NCBI GenBank assembly: GCA_910890315.1
Contig: CAJVGD010000018.1
Span: 372,001 to 436,000 of the forward strand
DNA: 64,000 nt
Source: Serendipita indica DSM 11827
Lineage: Eukaryota > Basidiomycota > Agaricomycetes > Sebacinales > Serendipitaceae
Direction of reading: 5' to 3'
Below, piece after piece: positions 1 through 64,000 of this stretch. Numbering within the stretch: position 1 is the first letter of the stretch; the number at the start of each line of letters is the position of its first letter. Under the pieces are notes generated by a model that saw nothing but the letters and a program-made list of their open reading frames with translations, was not told the DNA's origin and did no database searches. Made by a program: the position numbers and the translations under genes.

Positions 1-2164
1 AGTTGATGCTGAGACTTGTTCCTCGAGTTCCCGACTTTGGCTTTATATGACGGATCTCGGTGTGTTGCATGTGGCGAGGAGGCTTTGAACTACGACTCGG
101 CGGACGACCATGAACAGATGGCCAAATGGTTCAAGGTGAGTCTTGTTCCCCGTGGAATGCTAGTCTGATTCGCGCCCAGCTTCACATGCATCCGGCTTCT
201 CTTAAGGACTGGACTGTCAATATCCCACCACTCCCCAACGGCATCTCCATTCAGCGAGTGTACCAGGACATCATGGATTACATGCTCAAAAACACCCAGA
301 GTCACTTTGAGAAAAAGGTAGTGAATGGAGCATCTATTTGGAGGCGAAACAGGAACTCCATGACATTCATCTTCGCCATCCCGAATGCATGGGGTCACAG
401 CCAGCAGCAGACGCTGCGACAAGCCGCCATCGACGCCGGATTATTCCCTTCCTCCAAGGCAGATTCTCTGGTCCGCTTCGTGACAGAAGGAGAAGCATCC
501 GTACATTTTGTCTCCGTCTATGGCTCTATGCGGCATTGGTTGAGCGTGGGTTCCACCTTTGGGGTGGTTGATGCTGGTAGGCCTTCATTTTGGAGAAAAT
601 CGGTAGTCACCTACTCCACAAGGTGGATCCACCACGGATAGTACACTCTACACGTGTACTCAGGTCTCGCTAGGCATTGTGCTAAAGGAGGCGTCTATGA
701 GCGAGTGTGTTCAGGCACGTCCTATCATGACGACTTGATACTATCCCGAATATGTTCAGGCTGCAGGTGTCAACGTCGACGATGTCCTGGGACAAGTGCT
801 CCAGGCCAGGCTCGCCAACTCCAGATTTGGTGACAAAGACAACATCAAGGCAATGGTAGAAGAGTTCGAGAAAAAGGTAATCTCATCCTTCTGACTGACC
901 ATGGATTCACCTGTCATGCAACAGACCAAGCGTCTATTCAACGGCAATACTAACAAAAACGTGATCAAATTCGGCGGCTCGCGTGACACAGACAGGAATC
1001 TCGGGGATCCTCAAGGGTCAAATCAGCTTGAGCAAAGAAGAGGTACTTGCAACATTCAAACCCGTCTCGGAAAACATTGTCAATAGTATACGCCGCTTGA
1101 TCAGTAGCAAGCGACCACAAGTACGATATCAAGGGAGTCGGTCTATACAGCTAACGCTAGCTTTTAGTATCTTCTTCTCGTTGGAGGCTTCGGAGAGTCA
1201 CCATATCTTCGATCCGAACTCTCTCGAATCTTCGGAAGTCAAGGCATTGAGGTCATTACCGTCGAGCAACCAACGTGCGTCTTCCTTTAACATGTTCCTT
1301 GTTAAGTAACTTGTCGAATCATGGGCTTCCAGCAAGAAAGCGGCGGCGTAGGTCTGCCTTTGCATCTCCGTCCCAATCTTCATGTTTTGCCTTTTTAGTG
1401 AAGGAGCAGTGGTATGGTATCTCAGGAACATGGTCAAGACACGAATCGCTCGTGAAACCTACGGGACGGATGTAAATTGCATTTACAATCAACTCCGCCA
1501 CAACGAACGCAGCGACCAGGTCTATACCGCTCCCGAGTACGTATCCCTCTTGCTGATGTGAACTTACTCATCTGAGAACAGCGGTCTGACGAGGATATCG
1601 GGAGTGTTTGACCCCTGGGTTGAGAAAGTCAGCGCTTGGTTCATTGCATCGTCGTCCTTTAATCATGGTTATAGGGAACACCGGTGGAAGATGGATTTAC
1701 GTATACAGTAGGCTACCTTACTACCTGGCCCAAGGAAGCACACTCGAAGCCATCGCTGGGAGTGAAGGAAGTGCAGGTCTATAAGTGGGAAGCCGATACC
1801 ATTCCTCTTTGGGTCTTGCAGAAGAATAGTGCGTGGCTATATTTATATTTGCTAATTTGTGAGAAATTAATCGCGTCTAGGGTCATTGATGCCCGGCTTC
1901 CACTATATTTGCACAGTACAAGCGGACCTCTCTCACCTTGTTCCTCACGGCCTCGCAGTCGAGAAAGGTCCAAAGGGGAAATACTGGAAGCTTGATTATC
2001 AGATTGCGGTCACCTTGCCAATTGGAGGCGCACAGCTCCAGGCACGACTGCAATGGTACGAGAAAGTATGCACCTGTCTTCTATGAGATGCATAACCGTA
2101 ACTTGATAACTCGTAGGGAATTCTCAAGCAAGGGCCTGCCACCACGATTCTGGAATTTAATTAG
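1..2164 (+). CDS. HSPA12-like Hsp70-family ATPase, 3' portion
   Basis: This gene enters from the left edge, so its 5' end is missing. Exons can be followed from an edge exon ending at 135 (codes CGEEALNYDSADDHEQMAKWFK-like sequence) through 180-576 and 623 onward to a TAG at 2162-2164. Readable landmarks are LHMHP, FVTEGEASVH and VVDAG|GSTTDST, the phosphate-binding VDAGGGT-type loop of actin-fold ATPases, then VGGFGESPYLRSEL near 1180 and a C-terminal beta domain ending GPATTILEFN. Introns are short (44 nt at 136-179, 46 nt at 577-622). This is the divergent Hsp70 group near HSPA12A/B that is expanded in Agaricomycetes; those proteins are cytosolic ATPases of largely unknown client range. 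I saw no interruption in the exons. Not every intron border after 718 was fixed. Confidence 0.8.
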
Positions 2165-2570
2165 CAAGGTTGACCTCTTTGCACTATTCATGCTCCCGTT
2201 TGCAAAAAAAAATGCTACCAGAGACAACTGTTTCATGAGAGTCAATACTGCAGATAAAAAGTGGAAGACGTATCGATACTACGGGAGGAGTGTGAACTTC
2301 CTCCGAGCTCTCAGAGATGCGAGGCACTGAGACTATCCTGGGGCCGACTATGTGGAAATTCTGACCTGTCTCCGAAGAGCCGCTAGATAGATACCGTCGA
2401 GACCTATCATCATTTTTCTAACAGCGCCGTCGCCGTAATGTGGTAAGCTTGCTTAGTCCATCTCATCCAGCTTTAAAATTGTGACGGAAATCTTCCCACA
2501 ATGCAAAAAAAAAAAAAAAAACAGACTTCTGTTTGCATTTCGAGCTGTCCCTCGCCTTCCCCCGTCCACT
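2165..2570. other. Intergenic stretch between the two Hsp70 copies
   Basis: This gap holds the 3' flank of the first Hsp70 gene and the 5' flank of the truncated second copy. The only notable feature is a run of 17 A at 2505-2521, about 50 bp before the ATG of the second copy. No other gene or RNA was recognised. Confidence 0.5.
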
Positions 2571-3094
2571 ATGGCGTCGTATCGCAGCGAGAAGATGTAC
2601 AACGGAGATGAAAAGACTGTTATCGCATTTGCTATTGGGACGACCATGAGTACGTCCTTGAGACGGGCTGATGTAAAGCATCACCATTTCAGGCGCTGCG
2701 TCCTACTCGCATCTCTCGAAGCGAGCCCATCCGACCGTAGAGATGGCGAGTATAACCAAGTCCTGTCAACATGGGCTGACTGTCGTCAGGTAACCCAATG
2801 GCCTGGTCAACCAACCGCTAGCGGGTCCGCCAAAGGAAGGCCAGCTCATCGCAGAATACAGGTTTCTGAACGTTATGTAAGGTTCCAACACTTTTCCTGT
2901 ACGACGGTTCTCAGTGCGTAGCATGCGGCGAGGAGGCATTGAACTATCAGTCGGAAGATGATCATGAACAAATGGCCAAGTGGTTCAAGGTAAGTAAATA
3001 GGAAATGGATTTCTCTTCTAGCTCGTTTCCAGCTTCATATGCATCCCGAGTCTCTCAGGGATGACGCTCTCAACATCCCACCGCTCCCAACAGG
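2571..3094 (+). pseudogene. Truncated second copy of the HSPA12-like gene (5' end only)
   Basis: An ATG at 2571 opens MASYRSEKMYNGDEKTVIAF, the expected N-terminus with the first phosphate loop (IAFAIGTTMS). Further exons give SYSHL, then VTQWPGQPTASG, then CVACGEEALNYQSEDDHEQ up to 2990, matching the first exon at the left window edge, then LHMHPESLRDDALNIPPLPTG. The homology stops abruptly at about 3092-3096, where sequence of an F-box gene on the opposite strand begins. The intron after PTVEM would need a GC donor (GCGAGT, 44 nt), a sign of decay. Only about the first fifth of the protein is present, so this is a gene fragment. It lies head-to-tail with the full copy. Confidence 0.8.
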
Positions 3095-3299
3095 CCTTGC
3101 AGATCAAGCGATAGCTCGCAAACCGCTCTTGGACAAGTTTGAAAAGCGATAAATCCTCGATACTGACATTCCCATATCCGTGGGCTCCTGCACTTGGGTA
3201 TAATCCGTGGATGAATCTGCTGTGCGGTGCTGGTCGGACAAGCGGTTGATTGGAGAGGATGAGGATCTCATATACAAGCTCGTATGGAAGCCTCTGCAT
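3093..3299 (-). pseudogene. 5' fragment of an F-box-like gene, subgroup A
   Basis: The ATG at 3299 (an alternative lies at 3314) opens MQRLPYELVYEILILSNQPL, the F-box-like start shared with the three genes that follow. Similarity to those paralogues runs to LASYRLICKA-type sequence at about residue 69 and then ends in antisense Hsp70 sequence. The frame stays open for a further 25 codons to 3018, so a hybrid 98-residue reading frame exists by chance. All of the leucine-rich part is lost. It shares an upstream TGGTCGAGG element with its neighbours. Confidence 0.75.
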
Positions 3300-3614
3300 A
3301 TAAAACAGCTTCATGAGACACCATTACGTGCTTTCACGACGTACTTACCGGGTGGTCGAGGCGTAAAGGCAAATAACGAAGTGGCGCCGCCGCGGTCACG
3401 CAGGTTTACCTCTGTAAATTGGGTCTTATCCATAAATGAATATACACTCTATGTAATCTTATTGATCCGAGTAGAAACAAAATATCATCCTGACTGAAGA
3501 TGAATCTTGACTTGCTTCTTAGAGCCAAAGCTATGATGGCGAGGATGCAAGTAGCGAACACATGGACAATTGTTGCATATCATTAGTTAAAGCACCCATT
3601 CTTGCAACCATCGT

Positions 3615-4928
3615 CTACCAATACGAGTAGCTCAAGCCGACACGATGCTCCGACGCCTGCGCCAACAGTACTTGGTCGCAAGTGCGCGTCGCCGCCGATT
3701 CTTTGCTAATTCGAGGTGAAATAACAACTGGTAGACAGTAGGGCTCGACAACGATCGTCGTGACACCAAAGAACCGGACGTCTTCCTCGACGATTTGCAA
3801 GACGGCTGGCTTCATTTGTGGGGTATATGATCTCATCATTAGGACGACAGTGCTGAAATGAGCGAATTGATTGTCGTTGACCCTCCATGTATCAAAGTTT
3901 CGTAGGGCCTCTGTGTGATAGAGATAATCGATGATGAGAGTCTTGAGCGTCGGATGTGGGTCGCGCCGAAGAGCGGCACATGTGTAGTAGTCTGACACGT
4001 GAATCGTTTCGAGACGAGGACAGGCATGTGCCAGGTCGTGAATATGACTGAGTGGCGTGGGGTAATAGGATTGGTGTTGCAGAGCAGCATTGCTGGCCTG
4101 TTTGATCCGCAGGAACTGCAATACGTGACCATTTCTCCGGAGAAAGACGCTGGCATCGTCTAAAGATGTCTCCAAGAGGTGAGAAATCGAAAGAGTGCAC
4201 GATTCGAGCATCGGGGCAGTGATGAGCTTTAGATCAAAGTAATGCTTTGTCACAATCTCTAGTCTTCGAAGAGTAGGGATGTGAATCGTGGAGTGAATCT
4301 CAAGCGTCTCTGCTGAGATGATGAGGGTTTCGAGGGTAGGATTTGAATGGACAATGGTGGGAAGAAAGCTCGCCGGCCATCCGGCCCAAGAGGATACGAC
4401 TGCGAGATGCTCAACACCGACGAGCCAATCTGGAATCGCCGTCGGATACGTGCACGTGTCAAACATCTCGATCGTCGCAAGGTTGGGACAGAGATTCCGA
4501 ATGGAACATATCTGCGCGTGCTCTTCCGAATACGCAGGGTACTTGTCGGGCTTTGTCTCAGCAGGGTGAGGCGCGAACATGATTCTCCTAATATAGCCAA
4601 GCGGCTTGCTTCCCCATGGGCTGCTTTTGGTCCGGAGAAAGGCGTGAAAGGATGCGATGCATGCCACGGTAGGTGATAATATTACGTCGTGAAGCAAAAG
4701 GTCGAGGGCAATGGGCTCGATGGCTTTGCATATCAGGCGGTATTCCGCAAACCGCTCTTGTACGAGCCTCAGAGCAGGGAACCCCGTTCTATCCAACTTA
4801 TCGTGCCCATAGACGGATGTACGCGCGTTTAAACCGTGGAAGAATTCGCTACGAGCCTCGAGTCGAATGAGCGGTTGATTGGATAGGTGAAGGATCTCGC
4901 GTATAAGCTCGTATGGGAGGCTCTCCAT
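3615..4928 (-). CDS. F-box-like/LRR protein, subgroup A
   Basis: This intronless frame codes for 437 residues from ATG 4928. The F-box-like segment is at residues 4-20 (LPYELIREILHLSNQPL). It is followed by a conserved helix LVQERFAEYRLICKAIEPIALDLLLHDV and then irregular leucine-rich repeats, with conserved blocks LETLIISA, HDLAHACPRLETIHV and HPTLKTLIIDY. F-box proteins generally link substrates to the SKP1-CUL1 ubiquitin ligase; substrate recognition would lie in the leucine-rich part. Function here is by family only. It is second of four same-strand relatives in 3.1-8.4 kb. The frame is whole. Confidence 0.8.
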   Translation of the reverse strand: MESLPYELIREILHLSNQPLIRLEARSEFFHGLNARTSVYGHDKLDRTGFPALRLVQERFAEYRLICKAIEPIALDLLLHDVILSPTVACIASFHAFLRTKSSPWGSKPLGYIRRIMFAPHPAETKPDKYPAYSEEHAQICSIRNLCPNLATIEMFDTCTYPTAIPDWLVGVEHLAVVSSWAGWPASFLPTIVHSNPTLETLIISAETLEIHSTIHIPTLRRLEIVTKHYFDLKLITAPMLESCTLSISHLLETSLDDASVFLRRNGHVLQFLRIKQASNAALQHQSYYPTPLSHIHDLAHACPRLETIHVSDYYTCAALRRDPHPTLKTLIIDYLYHTEALRNFDTWRVNDNQFAHFSTVVLMMRSYTPQMKPAVLQIVEEDVRFFGVTTIVVEPYCLPVVISPRISKESAATRTCDQVLLAQASEHRVGLSYSYW

Positions 4929-5362
4929 CTACGGCGTAGTAAGTCAAGGGATAATCATGCGGTTTGACGAGATACTTGCGAGGTAGTCAAGGAGAAACCA
5001 AGAGGTGAGGTAGTCAACAGCGAACCAAGGTGAGGTAGTCGAGCATGATCCCGCGGCGAGAAAATGCCGACGTGCGCCGAAGAGAGCATCTAGAAAAAGG
5101 TTTCAACTTGCCATATTCGGCGTTATATCCCGCCTATAGAGTTTGCACTTTGCCTGTCAGACTGGTGACTTTGCTCATTCAGAGGAAGATGATTGTAAAA
5201 GAAGAGACTATCAGAGGTAGATATGGTTAGTGAGAGGCGGACATGCAAATGTACTCGAGCCATAATAGGCAATGCAACGTTGCGAATGTCTTTTGCAAGG
5301 GTCGCAGAAACTCGACGGTGTACACGAATCAAGTAATAACAGGTAAATTCACTTGTCCTTGC
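4929..5362. other. Spacer with short imperfect tandem repeat
   Basis: This gap separates two subgroup A genes. At about 4978-5045 a unit of 25-27 bp built on GAGGTAGTC is repeated two to three times with changes (starts near 4979, 5004 and 5031). The first unit overlaps the position where the paralogous genes carry TGGTCGAGG. Nothing else was recognised. Confidence 0.5.
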
Positions 5363-6673
5363 TTACGTACCTAAAGTACTCGAGCGATGGGCAGACACCT
5401 CTGCGAGAGCTGGTGGATCGTGAACACACTTTGCAGCCAGCTCCTTGCTCGCACAAGGTGGAATAACCACCGGCAAGCAATGCGGCTTTGTGATGATTGA
5501 CGTAACAGCAAAGAGCTGGGGATCCTCCTCAATGGACTGCTTAATCTCCGCATCTGTCGTCCAGGGGTTTTGACCAGCGCCTAGTGCGAACACAACGGTG
5601 TCAAATTTAGCAAACTGGTTCTCGTTAATCTTCCAGTATCCTATCACCGACGAGAGATTCCATGCATACGCACGATCGAGGATGAGTGTCGTCAGTGTCG
5701 GGTGCGGTTCACGGTGTAGAGGAGCGCCTGTGTAAAAGGGGAGTACATGGATTATTTCGAGGCGTGGACATGCGTGTGCCAGGTCGTGAATGCGGTTTAG
5801 GGGGATTGGATCCAGATACCGCATGTCTTCGTAGTGATCTTCGGTGGTGAGCGCCTGCATGATGCGCAGAAAACGCAAACCACGACCGTTGCTTTTGAGA
5901 AATGCATGTGCATCGGTTAAGCTGGACTCCAAGAGGTGGGAAATGGTGAGAGTACAGGCTTCGAGTCGTGGGGCGGTGATAAAGTTGAGATTAAAGGCGT
6001 TTCCAGTATCGATTTCGAGCCGTTTGAGGTGGGAGAAATGAATCGGGGAATTGATAGCGCCAATATCTGCGGAGATGATGAGTGTCTCGAGGAGTGGGTG
6101 GGAATGAGGGATGCTTTGGAGATATGATGACCGATAGGAGCTGGGGGAAACTATTACGAGATGCTTCAACCCCATCAGCCAACCTGTAGGCATCTCAAAG
6201 TCCTTGTTTCTGTTGAAAATCTCGATTGCCTCAAGGTTGGGACAAAGAGTGCGGATGGTACGTAGTAGAGGGACATGGCTGTAATCAAGTATGGGGGTGT
6301 AATCGATGCCCACAGGGAGAGGCACAAGGAGGATTCGTCTGGTATAGGCTCCCAGCTGGCCTCGGTATCGTTTGGTTTGCAAAAAGGCGGAAAAGGAGGT
6401 GAGACATGCTGGAGTAGCACAGAGCACCACGTCCTGAAGCAAAAGCTTTAATGCTATGGGCGAGATGTCCTTGCAGATGAGGCGATAGGTTGCAAACTGC
6501 CTTTGAACTGGCCTTAGAATGTCATATTCCCTTCTTGGTACACCTCCAAGTCCGTAGTCTGTGACGTGCGCATGTAGACCGTGGTAGAATTCGTTGTGGG
6601 GTTCGCTTGGAACAAGAGGTTGGTTGGATAAGACGAGAATCTCGCGTATGAGCTCATATGGGAGTTTATCCAT
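5363..6673 (-). CDS. F-box-like/LRR protein, subgroup A
   Basis: This frame codes for 436 residues from ATG 6673. An in-frame extension upstream has no ATG, and the paralogues start at the same M-x-x-LPYEL position. The F-box-like part is MDKLPYELIREILVLSNQPL. It is followed by the HGLHAHV and FATYRLICKDISPIALKLLLQDV blocks and by leucine-rich repeats with HDLAHACPRLEIIHV and HPTLTTLILDRAY. It is intronless and uninterrupted, and probably the closest intact relative of the LTR-split gene at 6868-8394. An upstream TGGTCGAGG lies at 6718-6726. Confidence 0.8.
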   Translation of the reverse strand: MDKLPYELIREILVLSNQPLVPSEPHNEFYHGLHAHVTDYGLGGVPRREYDILRPVQRQFATYRLICKDISPIALKLLLQDVVLCATPACLTSFSAFLQTKRYRGQLGAYTRRILLVPLPVGIDYTPILDYSHVPLLRTIRTLCPNLEAIEIFNRNKDFEMPTGWLMGLKHLVIVSPSSYRSSYLQSIPHSHPLLETLIISADIGAINSPIHFSHLKRLEIDTGNAFNLNFITAPRLEACTLTISHLLESSLTDAHAFLKSNGRGLRFLRIMQALTTEDHYEDMRYLDPIPLNRIHDLAHACPRLEIIHVLPFYTGAPLHREPHPTLTTLILDRAYAWNLSSVIGYWKINENQFAKFDTVVFALGAGQNPWTTDAEIKQSIEEDPQLFAVTSIITKPHCLPVVIPPCASKELAAKCVHDPPALAEVSAHRSSTLGT

Positions 6674-6867
6674 CGAATGTACAAGATATGGGCGTGATTT
6701 TGATATCACACTCAAATGGTCGAGGGGCGAAGAGACGCGTGCGACCGCGCGCCCAGTCAGAATTGGATATCTTTATAGTGACATGACACATTACAAGCAA
6801 AGCTTGCGCTCAGTCGAATAGATCCAAACGCGATATACTAGTCCAAATCCTCTGTGAACGCAAAAGT

Positions 6868-8394
6868 TCAAAGTAAGTTGGAGATATTCGACCGACGGGC
6901 AGACACTTTTGCAAGCGTTAACGGATCACGAGCGCACTTTGCAGCCAGATCCTTGGTTGCACAAGGAGGAATAATCACTGGCGAACAATGTGGTTGTGTG
7001 ATGATACAAGTGACAGCAAACAGCCGAGGGTCCGTTTGGATGAAGCGCAAAATGTCCGCCTTTGTGGCCAAAGGGGATTCATATAAACCCAGGGCAAGAA
7101 CGACGGTATCAAAGTTGGCAAAATCGTCGTCGTTGATCTTCCAATGATCGAGAACTTGCGAGAGATTTGTGACAAAGGTACGGTCGAGGATGAGTGTCTT
7201 GAGCGTTGGATGCGGATTACGATGGAGGGTGGTCTCTGTGTAATAGATTAGTAGATGAATTGCTTCGAGGCGCGGACATAGATGAACCAGGTCGTGAATA
7301 TAGTTTAGAGGAAACGCATCCAGCTCTCTCCTGATTAGGCGCAAGAAGCGTAAACCGTGAGCATTCTTTTTGAGAAATGCACACGCATTGGCCATGATCG
7401 TGTTCAAGGACGAGACGGTGAGTGTGCATGCCTCGAGTTGTGGTGCGGTGATGAGTGTTACGGACCAGCCCGCAGGACCCACGTCATCTGGATGACTCGT
7501 ATATGTCAGTATGAGTCACGAAGAACGAGGATAGTCACTTACCTGACTCACGATGCGCGGCCGGCCGTGGCCAGCTTTGGCCACTACGAGCGGGAGCTTG
7601 TATGTGGACGGCTGCGCACGACTCGCCCGTATCAAGAGTCATCTCTATAGGTGACTCGTTATATAGATGACATGATATAAGATGTCGGATCGCTGTCTCG
7701 TCTCGGACTCCTCTTGTCCCTTCCTCCAACTCCCGCCAACCCTATGCCCTCCAACGTAGTCCCGCTACCGACTACTGGTTCCGAAATAATGCTTACATAA
7801 GCTTATCGAAAGGTATAAAAGGACCCGATTTTCCATGTAACATTTGCTAGTCTGATATCTGACTCCCTCGCCCAGTTTACGCGTCATATTACAGTAACTA
7901 AGTACCTCACGTCGAGGAATAATCTAAAGTAAACCATTGCTAGACCTGTCCTGACCCTACTCGGGACTCCGCCAGTCAGAAAGACGTGGGTATCGTCTTT
8001 AACAATGAGGGTCAAGTCGATTAATTCGCCCGCATTAATCTCGAGCCTCTTGAGAGTGGGGTGTAAAGTGGGGAGCTCCCGACTATACGGAAATGATGAG
8101 CGTTTCCAGGTGTGGATTCGCGTCAATGGTGCTTTGGAGAAGAGGTGTCGACATGGATATGCCTCTGGAAAAGATTGCGAGATGTTTGAGTCGTGTGAGC
8201 CAACCTGTGGACAAATCGTCGTCTTTGTGTCTGCTTCGAGTGGAAATCTCGATTGCTGTGAGGTTGGCGGATACATAGCCTGTGACGTGTGCGTGTAGGC
8301 CGTGGAAGAATTTGTTATGTGGCTCGAGTTGCCTGAGGAGCTGATTGGAGAGGAAAAGAATCTCGCGTATGAGTTCGTATGGGAGCTTCTGCAT
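6868..8394 (-). pseudogene. F-box-like gene, subgroup A, split by a solo LTR
   Basis: The 5' part starts at ATG 8394 (MQKLPYELIREILFLSNQLL, then HGLHAHVTGYV). It then jumps directly to ANLTAIEIST, so about 85 residues present in the relatives, including the YRLICK block, are deleted. The frame also changes after NPHLETLIIS. At the codons for DLTLI the 549-bp LTR at 7456-8004 interrupts the gene. The 3' part resumes at LITAPQLEACTLTV and runs to the stop at 6868, with HDLVHLCPRLEAIHL and HPTLKTLILDRTF preserved. The gene therefore has an internal deletion and an insertion and is unlikely to make a working F-box protein. Confidence 0.85.
7456..8004 (+). mobile_element. Solo LTR of an LTR retrotransposon, with 5-bp target duplication
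   Basis: The 549-bp element begins TGTTACGG and ends CTTTAACA, so it has TG...CA ends inside a 5-bp inverted TGTTA/TAACA. It is flanked by a perfect 5-bp target duplication ATGAG (7451-7455 and 8005-8009). The flanks belong to one F-box gene, which fixes both ends. A TATAAAA box at 7814-7820 suggests plus orientation. No internal region is present, so this is the single repeat left by recombination between two LTRs. The superfamily (Ty3 or Ty1 type) cannot be told from the LTR alone. The perfect target duplication fits a fairly recent insertion. Confidence 0.85.
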
Positions 8395-8429
8395 TTACTA
8401 TACAATGTTTGAATGTGCTTTGGTCGAGG

Positions 8430-9447
8430 AAAAGGTCCAAGAAAGGGTTAATCACAGACTATTAGAATAAAAAGTCCAGACCGCACAATGCCACGTTTGG
8501 AGTTGCTTGTTGGTCGATGATTGTGCTGTGTATCGTGTAGAATGTGAGTCTGGACTTTGTAATGAATAATTAGACTTTAGCGGGACCGCGGGTGCCTGTT
8601 TAGTGATGGTGAGAACGGGCGCTTTGAGGGGTTTACGTAGGCTGGTGGTTAATTGTCACAAATGCTGGCAGAGTCCCTGGGATATGTCATAAGACTTGCC
8701 ATTGGCATGAATATGTGGCGTAATCGGACAGTTGGTAATGCCGGACTTCTCGACTGCCCCTCGACGGATGAGCGGAGCCCCTGAGCGGAGTGGCTGAGAC
8801 AGCAAGTGTCCGAAAAGAAGGAGAAGGAGATCGACGTTGGTATGCCTACGTGTGCGCGTGTGGGCGTGGGAAGTCGTGGTTGAATGCTGACTTCGCGGAG
8901 AATGACCATGGCCGTAACGGAGACGCATCAAGGTCCGGGGATAAAAAAAGGGGTCCCCTCCATAAAAGTATGTTTTGGCGTATGACATTTGTATTAGTTA
9001 CTGGAATAATCCGACTCAATGGCCCCCCGTTCGTTCCCTCGGTGGCCGTCCCACCTCGGCCCTTTACGTGTGTTTGGCCGCGTGGGGGTTTTACGCTCTT
9101 TGCTCCCTCCCGCTTCCGACGACGCCGACAGACAGGCCTCTATCTTTTTTCTGATAGCAATTGGGATAGACGTTTGGACGACAACAAACACTAGCATTGT
9201 CACTGGAATAGATTCCTCGACGGTGGTTAACTTTGGTGCGTTACACTTGACATATCCCATATATATAGATTCATGCCAGCTAACATCTCTTCTATGCGAC
9301 GCTTCCTGCTCGTCCCTCCCCCGACCCCGTCTCAAGTTGGACTCTTCCAGGTCGAGATATCCTTACAAGATACTCTCTAGGATTCAGTAAATACGCTTAT
9401 CAACACCGTTGGCAACAACGCTGGGAAAGAGAAGCAGCCCCTTGTCG
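8430..9447. other. Intergenic, upstream of the RasGAP gene
   Basis: This interval of about 1 kb lies between the subgroup A F-box cluster and the RasGAP start. A T/C-rich stretch precedes the RasGAP start (roughly 9280-9400), common in fungal promoters. No gene, RNA or repeat was recognised. Confidence 0.4.
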
Positions 9448-12400
9448 ATGCCCATCGCGACAATGGCCTACGCCCCCGCATCTTCCACCCGTCACACTCA
9501 CTCGTCTTCCAATGGCAACGGTTATCCTTCCTCCCCTGGAACACCCAATAGCCACTATGCCCAAGGTTTGTGGAACAAAAACAGTCTAATATTTCCAAAC
9601 GACTAACGCCGATATAGGATATAGTTCAAATGGGTATACAACACCCACAAATGCATATGCTGGTGCAGAATCCCAACATTCACGACATCCCATCCACTCG
9701 TCTCCCTCTCTCGCCGCCCCCTCTCGCGAGTTTCTCGTCCATGTCGAAATGTGGTGCTCATCCAGTCCAGCAAATACACCTGCAGGCTCAAAAACAGGCA
9801 AAAAGGTATTTATACTTTATACCACTCTTTGTACATTCCTCATTCCCCAAACAGAAGCCTCGTTCCAGACCCGCCTCGACAATGTTTGGAACCGCGAGTG
9901 GACACTATAGCAATGGCAACGCATCCTCAGACGAGCTCGCTCTCGCACATTCCATGTCCGCCTTGTCCGATTCGACAACCCTCCCAGCCCACTCTACCCA
10001 TACCCTCTCCGGAAGCGGTTATGTCTCTGCATACGGCGCAGGTAGCGGTGTTGGTGTAGGCTCGATTGCAAGCTCTGCTGCTGCCGTCAGTATCGCTGCA
10101 GCGGCTGCCGCGGCTACAAACGGTATGTCCCGTCCCTTGGCCTCGGGTCTGTCAGACCTCTTAACCCGCGTTCCAGGCAAGAAGTCGGGTATCGCTGGCT
10201 TGTTCGGGTCAAGCCCGAGTGCAACTGGTTCCCGCGGCTATTGGAGAACGGCGGTTTGCAAACTGAGTGGCGAAGGTGCTGTATGGCCCGGTACGTATAT
10301 GCGCCCTTCGCAATACAGCCCAAAAAACGGCCCCTAAATGATCCCAAAAGGCCAATCCTCCGCTTCACCCACGGGTTCTGCCCTCCTCACCATCTATTGG
10401 TCAGACGATAATACGCTTCAACATGTTATCAACGTACACAAACTCACCAGCACAGACGTTCGACCCGCGGAGCGGTCTCTATTCAATCGGTCGGATGTTC
10501 TCGCAATCTGGGGACACCCGTGGGTACCTTTTCTCGTCCGCTTCTTTCAATTTTCGCTAAACCCAACCTTAGCGCTGCCGTTTCCCTTTCGACCAACCCA
10601 ACACTCTCCCCTATCCATCTCGCATTCCCGTCGACCGACGCTCATAATACGTGGCTCGTCCTCTTACGATCCTACACTAATCCAGAAATCTATGGCCGTT
10701 CCCTCTCGCTCAACCAATACCCACAGCTCTCCACTTCGACGCTCGATTCGCCCACGGGGACCGCGACATCTTCGCTACCTCAACCGCCACAGGGTGGACT
10801 ATATCGAATGTGGCGACAGATTGAAATGTCCATCGTACAAACGCGCAACGTCAACTTGGCCACTTCAGCACCTTCTGGTGCAGCATCCGCTACCTCGTCT
10901 TCGTCTGCTGCTCGACCTGGTAGTGCGCAGACGACGATTGCGACGGCGAATGGGGCTAACGCTGCTGTAGCGACGATGCCACTTTCGAGCGTTGCGGTCG
11001 CTGCTTCGCGGGGTGTGAATACGAGTGTGGGGGTGACGTCTGCTGGTAAAGATGGCAAGGATCTCGTGCTCGGTGGTGGTCACGATGTCTCGCGACCTGG
11101 GACGGCCACGACGATTCATCCTTACGAGAATACGACGAGTGGTGGTGGTGTACCTTTAACGCTAACGAATAGTCATACCCCGTCCTTTGTCTCGACGGTG
11201 CCTACCACGACGTCTTCAAGTGGGAGTGGTGGGAATGGAACGCCGCCTGCGAATGCAACCGTCACGAGTCTTGGGTCGTATAGTACCGCATCGCTTGGCA
11301 CGTCTGAATCCGGCGACGTGCACCATCACGGCACATCGTCTCATCATTCGCACTCGTTCAACTCTCATGCCGCACACGCCTCATCCAAAGCACGTGAAAA
11401 GGAATTGGCAAAGGAACGCGAAAAGGAGGAAAAGGCGCGCAAGGAGAGGGAGAAAAAGGAGAAAAAGGAGCGTGAACGCGTCGCTGCGCTTCCTGGTCTT
11501 TTTGCAGAAGTCGTCTTGCATGGAGAAGTGTGTGGACGGACGACGGTGCGCAAGGCATTTCCCACATTGTCCCCCTCTTCACCCTCCTTGAGTGGGTTAA
11601 ACGGTGGATTGGGTGGTGTAGGCGCAGAGTGGTTTGAGAATATGCTCTTTGCGGATCTCCCGAGCTTTGAGAATATGCTCGTCATGCTCTGGCGCGCTGT
11701 ACCCGAAGGTTCGAGTTCGAAACGGGACAAGGAAAAGGAATCCAAAGAGAAAGATGAAGGTCGACCGAGGAGTTCCAAGGGTACGGATACGGCGTCCATG
11801 TCCCTTAATCCGACGAGTTCGACGACGACGGCGGGAACGACGAGCGGTGGAATCTCCAGTGCGGGTGCTGCGTCGAATTTGACGACTGGTACGGGTATCA
11901 AGAAGAATTCCGTCTTTGTTGGTTGTGTTGAGATTTCGCTCCCGAATTTCCGAGGGGAGAATGGGTCGAGGGGTGGTGGCCACTCTACGCGAATGCCAAT
12001 GCCATGGGTGCTGTTGGTGGTGCGTCTGGTATGTTTCCTCCTTCCTTTGAAAGAACCATATACTCACATTCTATAGGTATGAGTGCGATGAGCGCGCTTG
12101 GAATGGGCATTGGTGGCATGGGGATTGGTGGGATGAGCGGCGTCGGCGGCGTTGCGGGTGCGCTCGTGCAAGTGGGCGAAATGAAGCTCAAGATTAAAGT
12201 CGACGAGGAGATTATCCTACCTTCGCGTGCGTACAAGAATGTGTTGGATGCGCTCGAGCAGCGAAACTATCTCGATGTTCTCACTGAGCTCGAGCAAAAA
12301 CTCCGCATGGACCAGTCTTTGCTCTCGACACATATCATCTCGTTGGCTGTGGCGCGGAATCGGCTCTTGAAGGATATTGTCCAGTTGGCGGAGCGCGAGG

Positions 12401-14704
12401 TCATGGCCATCAGTGGATGTGAGTACTTTTCTGCATTGCAAAGGGCGATTATTTAACAAGAGTACAGCGACGAATACGCTTTTCCGTGGTAACACTGTCC
12501 TCACCAAGACGGTCGAAACTGCCATGGCATGGTACGGCAAGACCTTTCTCGACCTCTCTGTCGGTCCCATTGTGCGCAAGATGATTGCGGAAAACATTGA
12601 AATCGAAGTCGACCCTTCGCGTCTGCCCATGACTTCGTCCAAGCGGCCCTCGACAAAGGACTCGTTCCGACCGAGCACGCGAGATTCTTACCGACCAAGC
12701 ACCAAAGAGTCGATCATGTCCAAGGACAAGGTCGAGTCTGAACTCCAAGAGCAAGGGATTCGAGCGCTCGAGTATTGGTGCAACGAGCTCTGGGGTCAGA
12801 TTTACATTGCTCGCACCGAGTGTCCCGTCGAGCTCCGTAGGCTGTTTTCGCACATTCGCACCATTGTCGAGCGGAGATTTGGGACAGAGGGACAGCAAGA
12901 GAAGAGTGTGCAAATGACGAGTTCAGGGGCGGCGTTTAATGCGGGCTTGGGAATTGGTGGTCCCTCGGTCGAGATGTTACCGTGGCAAGCCATTTCAAGC
13001 TTTATTTTCCTCCGCTTCCTCGTTCCTGCCATCCTCAACCCGCATCTTTTTGGCATCTGCCCTGGGATGCCGTCAAAGGGTGTGGTCCGAAGCCTGACGT
13101 TGCTCGCCAAGTGCACGCAGAGTCTGGCCAATTTGAACCCTGGAGGACCGCAAAAGGAGGATTATATGCGCGGGATCAAGGGGTGTTTGGAACGCAACAC
13201 CATTACGATGCTCGACTACCTCGCCTGCGTGTCTACCCCGCCGGATCAATTCTCGCCCTCTGCGCACACGAGCAGTTTCCTTTCTGGGCCGGACAAGCAT
13301 GATCGTCTACACGTCATCAACTCGCTCCGCGAACGCCTCACAGGGTCGGGCAATATGATTCCGACATTGTACAAGGACGCGATCCCACTCTTGCCCTATG
13401 CGCTCGACGTGCCCAAGCATCTTGCGATTCTCAGCTCTGCCGTCGTACGCAACGCACGCTCCAACAATCAGCCTCGTCCTGCGACGGGTCAAGGCGCCTC
13501 GCAGCAAGATGGTGCAGACGGATGGAGTCTCACCAAGTTTTCCGAATTGTGCTTCCACGTCGAGGCTCAGGCACTCAAGAGCGTCGCAGCACTCGCTCAA
13601 GGTGCGGCGAGTGCTGGCGCGTTTGGTGGATCGAGAGCGAAACGTTCGGCATCAGTGTCGTCTTACCAGGCTGGAAACTCGCTTCATACTTCTCAATCCA
13701 ACCAAGCTCTTCGCGCCCAGCAGCCGTCTTCCTCTTCTCAGCAGATGGCTCCCCCGTCGCCCATCACGGCTACCAGTGGTTCAAGAGGTACGACGCCGAT
13801 GCAGAGTACCGCGACGCCTACGCAGTCTGCTCCATCGCCATGGTCTGCTGGCCCACCGCGTCGTCCAGCGTCTTCGCGATCCAATACGACACCGACTGGA
13901 ATGGCAGCTCATGGTAGCAATCCTTCTCCGCACTCGGCACATCCTCAGACCTCGATTGTAACGCACACCATGGGTCTTCCTGCTCCACCGGAAAAGACAA
14001 AGAAGCACAAGTCGATGCGCCCCTCGACGGCGCCCAGTTCGATTTCTGCACCATCTGAACCATTTGTTGAACACCGGTCGAATTGGCAGCACAATCAGGC
14101 GCAAAACTCGCCTGTTCAAACGTCGTTCCGGTTCCTTCCGCCCGAAGGTGGCCCTCGGACCGAGGACGTCGCGTCGCCTGAAACGCCCATCTCGTCCCAC
14201 GAGTCGTCGCATTATCATGGCTCCTCCGGCGGGCGTCTGCCGAGTGGGTACCCAGCGCTTCACCAGACTGGGAGTGAGACGTTTGTTCCTTTTCACTATC
14301 CGACGGCCACGCGCTATGCGGCTGCCGAGGGCCCCAGTGGATCGCACTCTTCTGGACCGTTCCAAGGTCAAGACCGGTTCGAAAAGGCACAGCGACGCTC
14401 ATCTGGTGGGCGGCTAAAGGATTTTATCAAACGTCCCTCGACGTCTTCTGGTGGACAGCCTTCGCCTTCGTCGTATCATCAACAATCTGGATGGGGGGAG
14501 CATTCGCCCCACTCTTCGTCGGGAGATGAACTGTCGAATGGTCCCAGGCATGCTAAGCGTGGTGCGAGTATCGGTACGAGCAGTGGCGAAGGACAGACGA
14601 GCTCGTGGAAGAGCAACGAACGACCTGATACGGCTGCTACGACCGGTGGTGACCCTGGAAAGAAGAAGAAAAAGGGAATCCTCGGTTGGCTTAGCAAGAA
14701 GTGA
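9448..14704 (+). CDS. Ras GTPase-activating protein (PH-like, split C2, RasGAP)
   Basis: Seven exons can be drawn: 9448-9565, 9618-9805, 9855-10290, 10351-10519, 10573-12028, 12077-12418 and 12468-14704. The product would speed GTP hydrolysis by Ras-family GTPases at the membrane. A PH-like domain comes first (LLTIYWSDD to DAHNTWLVLLRSYTNPEIYG). A C2 domain follows, opened by a Ser/Ala-rich insert and a Lys/Glu helix (about 10860-11490). The RasGAP domain starts near 12090, with the arginine finger in LFRGNT (Arg codon 12485-12487) and the FLRFLVPAILNP motif near 13006. The tail is Ser/Pro-rich and ends in a lysine-rich KKKKKGILGW segment. Near 11950 the C2 frame slips by one base (see findings). 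The Bud2 or NF1/IRA type is not settled. Confidence 0.85.
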
Positions 14705-15432
14705 CCTCGGTCACCACCAAAGCAACAACGCTTCGACTCGGATCATTGCCATGGAGCAATCAATTTACCCTAATCATCCAACGCTCTTTCGACTCTCGAT
14801 TTCCGCTCCACTCTCAGAGCTGTGCCCGATACACTCGTCTCGGTGCGCGACGCGGACTCTGCCACACACTCCTTTCGACGTCTTTTTTTTACTCATTGTC
14901 ATGCAAGGATCCTGCGCTATGCGCAACCAAGTCTTGTCTAATCGAGGCAGTTCCTCTTAGACTCCCCCGTCTCTGCACATACCCACGTGCGCCGACCTGT
15001 CTCACGTATATCCGTTCTCAGTATAGAACCGTGCTTGTCGTGTACTCCGACTCTCTCACCCGCTCCTTTATTCCATCTCTTAATGGGGTTTACTCGTGTT
15101 TGTTTCTACCCGCTCGTTCTCCTGTTGTTGGCTAAACAATCATCAATGGTAGTTGCATCCCGTGAAATGCGCTGTTAAGCACCACATCAGAAGCTGCCGG
15201 AGTCTTCTCTTAGTGCGTATTTACTCGGGAAGATGAATATACATATGGATCGTAACTTTATCTACAAAGGACATAGGTTTCGATGGAAGAGGGCCAGGAA
15301 GCGCTAATAGTAGGGATCGCAACGAACTGTGAAGGCCGTATCCCTCATATCGCACAACACTGCAGCTGCTCCAAGAATATTATTTCTGGCACGCTTGTAC
15401 TCTTCGGGCCAAGAGTACTTTTGATCCTTCAA
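14705..15432. other. 3' flank of RasGAP and of the F-box pseudogene
   Basis: This convergent intergenic region holds the RasGAP 3' UTR, with pyrimidine-rich sequence around 14880-15120. No gene or RNA was recognised. Confidence 0.4.
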
Positions 15433-16488
15433 TCAAACGACCACGCTTGTAAATCGTAGATTGGATGGCCCTATATGGCGCTCAAACCCCCATTGGGCAA
15501 GGGCAGGAACAACTGTGGTCTGATCGGCGCAATATAGAACTAGCGTCCTGAGACTTTGGTGTGGTTGGCATTGTGATACAGTTCCACCTTGCCCCCGGGG
15601 ATAGCCGACCCCGAGAGTCTCGGGACGAGGGCATGCGTACGCCGCTTCAATGACTGCACTCATCACATCTCCCTGACCCAGACGTAGGAATGTGGCATTT
15701 TTGCATTCTGCTGTAAAAAAGGGATGGCCGCTGCGACCCATTGCGTGTTGAGACTGATCCATTGGAGTTTGGGGGCACAAATAGAGGCCAAACGCCCTGA
15801 AATACTCCTAATGTCGATATGAATGCGTGTTAGGTGCAGGAATTCGACGTGATGGGGTATCCTGCAAAATATGGACGAAAGTATGAGGGTAGTCAGTTGT
15901 GGATTTGGAGAGGACAAACTATACATTAGAGGCCTAGAGATGACGAAAGAGTACAAGATAAGCAATTGAAGGCTATGGAGTGCAGAGATCCCCACATCAA
16001 GTCCGTGACTGTCTGCATTTCGAGCGTCCAGCTCAACGACCCGTAGATTCGGACAGTTGTCACCTAATAATTTGATGTTCTCGCTCATCTGAACACTTCT
16101 TTTGCTTCTATCTTCCTCTCGCATATCCTCTGGGGTGATCAATTCAAGGCGGATGCGGCGTACGCGAGCCCCCAAGGTGTCTTCCATTCTTTGCCAGAGA
16201 GCTTAAAGCTTCCAAATATTTCTCTTCTCCTCTGTCCTTTGTTGTGATTTCGAGTTCGGTGAACAAGAGATCGCGTGCAATAGGCTCGAAAAATCTGCAA
16301 ACGAGTCGGAGGTTTGCTCGATGTTTGCTAAAGTATTCTGGTGCACCGTTGTCCTTGACAACGGCGGGTAGAGTGTCAAAGAAGTCGATTGGGTCGTCAC
16401 AGGTCGTCTCGTCTGGCATCGATGGATAGGCGAGAGAGAGAATCTCTCGCCAGAGTTCTATGGGAAGCATATGGAGATAATCCACCAT
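15433..16488 (-). pseudogene. F-box-like gene, subgroup C, frameshifted
   Basis: The ATG at 16488 opens MVDYLHMLPIELWREILSLA, an F-box-like start close to the genes at 30823 and 32793. The conserved LRLVCRFFEPIARDLLFTEL block follows. The frame then changes near 16185, where AKNG.. gives way to TLGARVRRIRLELITPED in another frame. It changes again near 15690, at an A-run before FLRLGQGDVMSAVIEAAYACPRPETLGV. It ends at 15433. No intron explains the changes. Two one-base slips in an otherwise recognisable gene make this a young pseudogene or an assembly-error victim. Confidence 0.7.
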
Positions 16489-17025
16489 ATTATTTCGACT
16501 TGCTGCCGTTTGTACCGACGATGGACAGGGTCAAATCATGTCGCCACCCTTGACCAGGACCTGCCCAGCGTTATGCACATGATCATTCTGTGATAGCTGA
16601 AAAACTCGACCAGACATGATCCGGTGCTAGTGTTCAATCTGCGCTCGGCCCCAAACGCAGAAGAGTCTGCCTTCATCCTATGGGTATCACTAATATTGTA
16701 TAAGGATTTATACACTGCACCTTGTAAGTCTGCGATTATAGTACTCCAGGCCTTAATTTCTTAACTCGCGAGCTTTCGTCTGATCAAGGACAGTAGACCC
16801 TTGTAGTTGATGTCGCGAGCGATATGTCCATGATTTTATATCAATCTTGCTTTCGATACACGACGTTCTGTCCCGGGTTCATGGTGGCGAAGATCGAGTT
16901 AATTCCCTTTGGACCCGACCATTATACCGACCGTGCGTCTCGTACATCAGAGGCATTCAAAACCGCCATGACTAACGGAGCATAGACTATTCTCGTTCAC
17001 CATTCGTCTCTAGTCGTCTTTTATA
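16489..17025. other. Intergenic, divergent promoter region of RPB8
   Basis: This is the interval between the F-box pseudogene start and RPB8. I saw no gene, RNA or repeat in it. It presumably holds the RPB8 promoter. Confidence 0.4.
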
Positions 17026-17651
17026 ATGGCCAAGTCTGCGAATATCCTCTTTGACGAGATGTTTACCATCCTCAACGTGGATGGTAATAGATACGAGCGA
17101 GGTCTGTCCTTTTATCATCAGATTTCCACGGCAAACTAAAATCTTGACTCCGCGCTTTGCGCCACTGTGCTTTGGCCGCGCAAAAACTATAGTCTCGCGT
17201 CTGCAAGCACGATCGTCAAATCTAGGAATGGAACTCTCGCTCGACTTTAACCACGAATTGTATCCACTTCGCCCAAATGAGACGATCACGCTCGTCCTTG
17301 CCTCGTCATTGCAAACCACAGCCAGTACAGCGACGACAGGTGCAGCAGCAGGAGCGAGTGGACCCGCAGAGGACAAAATTGACCGCGACACTTGGCGGCC
17401 GACAATTGGGAGGAGCAAAGGGCTTGATGCTGATTACGACTATGTAATGTACGGCAAAGTGTACAAGTTCGACGAGGGGGAAGGAACAACAGTGTGAGTG
17501 AGGTTTAGTTAGCTGTAGGCATGGCTTATGTCGAGATAGCACGGCCTACATCTCGTACGGTGGCCTCCTGATGGCGTTATCGGGCAATTATCGACACATG
17601 TCGGGCATTGTCCTAGGGGAAAACGTCTATCTTCTATTGCGAAAACGGTAG
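17026..17651 (+). CDS. RPB8: RNA polymerases I, II and III subunit Rpb8
   Basis: Three exons (17026-17101, 17193-17493, 17540-17651) give 162 residues with consistent phases. The start ANILFDEMFTILNVDGNRYERVSRL and the end VYKFDEG..VTAYISYGGLLMALSGNYRHM..ENVYLLLRKR are signature Rpb8 sequences. The subunit is an OB-fold protein shared by all three nuclear RNA polymerases. An Ala/Gly-rich insert of about 15 residues sits in the middle loop, where family members vary. Length is near the usual 145-150 plus this insert. The gene is tail-to-tail with the M16 peptidase gene, 55 bp between stops. Confidence 0.95.
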
Positions 17652-17706
17652 AACATGTTCAAATAGATTGGCTATTACGGTTTAGGCACTTTGGTCAAGC
17701 CTCAGA

Positions 17707-20700
17707 CTACCCTCGCAAGAAGCTCTTTAGCCGCGAAGTGGCCATAATTACCCCGGCCCTCAGCTTCTCTGTCGTACTTTGCTCAGCTTCTGTGCTCCAA
17801 GGCACACGGTCGTCCCAATGTCGGATTTCAACCTCGTATCCATCCCGCTCCAACCCTTGCACTATCCCATCGGCTTGATTTGGCCCGCAGACGATGATGG
17901 AAATGGAGCTCTCTGCTCGAAAAACAGGGAGAATATACTTTTCCATTACCCCGAGCACATCTTCAGTGGTGATGTGCTATCCGGAATGAGCCTAAACGTA
18001 GTCCCTCGCTGGAAATGACATACCTGGACGTCTTCAAGTCGCCGTTTAAGCCAGTCATTGGTTCGATTGCGGAATACCCTATTGATGAACATGGAGTCCG
18101 CCTAGAGGCGTGCATGAGAAATATTGCTGTCTGAAGGAACAGGACTTGCCATGCTCATACGAGTTGAAAAGTTGTCAGCGACCGTATAAGCGTATGCGTT
18201 CTTTGCAGCTTCGAGTTTCTGCGGCTCCAAGGGGATCTGATATAGAGGTCAAGGCGACTTGAATGTTGATTTGATTTGGACTAACCGTTCTATCGACCAG
18301 TCCTTCTACGACCATCTTGGCCTCAGCAAATGCTTTTGCAGCGTCTGGACTCTGTGAAACCAACACAGGGCATTAGCTATCATCTGAGATCCCCGCTACT
18401 TCTCTTACACTCCATGCCCTGAAAGAGATGAGCCCAGCTTGGAGGTCATGCCTAGCAGCCGCTCCATACGCCAGACCAGCACCTCGGATACGTTTCTGTA
18501 ATATAGTGTTAGGCATCGGTAGTGAATCAGTTGCGTTCTCCTCACCCAGAAGTATAATTCTGCGCCATTCAAGACTTCTGCAGCCACAATCATCGCCGCA
18601 TATTCAGGGTGACTATAACCCGTAAACATTCGCGCGAAGTGGCCGGAGAAGCTGCTTTCTATGTTAGAGAGAGAAACTACGACCGCCTGTCGACATTTAG
18701 CTGGTGCTTTACGACGCTTGGAGCTCACCTTTTTACTTGGCGATTTACCCAATCCCGAGAGTGTCTCGTTGACGAGGGGAATAGGAAGTGGAGATGCATA
18801 CTATAACTGGTCAGTTATGAGCCTCAGAGCGTGGTGAAACCCACTGCTAGTGTCTGGAAATGCTCCATCCATGTAGTCCTTGGCTTCTCCAACTTGAGCA
18901 CATCCCCAAGGACGGAGAATGTGAATCCTTCTGGTCTTAGCACTCCATAGAACGTCAACATGCAGTAATGAGATATACTATATGACGCACAGATGTCCTT
19001 GAGTGCCTCGATGTCTTTCACAATCCCCTTTGGATTGCGCTTCAGCTGGGCCTCCAGTTCTGGTACCCATGCAACAAGTCTCCTCGCATGGGTCGGACGA
19101 GCCGTCAACTTGTCAGTGAAGAGCAATTCTGCTTGGACGTCCGAGAATGCCGTATGTACATCGCGCAGTGCCTCCGGAAGACTTTGCTTCAGTATAGCCA
19201 GACGTGTCTCAAGTTTCTTCACGTTCTCCTCTCTGGACCATAGAAGGCGCCGTATCCATGCTACGGCAGTGGGATATTTAGACGTCTCTGCCGTTACGCT
19301 GAGACAGAGTAATTCTTCATACGCGTCGCAGGGTGAGAAACTGTAAGATACGAGATCTTGGTCCAGCTTGTGCAAAAGCTGGTCCTCATCGAGTTTCGTG
19401 CCATCTTCCAACGTGATCGTTGCGCTGAAGAATAGCGTCTGAAGAATGTAGACCAACCTTTACGAGAGGTCAGCTATTGCTCAATGAAGAGTTTAAATAA
19501 TACCGTTTCATCTTAACTGGGATTTGGCCCATAGAGATATATATTGAGACAGTAATGAATTGCGACTAGGAATGTCAACGACTAAAAACCCAGAAGACGG
19601 AGAACTCACAGAGACATGGTCGAAATGGAGCGTATAGGGAAGAACACACTGGTCGGTTTCCAAATACTCTCGCAGTGAGTCAGAGTTTGCCTCCACGCTG
19701 CCGATTTGGTCGCTATCAGCAACTGTGCTAGCGCTTTGCACGTCAATCCAAGAAATAGATGCAACGTTCGGAGATGCAAAGGCGCCTGCGATTTCGTCCG
19801 GCATAGGCTCGTCGTTCCTACGCTTGGCTTCTTCGACAATTCGGGCTTGTCTCTCTAAACCATCCTCGCCCAATTCAGCGATTCTAGATTCTACACGGTG
19901 GCGTTCCTCGTCTTCAATGCGCTGCGACATGGTCGCTGATGGTTTACTTCGCACTATAAGAGCATTTTGCTGAAGGATCCATCTGCATTGTGATCAGAAT
20001 GAGCTCAATTACGGCTCTCAGCGTACCTGTCTATGAGCTCTATCCACTGTTTACTTGACCATCCACGTAATTGAGTGTAGTACTCTGGCATTTGAAGGCG
20101 CTTTGCCAGCTTTGAGCCTGCGTCATCGCCGTACATAAAGTCGTCCAGTATATCAGAAGAGAATGCTTCGCCACCGATTTCCTCAAGGCCATGACGCCAC
20201 TTTTGAATGTCAGTAATCATCTTTTCACTTCAAAGAATACTCCGCACTAGAAGCTCATCTCGATCAATGATCGCATGAAGACGCTTCATGTCGATTCCTT
20301 GCTTTATTATCCGCTTGACGGCGCTTCTTAGTCTCGACTCCACATTATATAGGTGCTTGAGAGGCACATCTGTCATCGAGATATGCATTTCACTGAATGT
20401 AGCCCTGGTTTCTCCGCCGACGGATATCGATGTGCTGTAACGATGAGATGCAGGTAAAAAAAAAGCCCCATAATCTTACCAGTATGGGAAGGGGATATCA
20501 ACAAGCTCCTTGTTCAAAGGCGCAACGATATTTCCAGCGAGATAATCGCCGAGAAGAGACAGTGCCTGGTGAAGGAGCTGAGAAGAGCGACTCGAGGGGT
20601 AATAACTCTACTCACAGCATGCAGAATTTCTTCATCTGGTTTTGGCCCGAGTATGATCAATGTGACATCGCCGTATCTTTCCTCCTTAGCAGGAAACTCG

Positions 20701-22032
20701 ACAATGAGCTCCTGGTCCTTGTCTAGTACTGGCAATCTGGAGCTCTCCGTTTCGAGGAAGGGTCGCTTCCATCCTTCGGGTGGATGGTAGCCACTGTCTA
20801 TAGAGCCAGCACGCTCTTTAGAGACGTCTTCATTCGAAAGTAAGTATCCACTCCGCTGAATGGTATTCTTTTCGACCGTCTTCTCGATTTGATCAAGGAG
20901 GGCGGCAGTTGACAGGTGACCAGTGACGACGAGGCATAGGTTATGAGATGCGTAGTAGCTCTTGTGGTATGCCTTGATCTTTTCCAGGCTGAGGGTTCGA
21001 AGAGCTTCCATTAAACCTCCCGTCTCACTTCGGTAACCGCTTCCCTGAGGATATAGCTTGCGCCGGTATCTGAGGACGAAGTTAGACTACGTTTCCACCA
21101 TAGGGCTGAGAAGACTGACGCCAAGTCCACCAGATCGCCTGGGGAATTCTCTCTTCCTTGCATTTCCGAATACACTACGCCACTGTCCTTGCCCTCGCCA
21201 TTGACGTGGTATACCTCCGTAACGAAAGTATCGTTCGTTAGTCGTGGATAGAGGATATGGTCCACAAACACGGGTAAGAGACGCAAGAAACTATCCTCTC
21301 CGGCTGTCGAGATTGTATAAACCGTCCTATCTTGAGCCGTATACGCGTTGGGTGTGGACGCGAATGATCGAGCAGCAATCCTTTGAAGTGCATCCGAATA
21401 CGGATATGACGCGGAACCATGGAATACGAGATGTTCGAGTGTATGAGGACACCCAGAGTCGTCGAATACTAATAGAAATGAGCTGTTTACTCATAGAGCG
21501 AGCTTTGTAAACTTACTTTCGGTAGCGACCGCAAAGTAGCCGTTGATGATGGGCCCTGAGGGACGTGTCAGTGAGACATGCGGACAAGAAGAGGAATCCA
21601 CGCTGGTGATGGACGGCCCGCACCTTGGTAGTCGACATGCACCACTTTAAGACCCGTTTTGTTGCTAACCCACTTTGTTATAGTCGCGTCGGTGTAGTTG
21701 AGCCTGATCCGCTTCAGGAGACGAAAGTTTCCATGCGTCGCTCCCTCTTCTAAGCAGGCAACAGCGAGGTTATCCGGAGTTTTTGAGGTTGCTTTGTCAC
21801 TAAAGAAGCGCTGGACTTCGCTTGGGAGGTGCAAAAGGCCCCTGAGAGTGCCGAGCGTTTCGTGAGTACGTCCAGAGATATCGGAGACGAGCTCTGGATC
21901 GTATTTTGACATGAAATAAGATATAAATGCGATAAAAAGCGGGAATAAAACGACGAGAGGCTTGTTGAAGAGACGATGTGTGGTAGGAGGGGGTTTAGAA
22001 ACGGGTGTTGTGGCTCTTTCTTTGGTTTCCAT
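17707..22032 (-). CDS. M16 family zinc metallopeptidase, membrane-anchored
   Basis: The gene is multi-exon, from ATG 22032 to TAG 17707-17709. The N-terminus has a single hydrophobic segment at residues 25-41 (PLVVLFPLFIAFISYF), suggesting a membrane anchor. The zinc motif HxxEH reads HTLEHLVFHG (codons 21431-21445 on the minus strand). The third ligand is likely the Glu of GVVYSEMQGREN, at about the expected spacing. Later exons carry NLCLVVTGHLS, the C-terminal half with SNIESSFSGHFARMFTGYSHPEYAAM, and YILPVF...GLERDGYEVEIRHW. It resembles the long fungal M16C proteins of the yeast Sdd3/YOL098C type rather than mitochondrial Cym1, since I see no targeting peptide. Exon borders were not all fixed. 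Confidence 0.8.
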
Positions 22033-22171
22033 GCTCTAATCTTGCAAAATTTGACTGGTGTAATATTCTCTAGCAAGTCATGTCATGGAGGGGTCCAAGT
22101 TTAATAAGCGCCTCCCAGCAAACGCCGCCTGAGGTGAACAGCTCTAGAAGTGATTACATAGACAAGTAAAA

Positions 22172-24540
22172 CTATTGGAGCGTCGAAATCACTGTTGGTC
22201 CCTGCGTTTTCTTCCTCTTCGTCGCCCCCTCAACGACATTCTCATAAAATGTCGGACGGGTATCTGCCGCTTCAATCTTCGCAGCTACTTGTCCAGCTTC
22301 ATCCGCGCCGAGGCTTGGTTCTACTTTGGGCAGCACCTTGCTTGCTTCTGTCGGACTTTCTGGCTCTGCTACCGAGTTCTCTTGCTGTGGGTGTGGCTCG
22401 GCCGGATTGGCGGCCAGAAGAACCTTGCGTGGGGGTATAGAGGGCGACTTTGACAGCCCATGAGTGTTGGAAGCGTTGGGTGTCTCCAGACCAAGGTCAA
22501 GAATAGCAGCCTGCTGCGTCTCGGAGGTGGGCTTAGGAATGTCGATGGGTGCAGATACGTTCTCCTCATGGTTTTCTCCATGGTGAGTTTCGTCCTGGTG
22601 GTCTGCATGCGTCATGCTTAACGAGTCCCCCAAGTCTGCCTGACTTGAGCTCCGAGAGCGATATGTTCTGTCGAGGTGTAAAACGCTGCGTGGTGGACTC
22701 GATACAGGGGGCGTGAGAATCCCCACTGTTGGATCTGGCATGGATTGTGTTGCAACCTCCCCATCCTTCCTGCCGGGACCGCTCCAGAAGTGGAACATCC
22801 GTGTCTTGACGCCATATGCGCTGGGCTGGACCTCAATAAGGTCGCCGCGCGCAATGTCCACAGCAGGCACTTCATGCGCTGGTAGGCCGACGAGGTACGC
22901 TAATAGACAGCGAATGACAGAAGCATGGGAGATGATGAGCAAGTCATCCTTCATATCCTCCAGCTCAATGAGAATCGGCTCGAGTCGAATACAGAGATCG
23001 TGATAGCTCTCTGCTCGAGGAGCACGATGGCCATAGGGGTCACGGAGGAAGTCCTCCCATTCCAATGGATATCGTGTGCGTACATCATCGGGCGACAATC
23101 CATCCCAGACCCCTGGGTTGATCTCGCAGAGGCGACTCTTTTCGACTACCTTTATTCTAGAGTAGGCGGCTTGTGTAGGTGGGAGGTCGAGTTGGCCGGA
23201 GGTCGAGGCGAAACGGGACCAGGGACCTCGATTCCGGCTTCGTGAGGCCGTGGGAGCGCTTCGTCAAGTTCAGCAGGATTTTTTAGCGGCGATTTCTGTT
23301 GGTCGATTCCTCCAGCCGATGAATCCTTGATGAATGGCCATGCGGTGTGATGCGAGCGACGACGGGACGATGTCCAGATCTGATGGGTTGCAGCTCAGAG
23401 TCTGGTAGATATTCACAAGAAAGCCACATACTACCAGATTGCGCTCCTCCGCAATGCCAGCGTTATTCTTCTTTCTTTCCTCCATGTTCAAATAACGCCG
23501 CTCGATCATAAAATTCTTTAGTCTCCTTGGCGTAGTCCCATCCGCTTGGAGAGAGATCTGAGTCTGCACGATAGGAGTGCTCGATGAGGGATTGTCCAGA
23601 CTACACAACGTTAGAAATGACCGTAGAGAGGGAAAAGAACATACGCGAGCAAAGTAGATGAATCGTTGTCGATTGTGGATATTCATCAGGAAGAAGACAA
23701 TCCTCGATTGAAGATATCCTTGGATTTTCTGTCGCTCGTCAGTTTCCAGCAAGGAAGGATGATGAAGGGCGAACATTTATCTGAATCTTTTCTCCGACAT
23801 TGAAGAGACGGATCCAAGGAATATCCATTTCTTCGACGGGTTCATAGTGTCGCTCGTGGTCCGCAATACGTTTCATATAATCCTTGACAGCTTCGTCTGG
23901 ATCCCATTGCGCGTACTAGGAATCATCAGTAATCAACCAAGTGTACTTGCAGGGCATACGTCAGGTGAAGAGATCTTGACACTACGGATATTTGCTAGAA
24001 CAATCTCCTGGTTATTACAGACCGACTCTGAGGAGAACCGTCAGTACAAAGTTCGCATTGCGGTGATGGCCACACCGAGAAAGATGACATGGTATCCAAC
24101 CGAGTGGAAGCGATCATAAAGGGCTCTTCTGGATTGCTTTGTCCCATTGTTTGCGTCGTAGATTGCGACTTGTCCCGCGTGTTCGAAAAAGTCGTGGATA
24201 TCACGTTCACATCGCTCTCGGACGGAGTTCCGAATCTTCAATGTCTCTTCACTTTTTGCGCCTATGCACTCATTAGAATCCATCAAACCACCCAATCGTC
24301 TCCGAACGACGCACCATGAGAAAAGTAATCTGCGGGAAGAGCCTTTGCGTGTCCTAGCGTCTTTCGTCTATAATCTCCTAATGAAAAGACCTCTGTTGTA
24401 ACTCCGTTCCATCGCAGATAGCGTTCTAGAGAGCGAGAAATGTGCGTTTTGCCGCGTGCAGGTAGACCAGCGACGACGATTAGGATCTTTCCTGCATGCC
24501 ATAAAAGCCCAGAAGATGTCGTATACAGCGGAGCGGCCAT
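22172..24540 (-). CDS. 6-phosphofructo-2-kinase/fructose-2,6-bisphosphatase-like
   Basis: The ATG at 24540 is followed by VVAGLPARGKTHISRSLERY, the kinase P-loop (GxxxxGKT), and EVFSLGDYRRK. The kinase makes fructose-2,6-bisphosphate, the activator of phosphofructokinase. The phosphatase half follows: RIVFFLMNIHNRQRFIYFAR, SGQSLIEHSYRADSDLSPSGW, RRSHHTAWPF, INPGVWDG, and DDLLIISHASVIRCLLAYL. The phosphatase His of the RHG motif is replaced by Ser (R-S-G-Q-S across an intron), as known for yeast Pfk26, so the enzyme is probably kinase-only. The frame slips one base near 23530 (see findings), and the linker before INPGVWDG needs a weak-donor intron. A Pro/Ser-rich tail follows. Confidence 0.85.
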
Positions 24541-24637
24541 TTGTACCGAGAAGCAATAAGCGCCAAACGTGCGCAGGAGTTTAAGCTGTGTCTGGGCGAG
24601 GCTGGGTGGAGAGTACACGTCAGTCGGACTCGACCTT

Positions 24638-25861
24638 ATGGACTATTTAAACAAGCTGCCGATAGAACTCTGGAGGATGGTCATAGGATCTATTCCTATG
24701 GAAGACTCCTCTGAAGGCCTTGCATCTACTATCTCACACACAGAGCAAGGCAAGCATGCCACCCTCAGGAGAGCGGCCAAATATCAGGCCTATAAAGCAT
24801 CTCTACTCATAATATGCCAGACTCTGAAACCACTTGTGGAAGAATGGCTCTACCTCGAGGTCGTCCTATATAAGCGGAACCTACAGGAGGGGTGCTACCT
24901 GGCAGGCGCCAACATTCTGCGGCCGGATGGACGCAGGTGCGGAGACTTGACACAAACTGTTTGGGTATATCGCGTCTCGGTCTGGAAATCCCTGACCTAT
25001 GTAGCTTCCGGGGCGTCTTTCCGAGATGCCTACCCGAATATGAAGGCCATTCATTCGATAGGGATCGGTTTTGACTCAAATATACTCTTTAGCATCACGG
25101 ACGCAGATGGGATTCCTCTACGGTGGGAAGGGATCACAACTCTGACGCTGGATCACGTCGGGCTTGAGCTACACCATCTCGAGTACGCAGCGAGATTTCT
25201 TCCTCATCTCACTGCACTCTCAGTTCTCTCAGCTCTTGCGCAAAGCCGTGACCAACTTGTCCACTTTCCCTCCCTCAAACGGCTTTCCCTCAGCTGGCAA
25301 GTTGCATCAACATTCCTACTGGACGGACTCCGCGTACCAAATCTCAAGTGCCTAAATATTGCCAGTGGGATAGTTGGTCGATTAGAATCCATTGGTGCCT
25401 TCATGAGACGGTACGGTCCAAAGCTTACACAATTGCAGCTGTCCGAGTCCGCCATCGTCTACTCTAACCCGACATTTCCTGAGGGCCTCCTTACCATTTG
25501 TGACAGCTTAGAGGTCCTAAAGGTACCAATGGACGTAGTAATTTGTCCAGCAGAAGCGGGGGTGATCGCTCATCCTCGTCTTCGTCATATAATATTTACT
25601 TTTCAGTGTCCAATACACAGTAGGACAGTGCAACAATACGCCGCATACTTTTCTAAAGAGGCATTCCCGGGTTTGGAAAAGGTTACAATGGTCGCGGAGG
25701 AGCCTGAAATCCAAACCATCATACCCATCATACCCTTTGGAAGTGGTTTCTACCAATTTTTGGGTATTTCCGAGCCGCTATACAACCGATCTTCGGTACA
25801 TGAAGTCGCAATCGCATCCTTCTCTAACGCTCTCGTCGAGCTGGTTGTTCAGATGGATTGA
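24638..25861 (+). CDS. F-box-like/LRR protein, subgroup D
   Basis: This intronless frame codes for 407 residues from ATG 24638. Upstream in-frame codons overlap the divergent PFKFB promoter, and the paralogue at 28569 starts at the same MDYLNKLPIELWR. The F-box-like segment is residues 4-22. Conserved blocks follow: YKASLLIICQTLKPLVEEWLYLEVV, FRDAYPNMKAIHSIGI, VHFPSLKRLSLSW, AFMRRYGPKLTQLQ and HPRLRHIIFTFQCPI. Its start lies only 97 bp from the PFKFB start on the other strand. The putative SCF role is by family. The frame is whole. Confidence 0.8.
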   Translation: MDYLNKLPIELWRMVIGSIPMEDSSEGLASTISHTEQGKHATLRRAAKYQAYKASLLIICQTLKPLVEEWLYLEVVLYKRNLQEGCYLAGANILRPDGRRCGDLTQTVWVYRVSVWKSLTYVASGASFRDAYPNMKAIHSIGIGFDSNILFSITDADGIPLRWEGITTLTLDHVGLELHHLEYAARFLPHLTALSVLSALAQSRDQLVHFPSLKRLSLSWQVASTFLLDGLRVPNLKCLNIASGIVGRLESIGAFMRRYGPKLTQLQLSESAIVYSNPTFPEGLLTICDSLEVLKVPMDVVICPAEAGVIAHPRLRHIIFTFQCPIHSRTVQQYAAYFSKEAFPGLEKVTMVAEEPEIQTIIPIIPFGSGFYQFLGISEPLYNRSSVHEVAIASFSNALVELVVQMD

Positions 25862-25949
25862 CATGTTAGCTTGTCATACGTAGTCCAAGTGTGATGAATT
25901 CCATGGCGTTCTTACAGGATAATCGTCTAGTTAGTTCCGACGGTAGAAG

Positions 25950-26345
25950 TACGAGAGGACGCGCTGACTGCCTGGAGTGGATTCAAGGGTACCATGTACC
26001 TTAATTGGTCGCAGTATCAGGACCATACTGTGGTCTAGACGCTGGTCAAGACTCTTCGAAGAAGAGAATCTCTCGTACCTCGCGTTGGTAGAGTTATATG
26101 CACAACCAGTAGTTGATACCGATGTAGCACTATTCACGCTCTCCTCTTGTTGGAGTTGATTTTGCACGCGCCTGTTGAAGATTGTAAGAGTTCGACATTC
26201 GATATATTTCTGGTCATATCCAGCAAGGGGGATGACTGATAAATAACGGATTGCGACTGTATATGGCGCGGAACGAGGAGATGAGGATGTTTGAGGAATA
26301 CATACGTCCCGTGTTGCCTTCGTTTGTGTTATAGCCGTTCGGAAG
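25950..26345 (-). pseudogene. Orphan 5' exons of a short F-box gene (subgroup E)
   Basis: On the minus strand about 26340-26079 encodes AITQTKATRDVCIPQTSSSP-like sequence and then SVNSATSVSTTGCAYNSTNA. This matches exon 1 of the F-box gene at 52430. A donor at 26078 and an acceptor at 26035 bound a 44-nt intron, the same size as in that gene. The next exon (RPQYGPDTATN) meets a stop, and the F-box exon is absent. It is therefore the 5' remnant of a duplicated gene, carried in the inverted duplication with the F-box gene at 26939. Differences between copies fall largely at third codon positions. Confidence 0.6.
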
Positions 26346-26938
26346 AATGTAACTGTGACTCACAGTCCCTCCTGCGGCTTATCAACTATACTATCAGCCA
26401 TAAGGATACTCAAACGCACGGTATCTCTAACAATGCCTCAGTCCATCATCATATCGGATCTCCTGAGCGCTCCTCGAGGGTAATGAACCGAACAAAAGGA
26501 GCGGTTCATTCCACTGGTCTGGCCTAGTCACGAATTAGGGAGAGAAGAAATAGCCGGGCATTCCAATATAATACGTGCCCTCCATCGCCACGGATCCTGT
26601 AACGGTGGACATGTAGGTTGCTCCACATTGCCTTGAAGACGCTCCGCGGCTGATCTTAGGGCAAAATAAGAGCAGACTGGGCTCCTGCGTTGATTGAATA
26701 CAAGTGGGTAAACGCTCATGTGGAGAAGATGGGATACGTCGGCCGGCGATGGTTCGAGGGTTTGTTTTGTACGTGTCCACAAAGTCGTGGTGGATATTCA
26801 AATAGCGTTCTATTCGCCAATTCCGCTGAAACATGCACTATTCCCAACGCCGGAGATGTCCATAGGAGATGGCCGAGTCCCCGGTCTACGAGACGCCTTG
26901 ATCCCAACCTCAACTTTGACGAGCGTACAACAACACTC

Positions 26939-28093
26939 ATGGAGACCAAAGAAGACGAAGTAGACTATCTATCGCTCCTCCCTCTGGAGATCTGGCATCA
27001 GATCCTCCTCGAGGTCTACCCACCAATTGCTTCCGTGGATCCAAACTCTCCATTCATTCCAATGACTATAATGCTAATCCTTTACATACAAAAAATGCGT
27101 GCGTCGCTCAGACTCGTCTGCAGAAAGCTCGAGCCTATCGCTCTCGAGGTCTTATTCAGGGAGATTATTGTGTCAGATAGGGCACCGCGATGGAAGCGAT
27201 TACTTGATACCTTCGAGGCGGGGAATCCTACTACGTCTCTGCCTCTCTCCCGTACCACCGGTGCCCTTATTTGTCTCCCTTGGCGGAGTTCACTCGAGGA
27301 TAATGCATACAATTGGCTTTGCAAATTGCGTGAGTACTGTCCTCGGATCAAGCGGATCACCGTGTTTGGACGCAATAAAGATGCTTCGAATGAGCGCGTC
27401 GAATGGCTATCCGGCGTCGAATCAGTTTTTTACTCCGCCTCATTCTTAGATTCAAAATTCCTACAAAATCTCTCTATTCACAACCCCTCTCTTCATACTC
27501 TGATTCTCTGCGTCGACTATCTCGTGCTCAAAAAGCCTGTGACGTTCCCATGCGTTACAAATGTCTTTCTCTCGTTTGCGGAACGTGATGGACTTTCAAA
27601 TTTCATTTTTCCACGAATCCGATGGCTCGGCATCTCCCTCAGCCGGCGGGACCCTGCCAGTTGTTTGGGATTCTTTCGGACGAATGGTCTGAATCTGGAT
27701 TACTTGGAACTCATCAGGACGGAATATGCGCCCGTACCTATCATAGCAAGGGAGCTCGCAGGATTGACGGCAGAGATTCTCAATCTATGCCCCCGACTTG
27801 CGGTCCTAAAGGTGGATGCCAGGGTCATCGACGATACTAAGCCACGGCTATTCACTCTACCTGCTCATACTCTAATCCTCAAGGCTGATGACGTGTTGAG
27901 TGCGGAAATAGCTCTTCGCTGGTGGCTGTTTGACTCGGGAGGTCAGGTTCCTGTTGGCTTCAGGAAAGTTGACCTCAAGTTGCGCAAGTATAAAGACTTT
28001 GACAAGGATCACATCGCAATTGGTATGCTTTCCAAATCTGAGTCATGCTGTTTAGACTTAGGCGCTACGTTCGTCACGGAGTATATTCTTTAA
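26939..28093 (+). CDS. F-box-like/LRR protein, subgroup B
   Basis: This intronless frame codes for 384 residues from ATG 26939. An in-frame upstream extension has ATGs, but the paralogues start at this position. The F-box-like part is DYLSLLPLEIWHQILLEVYPP. It is followed by RASLRLVCRKLEPIALEVLFREI, SLPLSRTTGALI, LCKLREYCPRIKRITVFG, FPRIRWLGISLS and LNLCPRLAVLKVDA. It is closest to the gene at 50658-51824, with which it shares about 0.75 kb of upstream sequence in inverted orientation. The frame is whole. Confidence 0.8.
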   Translation: METKEDEVDYLSLLPLEIWHQILLEVYPPIASVDPNSPFIPMTIMLILYIQKMRASLRLVCRKLEPIALEVLFREIIVSDRAPRWKRLLDTFEAGNPTTSLPLSRTTGALICLPWRSSLEDNAYNWLCKLREYCPRIKRITVFGRNKDASNERVEWLSGVESVFYSASFLDSKFLQNLSIHNPSLHTLILCVDYLVLKKPVTFPCVTNVFLSFAERDGLSNFIFPRIRWLGISLSRRDPASCLGFFRTNGLNLDYLELIRTEYAPVPIIARELAGLTAEILNLCPRLAVLKVDARVIDDTKPRLFTLPAHTLILKADDVLSAEIALRWWLFDSGGQVPVGFRKVDLKLRKYKDFDKDHIAIGMLSKSESCCLDLGATFVTEYIL

Positions 28094-28404
28094 CTGAATA
28101 TCATAGTGTATGGGATACAGGTGCAAAGTAGGATCTGCTCCCACTCGTTGATTGTTTATTTATACCTCCATTTATGCGCTCTAAAGAACTCTGGATACCG
28201 TGACCGAATAGTAGTCACCGTCTTTGTTATTATTCGTCTTTGTAGTCGCGGCCCCTAGGTCGGCGGTTATTTTTCCCACCCAACGGCGGGTATGTGACTA
28301 TTATCAACTCCATAATTTTCAAACTTCGTGAGTGACTGCCTTTGGTCAGACAAAACACTCCGGCGAACGAGAAACGAGCGGTGTTCTTCGTGCAGCAGAT
28401 GGGA

Positions 28405-28545
28405 GAAGGATACGTTCTCCACATTATCAAGTCCAGAAGGTGTAATGTATAGTGCCGTGGCCATATGTATTCGAGAGGAATAAGCGCTAAGTGTGAGCGG
28501 GAATCAAAATGAATTACAACGAGGCTGGGTGGAGAGCACACGTTG
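28405..28545 (-). pseudogene. Copied fragment of the PFKFB gene 5' end
   Basis: On the minus strand, MATALYITPSGLDNVEN at about 28464-28410 mirrors MAAPLYTTSSGLLWHAG, the start of PFKFB at 24540. The shared upstream run up to the divergent F-box start includes GAGGCTGGGTGGAGAG. The similarity ends soon after the first codons, before the P-loop. The fragment stands in the same head-to-head position relative to the F-box gene at 28569 as PFKFB does to the one at 24638. It was evidently copied with that gene and has no coding role. Confidence 0.7.
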
Positions 28546-28568
28546 GCCTTGTCCTCTTCCCGAATTAG

Positions 28569-29786
28569 ATGGACTACTTGAACAAGCTACCGATAGAACT
28601 CTGGAGAACAATTATCGGATTCATTCCTACCAAGGGCTCTTCCGAAAGCCTCACATCCACGGCGCCTTTGCGCTTTCTTGATGTCAAGCCGCCCCTATTC
28701 GAGACGGCAATAAAATCTCAGGCTTATCGGGCCTCTCTCCTCACAATATGCAAAGCCCTAAAACCGCTGGTTGAGGAGTGGCTCTATCTGGAGATCATAC
28801 TCTGCCATAGGAATATGATACAAGGGAGATATATGGCAGGAGCGTATATTCTACAATCAAATGGCCGCAGATGCGGCGAATGGACGCGAAGCGTGTGGAT
28901 ATACAACATTCCTTTCATCGTCTCATTCGCCTTCAGCTGCGGAGTCTCTTTCCGAGATGCATATCCCAATCTGAAAGCCATCCATTCGATCGGAGTGGAA
29001 TATACCCCAAATCTACACCAAAGCATCATGGATTCTTCGTGGAGCGTGGAGGGCCTAGAAGGGATCACAACCTGGACCATAGATCACAACCAGCTACTTC
29101 CATACCACCTTCAACTCGCCGCCAAGACCTTTCCTCACCTCACTGGACTCTCGCTTCTCTCCGTTGGTGAGGAAGCCTACGAGGGACTTGTCCACTTCCC
29201 TTGCCTCACCCGCCTTTATCTCAGTTGGGAGGTTGTATCCGCATTTCCGTTGGACAAACTCGACATGCCAAATCTCAAGTGGCTACATATTGAAATTGGA
29301 ACAGTCGAAGGGCTCGAATACGCAGATGCGTTCATGAGACGCTACGGTCCAAATCTTATAGGATTGCAGGTGTCCACCTCCGACTTCCTCTACTCCAACC
29401 CGACCCTTCCTGGGGGTCTATTTGCCCTCTGCGAAAACTTGGAAGTTCTAAGCATCCCAATCTCGAAATTGGATGCGGCACCTCGTCCGACTGAACCAGG
29501 AGCAATCCCACATGCTCATCTTCGCCATCTCATGTTCATTTTTCAATGTCCAATAGGCGGCAAGAAGGTGCAACAACATGCGGCATCCTTCCCGACGGAG
29601 GCATTCCCGAACTTGAAGAAGGTTACGATGATAGGAGAAGAGCCTAATACTCATATCTCTTTGGGAAGAAGTCTACACAGTCTGTGGGAGGTTCCTGAGC
29701 CGCTAGATAAACCAATGTTGGTACACGAGGTTGCAGTCGCGTCCTTTCCTCATGCGTTTGTTGAGCTAGTCGTCGAGCGGGATTAA
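28569..29786 (+). CDS. F-box-like/LRR protein, subgroup D
   Basis: This intronless frame codes for 405 residues from ATG 28569: MDYLNKLPIELWRTIIGFIP, then YRASLLTICKALKPLVEEWLYLEII, FRDAYPNLKAIHSIGV, HFPCLTRLYLSWEVV, FMRRYGPNLIGLQV and HAHLRHLMFIFQCPI. It is the tandem duplicate of 24638-25861 and carries a copied piece of that gene's divergent neighbour. The leucine-rich part has diverged more than the F-box part. A SKP1-binding role is inferred from family. Confidence 0.8.
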   Translation: MDYLNKLPIELWRTIIGFIPTKGSSESLTSTAPLRFLDVKPPLFETAIKSQAYRASLLTICKALKPLVEEWLYLEIILCHRNMIQGRYMAGAYILQSNGRRCGEWTRSVWIYNIPFIVSFAFSCGVSFRDAYPNLKAIHSIGVEYTPNLHQSIMDSSWSVEGLEGITTWTIDHNQLLPYHLQLAAKTFPHLTGLSLLSVGEEAYEGLVHFPCLTRLYLSWEVVSAFPLDKLDMPNLKWLHIEIGTVEGLEYADAFMRRYGPNLIGLQVSTSDFLYSNPTLPGGLFALCENLEVLSIPISKLDAAPRPTEPGAIPHAHLRHLMFIFQCPIGGKKVQQHAASFPTEAFPNLKKVTMIGEEPNTHISLGRSLHSLWEVPEPLDKPMLVHEVAVASFPHAFVELVVERD

Positions 29787-29895
29787 CAGGCTATCTTTTC
29801 ATGCGTAGTCTAGAAGTGGTGAATGCCATGATGACCGATATGTCTGATTAGTGCCGAGACGGCAGAAGATAAAGTATAACAGTGGCTAGGTCGTA

Positions 29896-30744
29896 TTAAT
29901 GGTCCACCTCCATTCCCTTTCCTGCACGCTGGAAAGACTCCCAATATCGCAGTTGAATGACTAGTCGCCGTGCGTGTTGCCAATCTTCCTTTCCAATGGC
30001 ATCCTCTAGCTCGGCGGTGATATTCTGCAGTCGTTCTGGATAAATATAGATGTCAGATGAGATATCAAGGCTGCTGTCAAGAGGCTGACCATCATTCGCA
30101 GCGAGCAACTTCTGAATTTGTTCGCCTTCGGCATTTTCCAACTCTTCTCGTGCTTCCATGACCTCCATCATTAGTTCTTGTTCGTTCTCCAGAGTATCTG
30201 CTTCACGAATGTCGATACCATGTTGCGCAATGATGTATTCTGCTCGTAGTCGCGGGGAAAGAAGCGTCTGATACGCTTTATTAATCTGCGCTGACTGATC
30301 CACGGCTGCCTCTGCTTGAGACTACATTATAGAGCATCAGAGATACGCCAAAGTCCTTAAAGAAGTCCACACCTTGCCGCTTTGAGCCCAACGATCCGGA
30401 TGACATACTTTTTGCATGTCCAGAAACTGCCTTCTCAGCGCCTTTGTGTCGATAGAGAAAGGATTTCTTGTCGGTTCCGGATCTCGTACGCCTGGAAAGC
30501 CAAATATGGCGTAGTAATCGCTTCTAAGCTCCTTTGGAATTGGCTCAATGTAGCCACACCCAACATTTGTACAAGTAGGTAGTGTCGTAGGAAGAGGAGT
30601 TCCGCAGTTCGGGCAGTCGTGTCCTTGGCGAGACTTCCCAGCGGATGCCGACTGGAATCGTTTGGTGGAAGATGTGATGAGAACCGCTCTACGAGGCTGT
30701 CGTGGGTTTATTATCGTTTTTGATATACGGCGGAGGTGGAACAT
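29896..30744 (-). CDS. JAC1: HscB/Jac1-type J-domain co-chaperone
   Basis: There are two exons, 30744-30373 and 30321-29896, split by a 51-nt intron. The product stimulates the mitochondrial Hsp70 that moves Fe-S clusters from the Isu scaffold. The N-terminus is rich in Arg/Ser/Thr, as expected of a mitochondrial targeting peptide. A CPNC...C....C four-cysteine group follows, as in animal HSCB. The J-domain contains DYYAIFGFP and the HPD motif in VCHPDRW (codons 30394-30402), then INKAYQTLLSPRLRAEYIIAQ-type sequence. The C-terminal HscB three-helix domain runs from QELMMEVMEAREEL to LVIQLRYWESF. The start lies 78 bp from the divergent F-box gene. Confidence 0.9.
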
Positions 30745-30822
30745 GGTCACGACAGGTTATTGGTCAGGTCTAAGTTTGGGTAGTACGCACTTGGACTCGT
30801 CCACAACTTTAGATCGGAGAAG

Positions 30823-32148
30823 ATGGAACAAAAATACAGGATTACCATCCGACATCCTGTCGCGATCGAAGAGCAAACAAGGGGAGATTTCTACTCGGCG
30901 TCATGGTCGAGAAGCATGGTCTCAGAGACGAAGGAGAGTCAGCGCCATGACTTTGGCCCACGAGATGGGAACCAATCATCACCCACAGAGTTTCTTACTA
31001 TGCTACCTGACGAGCTATGGCGCGAGATACTCGATCAAGTCTACCCTTCACGCGATGGCATGGCAGCCGTTCCCTCCGCATTCACATCTTGGGGCCATGC
31101 AATAGGAGTTATTGCTCGAGATCCCATGCGAAGAATGCGGGCGATGCAGAAATACCGCTCGCAGTTACGGCTGGTTTGCAAGAGGCTCGAGCCGATTGCA
31201 CTCGGGGTGCTCTTTCAAGACATCATTCTCCCACATCATCATACCGAACTCGAGTTACTCTTTGAAATTGCTCAGGAGACTCATGGAGCACCATCAAGTC
31301 CCGGTGATTTAACGCGACGATTGATGACGCGCTTATGCTTCCCAGACGAGGATGGCGAAATGGAGGAAGGTAAAACGTATGACCGTCAATTGGATCTTAT
31401 TCATAAAACGTTTCCAAATATCAACACGCTCATCATAGATGACGCCTTCTCCACCAAAGTGACAACTTTTTACCTAGACTGGATTACCGGAGTGAAGCAT
31501 CTGTGTTGGTATCCATCTCCGCTTAAATACGAACAAGTTGTGCAGATCCTAGCTCAAAATCCGGAGCTGCAGAGCTTTGTTCTCTCATCGCCTTCAGGGA
31601 GCTTGTACTGTTGGCCAAAACATGCGCCGCCATGGGGTAACATGAAGCAATTTTTCATAGGTTATCCACCGCATACGCCTTTCCTCGCGACTCTTCCTCC
31701 GGACCTCGACAGACTCGGCTTCACATTCGGCACGCATCTCGCACTCGACCTTTCCAGGCTGAGCTCAAAGATGCTAACATCGCTCGAAGTACATTGGTCT
31801 ACGTCGCGAGAGAGACCGCTGATAATGGATGATATATTGAGTCTATTGTACGCCTGTCCCCGGCTAGAGGTATTCACCACGAGCACCTGCTACTCATTTG
31901 TAGCACCCAAAGCAAGTTACGAAGCGCACCCTTCGCTTCGCACCCTTTGTATCACAAATGCGGTCGGCCTAGTGGATGCAATGCTTCGTCAATGGGGGAT
32001 CATTCGTTCTTGCTGTGGATACCCCCATTTCAACCGAGTCTTAGTCCTTACAAGGCCGACTTATATGATGCAGGTCGCAGACTCACTTGTCAGATTCCTT
32101 CACGAGGAACATGATATTCCATTAGAATTTGTATTGGGGGAGCTATAA
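30823..32148 (+). CDS. F-box-like/LRR protein, subgroup C
   Basis: This frame codes for 441 residues from ATG 30823 and is intronless. About 60 unconserved residues precede the F-box-like segment FLTMLPDELWREILDQVYPS, longer than in relatives, so a later start is possible. It is followed by SQLRLVCKRLEPIALGVLFQDI, VLSLLYACPRLEVF-like leucine-rich blocks, SYEAHPSLRTLCITN and MLRQWGI. It shares a 78-bp divergent promoter with the Jac1 gene. The frame is whole. Confidence 0.75.
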   Translation: MEQKYRITIRHPVAIEEQTRGDFYSASWSRSMVSETKESQRHDFGPRDGNQSSPTEFLTMLPDELWREILDQVYPSRDGMAAVPSAFTSWGHAIGVIARDPMRRMRAMQKYRSQLRLVCKRLEPIALGVLFQDIILPHHHTELELLFEIAQETHGAPSSPGDLTRRLMTRLCFPDEDGEMEEGKTYDRQLDLIHKTFPNINTLIIDDAFSTKVTTFYLDWITGVKHLCWYPSPLKYEQVVQILAQNPELQSFVLSSPSGSLYCWPKHAPPWGNMKQFFIGYPPHTPFLATLPPDLDRLGFTFGTHLALDLSRLSSKMLTSLEVHWSTSRERPLIMDDILSLLYACPRLEVFTTSTCYSFVAPKASYEAHPSLRTLCITNAVGLVDAMLRQWGIIRSCCGYPHFNRVLVLTRPTYMMQVADSLVRFLHEEHDIPLEFVLGEL

Positions 32149-32792
32149 GTCGCTCGCGGTCTCCTGTATACAACATTATATTATGGAGGCCGAGCGCTGG
32201 GAATATGTAGCTCGTTGATGGTCTCTAATGAATCATGTCTTATATCAATATTCTCTAGTAAGCATTATTTAAGGGTTCACATGTACAATTTTTTCACATA
32301 CGTCTCGTCAATAGGAATGGATCGTTCCATTCTCGTTGGTTCCTTGGCTTCCTCCCCTGAGATAGGCCGAGCCTGCTTCGCTAAAGGCAACCGACATGAG
32401 GAATTGACTTTATGGTCCAGTACTCTATCTCCAAATTCGACCCTTCAGACATGCTGGCCACTGACTATTCAGGGGCCTGCAGTCATCTTAATTCCTTTTG
32501 CTCGATAGAACTTTGGATAAACAGTGAATAACACATCGGGCGAGTATTTATTTGCTCTCTCTTTGGCTTTCCCGACCTTTGGGAACTGATATTTAGACGT
32601 TTAGAACCTACTTGTCCTTCTCCGCACCGTCACAGAAGGCCATGGATTGATGAGACTTGCTAGTGGGCTTTTGTGAGAAGAAAATGATTTTATTTCTCAT
32701 TCGAGAATGAACGCAAATGCCGAGTCCGGTGACAAGGTTTAGTCCAAACAGTGAACGATGAACCTGATCTCCGCCAAATCCACACCTCCAAT
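32149..32792. other. Intergenic between two subgroup C F-box genes
   Basis: The stretch has AT-rich sequence and no recognisable gene, RNA or repeat. It should hold the terminator of one gene and the promoter of the next. Confidence 0.4.
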
Positions 32793-34010
32793 ATGGGAGA
32801 GCAAGGAGGCAAGAATCGTGAGAATTTTGACGGCGTTGATTACCTATCTCGGCTTCCGACCGAACTATGGCGCAAAATCCTCCAATCTACCTATCCTTCT
32901 GTGCACGAGCCTGCGGCGATGGATCCATATGAATTCTGTCGAGGGTGGAACCTTTCATCCACGAAAGAGGATCCTGTGAATTACCAACCTTATCGAGCGC
33001 AACTACGACTAGTTTGCAAACGCTTGGAGCCACTCGCCGTTGAGCTTCTCTTTACAGACGTTGCGTTGCAGAGAAACCAAACCCATCTGGAATCATTTCT
33101 CTATATGGCTACCATAGGCACTCATCCCCCTGGTTATTATACTCGACGTTTGACTTTGAGCACTCCAAACGTCTCGTCCGACACAATAGATGAGTGCGTG
33201 AAACCTCTAGACAAGATTGCTATACTCCTTCCCAATCTCGTTACCTTGGTTCTTATTTCGGACAGTGAAGACGCTGAGGACCCTTCGTACGTCGGATGGA
33301 TCCGCAATCTCCGCCATATCTACTGGTTCGTCAACGAATATGCACCCAAGACTATAACTCAGATTCTTACCCAAAACTCCGAGCTCGAGACACTGATTCT
33401 CGACTGTCAACCTTGGGATACCGTTGAGACATCGAGCTCTCCAATCTATCATACACACTTGAAGCGCGCTAGCGTTGAGTCTATCGCACCTGGCCAACTC
33501 TTTACAACCCTTCCACCGACACTCGAGTGGCTCTCTTTATACCTCCCATCTTGTTGGAAATTCGATCCCTTGCTTTTCAGCACAGCCAGGATAACGCTCC
33601 TCGACATATATTTACCCTCGGTGATCGATTCACTGACCCCGACTATGGATATTATCTTCGAAGTTCTCTACGCCTGCCCGCTGCTGCAAACGGTGTCAAC
33701 ATACCCAATTCCCTGTGGGGATGGACCAGTCAAATACTATGGTCCCCACCCTTCACTTAAAAATCTCGTTATCACTTCGCTCGAGATCTACCTCCTTGAC
33801 CTCCTGAAGCAATGGGGGTTTAAAGCCGGCGGATGGGAGTATCCTCGCTTTGAAATGGTATTGATTCGCTGCTATTATAGTGGATGTCATACTATAAACG
33901 AGCCCAACGTCATATATACCAATCTGCTCTCACGCCTCGACGAGGAGGGCCGTACGAAGAGCAGGTTCGTGGTCGAGCGTGCGACCGAAAAAACAAACGA
34001 GCAACTGTAA
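32793..34010 (+). CDS. F-box-like/LRR protein, subgroup C
   Basis: This frame codes for 405 residues from ATG 32793; the in-frame codons upstream have no ATG. The F-box-like segment is YLSRLPTELWRKILQSTYPS at about residues 16-35. It is followed by RAQLRLVCKRLEPLAVELLFTDV, a leucine-rich region with LPPTLEWLSLYL and FEVLYACPLLQTV, then HPSLKNLVITSLEI and LKQWGF. It is the nearest intact relative of the gene at 30823. The frame is whole and intronless. Confidence 0.8.
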   Translation: MGEQGGKNRENFDGVDYLSRLPTELWRKILQSTYPSVHEPAAMDPYEFCRGWNLSSTKEDPVNYQPYRAQLRLVCKRLEPLAVELLFTDVALQRNQTHLESFLYMATIGTHPPGYYTRRLTLSTPNVSSDTIDECVKPLDKIAILLPNLVTLVLISDSEDAEDPSYVGWIRNLRHIYWFVNEYAPKTITQILTQNSELETLILDCQPWDTVETSSSPIYHTHLKRASVESIAPGQLFTTLPPTLEWLSLYLPSCWKFDPLLFSTARITLLDIYLPSVIDSLTPTMDIIFEVLYACPLLQTVSTYPIPCGDGPVKYYGPHPSLKNLVITSLEIYLLDLLKQWGFKAGGWEYPRFEMVLIRCYYSGCHTINEPNVIYTNLLSRLDEEGRTKSRFVVERATEKTNEQL

Positions 34011-34071
34011 CAGAATGGCTGTCTGCTCCAATCAAATTCTTCTCTCAAGAGTCACGGATTCGGGAGGAGGG

Positions 34072-34600
34072 CTATATTGTATATAACAGATCATGGAGAC
34101 TTTGAAATTGAAACTTTATGTGAGAGTCTGGTGATTCGCCCCGAGAAATGACGGTTTGCCCCTCTGTGGGCCCCGTATCGTCGCTCTGTGAGAGTTCAGG
34201 GGACGATCCATCCACCGAGAGCCGCCAAATTTTCCCAGCCAATGCATTCCACTGGAAAACTGCAGCGACCCGCCACCAGTGACACACAGCCGATGCTCTG
34301 AAGATGGACGAAAGATCGGCGAAGAGAAATATTCGCTTTAATATCTCTATTGGAAGACGGGCAGCTGGTTTATCTCCGTTTTGTGCGCGCCTAGAGGCTA
34401 TGTCGAGCATTGAAGAGCCTGCAGATTCCACAAGAGCCCAAGGGTGATCCTCCCAATCGCGGACTGGTTCTCGAAGACGATATTGACGCCTGAAAGCTAG
34501 TCAGCATAATGGAGTTTCCCTAAATGAATATACCTCATATCTTGAGCTTTGGTTAAATCAGAGAAATATGAATAAATACGCGGGGGAAGACTGTCTGCTG
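34072..34600 (-). CDS. Short canonical F-box protein, subgroup E
   Basis: The F-box lies in the exon 34489-34072: LPIEILKRIFLFADLSSIFR followed by ASAVCHWWRVAAV. This is a standard F-box with the VCHWW core. A 5' exon ending at 34534 (PRIYSYFSDLTKAQDMR) splices in frame to RQYRLREPVRDWED, and earlier exons probably exist up to about 34700. The domain is followed by WRLSVDG and about 50 unconserved residues to the stop. There is no leucine-rich region, so it may be an adaptor with an unknown partner or a truncated gene. The gene at 52430 has the same layout. The true start is not fixed. Confidence 0.55.
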
Positions 34601-34740
34601 TGATTAGTTGTCGCTTGGGCAGTGAAATGAGACATACTTTATAACACTGTGGTTCATATCGTCGTTTGATCATGCAGGAGTGATCGTCCATATATACCAC
34701 TTGCGTGTAAACCAGCGGCGGTGCTGTGGCAGAGTACTGA

Positions 34741-34793
34741 GGACGTTCAGGAGGATGCGCGGCCTGGTCTAGCCAGATTCAATCTGAACGTCC
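34741..34793. repeat. Perfect 10-bp inverted repeat
   Basis: GGACGTTCAG (34741-34750) and CTGAACGTCC (34784-34793) form a perfect inverted repeat separated by 33 bp, upstream of the short F-box gene. A protein-binding site or a chance hairpin are both possible. Confidence 0.45.
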
Positions 34794-35139
34794 TGTGCTC
34801 AGCATGATCTGACAAGCATCTCGGCCAGTGCCATTAGAGAACATCCCCGACCTCACGGGTAAACGGGCTGTAGAGCAATCGCCTCTTTTGCATACAAGTT
34901 GAAAAGAAAAAAAAGGGGGGAAATAGCATCCTACTGGAATCCGTACGTAGGCGCTGGTCGCCGTGCTGCGATGAACCGGCTGAACAGCATGGGCTTAGGC
35001 ATCCTCGCAGCCGCTTATCTGCTGGTTATCTTGCATATTTAGCGGCTCAATGGGCACATGTGCGCGGGTTCACTTGATAAGGAGTAGTCATTGGCCTATT
35101 AGACGAGGCTGAACACTCAAGCTTGGACCGCAGACCGCA

Positions 35140-36472
35140 GGTCAATGTTGCCAAGATCTCCATAGTGCAATTTAATGTTCTAGCTGGAGAACTGGCCGAC
35201 AACTCTGGGTCGGGTGAGGCAGACGCGTCCAAAGTTTGTGAGATATATCTTGGACTCACTCCCGATAGCAATAAGAGGAAAAATGAACCCAGGAGAGAAG
35301 AATACATACTATTTGTCACTTCTCCCTTAGGAGGTCTGGCGACAGATCCTCCTGGAGATCTATCCACGCATTCTACCCTCCCGCATCGAGAATCACGACA
35401 CAATCCTCAGCCAAGGAATCGTTCCTAGCAACCAAATATTTTACGTGCAAAGTCGGCGTGCACAACTCAGGCTCATTTGCAAAAAAACTCGAACCAATCG
35501 CTTGCGAAGTCCTGTTCAGTGAAGTTGGTCTTGGCGGTAGCACAACACTATTACGCCAATTTTTTGACGCACTCGCAGTCGGAAGTAGCTCCAGATATAC
35601 TACTCCCGTCTTTATTCGGCTCCTCGGGCGCGAGAGGCGGACACGCAGGCTCGACCCAAACGACTACAATCTGCTTTCGAAACTATATGAATACTGTCCC
35701 CGGATCAAAGTGATCGCCGTGGACGGATACCTTGGGTATTATATTGTATGGCCGTTCAGCTGGATCATAGGCCTGACTTTGGTAATCATCGAGACCAGTA
35801 ATATCAGTTCAAGAGACCTAATTGAGCTCTCGACACAGAACCCTAGCCTTGGTATGCTCTCTCTGCAGGCTGTCGGACTCCGTCTTGAGACAATAGCGAC
35901 CTTCCCTCGCCTCACGCATCTTTACCTTGGGAAGATGCACGTCGAGAAACTGGCGTATCTTTCGGCCCCAAGTCTTCGCTGGCTCAGTATTGCCTTCAAC
36001 AGCATGGACATCGCCGGATGTGAAGCCTTTTTCAAAGCGAATGGACGATATTTAATATATCTGCACCTCAGAATTGACTATCAGGACTATCCATATAGTT
36101 CAGATATCGAGATACATGCAAACGTTCTTCGTCATTGCGCTCAGCTCGAGATTCTCGCGCTGGATTGTTGCTTCCTCCCCATCGAAAGGCAACCTTACTG
36201 TCACCCATCCATACACCATAATTCTGCATGCATACAGTAAAGAACGCTTGCTGGCAGTCCTTGAATGGTGGGGCGTTGATTCCACGAGCAACCCATTCCC
36301 GAGTATCACGAAACTCATAATCAGAGTGCATAGGTATGGAGAACTTACAGACGATGCTGTGGAGTGTCTCCTTCGCCAGGAGGTCGAGTTGCTGTGCGAA
36401 CCTCAGGTTGCTGCCATGTTTAAGATTGAATGCGTTCGTTCCACAGCAACCGAGTCTGACAGCAATGGATAA
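35140..36472 (+). pseudogene. F-box-like gene, subgroup B, degraded
   Basis: The upstream leader common to subgroup B is at about 35220. The F-box-like part reads LP-stop-EVWRQILLEIYPRILPS, with an in-frame TAG just before EVWRQ near 35330. The frame changes inside the LRLICK block near 35480, continues as KLEPIACEVLFSEV to about 36200 (FPRLTHLYLGK, LSAPSLRWLSIAF), and changes again before AVLEWWGVDST...EVELLCEPQVAAMFKIE, ending at 36472. One stop and at least two frame changes mark it as a pseudogene. It is closest to the intact gene at 37013. Confidence 0.8.
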
Positions 36473-37012
36473 TAGTTGATGTGACGCCGTATGCAGGTGG
36501 CTTGTCTAGTCAATTCTTCTCTTCATCCTAACCCTTGCATTGTCCAGGGTTCTATCCAAAGCGGGCAGTAGGTCGAACTCATTGGAAGAGTTAATAATTT
36601 CTGAATACTATACTGCTCTACTTGATAGACGGTGCTAAATGAGTGGAGCTTAGCCTACAGGCTTCTCTGCCGCTGATGGAGCCTTTGGGGCCCAGATGTG
36701 ATCCAATTTGAAAAACTGACCACTTATATTTAACCATTGCGAGCTTCTAAGAGTTTCAATTCATCTATAAAACGGGGCGAAGTCGTTCATATCCGGCAGA
36801 GAATAGTCTAGTTCACCTTTCTCTTCTATTTTTGCCAATTATGTAGCAAAAGTGTGACAGTTACATGACTTTTACATCCGTTTTCGGTCGACTGGGCCCA
36901 GCATTCGGCCCGAAAGATTGACAGAGGATACGAGTGGGGTCGCCAAGCCCATTGCATCCAATATTTGGATTCATGTCAATCTCAAGAAATCTCAAGAGTG
37001 GCCGAAATTCTG
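36473..37012. other. Intergenic between subgroup B genes
   Basis: No gene, RNA or repeat was recognised in this interval. The subgroup B leader of the next gene lies just inside it and beyond its right edge, around 37040. Confidence 0.4.
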
Positions 37013-38290
37013 ATGCAGGTTTCTTCACCTGGAGTGGGTGAATCCAGGGTTTGTGAGATGCGACTTGATCCCAGCCTCGACATTGAAAAGCGGGAAAGAT
37101 CAATGAAATTGCAGGAGGAGAATATAGATTATCTTTCTCTTCTTCCATCAGAGATTTGGCGACAAATCCTCTTTGGGGTCTACCCGCCAAATCCATTCTT
37201 CTCAAAACCAGGTAAGACTCGAGATAGAGCCCACTGGAGTCGATTACTCGGCATTCAAGCTCGACGTGGACGGCTCAGGTTTATCTGCAAACGGCTTGAA
37301 CCAATCGCATTCGAGGTGCTGATTACTGAAGTGGCACTAAAGTACACGAAACTCCGTCTCAACAGCTTTTTTGACGCACTCAGCGTCAACTACGGCTCCC
37401 CTTGCACTACACGAGCTTCCATCTTCTTCCCCTCTCCCCGCCTAAGGGATGGACTCAAGCAAGAAATAATCAACTATAACCTACTTTTTCAACTACCCAA
37501 ATACTGTCCCCGGCTCAAATACGTTGTCTTGGACGGATTCATTGGACATAATACGGAACGGTCGACTAGCTGGATCAAAGACGTCGAGTCGATCATGATT
37601 AACACCAGACTTGTGAAATGTGAGGCTCTAGCTGAGCTCTCTGCGCGGAATCCGTGTCTCGGTAGGCTATGTCTCTACGGTACTGGCGGACTCCACTTCC
37701 AGAAACCAGTAGTCTTCCCCAATCTCACGCATCTTTCTTTGGATGACCCAAGTGTTGGGAATCTGGCATATATCTCGCTTCCAAGCCTTTGTTCCCTCAG
37801 CATTGCCATCGACAACCTGGTCATTGCCGAGTTAGACGCCTTTATTCAAGCAAATGGCCAGACTATAGTATACCTCAATATCAGAGTCAACTACCAGGAC
37901 CTCATCGTTTACTCTGTTGAAGATACAGGGGGATATATAAACGTCATCCGCCATTGCCCTCGCCTCGAGGTGCTCGAAATGGATGGTGCTCTTGTCTACA
38001 CTGACATACCGTCATTTCGTCATCCATTTATTCGCACCATAGTGCTTCATGTGTACGCTGCAAATAACATGGTAGCAGCCCTCGAATGGTGGGGATTTGA
38101 CGCCAAGGGGAACCCACCTCCGAATGTCACAAGAGTAGTAATCAAACCACACGGCTATCACGAGCTCACAGATAATGAAATGGAGCAGGTTATGCTGTCA
38201 GAAGTTAGACTCGTATGCAAGCAAGAGATAGCCGCTATGTTCGTGGTCGAACGCGATCCTCTTGAAGCAATTAATCCTGAGACGGACTGA
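37013..38290 (+). CDS. F-box-like/LRR protein, subgroup B
   Basis: This frame is intronless. ATG 37013 would give 425 residues; ATG 37103, directly before LQEENIDYLSLLPSEIWRQ, gives 395 and fits the paralogues better. The F-box-like segment is DYLSLLPSEIWRQILFGVYPP. It is followed by LRFICKRLEPIAFEVLITEV, LPKYCPRLKYVVLDG, FPNLTHLSLDD, NVIRHCPRLEVLEMDG and ALEWWGFDAKG. The DNA upstream of 37103 is the conserved leader discussed in findings. The frame is whole. Confidence 0.8.
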   Translation: MQVSSPGVGESRVCEMRLDPSLDIEKRERSMKLQEENIDYLSLLPSEIWRQILFGVYPPNPFFSKPGKTRDRAHWSRLLGIQARRGRLRFICKRLEPIAFEVLITEVALKYTKLRLNSFFDALSVNYGSPCTTRASIFFPSPRLRDGLKQEIINYNLLFQLPKYCPRLKYVVLDGFIGHNTERSTSWIKDVESIMINTRLVKCEALAELSARNPCLGRLCLYGTGGLHFQKPVVFPNLTHLSLDDPSVGNLAYISLPSLCSLSIAIDNLVIAELDAFIQANGQTIVYLNIRVNYQDLIVYSVEDTGGYINVIRHCPRLEVLEMDGALVYTDIPSFRHPFIRTIVLHVYAANNMVAALEWWGFDAKGNPPPNVTRVVIKPHGYHELTDNEMEQVMLSEVRLVCKQEIAAMFVVERDPLEAINPETD

Positions 38291-38780
38291 TAGCCAACCT
38301 TACATACAATTTATGGGATTTTTAGCCCACTTGCTTACCCAACGAAGCCTCTTGAACCTAGATTCGCGCGGGGAGTCCGAAGAGATTGGCTCAAGTTGTC
38401 TAGCTCATGCACGACAAGTGAGGTCAAGAGATGAATATATTCCGTACAAGCCCCTGGCAATCAGTTGAACTGGGAACCGAAAGAATGAAATCCTCCACCG
38501 GTAGGGACCAACTAGCGCAGCTATTTACAGTAACATCAGATAAAATCTGAGAGAGAGGAAGAAAGATTCCGGCAATAAGTGAGAGGTCGGCACTGCGGCG
38601 TGCGAGCGATGAGGTTGATTGACGAGTTTCGTGTAAAATTTCCAATGGAACAGAGACAAACGAGTGTGAACGTCGAGAAAAGACACGACGGTAATGAGGA
38701 TGATTTTCGAAATTACGAGGGCCGAAAGCTAGCTCAGAGGCCGGCCGCATTTATCGAGTTTCGTTTGCAGCTGCCAATCA
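38291..38780. other. Convergent 3' flanks of F-box and DENN genes
   Basis: This interval lies between two stops on opposite strands and should hold both 3' UTRs. No further gene was recognised. Confidence 0.4.
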
Positions 38781-41700
38781 TCACGAGTCGGAATCCATAG
38801 GAAAGGCGCCCATGATGAGTGGTGTGCCGCTGTCGCGTCGATTCTTGAGGCTGTTCACTCCTCGGTTGTTGAGGCTGACGACGGGCGGGTGTGGACCACG
38901 GCTGGTTTCGTAGAATCCAGGTGAAGACTGATCGGGGGCGACGGTGTGATCGCTGCCGCTCGTGCTCGACGTCTTTCGCTCGCCAGAGGCGATGCCGTTG
39001 CTGGTGTTGACAGAGCTCGCTCTTGAGCGAGTCTCAATCTCGGTCCCAGAGAGACCAAGTCCTCCGACGGCACCGGTGCTCCACGTGGTCGCAGCGATGC
39101 TTGGGGGACGAATCTTTTGTGAAAAGGTGGTTCCTTGACGCGAACCGGCTCGCGACCCGGCTCGTCGACCGAATGCGCTGTTGCTCCTTTCCAAGTCGCT
39201 GTTGCCTTGAACCGGCGTCATGCGAGGGCTGGTCGAGTAGGCGCTTTGAAAGTCTGCGTCCGAATCTCCATCAGTGGTAATGCCGCCTCGAGATTCAGGA
39301 CGATAACGAGAGTAACTAGAATGATGAATCGCTCCCGACGACATCGAGTCGCTGTGCATCGTCGTGTTGGTATGCGCGCTGACGGGAGGAGTGGGAATCG
39401 AAGGTGAAGAGACGAGAGCACCGACACTGGCGCCGCTCGCGACACGCTTCAGATGAGGGACGAGTGTCTTGGGAGAGGCGACTGGCGATGGTTGTCCTGT
39501 CGACTTTGCCTTCAAGGCTGGCGAAGGCCGGTATTCAGGCATAGCAGCAGTGATGGACGATTCACGCCACTGCTCTTCTTCGTGCGCAGTCGCAACAGAC
39601 TGGCGCCATGCTTCAGTATCCACATGAAGACTGGAGAGTGTTCCTCGTCGTCCAGAGGGGCCACGGTGAGTGATTGTGGTAGGGGTAGGTGGCATCGAGC
39701 CAGTATGGGGATCGCCTCCGCTCGACTTTGGCCTCGGTGCCGAAGGGCGAGCAGCACGAGTCGGTCGTGGGCGTGAAGTAATCGACGTCAGAGGCGCAGG
39801 CTGGAACTTTTCCACCTCATCCTCGGATCCACTGGCGTTTGCTTCCATTTCGGGTGTTGGAACCTTGTCATTCTCCGATTCCACGTCGACAGCGGCCGCC
39901 TCCTCTGCAGCGAGCGCAGACTCGAAGCGTTCTTGAATCTGCTTCATCTTCTCCGCGATGCGGTCACTCTTCTCGACGATACCCGCATCGACCGCACTCA
40001 TCATGCCATCGCCACCTGTCGTCCCGTCTTGTCCACCTTCGGCAGCACCGGTTGAGAAGCGCTTGGTAGCAATCTTCAACGCCTGTTCCTGCTCGGCACG
40101 TTCGCGCTCTGACATGCTCTCCTCGTCTCCAGCCTCTTCCCCGCTGAGCTTGGGCTCGCTCTTTTGTGGCTTGAGACGATGACCACGTTCACTGCCATGG
40201 TGCACCGAAGACGCACGAGACTTGCGGCCGTGGCCATGAAGGGAAGACGCCTTGGACTTCTTAGCGTGGACCTGTTTCACCTGCTCTAGCCTGTCCGCAA
40301 TCTCTGCCAACGTAGTCGCGGTGCCAAAGTTGCGGAGACGACCGCCGTTTGCGCTCTTGGCATCGCTGAGCGAGTGCGAGGTGCCTGGTCGACTGGTCGT
40401 TTGGTGGTAGCGCTTCTTCGTTCCGCGATGGGATGAGACGATGGAGCCAGGGGAGACGGGGCGCGATTCGTATCCGCCATTGCTGACAGAGTCGAGTACG
40501 GGCGAGCGAACACGGCCCATAGACATAGAGTCGTTGGGGATCTCGTCCAAGTCGTCTTCATCCCACTCTCCCTCACTGTCACCGACCATCATGCTCTGGA
40601 GAGCCCGCTCAATTTGAGCTTCTACTTCGGCGACCATTTGAGCACGTTCAAGCTCCATCTTTTCCATGTTGTTCTTCATTCTATCGAGCTCGACGACGGC
40701 AGCGCGGTGGGCACCTTCGGTCTCGTAGAGTTCTAATGACATTTAGTTGACTGAACCACCATCAAAGGACATACGCACGGGCTTGGAGCTTGGCCTTTTC
40801 TTGAGCGGTAAGAGTGACAAGGCTTGTAAGGCGGCGACTCTCTCGTTGCTCCTTGTTGATCTTGGCACGCAAGTCGATGGCTTCCCCGCTCAATTTTTCC
40901 GCATATGCCTCGAACTGGACAAACTTTTCTCTACAAGGCCATCAAAACACCGCATCACTTGACGAATCAAACAGCCACATACCTCCAAAGATCGCTCTCG
41001 GTGAGCAAAAAGTTCAAGCGTCTCGACAGACGACCAATCTTTGTCTCCAAATCGTCTCTTGCATCCACAAACGCCGAAGCACGCTTCCTGAGCGCCATCT
41101 GGATCATCAATTCCGCCGGCGTGAGCTTGGCCTGTCGTCGTGGTCCACGCAGCGCCGTGATGCGCTTGAACAAACTGAGTGGCTTGTCGCGATCTTGAAG
41201 AACCTCGTTGAACGCGCCAACGACGCGGGTCCAGTTCCACCAATCTGGTGGGTTGATGAGCTCTGTGCTCACACTGCTGCTCGCGCCTCGACGGCTCTGG
41301 ATCTTGACAACGGGTCGGAAGCGACCAGCTGGAAAGGCCTCTTTGAACTCGGATGGGACAGAGTGGTCGGGGTGGAAATAAGCGTCAAAGGCGCTGAGCA
41401 GGATACGACGGTAACGATCACGGCGTCCCTTGGTCGAAACGTGTCCTGGTGGTGGCGAGAGGCAGTTTACGTAGTTGATGTCCCTGCAAGCCGTGAGTAA
41501 CTAGAAAACATTCTCAAAAGAGAACTTACAGGTCGCAAACGCACACCTCTGGCGACGTCCTGGCAATATAGCGAGCCTCGGTAGCCAATCCCAGAATCCA
41601 CGGTCCGGGATCTTCGAGATAAATCTTGGCATCACGCGAATGAACAGCCTGGAGGGCGATTCCATTCCATCCGCGCAACTCGACGAGGTACTTGATCGTA

Positions 41701-44396
41701 GAAACGGCGATACCGAGCATGGCAGGGTGCTTGGAGAGGAAGAGGACGCGTCCCGTCGGTGAGAGTGCAATTTCACAGCACGTAAGAATATTGTCGAGGC
41801 TGAGACAGCAGAAGAGTGGCCACATCTGGAAGTTGACGTCGACCAATCCTCGACCAAAGTCGAGTCCACCGGGCATACGGCAGATCATTTCGAGCGAGTT
41901 GGCTGGTAGACCGTTAGCGGAAGTCCATACAATGAGCAAGGTGGACTTACCAGCAGCAGCGACTGCACGTCCACTACGGTCGGTAGGCTTGTCCTTTTCG
42001 GGTGGGCTCGCATCGAGCTTGATGAGTTCGCCGGGCTTGGGAACGGGCGCAGACAAGATTTTGGCAATCTGGAGAGTATGCGAATGCACATCCTTGGAGA
42101 AACGGGCCCACGAAAACGTGAGGAAGTCACGCATGAGGTCGTAGATAGGGACGCGCGAGACGAGTGTAAGAGCATAAGGAAGCCAGAAGATCTATTCATT
42201 CCAACCATGAGCGCTCCGACTGTGTCGCATAATGAATACACATACCGTGTCGCCTGGTAGGAAGAGCGTGCTTCCTCCGACATCCCCTCGAATTCCATTG
42301 CGACTTCTACCTTCCCAGTCGCTTTCGCTAATCCCTCCGGTATCCGTTTCATTTTCTCCCTCAAACTCGAGGTCGTCTGCCTCGGTCTCGATATCCGTTC
42401 CACTCCATGCGGGTGCATCGGGGTTGGACATTTTGAGGCTCCTGTTCGTCTTTGCGGGCGAGCGTGCCTGGCCGGCTTGACTGCCATTGGGCGGTACGAG
42501 ACTATCCTTCTTCTCTCGTGCCTTTCCTCTCCTCACGCTTCCGTCGGCATTCATCGAGCGTAAACCAAGCTCCATCGTCTTGCGAATCGCACGGCTACGT
42601 TCCTCGTCTGCATGGCTCCACACAGTCAAACAGACACCATAGTATGTCGTAGAACTCGCACTCTCCGCTTGAAGGGCCTCTTGAGCAGCCGGTGTGAGAG
42701 GTGTCGTCGTCGGACCGAGATAGGTCGAAGAAGGACGCGCAGACGAAATCATGCCAACGGCATTCATCCCCATCCCGCCTGGACCAATCATCCTCCCAGT
42801 TGTCGCACTGTAAACACTGCTTCGGACATCCCCCATGCTCCGTCCAGCTGCGCCACCACCTACACCCGTATTCGCAGGCACCGTACTTGGCAACCCAAGC
42901 TCACGGTCGACGGGCGTCGGAAGCGAAAACGTAAACGAGTGAACAGTCGAGGGCGGCTGAAGCGTCGAAGCGATAATCTCAACCTCGCGCGTAAAGCTCA
43001 ACTTTAGGGCCTTGGAGAGCATCTTTGCAACTTGAGATTTCGACAATCCAATGCCCGCACCAGGGTCACGCGGGTTGGGGACATTGGTCGGAATAGTCGC
43101 ATTCGTCCCAGATCGTTGCCGACGCTTATTCTTTTTGGTATCAATCGACGCACTAGACGAGGCGAGCGTAGCCCCATTACCGTTTGGGCCGCCACCCGCG
43201 CCGTTTGCCTTTGAACCCGCGGTGGCATTTGCCGCGGCAATAGGCGTCGAAGAAGATGCGCCGTTGGCACCGCTACTGCTACTGTTGCCGTTCATAGCTC
43301 CGCTCGTTGTCTCTTTTGCGCTAGAAGACGTGGGCAAGACACCGGGGGAGACGGTTGAGCCGAGGACCTCTGGTCGCCACCATTTGTTGACGGCGCCATC
43401 CGTATGCTGCAGACCGAGGACAGAGTCTGGGTCTGCGAGCGTCCAGGCATGATGAGATTTTGGGAGACCTGCGACGAGGTACAGACTCGACAGGGGCGTG
43501 GGCGGCGAATTGTGATCGGCATTGAAGAGGGCCCCGAAACGGCCTGCCATTTGTGTATTGGTCGTTGCGCCGGAGAGCGCACGCATTCGTCCGCCTGTTG
43601 CGCTGATAAAACTGTCCGTCCTTGCATTCGAGTCGTAGCGGTGAGAATGTGTCTGGAAATGATTGTTCGAACCGCCCTCGGGGATGGTTGGGTGTGGGTT
43701 GGTGTATCCTCCCGTCGCAGAACGACTTCCAAAGCTCGTAAAGCGGTTGGAGGATTTGGCTACGTTGGCGGGGGCACTGGGTGACGGAATGGGTTCCATA
43801 CTCCGTCTGTGGGGGATTCCAAGGATCTGAGCGGCCTTGTCGCGTCTAGGGAATGTCGAGATGGGAGTTAGACCGAGACTTGCAAACGGGTCGCGGTGGG
43901 CGGAAAGATCGCCTGGGGCAGAAAGAACAGAATGTACGTCCGACTCTGCCTCGGAGAGGACGTGAAGGAGCGACGGATCGAAATCGTCTTCGTTTTCTTT
44001 TGCTACTCCGAGCGTGTTTGGCGCTACCGCGGCGACGGAAGAAGAGGGACGATTAGCAGGAACTGGACTGGCGGCGTAGGTCGAATGAGGGGCAGAGTTT
44101 GTCTCTGCAATGATATCAATATCTGCGTACGGATGCGGTATATTCTGATTCCTCGAGTAATAAGCAGCCGCCGATGCTGCCGTCGCTCCTGGACCGTCGA
44201 CGTCGGCGTCGGAAAAGATGGACGGGGCAGCAGGTGGCTCCCGGCGAGAAGACGCGTTGGAGAGTTTGAGGACGCGTTTATGAAGAGTAATCGTATTATT
44301 CGTACTCGTATTCCGTTTGCTGCTGTCGTCTTCAGAACTCAGCGACACGGGCGGCGGTTGGGCTGCAGAGGGTTCGCTCGTCTTGCGTCCGAGCAT
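38781..44396 (-). CDS. DENN-domain protein, likely Rab guanine-nucleotide exchange factor
   Basis: The ATG at 44396 (MLGRKTSEPS) opens a long Ser/Ala/Pro-rich N-terminus. The upstream DENN part follows (TTYYGVCLTVWSHADEERS), then the core DENN: GDTIFWLPYALTLVSRVPIY across an intron at 42193-42246, MRDFLTFSWARFSKDVHSHT, LEMICRMPGGLDFG, FQMWPLFCCLSLDNILTC, RVLFLSKHPAMLGIAVSTIK and DPGPWILGLATEARYIA. The downstream DENN and a coiled coil (KFVQFEAYAEKLSGEAIDLR to LDRMKNNMEKMELERAQ) come next, then a Ser/Pro-rich tail to the stop at 38781. DENN proteins activate Rab GTPases in membrane traffic; the target Rab cannot be told. At least five short introns are present, and the conserved exons read through without slips. 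Confidence 0.85.
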
Positions 44397-44984
44397 AATA
44401 GTTTGCAAAATGGGGGTGACTCGTTGAGGGTATAAGTGTACTCTATCCTGGACCTGTAATAAAGGATTAGTAGACGATATATATCTCCCCTCCGTGACCA
44501 CAAACACCCAACGGATACGCACCACTCTCCGGCGGCCACACTAGTCTAGTTTCAGCAAACAGTCCAATATATTGCTCGACGACGACGACAACGCCGACGA
44601 CGCCAACAAGACGAAGAAAATGACGAAGAAAACGAGGGGAAGAGGTCGGGAACAAGAGACAAGAGCTCCAGTGGGTTCTCAAACTCGGCCCCGTTGGCGT
44701 CTACAAGGCCCAGATTTTTTGGACTGACGGCACTCAGGTCCCTATCCTGCTTCTTCCCACTCGGTTGCTATCCGCCTCATGCAAAGTCTAACGTTTCCGC
44801 CTCTAAAGTTTCAGCCCCCGCTCCACGAGCGCTGATGGCAGTAAAAGGGCAGCGGTTCCTGTCGGCGCGCGACATACACCCGCTCTCGTGTCAAGAAACT
44901 CGCCGATTCCCCGGAACGGACAAGTCTATTCACGGCAGGAACAAAGCACTCTATCCTACACATTGCGCGTGAATACCAACTTTG
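44397..44984. other. 5' flank of the DENN gene, with CGA/GAC-rich stretch
   Basis: A low-complexity GAC/GCC-rich run lies at about 44577-44615. No gene was recognised. The region lies between the DENN start and the stop of the next F-box gene on the same strand. Confidence 0.4.
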
Positions 44985-46184
44985 CTATATTGAGATGTGA
45001 ATTCCCATAAACTGTTCGTAGCGGACAGGCTTCATCGTAAAAGTAATCCCAAGTCGTGTAAAGTGAGCGTCGACTGCCGAAAGCGCAAGATTTCTCACGC
45101 CGTGTTCAGAGAGTCTACCTATCCTCATCTTGATTACAAGAGTAGTGACGGTGGTCGGCATCTCACTCTTTGAACCGAACCCCCAGTAACAAAGTGCTGG
45201 GATAATGTCTCGCTTTGGATTGTGGAAGCAGAGAACGAGCGTATGGATAGAAAGCAGCGCAGGTTGCGGATGCTCGCTGGAGATAAACTGGCCCTCCACT
45301 TCGAGCACTTTGAGCCGAGGGCACAGGCGAAGGACATTCGCCATCCCCTTGACAAGTGGGCCGACATTGGTCAGACCTCTAGATAGGATGCCGCTCCTGA
45401 GCGCCAGGTGTTCCAAATGTGGACCATTCGCTTCGAAGAGCGCCAGATGCTCGACAAGATTGACTGGGTCGAAAATGGTATTTATCTGGTGTATCTTTGA
45501 GACAGAGAGGAATCCGAACCCCTTGACGAGACTACATCGAAGATCAAGGCACGTCAGATCCGCAACGGTCACTGGTTTGACCAAGTTAAACGTCAAAGTG
45601 TCGAGGATCAACCTACGGAGGCCATGGACCTGAGAAGATATCCTATGTAGATTTCCCGACTCTATATGGTGCGTTCGGATCATGAGCGTCTCCACTCCTT
45701 TGATCCAGTCAACGTGCATCTGAAAAGTATGATCAAAGACCACGTTGAGCACCATCAATCTTATCTTGGGACAATATTTATGCAACTGTTGAAGATAGTC
45801 GACGTCGACCTTGCCTATCTTGGATGCGTTGCCTCGACAGTCGAGCTGGATGAAAGCGCTAGCAGTGTAGACAAACGGGGACCCGCCAAAGCCAGTTATA
45901 CATCTGATCGTATCAAATAAACTCTGCAAACACCAGGTCGAAGGATCGATGGCGATTTCCTTGAACAAGACCTCGACAGCAATCGGCTCCAATCGTTTGC
46001 AGATCAGCCGGAGTTTCGCACGCTGAGATTGGAGATTGAAGACCATACGTGGATAGTCAAGGTCGGCGTCTAGGCTCTCGCACACCACGCGTAAGATGGG
46101 TGGGTACACCTCGGAGAGGATCTGGCGCCAGATCTCCTGAGGAAGAAGAGAAAGGTAATGTAAAGGCTCCTCTGTGGCTTCCAT
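44985..46184 (-). CDS. F-box-like/LRR protein, subgroup B
   Basis: This frame codes for 399 residues from ATG 46184 (MEATEEPLHYLSLLPQEIWR). The in-frame sequence further upstream lacks an ATG and belongs to the subgroup B leader. The F-box-like part is at residues 9-29. It is followed by AKLRLICKRLEPIAVEVLFKEI, LHKYCPKIRLMVLNV, VADLTCLDLRCS, VLRLCPRLKVLEVEG and LCYWGFGSK. Its C-terminal third is similar to the fragment fused upstream at 50271-49950. The frame is whole and intronless. Confidence 0.8.
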   Translation of the reverse strand: MEATEEPLHYLSLLPQEIWRQILSEVYPPILRVVCESLDADLDYPRMVFNLQSQRAKLRLICKRLEPIAVEVLFKEIAIDPSTWCLQSLFDTIRCITGFGGSPFVYTASAFIQLDCRGNASKIGKVDVDYLQQLHKYCPKIRLMVLNVVFDHTFQMHVDWIKGVETLMIRTHHIESGNLHRISSQVHGLRRLILDTLTFNLVKPVTVADLTCLDLRCSLVKGFGFLSVSKIHQINTIFDPVNLVEHLALFEANGPHLEHLALRSGILSRGLTNVGPLVKGMANVLRLCPRLKVLEVEGQFISSEHPQPALLSIHTLVLCFHNPKRDIIPALCYWGFGSKSEMPTTVTTLVIKMRIGRLSEHGVRNLALSAVDAHFTRLGITFTMKPVRYEQFMGIHISI

Positions 46185-46891
46185 CTTGTTCGCTATACAC
46201 CAGTCAACGTCGAGGTCGGGGTCAAGGGTGACACACACAACCAGTGGACGAGACCCTATCTATGCGTTTGGTTGAACGAGTTAATCCTCATTGGTCTTTC
46301 AAAATCGAGATAACAAATGAACGGATAAGCCTATAATAAGTAGTTTCAGGGGTGGCGGCCGATGGTTCCTAAAATTAAACCCCAACTACATTAGCTGCTG
46401 TTATGAAATCCGCTAGACAGTCACAGTAGGAAACTGCGGGATGATACATGGCAAGCCCTGCCATTCATTGACAAGCGATTGTCACCTCTACTCACAATCT
46501 AGTACTCTTGCTAATCTGGATATAATATATGCATGTTTTCTGGCCAAGCTATCCTATCCGTGAGGGTTTGGGATATCGAGTGCTTGCCAGCTTCTCGCTC
46601 GTATAACAGACAACTACCAAGTCTAGGTGCAATATTTTCACCTTGTTATCATACAGATGAGGTACCCTCTGCATTCCACAGCGCTCCACTTTGTCTGTTT
46701 CAAGGGATCACGATAAAGCCACTCGACAGCTTCCTCCTAGTGCTAAGAGACTGCAGTATACCAAGATATTCGAACTTGAATCTAGAAACGAGATGGGTTG
46801 TGGCGAACAAACAGGGTACATCTCTCAGACCTGACCATCATCGTCTTAATCGACTCAACGCGAACACCACTGCTAAAACACCACGTCACGA
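46185..46891. other. Divergent intergenic region
   Basis: The interval lies between the start of a subgroup B F-box gene (-) and the start of the membrane protein gene (+). The subgroup B leader occupies its first 60 bp or so. I saw nothing else. Confidence 0.4.
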
Positions 46892-48414
46892 ATGTATTTC
46901 ACATTCAACAAACTCTACGTCCTGTCTGGTTTCGCTTGCGCTCTCAGCGCACTCGCCCAGACGTCCGTCGAGCGCGCAGGATCGTCGCTCGACCCTACCA
47001 AGATCTCTACTGGTGATTTTGTCATCTCTTTGCTTGGAATATCAGTTTCTACTGTCCCGAGCGCTGATGAAACGGTCGCCACTTCCATGTCCATTCCTGG
47101 TCGGTGGAGCTCGGGCCTGCGCACGGGCTACAATAAAAAATATTGATTAAAGTTTATAGCTATCTTCTCTTCTCTCGGCATCCAGCACGACCATCCCAGC
47201 CCACCTGGCATGATCGCGTCCGTGCCGATCGGTCAGTCGTTCACGCTCGAGAAAACAATGACTGATTTCGCTCTGTAGACATTGAGGAAATGTACTCCTC
47301 AGATTTTTGTACGTCGACTCCAAGCGCGCAGGTCGCTGCATGGACGTCAGTAGCCGTCAAAATGATCCGCATCCACCCTTGTTCGACCACGGTACCAACC
47401 ACCGCTACAATAGAGTCGACCTATAGCGCAAATATGGCACCCAGTGAGCAAGTTTCATCTACTATCATCACTTCCAATGTACCCTTGCCCACTCCACTCG
47501 CTTCAACCTTGAACACCCGCACCATCGCCAATGAGCACGCCGACACCGTGCAAGCAACAGATCCATCACCATCGTCTACATTGACACTTGTCAGCAACTC
47601 TTTTCTTCCTGTCCCAACCGCGACGTCGTTCCCGACCGACGGCCAATCTGAGGATTCCGAAGACGATGGCGATGGCTCCAAACGCCCATTTCCCACCGTG
47701 GCGATTATCTCCCTCATTCTAATTGGTCTTGGCCTGGGCGCATGGGGCTGCAAGGTTCTCTACCGGAAATGGCAGCGGCGCTGCTATCGAAGGGCGAGAA
47801 GGAGAAACAAGGAAACGACTCGTTATAGACGCGATCGGACCATAAAATGGATCTCAGACCAGGCATATTTCGTTGGATACGACCCAGAAGCGGCATGGAG
47901 CGACGAGGATATCGTATACGACGACGACGAATCGGCTCTCTCTCAACGTCATACGATCATCGAATGGATATTCGTCGAGTCACAAGTCCCTGGGATTAAC
48001 TACTCCTCGTGGCTTGCGTCTTTAGGCCCTGTTCCGGTACCACCACGAATGCCTGAACCAGTCGTGGCGCGACGCACGCGCACGAGCGCCATTCGTCGCT
48101 CGCCCATCTTGCCATCCGATGCAAACTTTGAGGTGCGCCAATTAGATGAATATCCTGATGGTGAGTGCAACGATAAATTGTTTGTGACCTGGCTGACCTC
48201 TTATGGTAGACAAGTTGCCCAAGGGCTCCGCGCGCTACACGCCGACGGTTCAGGAGAAAGCGCACTTGATTTGATTTACCGGACACATCTGTATCCACAA
48301 TTCGCGAGAGGGGCAGCGATGTCGCTGCCCAGCGCGCTAGCTATGATAGATTTCGGCTCATCTAGTCCATCTCACGGTATATTTCTGTACACTTTCGTCT
48401 CCACACTTTTCTAG
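46892..48414 (+). CDS. Type I single-pass membrane protein, Ser/Thr-rich ectodomain
   Basis: The ATG at 46892 begins a clear signal peptide (hydrophobic LYVLSGFACALSALA, then a cleavage-like ALAQ). A middle exon around 47156-47277 encodes LGIQHDHPSPPGMIASVPIG. The long exon from about 47280 carries a Ser/Thr/Pro-rich stretch, the transmembrane segment VAIISLILIGLGLGAWG (about 47700-47750), a basic stop-transfer (RKWQRRCYRRARRR) and a cytosolic tail with acidic DIVYDDDES. The layout resembles fungal surface sensors or receptors, but I recognise no domain. Exon borders between 47095 and 47290, and near the 3' end (possible intron at 48160-48210), are uncertain. Confidence 0.6.
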
Positions 48415-48660
48415 TCATTCTTTCGCCGCAGAAACGGCGAAGTTTGTAGCATTACCGCTGTTTACGAATAGAGTAGAGCCTTTCTTCAATGGTATTTGGC
48501 TATCCGGAAGGCCAATAACGTGAAAAGTGATGAATCACCGATATATATGATGAATCCTTGTGTTGAATAAACTGATTATCCACTTTGATAACTTGGTTGA
48601 GGACGACAATTCGTATAATAATATATGTACGAATGCAAGTTACAAAGTAACGTCATTGAC

Positions 48661-50271
48661 CTACAGTCCAGTATCATCTTCGTAAACATATTTCGCGGCA
48701 AAGGTGATACCCTGTTGTACACATAGAGATTTGATTTCCGAAAGCGACGCCATAGGATTGCGACCGGGATATAATGTTCGGTCTATTTTGAGTAGAACAG
48801 TTTTGAAGGTGGCGAGTCCATGGCCGCCCACGTCAAACCCCCACCAACGGAGAGCTTTGGTCGTACTTAGCTCGCTTTTGCAGCGCAGGACTAGAGTATG
48901 AGCGGAAAGTGAGAACTTTTGTGGGCGACCGTTGACGAGGTGATCATCCACCTCAAGGACTTGCAGACGAGGACTGTGGCTGAGTATATCCCTCATAACC
49001 CTCATCTTCGGCTCGATGCTGCCCGAAATGCCGGGAATGACAGAGCGAGCCTCTAGGTATTCCAGGCGTTGGCCATTGGCCTTGAAGAATGCCGTGGCAG
49101 TGGTGTGATTGAGCTTCTCGAGGGCAACGCTTAGCCAACGAATGTTCGGAAAAGAGACGGTCGATATTTTGCTAAAGTCCGGTATGTTGAGATATAGTCT
49201 CGTGAGATGGGCAAAGGTCGTCGACTCCTGGAGATCGCGAACAACCGCATCAAGAACGAGTGCCCTAAGAGATAAGTTATTGTTAGAAACATCCCGAAGC
49301 CCATTCGAACTAGCCATAATGTTATGAATCGCGAGAGTCTCGACCCCAACGACCCAGTCAAACGACCACGCAGAGGTAAATGCGTCCAATCCATAAACGA
49401 TCAGCAACTTGACCGCAGGTAGGTACTCGTGTATTCTACGAAGAAACCGATGGTCTCTTATTATGTCCCTGTCTGGCTTCCCGTGACAAGGGGAGAACCA
49501 GAGGAGAGCGCTGGTTGTGCGAGAGGTAGGTATATTCCCCCCACGATTCCCCGCTGTGACCGCATCGAAGAATTTACGAAGCCACCGTGTCGATGACCGA
49601 AGTACGACCTCGTTGAATAAGCCCTCAAAAGCGATGGGCTCTAGCGCTTTGCAGATGAGTCTCAGTCGTGCACGTCGAGCCTGTCTACGAAATATCTTTT
49701 TGAGATACTCTTCATCGAGGCGGGTACTTGGATGCTCGGGCAATACGTGTAAGATTGGCGGGTATGCCTTGAAGAGGATTTGTTGCCAGACCTCCTGAGG
49801 AAGAAGGGAGAGGTATTCTATGGTTGAGATTTGAGTCCATTGGTATCGCCCTATTCTTTTCAAAGACGAGGGCGGCTCCAAACTGTTTTTGACAAACCTT
49901 GCACCCGTCCATGTCGCCGAGAGTCCACAGTTGCTTGTCGTTTGTGAACCTAGGACATTACAGTTGATGATTCCTACATAATATGGCTGCCTTTGATCGA
50001 CCTCCACGCCGCTGTGAGAGAAATAGCCCCGGGCTCCCTCATCCGAGTATCGCTCCACAGCATCTTTATGGAGTCCCATATGCGGGTACACTCGGATGAT
50101 GATGACGAGTTTGACACTCGGAGGCGGATCGGTATGTGAGGTAAATCCCCAGTAGTCAAGCGCAGCGTCTATGTATTCGACGTCGTAATAGTGTAGAATT
50201 AGCGTATGAGCAGAGAGTGGAGTGGTTTGTGGCTGCCTGTCATCGACGAGTTCGCCATCCACTTCGAGCAC
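48661..50271 (-). CDS. F-box-like/LRR gene (subgroup B) fused behind a paralogue's C-terminal fragment
   Basis: This uninterrupted frame of 536 codons has two parts. Codons 1 to about 105 are the C-terminal end of a subgroup B paralogue (LEVDGELVDDRQPQTTPLSAHTL, ALDYWGFTSHTD). From about codon 150 comes a full F-box-like gene (IEYLSLLPQEVWQQILFKAYPP, RLRLICKALEPIAFEGLFNEV, FPNIRWLSVAL, SPRLQVLEVDD, ALRWWGF). The ATG expected just before the F-box, at about 49841, is out of frame with it. The first in-frame ATG is at 50079, inside the fragment, and would give 472 residues. A functional fusion or a remnant are both possible. Confidence 0.6.
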   Translation of the reverse strand: MLEVDGELVDDRQPQTTPLSAHTLILHYYDVEYIDAALDYWGFTSHTDPPPSVKLVIIIRVYPHMGLHKDAVERYSDEGARGYFSHSGVEVDQRQPYYVGIINCNVLGSQTTSNCGLSATWTGARFVKNSLEPPSSLKRIGRYQWTQISTIEYLSLLPQEVWQQILFKAYPPILHVLPEHPSTRLDEEYLKKIFRRQARRARLRLICKALEPIAFEGLFNEVVLRSSTRWLRKFFDAVTAGNRGGNIPTSRTTSALLWFSPCHGKPDRDIIRDHRFLRRIHEYLPAVKLLIVYGLDAFTSAWSFDWVVGVETLAIHNIMASSNGLRDVSNNNLSLRALVLDAVVRDLQESTTFAHLTRLYLNIPDFSKISTVSFPNIRWLSVALEKLNHTTATAFFKANGQRLEYLEARSVIPGISGSIEPKMRVMRDILSHSPRLQVLEVDDHLVNGRPQKFSLSAHTLVLRCKSELSTTKALRWWGFDVGGHGLATFKTVLLKIDRTLYPGRNPMASLSEIKSLCVQQGITFAAKYVYEDDTGL

Positions 50272-50288
50272 TTTGAGTCGAATGAACT

Positions 50289-50657
50289 GGCCAGCTGGCT
50301 ATTTAAGACTGTGAAAGCAAAACTAACCCGATCTGTTCGGTGTGAAACCAGAGATGGATGGGATCCAAGCGGAAAGTAAGACAATTTCCCAGTCAACAAA
50401 TTCAATACCCCTCAGCGGACTTCAGAATAGCGTGGTAAGGCAAGCAAGATTGGCGTTATGTTGGCGGTATGCATAGTGTTTGAGGATAGATTCCATATCC
50501 CTCTGTTTGAGGTCCTCATTCGCTTTCATAACACCATGCATGTCGCCCATTTGAGATAGTGAATAACCTCTTTATTGCTTGGTTCGGGACAATTGTGATC
50601 ACGAAGGGAGTAACATATTCTACTATCCACCTTTATCATATGCATCATGATACTCAG
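50289..50657. other. Spacer between two minus-strand F-box loci
   Basis: No gene was recognised. Similarity to subgroup B genes stops at about 50288, which is the breakpoint of the truncated paralogue fused downstream. Confidence 0.45.
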
Positions 50658-51824
50658 TCAAGGAATATGCTCTACAACAAACCTAGCACCTAAGTCTGAA
50701 CAGCGTGACTCTAATTGGGACAGCATGATATATGCCACGGAATCTTTATCAAAGTCTTTGTACCCGCGCATTCTGAGGTTGACCTTCTTGAAGCCGACAG
50801 GGACGTGACCTTCCGAGTCAAACACCCACCAACGAAGAGCTTTATCCGCGCTATACACGTCATCAGACTTTATGATTAGCGTACTAGCGGGTAGCGTGAA
50901 CAGGCGCGGCTGCTTATCGTCGATGATGATGGCATCCACGTTCAGCACGCTAAGCCGGGGACATAGATTGAGAATATCCGCCATTAATCTTGCGTGCTCT
51001 GTTGCTCTGAAAGGTTCGTAGGTAATGCCCTTCCTGAGCTCCAAGTAAGTTAAATTCGGACCATTCGTCGTAAAGAATCTTCGACAATCGGCGGGGTCGT
51101 CCAAGCTGATGGCAATGCTGAGCCAGTGAATACGTGGAAAGATGAAATTTGAAAGTCCGCTGATGTTTATAGTTGTGAGATAGACATTTGTGACGCATGA
51201 GAATGTCACCGGCTCCATGAGCATGAGATCAATGACCTCGAGAACCAGTGTACCGAGAATAGGATTGTGACTAGAGAGGTCCTGGAGAAATTTCGAGTTT
51301 ACAGAGGGGCAGAAGTGAATAAACCATTCAATGCCGACTACCCACTCGATGCGCCGATCCACACTATCTGCAATGCTTCCAGATACGAGCATTTGCTTGA
51401 TCCGAGGACAATATTCTCGCAATTTGCAAAGCAAGTTGTATGTATTCTCCTCGGGTCTTCCACTCCAGGAAGTAGAGAGCCAAATAAGGGCGCCAGTGGT
51501 ACGGGAAAGAGGCAGGCATGTCTTGGTATTTCCCGCCTCGATCGTATCAATCAATCGCTTCAATCTTTGTGTCCTACCCGACACGGCAATCTCATGGAAT
51601 AAGACCTCGAGGGCGATAGGCTCGAATTTTTTGCAGACGAGTCGGAGTGATGCTCGCCGATTTTGTATGTGAAAAGCGGAATTCTGATACGTTCTAGCGA
51701 GGGTAGAGTTTGAGTCCTCCGAAAGCAAAGGTAGAATCGGTGGATAGACGTCGAAGAGAATGTAGCGCCAGATCTCCTCAGGTAAAAGCGATAAGTACAG
51801 TACACTCGTTTCTTTCGTGGACAT
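50658..51824 (-). CDS. F-box-like/LRR protein, subgroup B
   Basis: This frame codes for 388 residues from ATG 51824 (MSTKETSVLYLSLLPEEIWR). It is followed by YILFDVYPPILPL, RASLRLVCKKFEPIALEVLFHEI, CLPLSRTTGALIWL, LCKLREYCPRIKQMLVSG, FPRIHWLSIAIS and LNLCPRLSVLNVDA. It is the closest paralogue of the gene at 26939-28093 and shares its upstream region in inverted orientation. In-frame codons upstream of the ATG belong to the subgroup B leader. The frame is whole and intronless. Confidence 0.8.
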   Translation of the reverse strand: MSTKETSVLYLSLLPEEIWRYILFDVYPPILPLLSEDSNSTLARTYQNSAFHIQNRRASLRLVCKKFEPIALEVLFHEIAVSGRTQRLKRLIDTIEAGNTKTCLPLSRTTGALIWLSTSWSGRPEENTYNLLCKLREYCPRIKQMLVSGSIADSVDRRIEWVVGIEWFIHFCPSVNSKFLQDLSSHNPILGTLVLEVIDLMLMEPVTFSCVTNVYLTTINISGLSNFIFPRIHWLSIAISLDDPADCRRFFTTNGPNLTYLELRKGITYEPFRATEHARLMADILNLCPRLSVLNVDAIIIDDKQPRLFTLPASTLIIKSDDVYSADKALRWWVFDSEGHVPVGFKKVNLRMRGYKDFDKDSVAYIMLSQLESRCSDLGARFVVEHIP

Positions 51825-52429
51825 TAGTGTTACTGTACGCGCGTCAAAGTCTAGGTCAGGACCAAGATGTCTGTCGCAAACCTTGGACCCGTCAATGTCC
51901 AATGGAGATCTCTGGCGATGACAATACAGCCCTCGTTTGGCGAATAAATCGATATTGAAATAAACGATGCGACGTTGTGAACTGTCGTGATGCACATCTG
52001 CAGAACCAACGCCCATAGTACACCATCTTCTCCAAACGAACGCTTACCCGCTCTTATTCAATCGACACAGGAGCTCAGATTATTCTCCCTGTTGCGGTGT
52101 AATCACCCGTGGAGCGTCTTCAACGCAACGCAGAGTCACCTGCGCGTTCATCGTCACAGGATCCGCGGTAGTAAAGGATATGTATTGAGGATGAATGCTC
52201 AGCTATTTCTTCTTTCCCAGTTCGTGGCTAGGCTAGACCAGTGGAGCGAAACCGTTCCCTCCGTTTGGTCGATTACACTTCGAGGAGTGCCTTGAAGATT
52301 CCAGTATGATAACGGATGGAGTCCTTGTTAGATATGAAATACATCTAAGTATCGTTATGATTGACACTGTAGCTGATAAGCGGCAGGAAGGATTGGCCGT
52401 ACCGGTGAGTGAGGGTCACGTTGTTCTGA
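51825..52429. other. Divergent promoter region, copied at 26.3-26.9 kb
   Basis: This spacer lies between the F-box-like gene (-) and the short F-box gene (+). It aligns with the reverse complement of about 26350-26930, for example at GCGGAGCGTCTTCAA-like and GCTATTTCTTCT blocks. Some frames in it also look conserved (VTGS motif), so more exons of the short F-box gene may lie here; I could not assemble them. Confidence 0.5.
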
Positions 52430-53079
52430 ATGGCTGTAAAACAACTGAAGGCAATGCGGGCCGTGCGTCTTCCTCAGACGTCCTCATCTCCTCGTTCTAC
52501 ATTAGGTACAGTAACAATCCGTTATATACCAGTCATCCCGGTCGTCAGATATGACCAGATACACCGAATGTCGAACTCTGTAATCTTCACCGGACACGTA
52601 CAAAGTAGACTCCAACCGGAGAAAAGTGTGAAGAGCGCGACATCAGTATCCACGGCCTCTTGTGTTTACAACGCTACCAACCCGAGGTACGAGATATAAG
52701 GGTCCTCGGAGATTTCTAACCTGTTTCTAGCAGACGGTGTGGTCTTGATGCTGTGACCAATACTTGGAACGAGGAACAGGGTGCCCTTGAATTGACTCCA
52801 GGCAGTCGCCGTCTCTCTCCCGCTATGGACCTCGCCACTCGCCGCGCACAAAACAAGCACGTGCCGGCAGTTTGTCTTCCAATTGAGCTACTGGAACGGA
52901 TATTCTCGTTTACAGACATCTCATACGTCTTCCGTGCCTCGGCTGTATGCCATTGGTGGCGTATAGCTGCGGTTTCGCAGTGGAATATGTCTATAGGCGA
53001 GGTATGGCGGTTGTCAGTGGATGGAGCATACTCCTCTAGTCGCTTCTATAATGCGAATTTGGCAGAGAACGACGAGTGA
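52430..53079 (+). CDS. Short canonical F-box protein, subgroup E
   Basis: There are two exons, 52430-52686 and 52731-53079, with a 44-nt intron, giving 201 residues. Exon 1 begins MAVKQLKAMRAVRLPQTSSS and ends SVKSATSVSTASCVYNATNP. Exon 2 starts RRCGLDAVTNTWNEEQ and holds the F-box LPIELLERIFSFTDISYVFR followed by ASAVCHWWRIAAV. It ends soon after WRLSVDG, without leucine-rich repeats. The layout matches the gene at 34072, which supports the splice. The N-terminal region of about 115 residues is a conserved unknown. Further upstream exons cannot be excluded. Confidence 0.6.
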
Positions 53080-53899
53080 AAGCCATCTTAAGTCTCGACA
53101 ATTGGACCTCTCCACAGAGCCATCCACTTTTAGCTTAGAGAGACTCTCTGCAAGTGTAAAAAGGAAAGAAGGCACCACTTGAAATCGACCTGACAGGCAT
53201 CGAGGCAGTGAGAAGTTCCACCGCGCATCTGTGCGGCGATGAGCATAGGCACACTCACCTCCAGTTAATATCCCATAAGCATGGCGTTAAATGTATTCAA
53301 CGAGTGACTCTTTAAGCGAGGTGGTGCATGTCAGTCCGATTGCATGCTACGTTCATTTGCTATGTAATGACTCAATTTAGACCTCACCAACGAGCGCGTC
53401 AGAGGCCGTTCAACTATGAATTCATATTGATGAGGAACTAGACATCAAACAAAACGGCAGACTAAATCGTCCCAGGATCCCTGCCAGAACATCCGAGAAA
53501 TCCAGAATCTTGTGAATCCACAGTTTGAGCAGACAGAAGGCTTAAACTGTCCAATTTCAGCAGGTTTCATCCATGGGGTCCACTGAATTATGGTACGGTC
53601 TCCATTCCTTGGCGACTTTTGATTAAGCCATGCGCCACATAACATGACAAGTTTCGATTGAAATCTCTCTCCGTTGCTCGTATATATAACTCTAGCGCCT
53701 TGCACCGGAACGGTCAGACACTCAATATTGACGGGTGTCTTGCTCATCAGCCATACTCGAGACAGTTCGCTGACAGTGCTGGCACTGCCCGAGTGTCAGC
53801 CGCGGATAACCAGTGAGGAATATGATCACATAAATAAAGACCCCGTTTGTATTATTCTTCCTTATATCCTGACCTCAAGACTTTGGACACCCTCCCAAT
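53080..53899. other. Intergenic with one unsupported reading frame
   Basis: A 100-codon minus-strand frame with an ATG runs from 53747 to 53445 (MSKTPVNIECLTVPV, with cysteines in CSNCGF and several tryptophans). I recognise no family and see no paralogue in the window. It may be an exon, a small gene or chance. Nothing else was recognised. Confidence 0.3.
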
Positions 53900-55684
53900 A
53901 TGATTCCCACTCCCGAGGGACGGTACGTTGGCATTACGGTTCGATGTATACGATTTGTTTAACGATACCAGTATAGTTGTCGCTAGAGATATTGTTTATC
54001 TTCTGGAGACTGTATTCAGTGACATGTCCCGGTACGTTTCTTCGGTAGCCTTCTCGCCCATTTCTGGGCTGACGTAGGCCCATGAGCAGTCGGGAGCTAA
54101 TAGTCGAGTCTGCAATAAATAAGCAGGCATCTATTCAATGTCTTGACGCTGCGAACAATGCGATGACCCTCATTCCACAAGCTGTCCGCAGCAGCCAGGC
54201 GTGAACGCAACGCACTCGTGTTGGCAGCCTCTCTCCCTCAGGAAATTCTTGCACAGATATTCATACATAACGATCTATCGTCAACTCTGGTGGCCAGTGC
54301 AGTATGTCACCGCTGGCGAGTGGCAGCAATCTCGACGCGCTGGCTATGGACATGCGTCGACTTGCAGAAAGTCCACCTATCGGACGAAATGACCTCCATG
54401 GTGCGCGAGAGATGTGGAAATGCCTTGATTGACATACGCTTTCGACCTTGCTTTGAAGAAGGCCGAATATCGAATGGTCGGATCCCAGCGTCTCTTGCCA
54501 GTCTACTTCCGAGAGCACGCTCAATCAGCAACGTCGCGCTCGATGAATGGATGATACGATATCCCAAGGCACTCCAACACCATGCCTAGAATCGTGCCAC
54601 CTCCTCATCATCAACGGCCCGCTTGACTCGTTTCTCAATCAGCACCCTCTTCTCTCTGACCTTTATCTCGAAGGTACTAGAGTGCGAGAATCTTCAGGCT
54701 TTTTCCAGATCTTGAGGTTATCAGAGGCCACAGAGGCACTCCTCAGGCTGCGAGTGCTCCAATTGCATAACATCCGAATTAGTGCCATTACAACGCAGAG
54801 AATAGTCGAGTTGACACCAAGAGTTGAAGAACTGACTATCTCAAGCTGTGGTTCTTTGGAACTTGGCTATCATACGCCAACCGACTCTTCGCAATATCTG
54901 AAACGGCTACGCCTCCTTTCTTTGCTAAACTGCTCCGAAGCTTTTACTGCCTCATTTTTGCACCGCGAAGGACCCATAAAAGTGCAGCCAGGCACATCCG
55001 TTCAGCTCGTCCTGGACAAGACTCCATTCAATTGGCCGATGGAGAGGTGCCGATCCGAGCACGCGATTACACATCCTCAATAAAGGAAAAGTATTCGTTT
55101 ACGAGCATGAGCAATCGCTAACTCGGATTATTCATACCCAAGCCTCGCCTGGGACATCCACACCAGAGACGCATGGGCAAGTATTACGACTCACTGCATT
55201 CCCACAGTATGTATGGACCTCAATGATCAGATCTCTTGTGATACATAGACTCGTTCGCATCAACTCGCGGGACCTTGACACCTTCACCCATCTTCAGGAA
55301 CTTTATATCGACTTTGAACCTGCTCCAGTTGAAACTGTGGACCCAGGCCTATCGATTCTTTTCAACCAAGACCTCGCCGTCTCCTGTCCACGGCTTAGCC
55401 ACATCTCAATACAACTCATCAAGCCCCCGCCACATACCGTAGTACAAAATTACGAACCCGCAAATGATCTCGCAGTTTTCCTCGATGTGTGGATTGAGCT
55501 GAATCAGACCGTTTTCGCGTCGATTCATATTCACGACGAGATTCGGCCTTCGAGATGGACGGTATATATGGACTTTTTTCGCGGGCTCACAGGAGAGTTT
55601 GAAGTATACCGTAAATGCAAGGATCGGGTTGTGCCCCAGTTTCCTGTACCCACGCAGTTCCTTCCCGATGGTTCGAGGATATAA
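53900..55684 (+). pseudogene. F-box gene, subgroup E, frameshifted copy of 57972-59795
   Basis: The ATG at 53900 opens MIPTPEGR, a tiny exon with a GTACGT donor as in the intact copy. The second exon ends SRELIVESAINKQASIQCLD-like sequence. The frame then changes before KLSAAARRERNALVLAA, where the F-box LPQEILAQIFIHNDLSSTLV and VCHRWRVAA follow. It changes again near 54560 (DEWMIRYPKA versus CLESCHLL) and near 55080 (after HPQ, before KGKVFVYEHEQSLTRI). The C-terminal part to 55684 (IHRLVRINSRDLDTF, DPGLSILFN, PSRWTVYMDFFRGLTGEF) is readable. With three slips it is probably a pseudogene. Confidence 0.8.
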
Positions 55685-56234
55685 TTTCCGCTGCTGTGGC
55701 TATTATCTTCGAAATGAACGATATTTATATGACATGTCTCATTGGATTGATTAACTTTACTAGTGTGCGAGGCAGACCTGTACGTATATATATGCTTCTC
55801 CTCTGTACATTTCTAAGGCATTCCGAGCGACTTGGAGGAGAGGAGAATTTCTGCTCCTATTCGTTCCAATACATCCACAGGTTTGAAGTTGCATGCGACT
55901 GCCCGTCCTGAGCTTGCATCTGTGATTCAATATTGAACATCTCAGAGTATTATTTACACTGGGATACATGACTAAATCTGATGTGTTACCCGAACAAGTA
56001 GAGATGTATTACTACCAGCTAGTCAGATACGGCTTATGAAGATTTTTCCAATAACAAAGTCGCGTATTTTATAGGGGTTATAAGGCGTGATGCCAAATGA
56101 GACAAGCTGGGCCCAAGCAATATGTTCACTCTGCTATCTCTAAGTGATTAGGCGCGAGTTTATGTAGGCCACAAACCCTCAAAGCTATTATTCGTCACTC
56201 GCAAGAGTGTTGTACGTCACCCAGAGTGTCTACC
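55685..56234. other. Convergent intergenic region
   Basis: This is AT-rich sequence between the stop of the F-box pseudogene (+) and the stop of the next F-box gene (-). No feature was recognised. Confidence 0.4.
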
Positions 56235-57413
56235 TCATACAATAAGTTCAATTTTAAAGACTGCCGACTTGGTATCACATTGAACTATGATTTCTTCCAG
56301 GATGGCAGCCTCGACGTCGTCTCCCATAAGTTGGCCGATATCACCGTAGAAATTGATGACGACAGTGTGAAATCCGATCTCCTCGTGCCTCCATTCCTGG
56401 AATCCCCATTGGTACAAAGCGGTCAAGATAGTGGGCACATCGTGACCTTGAAGTATAAGGGTATGGAGAGATGGATGCCGATCCCTAGGCTGCCCAGTGT
56501 CGGGGAGCCTGCTATCAATCTCGAGAACATCAAGATGATGGCATTTGTAGGCAGCATTTATTATTGACTTGACGTCAGGCTCTTCCCATGCGCCAATATC
56601 GTCCACAAGGTCAAGTCTGACCCCAAGATACCGGAGGTGCTGGCCATTTTGTTCTATAAAAGTGGCTGATTCGTTGATATCGAGGCAATCGATGGAGAAG
56701 TTTAGCCAGTGGAGAGATGGAAGGGAAAGAAGGGATAGCTTTTCGGGGATGGAGACGTCCAAATATAGTGATGTGAGATTTGGAAAGATGAGTGGCTCCA
56801 CGATTCCGAGTGACGTGACGCGCATGAATGAGTGACTGAGCAGGGGAGAGGGTAGCTCCTTCCAGTCCACTATAGGGCCGAAGAGTATCAACGTCTCGAC
56901 AGCGACGATCCAGTCTAAGGGTAGGCGCGTATAAGGACGAAACGGCCCATTGACTAGCATAAGGTTGATTCGTGGGCAGTACTGATGAAGTAGATGGAGT
57001 CTGACGTAGTCATTGCGCATGCTTTCGGTCATCGTTCTCTCGTAACCTCTGAGATCAACGACAATGGATCTCGTATACACTCCAGGAGAATACCCAGCAT
57101 TGCATTGGGCATCTATTCCGCTAAAAAACTTTTGTATTCCTCGTGTAGTCCCGCTGAGGATTACTTCAGAGTAAAGGAGTTCAACTGCGATTGGCTGCAG
57201 AGCCTTACAGATGACCAGCAGTTCTATACGGCATTTCTGTGCGGCAAACACCCTTTCTTTCAGCCACTTTAGCTGCATGTATTCCCCAATATTCTCCGTA
57301 AAGGTAGATAGGAGCGGTGGATATACCTCAAGAAGGATTTGCCGCCATAACTCCTTGGGGAGTAGACATAGGTAGTCAACAGTATTTTCTGGATTATTGG
57401 CGGTGCTCATCAT
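56235..57413 (-). CDS. F-box-like/LRR protein, subgroup B
   Basis: This frame codes for 392 residues from ATG 57413 (MMSTANNPENTVDYLCLLPK; a second ATG follows at once). The F-box-like part is LPKELWRQILLEVYPPLL. It is followed by CRIELLVICKALQPIAVELLYSEV, LHQYCPRINLMLVNG, FPNLTSLYLDV, LSLPSLHWLNFSI, HLDVLEIDS and ALYQWGFQE. In-frame codons upstream lack an ATG and lie in the subgroup B leader. The frame is whole and intronless. Confidence 0.8.
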   Translation of the reverse strand: MMSTANNPENTVDYLCLLPKELWRQILLEVYPPLLSTFTENIGEYMQLKWLKERVFAAQKCRIELLVICKALQPIAVELLYSEVILSGTTRGIQKFFSGIDAQCNAGYSPGVYTRSIVVDLRGYERTMTESMRNDYVRLHLLHQYCPRINLMLVNGPFRPYTRLPLDWIVAVETLILFGPIVDWKELPSPLLSHSFMRVTSLGIVEPLIFPNLTSLYLDVSIPEKLSLLSLPSLHWLNFSIDCLDINESATFIEQNGQHLRYLGVRLDLVDDIGAWEEPDVKSIINAAYKCHHLDVLEIDSRLPDTGQPRDRHPSLHTLILQGHDVPTILTALYQWGFQEWRHEEIGFHTVVINFYGDIGQLMGDDVEAAILEEIIVQCDTKSAVFKIELIV

Positions 57414-57971
57414 GAGTTCACCAATATCCACGTTGGAAGAGAACGCGATGTACAACCTTGCACCCAATCCATCGCCAGATCAAGCAAGTCTGTGATCAGA
57501 TATCGGTTCATTCCAACTAATCCATTCGTGAAAAGTGGCTTGGATACGCAGAGCGCTCAATGCAATGTCTTTTGGGCCGCTTACGGCAACGGAGGATGTA
57601 CCTGATTCTGTTTTCCGAGCCCAGTACACAGCATAGCCCATCGCCACGATTGTGCGGTGGAACAAATCCTCCAGCACGGTTTGACAACATTCGCTTCTCG
57701 AGATGCTATTGTGTGAATAAAGGTATTCAGCCACTGCATCGTACTTCAGGCTCGAGTTTCGGAGCCTGTGCTTTCTCAAATAGGTCTCCAACCTCCTACA
57801 CGGACATCTTTCGCCAGACAGATGGATTGAGTCCGTCCACTGGCTTATACTATTACTCGCCCTGCGCCACGACACTGCCTGAGCGCCATCTGCGCATAGC
57901 TTGGCTTAGGGCGAAGATAAAGAATCCATCAGCTTCAGTCGACATCTTCAACTCTTCATACAACCCTGAAT
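57414..57971. other. Divergent intergenic region
   Basis: The interval lies between the starts of a subgroup B F-box gene (-) and the subgroup E F-box gene (+). The subgroup B leader is at about 57420-57470. A minus-strand frame of 131 codons (57875-57480) has no recognisable product and is left out. Confidence 0.4.
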
Positions 57972-59795
57972 ATGATTCCGACTCCTGAAGGTCGGTAAGT
58001 TGATTTTACGGTTCAAACAGTGGAAGAGATCTAACTCTGCTCAGAGCAGCTGTTGCGAGGGATATCGCGTCCCTTATGGAAACGGTTTTTAGCAACATGG
58101 CTAGGTGCGTAGATCGTGACGGAGCTTCCTTCTCTGGACTCACGCGCGTACTGGCGCAGTCGCGAGCTGATCATCCAATCTGCGACAAACAAACAAACAT
58201 CGATCCAATGTCTCGACGCTGCGAACGACGCAATGGCCGTCGCGTTTGGTAAACTGTCCGCGGCAATGAAGCGGGAGCGTAACGCACTCATCCCGGCGGC
58301 TGCTCTTCCACCTGAGCTTCTCACGCGAATATTTGGACTGAACGATCTAAGATCAACGGTCGTAGCCACCGCAGTTTGCCATCGCTGGCGGGTTACGGCA
58401 ATCTCAGCGAGCTGGCTATGGACATACGTCGACTTGGACACATCCAACATGTCGGAGGGCATGGCTTCGCTCATTTGTGAGAGAAGTAGAGACATGCCAA
58501 TCGACCTACACCTTCGACTCATCATTCATCGACACTGGCCATCAAATAGTGGACTCCCAATATCTCTCACAGGTTTACTCCCAAGGGTTCGCTCAATAAG
58601 CAACCTTGCAGTAGACGATTGGATGTTACAGTACATGGGTTATACTCCCACTCCACGACTCGAGTCGTGTCATCTTCTCCTCGGCGGTCGTCCCCTTCAT
58701 TCGTTCCTCAAACAGCATACTTGTCTCTCCCACCTTTCTCTCGAGTTTCCTGGGACGCAGGAGACCTCTGGTGCTTTCCATATTCTGAGGTTGTCGGATG
58801 CCAAAGATACGCTTCTCGGGCTTCGCGTCCTCCATTTGCATAATGTTCGAATCAGCGCCAGTGAGCTCCACATGATTGTCGAGTTGACACCCAATATCGA
58901 AGAGCTGGCTGTCAACGACTGCATATCCTCGGAATCCGATTACCATATGCCACTCGACGCGTCTCACTGCTTAAGACGCTTGCGGATTCTGTCCTTATTG
59001 CGATGCAGCGCAGTGTTTGCTGCGTCGTTTTTACACAATCAGGGACCTATCAAAGTGAGAAGTAACACCCACGTCCAACTCGGTATAGACACATACAAAA
59101 CCCCATCGACTTGGCCGTTACAACGAGAAGCGCATCCGAATACACGGTTACATATTCTTGAAAAGGGAAAGGTATTCTTTTATGAAACTGACCAATCGCT
59201 AACTCGGATTGTGTACACCAAAGTATCTCCAATTGCATCCTTCCCCGTCGTTAACGGGCAACTCGTACGGCTGGTTGCTTTTCCAGAGTACATAGATCCC
59301 TCTACGATTGAGATGCTTGCGATCCATCGACTCGTACGCGTCAACTCGGAGAGCCTATACACGCTCACCCATCTCAAAGAGCTTCATATCGACTTTCAGC
59401 CCGTTTCAGTGAATGAGCCGGACCCAGGATTATCGATCATTCTCAACCATGGTCTTGCCGCCAGCTGCCCTCAGCTTCATCACATAATGATACGGTTTCT
59501 CAAATCGCATGTACATGATGTTACACAGGAGCAGAAACCAGAGGATGATCTCAGCGTCTTCCTCGACGCTTGGTTGGAGTTGCATCGGCGGGTGTTCCCG
59601 TCGGTCCATATCCACGACCGGATTCAACCATCGAGATGGAACGAATACGTAGATGTCTTTCGTGGACTTACCGGAGAGTTTATTGTCGATGATAGGCGCC
59701 CGACATGCACCTTGCCAAAGTTCCCCTCGCTCACACAATTTATTCCGGATGGTTCAAGGAGGCAACCTTTGTCATTTAGGAATGACTATGTATAG
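57972..59795 (+). CDS. Canonical F-box protein, subgroup E, full length
   Basis: There are three exons, 57972-57994 (only 23 nt, MIPTPEG), 58045-58104 and 58160-59795, with introns of 50 and 55 nt, giving 572 residues. The phases agree, and the decayed neighbour at 53900 keeps the same exon pattern. The second exon codes AAVARDIASLMETVFSNMA. The F-box is LPPELLTRIFGLNDLRSTVV followed by ATAVCHRWRVTAIS. A long leucine-rich C-terminal part follows (LRVLHLHNVRISASEL, IEELAVNDC, LRILSLLRCS, LKELHIDFQP, VFRGLTGEF). This is the classic F-box/LRR layout for substrate recruitment to an SCF ligase; the substrate is unknown. Confidence 0.8.
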
Positions 59796-60070
59796 CTTTA
59801 GGCTTGATGTATCGAGAACATTGATTCATTGAACCAATATTTGCATACTCTGAGATATGCCACTAATGCGCGAGCAACTAGACTTGCTACGTCGAATGAA
59901 CCGCGGAATGCACAACCTTAGCACATATGGGATGCGATGAAGGAATGTAAACTAGAAAACGGACTCGAGATCAACGCCAACTAAATGCCAGGCGCACGTT
60001 ACACCAAGCTCGAATTCAGTACATCATACATGCACATCACTTAAAGCAAATAATTACGTCAACAGCTGGT

Positions 60071-61230
60071 CTAAAGCGACCTCTCGGTGTTTGCTCCAAT
60101 TGCAAGTGCAATCATCCTGGCACCCGACTCATAGGCCTCGTCGCGTTCCGTATAACCCAATTGGCCCCTTTTGACCATTTGATCCCACCCATGCCCTACA
60201 TTCTCTACTTTCCGTCCACTAATCTTTGCATCTGGGCGCTCAGTCTGCAACTTGACGCGCAACTCTTCCGCAGCGCGCATAAGCGTATCATACTCGGCCG
60301 TCCAGATCTCTACCACGTTGGGAAAATCGACCGTTTCTGCATTGAGCGTCGATACGGTGGGCCGGGCTGCCAGTTCCTCCTTTCGCTTCCTCTCTTCGTC
60401 CCATGAGAGCCCAGTGTTTCGACGTGGAGGGAAGAGATGCGCGTTTGTGATATATTTGGAGAACCAAAGAGGGAGTACCATTCCCGGCAAGGTCTTCTTC
60501 AGCCACTTGGGGACTTTGACAACGTCCCGGGGTCCCTCCCACGTCGCGACTGGGTAGACGCTGAACACGCCTTTGATCGGGTGTACAAAGTCGTTTTCCT
60601 TTCTGCCTTCGCTAAGCGCACGCATACGTGCTTCGGTGCCCAATTCGACTGCTAAACCAAGCGCGATGCTCCCACCAGCGCTGAAGCCGCCAATCGTAAT
60701 CTTGGATGCGTCGTAGAGATCTGGATGGGAGAGAACATAGTCATATACATCTCGCGCGTCTTCTCCGTCTGCCGGACACGGGTACTCGGGTGATTTCGCA
60801 TAGTCGCAGTCGAGAATGGTGAGAGGCTGGTCTACAAGCGTTGGGTGGGCGAGGACTTGACGGATAAACTCGGAGTCTGTACCCAGACCAGGAAGAATCC
60901 ACCCAGAACCTAGATCATCATCTTGGTCAAATAACCTCCGAAAAGCGCGGTGGGGGGGAACATACCATGCCAATTGAGGTGAACTGCCGTCGGAACTTCC
61001 GGTCTGTTCAACGCGGCGGTATTCTTGTGTACGTTGACTTTGATACGACGGTCGCTCGAGGTTGACTTTACGGTAAACGTGTGGATGGGCACAGCAAGCG
61101 GAGGTAACTCGCCGACCGCGCGTCCCAGTATTTCGCCGTATTTTGTACCAAAGCGCATGAGTTTGATTGGGATTAGGAGGCGATAGTATGCCCAGTGGCT
61201 GCTCGAATGGTTGGCATCTGCGATGGACAT
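60071..61230 (-). CDS. Alpha/beta hydrolase, hormone-sensitive-lipase-like
   Basis: There are two exons, 61230-60966 and 60909-60071, with a 56-nt intron. Start ATG 61230 (MSIADANHSSSHWAYY). The oxyanion segment reads VHLNWHG|SGW, a variant of the HGGG motif, and spans the intron. The nucleophile elbow is GGFSAGGS (GxSxG, fold-3 type). The acid is probably in EYDTL (WTAEYDTLMRAAEEL), and the catalytic His in NVGHGWD. This fits esterases and deacetylases of the HSL family acting on small acyl esters; the true substrate is unknown. No signal peptide is seen, so it is probably cytosolic. Confidence 0.85.
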
Positions 61231-61521
61231 GATGGATTATTCGAGAGTGTAACTGATTATAGAAAGGAAAAGTCGACGGCTTGCGTGAAGTGGAAAGAGT
61301 GGGGCAAGAAATGGGAGTGGAGCAAGAAACAAAAGTCAGAGTCGGGTCCAAGATATATATACCAACGTCCGACTCCACAGCTCATCCGATGGGAGCGCGT
61401 CCATCCCATCAGCCTGGCGGTGCGAGATATAAATACCGACAAAGCCCATCACCGAATAGCGCGAGAATAGACCAGTGCGCCTGGGATCCACGGCCTCCGC
61501 GGGCCGTCGCCTTCAAGGACG
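61231..61521. other. 5' flank of hydrolase gene and 3' flank of tRNA
   Basis: No gene was recognised in this interval of about 290 bp. Confidence 0.4.
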
Positions 61522-61533
61522 AAAAAAAAAAAA
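61522..61533 (-). terminator. Pol III terminator, run of 12 T
   Basis: Twelve A on the plus strand, directly 3' of the tRNA gene on its own strand, read as 12 T there. This is a standard RNA polymerase III stop signal. Confidence 0.85.
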
Positions 61534-61614
61534 GGTCCTACCCGGATTCGAACCGGGGTTAATGGAAGATTTTGAGATCAAAATCCACTGTGATAACCAC
61601 TACACTATAGAACC
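61534..61614 (-). tRNA. tRNA-Gln (UUG), with 10-nt intron
   Basis: The cloverleaf folds cleanly. The acceptor arms GGTTCTA and TAGGACC pair over 7 bp with one G-T. The D arm contains AGTGTAGTGGTTATCAC, an A-box match. The T arm is CCCGG-TTCGAAT-CCGGG, a B-box match. The anticodon stem is GTGGA/TCCAT with the loop TTTTGA...T, so the anticodon is TTG (Gln, CAA codons). A 10-nt insert after the base 3' of the anticodon is the intron; it can pair with the anticodon as GATTTTGA with TCAAAATC. Total 81 nt, mature 71 plus CCA. Confidence 0.9.
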
Positions 61615-62031
61615 GAGATCGCAAAATTTACCAAGTTAAACAATATAATAGCTTTGATAGCTAAATGAACGGAAGCCTCTTACAAAACATGTCACACGTG
61701 TTAAACAGTAAAACTAGCAAACTGAATGCTCTTTTATCAAAAGGATCCAAGTATCTTGGCTGTTAATAATCTCCCGGCACATGCGCCGGCTTCTCACCCC
61801 TCGCCGCTGCTTCTTTCTTCAAAATGGCCAACGATGGCCGGCCGACTGAACACCTGGGAACCCTTTTGCATAGCTATTGGTCAACTTCTTCTCCGTCTTA
61901 CACGCACCAGAGCGCTTCCTCAACAGGCACCACGGAGGGTCGACTCAAACGGACCCACGAGGGTTCAAGAGATAAAAAGGGTGGAAAGGTGCGCTTCTCG
62001 TCTGAAAACTAAAACATCTCCCTCAACAAGC
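61615..62031. other. Upstream of tRNA and of alginate-lyase-like gene
   Basis: An in-frame extension of the lyase frame reaches back to about 61726 but lacks a signal peptide at that start. The better start is ATG 62032. Nothing else was recognised. Confidence 0.4.
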
Positions 62032-63381
62032 ATGTTCATCTCGCTCGCGCTTCTTGCGCACCTCTTCACGTTCATTTCCGTCGCCCTCTCCCCTTCCCCC
62101 GTCGCGGCCGCCCCGTCCCGCTACGTCCACCCAGGGGTATTTCTGTCCCGCCTTCAGCTTGATTTCATCCGCCTCAAAGTCATCTTGAAACTTGAACCGT
62201 GGAAGACTGCCTACGATGCAATGCTCGCAACGCCCATGGCCTTTCTTAACCGCACCGCTACGCCCTGGCAAGTCGTCGAGTGTGGATCCAATTCAAATCC
62301 AAACAAGGGATGTACACCCGAGCGTCAGGACGCATTAGCGGCGTATGCAATGTCTTTGGCATGGTATATTGAGCGCAAAGAAGTCTATGCTCAAAAGGCA
62401 CTCGAGTACATGAATGCGTGGTCCTATGTTCTCCAGGGTCATAATAATACAAACGCACCCCTACAGACTGGATGGTCTGGCGCCAACTGGGCGCGCGCAG
62501 CAGAGATTATGCGACATACTTACCCAGGTATGCGTCCTTTTCTAATCTCTTCTCCTTCTCACGCAGTATATCTAGGTTGGCAAGCAGCGGATATCGCTCA
62601 ATTCGAGACCATGCTCCGAACGGCCTATGTCCCTCAACTCCTGGTTGGTTCAAATAGCAACGGCAACTGGGAACTCGGTACGCACGTCTCTCATCTCGAC
62701 GTATGAAGCAACTGAACCACCTAACCAGTCATGATGGAAGCCGCAATCGGCATTGCCGTTTTCCTCGAAGATTCCTCCGTCTACGACGCCGCCATGGCCA
62801 AGTTCCTCGGTCGTGTACCAGCGTACATCTACCTCTCCTCTGACGGAGACCTTCCGAAAATCGCTCCTTCGCAAAATGCCACACTCAATACGCCCGCCAA
62901 ACTCATCAAATACTGGCAATACCAGGACACGTTCGTCGACGGTCTCACCCAAGAGACCTGCCGCGACTATGCACATGCAGGATATGGTCTCGCGTCCATT
63001 GGACACGTCATGGAGACGGCGAGAATCCAGGGTGACAACATGTACTCTGACGGATGGGGTCGTCTCAAGGACTTTGGAACGAGACTGTTCAAAGCCCTCG
63101 AGTTCCACGCCCAGTATGAGCCTACGGGTGGAAACTTGACGGTACCAAGCTGGTTGTGCAATGGAACCATCAGTCGTGGTTTGGGTCCAATTACCGAAGT
63201 TGGCCTCAACGCCCTCCATGCCCGCTTGCGCTACCCACTTCCATACACGGAAAAGTACCGTTGCTCAGAGACCGGCTGGAACAAACTATCTCTTCGTCGC
63301 TTGGGAAACGCTCACTCACGGTGGATGCGAGTCTGGATGGGGATGGTGGTAATCTCTTTCTTTGCACATACAGAACAGTAG
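62032..63381 (+). CDS. Secreted alginate-lyase-like protein
   Basis: Exons are 62032-62527, 62576-62677 and 62729 onward, with introns of 48 and 51 nt. The ATG at 62032 starts a signal peptide (MFISLALLAHLFTFISVALS, then PVAAAPS). The mature part follows the alginate lyase family fold (PF05426-type, alpha/alpha toroid): YVHPGVFLSRLQLDFIR, CTPERQDALAAYAMSLAWYI, QTGWSGANWARAAEIMRHTY, GNWEL|VMMEAAIGIAVFLED, DGLTQETCRDYAHAGYGLAS and GLGPITEVGLNALHARLR. The family cleaves uronate polymers; fungal members may act on other polyuronides. Near 63265 the frame slips one base: the paralogous ending QRPAGTNYLFVAWETLTHGG lies in another frame ending at 63352. Confidence 0.75.
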
Positions 63382-63417
63382 AATGTATACACACTCTTTC
63401 TCTCTCAAATCGACAAA

Positions 63418-64000
63418 CTAGGCCGTATTTCCGGCATGTGTCAGCGTCTCCCATCCAAGGAACAACCAGTTTGTGCCCGCAGGTCGCTGATTCTGCGTCA
63501 AGGTCTGCGTATTCGTCATCCCAAAACCAAGTCTCGTGTTCATCGCGTTGAACCCAATCTCGGTAACCGGTCCCAGACCCAGCGTCAGCGTTCCATCGCA
63601 AAGCCAGCTAGGTACCGACGCTCCCAATTGATAAAGAGAGTGGAACCCGAGTGCATAGCGCAATCTTGTACCAATGTCGCCGGTATAGAGATCGGTGCCT
63701 TGGATGCGGGATGTTTCGGCGACGTGGCCAATCGATGCGATGCCGTAGCCAGTGTGAACAAAGTCGCGGCACGTCTCTTGAGCGATACCATTGACAAATG
63801 TTGTCTGACCTTGCCAAAAGCTGATGATTTGTGCTTTGGTCGTCTGCGGGCTACCCGGCGCAGCCTTTGGATAACTGCCATCCGTATCCAAGTAGACAAA
63901 CGCTGGTACGCGTCCAAGGTATCGATTCATCGCCTTGTCGTAGCTAGTCTTGTCGTTGAGAAACACGGCAATCCCTTGAGCGGCTTCCATCATTACTATG
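63418..64000 (-). CDS. Alginate-lyase-like protein, C-terminal exon, cut by window edge
   Basis: The exon runs from 63995 (acceptor TAG at 63996-63998) to TAG 63418-63420. It reads VMMEAAQGIAVFLNDKTSYD, GRVPAFVYLDTDGSYPKAAP, GIAQETCRDFVHTGYGIASI, SWLCDGTLTLGLGPVTEIG and QRPAGTNWLFLGWETLTHAG. It is the paralogue of 62032-63381 in convergent orientation, with stops about 36-65 bp apart, and the intron position before VMMEA is shared. This exon shows no frame problem and gives the expected C-terminus for the family. The N-terminal exons lie outside the window. Confidence 0.85.
   Translation of the reverse strand, partial: IVMMEAAQGIAVFLNDKTSYDKAMNRYLGRVPAFVYLDTDGSYPKAAPGSPQTTKAQIISFWQGQTTFVNGIAQETCRDFVHTGYGIASIGHVAETSRIQGTDLYTGDIGTRLRYALGFHSLYQLGASVPSWLCDGTLTLGLGPVTEIGFNAMNTRLGFGMTNTQTLTQNQRPAGTNWLFLGWETLTHAGNTA

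Follow-up and report, generated by a model that had tools for sequence, protein, structure and literature searches.

A cluster of putative FBXL-type SCF adaptor genes from two families in Serendipita indica, probably shaped by old local duplication, gene loss and purifying selection

The 64,000-nucleotide stretch of Serendipita indica DNA analysed here (the window) holds twenty F-box-type loci of five types, A to E. Taken as a whole, they are probably best explained as two families of FBXL-type SCF adaptors with a history of old local duplication, loss and purifying selection. Types A–D constitute one protein family in four groups, and type E a separate SKP2-like F-box/LRR family. For these genes we document homology and architecture, how they cluster and decay, and the selection acting on average; Skp1 binding and substrate degradation by their products are predicted from homology. 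In the mechanism we propose, the F-box of each intact protein would most likely bind Skp1 and the LRR part would bind substrate, so that each would serve as an interchangeable adaptor within an SCF ubiquitin ligase that marks its substrate for degradation.

All of the loci proposed in the initial annotation (four A, seven B, three C, two D and four E) were recovered by a six-frame motif scan and tblastn, with locus-to-locus matches far beyond chance (pairwise E as low as 1e-154). The type A loci lie on the minus strand. A1 (3093..3299) is a broken 5′ fragment with 51–52% amino acid identity to A2 and A3 over the first 68–69 residues only; A2 (3618..4928; 437 aa, an open frame from Met) and A3 (5366..6673; 436 aa) are intact and 49% identical; and A4 (6880..8394) is broken, found as tblastn pieces at 8275–8394, 8004–8274 and 6880–7485 with an internal stretch absent. 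C1 (15436..16515, minus strand) is broken by several frame changes, and C2 (30961..32145) and C3 (32820..34007), both on the plus strand, are intact and 31% identical. The two type D genes, D1 (24638..25858; 407 aa) and D2 (28569..29783; 405 aa), are intact plus-strand genes with 52% identity.

Type B is the most numerous. B1 (26939..28090, plus strand; 384 aa) and B6 (50661..51827, minus strand) are intact and 60% identical. B3 (37094..38287, plus strand), B4 (44988..46184, minus strand; 399 aa) and B7 (56238..57410, minus strand; 391 aa) are also intact, and B2 (35283..36430, plus strand) is broken by an in-frame stop inside the F-box and by frame changes; a search of the genome likewise shows one TAG at this locus. 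B5 (48664..49836, minus strand) is an open type B frame lacking the Met that stands 13 residues before the LP in B1, B3, B4 and B6; its nearest upstream Met is 92 residues before the LP. The extra B fragment that had been claimed is present at 50026..50280 (minus strand) as a C-terminal piece resembling B4 residues 290–365, in frame upstream of B5 and sharing its open frame.

Among the type E loci, E4 (58230..59792, plus strand) is an intact canonical F-box/LRR gene. E3 (54170..55678, plus strand) is broken, with 55–58% identity to E4 in three successive frames. E1 (34258..34407, minus strand, within an open frame at 34075–34500) and E2 (52834..52977, plus strand) are broken canonical F-box loci that consist of the 5′ part only, E1 being 52% identical to E4 within a limit of 50 aa and E2, which matches PF12937, 48% across 48 aa. 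Four E loci thus stand, two of them 5′ parts, and the additional orphan 5′ part does not, as no fifth E locus was counted.

Seven of the twenty loci are broken (A1, A4, B2, C1, E1, E2 and E3), in agreement with the earlier estimate of about a third. We reject the idea that the frame breaks are mere assembly errors, because none of the nine listed break sites has the start of a long homopolymer (8 or more A/T, or 7 or more C/G) less than or equal to 60 bases away; a shorter A-run adjoins one frame change in B2, which also carries the in-frame stop.

The loci are interspersed with other genes, and the description of these as single-copy housekeeping genes holds for the two that we checked: an HscB-like gene part (29899..30321, minus strand), located between F-box genes, and the Rpb8 RNA polymerase subunit exons (17192..17645, plus strand) each correspond to one genome locus. 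Also present are RasGAP, M16 peptidase and DENN genes, a tRNA-Gln and a His_Phos_1 gene with a sub-threshold 6PF2K match.

The proposed division into five subgroups is correct in part. A tree built from 15 proteins gives good support to each of the groups A, B, C and D, but these are not five unrelated subgroups: matches between subgroups A–D reach E-values down to 1e-19, which rules out treating these four as unrelated, and the five types resolve into two families, A–D and E. Three A–D members from outside the cluster scatter among the window groups in the tree, which also flags long branches, and the cluster may therefore not be one clean local radiation.

The F-box of types A–D is split by a long loop. 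Helix 1 (LPxELWxxIL) and helices 2–3 (LRLICKxLEPIAxExLF) lie 46–62 residues apart, compared with 23–27 in canonical F-boxes of the same genome, and it is because of this spacing that Pfam misses the domain. None of the uncut A–D proteins reaches the Pfam F-box cut-off, and PF00646 is matched by two of 12 (best E 0.019), with scores of 13.9 and 15.0 bits shown against a cut-off of 20.5. When the A–D profile is aligned by hhalign to 11 canonical F-boxes taken from this genome, both halves align in order with a score of 24.7 and an E-value of 5e-4, compared with a maximum of 13.45 among 20 column-shuffled controls; the hhalign probability is just 31%, the E-value notwithstanding. With the loop cut out of 13 of the 15 full-length members (all except A2 and A3), nine match PF00646 (best 1.5e-5) and eight match PF12937 (best 1.1e-6) at E ≤ 1, and four have no PF00646 match even at this threshold. 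In a separate set of five loop-excised constructs, three match an F-box across the join and none does so with a shuffled second half, one such control matching F-box helix 1 by itself (E 0.11). The constructs of D1 and A2 give no F-box match, C3 is the sole construct of the five above the curated Pfam F-box cut-off (23.1 versus 20.5 bits), and a PDB search with the loop-excised A–D profile found no F-box chain. With the loop set aside, the matches argue for F-box homology of types B and C, and less surely for A and D. The alternative that A–D are LRR proteins without an F-box is rejected on the hhalign controls and the loop-excised matches, with least certainty for A and D.

Profile matches also point to an LRR region following the A–D F-box. 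The A–D profile matches LRR structures in the PDB within positions 124–280 (internalin B, E 5.6e-5; TLR3, 1.9e-4), and we read the internalin and Toll-like receptor matches as a shared LRR pattern only. Pfam LRR models run on single A–D proteins all score under cut-off (for A3, AtMIF1 LRR at 24.0 versus 26.9 bits). For type E, the F-box exceeds the curated PF12937 cut-off of 24.3 bits (E1, 27.8; E4, 29.0) and E4 residues 18–273 match SKP2 chains over F-box and LRR (E 1.2e-4); the Pfam LRR matches of E4 itself fall under cut-off. The F-box and LRR homology of A–D and E4 supports the initial proposal that the products would be SCF-type F-box/LRR adaptors. In the explanation we favour, E is a canonical SKP2-like family and A–D an older one, with a long and rapidly evolving loop dividing the F-box.

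The A–D family is an old one found mostly in this window, which holds 17 (16 loci and one fragment) of the 23 pieces in a genome census made by single-protein searches, from which very distant relatives may have escaped. Outside are three full-length frames (C10:1206904-1208067, C11:263151-264281 and C11:891478-892521), one frame-changed copy (C10:1129461-1130535) and two fragments beside the C11:263 kb gene, namely a 5′ remnant and a 26-residue match. Matches on contig C46 were treated as allelic to C11 and do not enter the locus count; this single allelic pair is 97.5% identical, with one synonymous and two nonsynonymous differences in just 136 codons. Viral contigs, scanned with one protein, yielded no stray relative belonging to another species.

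The genome as a whole (24.7 Mb) has at least 150 Pfam F-box (PF12937) matches, a lower bound, like all genome F-box numbers here, as 150 of 372 candidates were scored. Sixty-five of the 150 have a neighbouring match no more than 5 kb away, against a random mean of 8.8, and none of the 16 A–D loci of the window is among the 150. Long loops are frequent: of the 121 two-ended matches, 40 carry at least 8 additional residues and at most 26, the remaining 29 of the 150 being left out for not spanning the F-box model. Since clustering is general and long loops are common in this genome, the window can be regarded as a dense, cryptic case of a known sort. Counting by Pfam can overlook an entire F-box family here and would undercount the genome's set of SCF adaptors.

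Local duplication of the F-box genes, as originally claimed, is supported by DNA self-matches within the window. The longest is a 2.2-kb segment holding B6 (50614–52819), an inverted copy of 25953–28137 with 71% DNA identity. Clustered paralogues together with pseudogenes, as found here, are the pattern of birth-and-death evolution, and the death of copies is evident from the broken loci. The description of the repertoire as rapidly turning over is not borne out: none of the 18 self-matches exceeds 82% identity, the closest intact pair has a dS of ~0.63, and a search of the window for recent duplicates, indicative of rapid birth, found none. Most other intact pairs are near synonymous saturation, and B5/B6, B3/B4 and C2/C3 are near or at it. 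We infer that old duplications within the locus, of which one or more were inverted, built up the cluster, and that copies are now being lost.

Selection bears on two alternative explanations. The first is genomic drift, in which an over-large F-box superfamily undergoes near-neutral gain and loss and most copies have little function. We consider this possible but doubtful. The abundance and strong clustering of Pfam F-box matches and the decay in the window are what it predicts, and a lineage-specific subset of plant F-box genes is described as having relaxed selection and many pseudogenes (PMC3030570). The dN/dS values divide on this point: B1/B6, at 0.45 (0.34–0.61), is compatible with drift, whereas A2/A3, at 0.23 (0.12–0.33), and D1/D2, at 0.26 (0.19–0.35), have upper bounds below the value of ~0.5 that, by our reasoning, a pair should show once one copy has long been free of constraint.

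The second, which we judge unlikely, is the diversifying recognition repertoire for non-self, incompatibility or anti-parasite functions, with positively selected LRR faces and isolate-specific copies. Clustering, decay and the low family-wide identity of the LRR part would suit it, and F-box expansions in nematodes and plants have been proposed as innate immune elements (PMC12680543). As had been expected, the F-box helices are more conserved than the leucine-rich part (mean identity 0.54 and 0.51 versus 0.21), but it is the loop within the F-box that changes fastest in A–D (0.14). At the level of regions and windows, the data do not support positive selection on the leucine-rich part: its dN/dS is 0.24–0.44, below 0.5 in each of the three closest intact pairs (A2/A3, D1/D2 and B1/B6), and none of 111 forty-codon windows in these pairs has dN above dS. 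Recent duplicates are absent, and no title among the literature matches listed joins F-box with incompatibility. Because purifying selection acts, on average, on the intact pairs tested, several copies probably each have an established substrate of their own and do not form an arms-race repertoire. So far the members resemble standard adaptors for protein tagging that selection retains and that are gradually disappearing, and nothing yet points to an immune-style repertoire.

A third reading, which we regard as improbable, is that B and E genes form divergent pairs with a common promoter (B2-E1, B6-E2 and B7-E4, head-to-head): such pairs account for three of the cluster's four divergent junctions, a result reached in 0.5–1.7% of label shuffles, or 1.4% if any pair of types is allowed, but the pairing was noticed post hoc, B6 is intact although E2 is broken, both sides are intact in B7-E4 only, and the E relatives on the same contig at 477–486 kb have no A–D neighbour in single-protein genome searches. 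We reject duplicated promoters, as blastn among the three pairs matches nothing beyond coding ends and a single 32-base stretch immediately preceding B2 and B6.

The adaptor reading that we prefer also has its partners in the genome, which contains cullin genes and four clustered Skp1 domain copies (two of the four inspected as frames). A speculative extension, to which we give little credence, is that the variable element is the loop beside the Skp1-binding helices, not the LRR face, and that Skp1 and long-loop F-box proteins co-diversified into private pairings. The Skp1 copy in use would then differ from one adaptor to another, in a fungal parallel to the expansion of Skp1-related genes in nematodes. 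The question of Skp1/F-box co-expansion is known mainly from nematodes and plants (PMC12680543). If such co-expansion is real here, it could be addressed in a fungus.

Compared with SKP2/FBXL-type proteins, E4 is alike over F-box and LRR. The A–D proteins are alike in the order of the two halves of the F-box and in the LRR-like sequence that comes after them, and differ in having ~19–39 extra residues between helix 1 and helices 2–3 relative to the canonical F-boxes of the genome. Long-loop F-boxes elsewhere in the genome have their insertion before a VCxxW-type motif in eight of eight examples (picked for long inserts); all eight keep the W and are Pfam-detectable, whereas A–D have ICKxLEP and mostly longer loops.

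Lineage-specific birth and death of F-box genes with many pseudogenes is described in plants (PMC3030570), and species-specific tandem duplication in Caenorhabditis (PMC8665587). The window differs from both expansions in that the retained copies are old and two families are mixed in one cluster. The F-box also ranks with the most strongly enriched InterPro domains of the Rhizoctonia solani pangenome, and two passages of that source (PMC8992008) describe no cluster like this one. The present locus is compact, with intact and dead copies adjoining and a few unlinked relatives, and offers a setting for the study of F-box gain, loss and specificity. A further parallel is found in the KSS antidotes of Caenorhabditis tropicalis, which PMC12680543 describes as F-box/solenoid proteins with an F-box that is not conserved in sequence, the genome that encodes them having many Skp1-related genes. 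KSS proteins are there called rapidly evolving, whereas selection in the window is purifying on average.

A six-frame motif scan, frame reading and a tblastn search of the window (bases 372001–436000 of contig 18, in a genome of 24.7 Mb in 55 contigs) with 13 open proteins recovered the twenty F-box-type loci of the initial annotation, spanning window positions 3093–59792. Subgroup A has four loci, B seven, C three, D two and E four, and there is one B fragment (50026–50280); the four E loci stand, but as a total that includes two 5′ parts rather than with an orphan 5′ part in addition. An open frame runs through the gene at 13 of the 20 loci. The other seven (A1, A4, B2, C1, E1, E2 and E3) are truncated or shifted, in line with the earlier estimate of one-third broken. 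B5 is an open frame without the start methionine found 13 residues before the LP in B1, B3, B4 and B6, and upstream this frame (48664–50298 in all) continues uninterrupted through the B fragment, a B-type C-terminal piece; B5 may thus be a fusion, or failing.

The earlier observation was right and can be put more sharply: A–D form an old F-box/LRR family that Pfam misses and that sits mostly at a single locus, alongside a canonical family, E. There are therefore two families rather than five. A, B, C and D match one another across subgroups (tblastn against the window, E-values down to 1e-19), whereas E shows no such similarity to A–D within the window (best E 0.12). Ten columns are invariant among the 12 intact A–D members, and in a maximum-likelihood tree of these and three A–D members from outside the window each subgroup is a supported group within the single family (100/100 for A, 98/98 for B, 96/93 for C and 100/99 for D).

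No natural A–D protein reaches the Pfam F-box cut-offs, and only two of 12 match at all (best E 0.019). The LP and IC/VC motifs are 46–62 residues apart in 15 A–D proteins; for comparison, 11 F-boxes of canonical type in this genome have 23–27, and a loop appears to part helix 1 (LPxELWxxIL) from helices 2–3 (LRLICKxLEPIAxExLF). Profile–profile comparison of the A–D N-terminal parts with the 11 canonical F-boxes places both halves in register (score 24.7, E 5e-4, probability only 31%); 20 column-shuffled controls score at most 13.45. With the loop excised, PF00646 matches nine of 13 members (best 1.5e-5) and PF12937 eight of 13 (best 1.1e-6) at E ≤ 1. Three of five separate loop-excised constructs match across the join, that of C3 passing the curated cut-off (23.1 versus 20.5); with the second half shuffled none of five does, one touching helix 1 alone. 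Since the D1 and A2 constructs give no F-box match and the loop-excised A–D profile finds no F-box chain in the PDB, the F-box case is good for the B and C types, and the putative assignment of A and D rests on family membership. Among 121 two-ended Pfam F-box hits in the genome, 40 carry at least 8 extra residues (largest 26), and in all eight examples fetched, chosen for long inserts, the insert precedes a VCxxW-type motif; the A–D loop thus lies at the extreme of a continuous range of insert lengths in this genome.

Searches of the genome with single proteins place 17 of 23 A–D pieces inside the window (16 loci and the fragment). Outside it, relatives turn up in these searches only at C10:1206904–1208067, C10:1129461–1130535 (frame changed), C11:263151–264281 and C11:891478–892521, with a 26-residue piece at C11:264441–264518 and a match at C46:56–337 that has its own 26-residue piece; a 5′ remnant at about C11:262.6–262.9 kb was seen and then confirmed by a second check. 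C46:1–1824 is 97.5% identical to C11:263945–265763 and carries an A–D family F-box gene; it is probably the other haplotype of C11:263–265 kb within one assembly. E relatives lie mainly at C18:477–486 kb. Pfam F-box hits are clustered throughout the genome, 65 of 150 having a neighbour within 5 kb (mean 8.8, maximum 24 in 1000 random placements); by Pfam alone, the densest 57 kb holds eight. HscB and Rpb8, amid the F-box genes, have one genome locus each, as expected of the single-copy housekeeping neighbours first described.

The rapid turnover proposed at first, perhaps for non-self recognition, is not borne out. Recent duplicates are absent from the 18 matches of the window DNA to itself: the longest, B1 and its upstream kilobase against B6 in inverted orientation, is 71% identical over 2.2 kb, E3/E4 and D1/D2 match at 66%, and the highest identity, 81.7%, extends over 71 bases. 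Nei–Gojobori dN/dS is 0.23 for A2/A3, 0.26 for D1/D2 and 0.45 for B1/B6 (bootstrap upper bounds 0.33, 0.35 and 0.61), in a comparison of intact genes above single-site level with synonymous sites near saturation in most pairs. Positive selection on the leucine-rich region relative to the F-box had been named as a test of the idea, but dN exceeds dS in none of 111 forty-codon windows from these three pairs; taken alone, the B1/B6 loop, just 23 codons long, gives a dN/dS of 1.0. Pairwise identity averages 0.54 in helix 1, 0.51 in helices 2–3, 0.21 in the LRR part and 0.14 in the loop. Within the tests that could be run, neither rapid turnover nor a non-self role finds support. That old copies persist with low dN/dS argues for substrates that are distinct and settled, and the seven broken loci show that copy loss goes on.

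B–E pairs make up three of four divergent junctions, a pattern noticed after the fact that label shuffles reach in 0.5–1.7%. Apart from coding ends, the sequence that these pairs have in common amounts to a single 32-base stretch preceding B2 and B6. The inverted duplication (25953–28137 versus 50614–52819) covers B1/B6 and ∼1 kb upstream; its second copy ends just before E2, and no E gene is paired with B1. Beside the A cluster lies a direct repeat of 190 bases (46–235 versus 2900–3088) with 73% identity. Two facing frames, 62725–63378 (+) and 63421–63999 (−), are 51% identical to each other, have no Pfam match of their own and adjoin an alginate-lyase-like frame (61726–62703).

Positions 124–280 of the A–D profile match LRR structures (internalin B, 5.6e-5; TLR3, 1.9e-4; ANP32A, 0.018), with the F-box protein COI1 only at 0.14. 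E4 resembles SKP2, F-box and LRR aligning as one match (E 1.2e-4), and both families may be read as FBXL-type. Most likely, by homology, the F-box would bind Skp1, which would then bind cullin, and the LRR region would bind a substrate for ubiquitylation. Cullin genes are present, and four Skp1-domain matches, two per strand, lie within 7.3 kb (C1:1077441–1084719); the two C-terminal pieces read have a near-identical core. A possible clustered Skp1 expansion here would be worth a check.

None of the paper titles listed describes this cluster, though a description may exist beyond them, and passages of PMC9610886, PMC8893723 and PMC12774589 hold nothing decisive for it. The kind of cluster is already known. 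F-box is reportedly among the most enriched domains of the Rhizoctonia solani pangenome (PMC8992008), F-box genes of plants and Caenorhabditis are reported to undergo birth and death and tandem growth (PMC3030570, PMC8665587), and nematodes are reported to have F-box antidotes as well as an expansion of Skp1 (PMC12680543).
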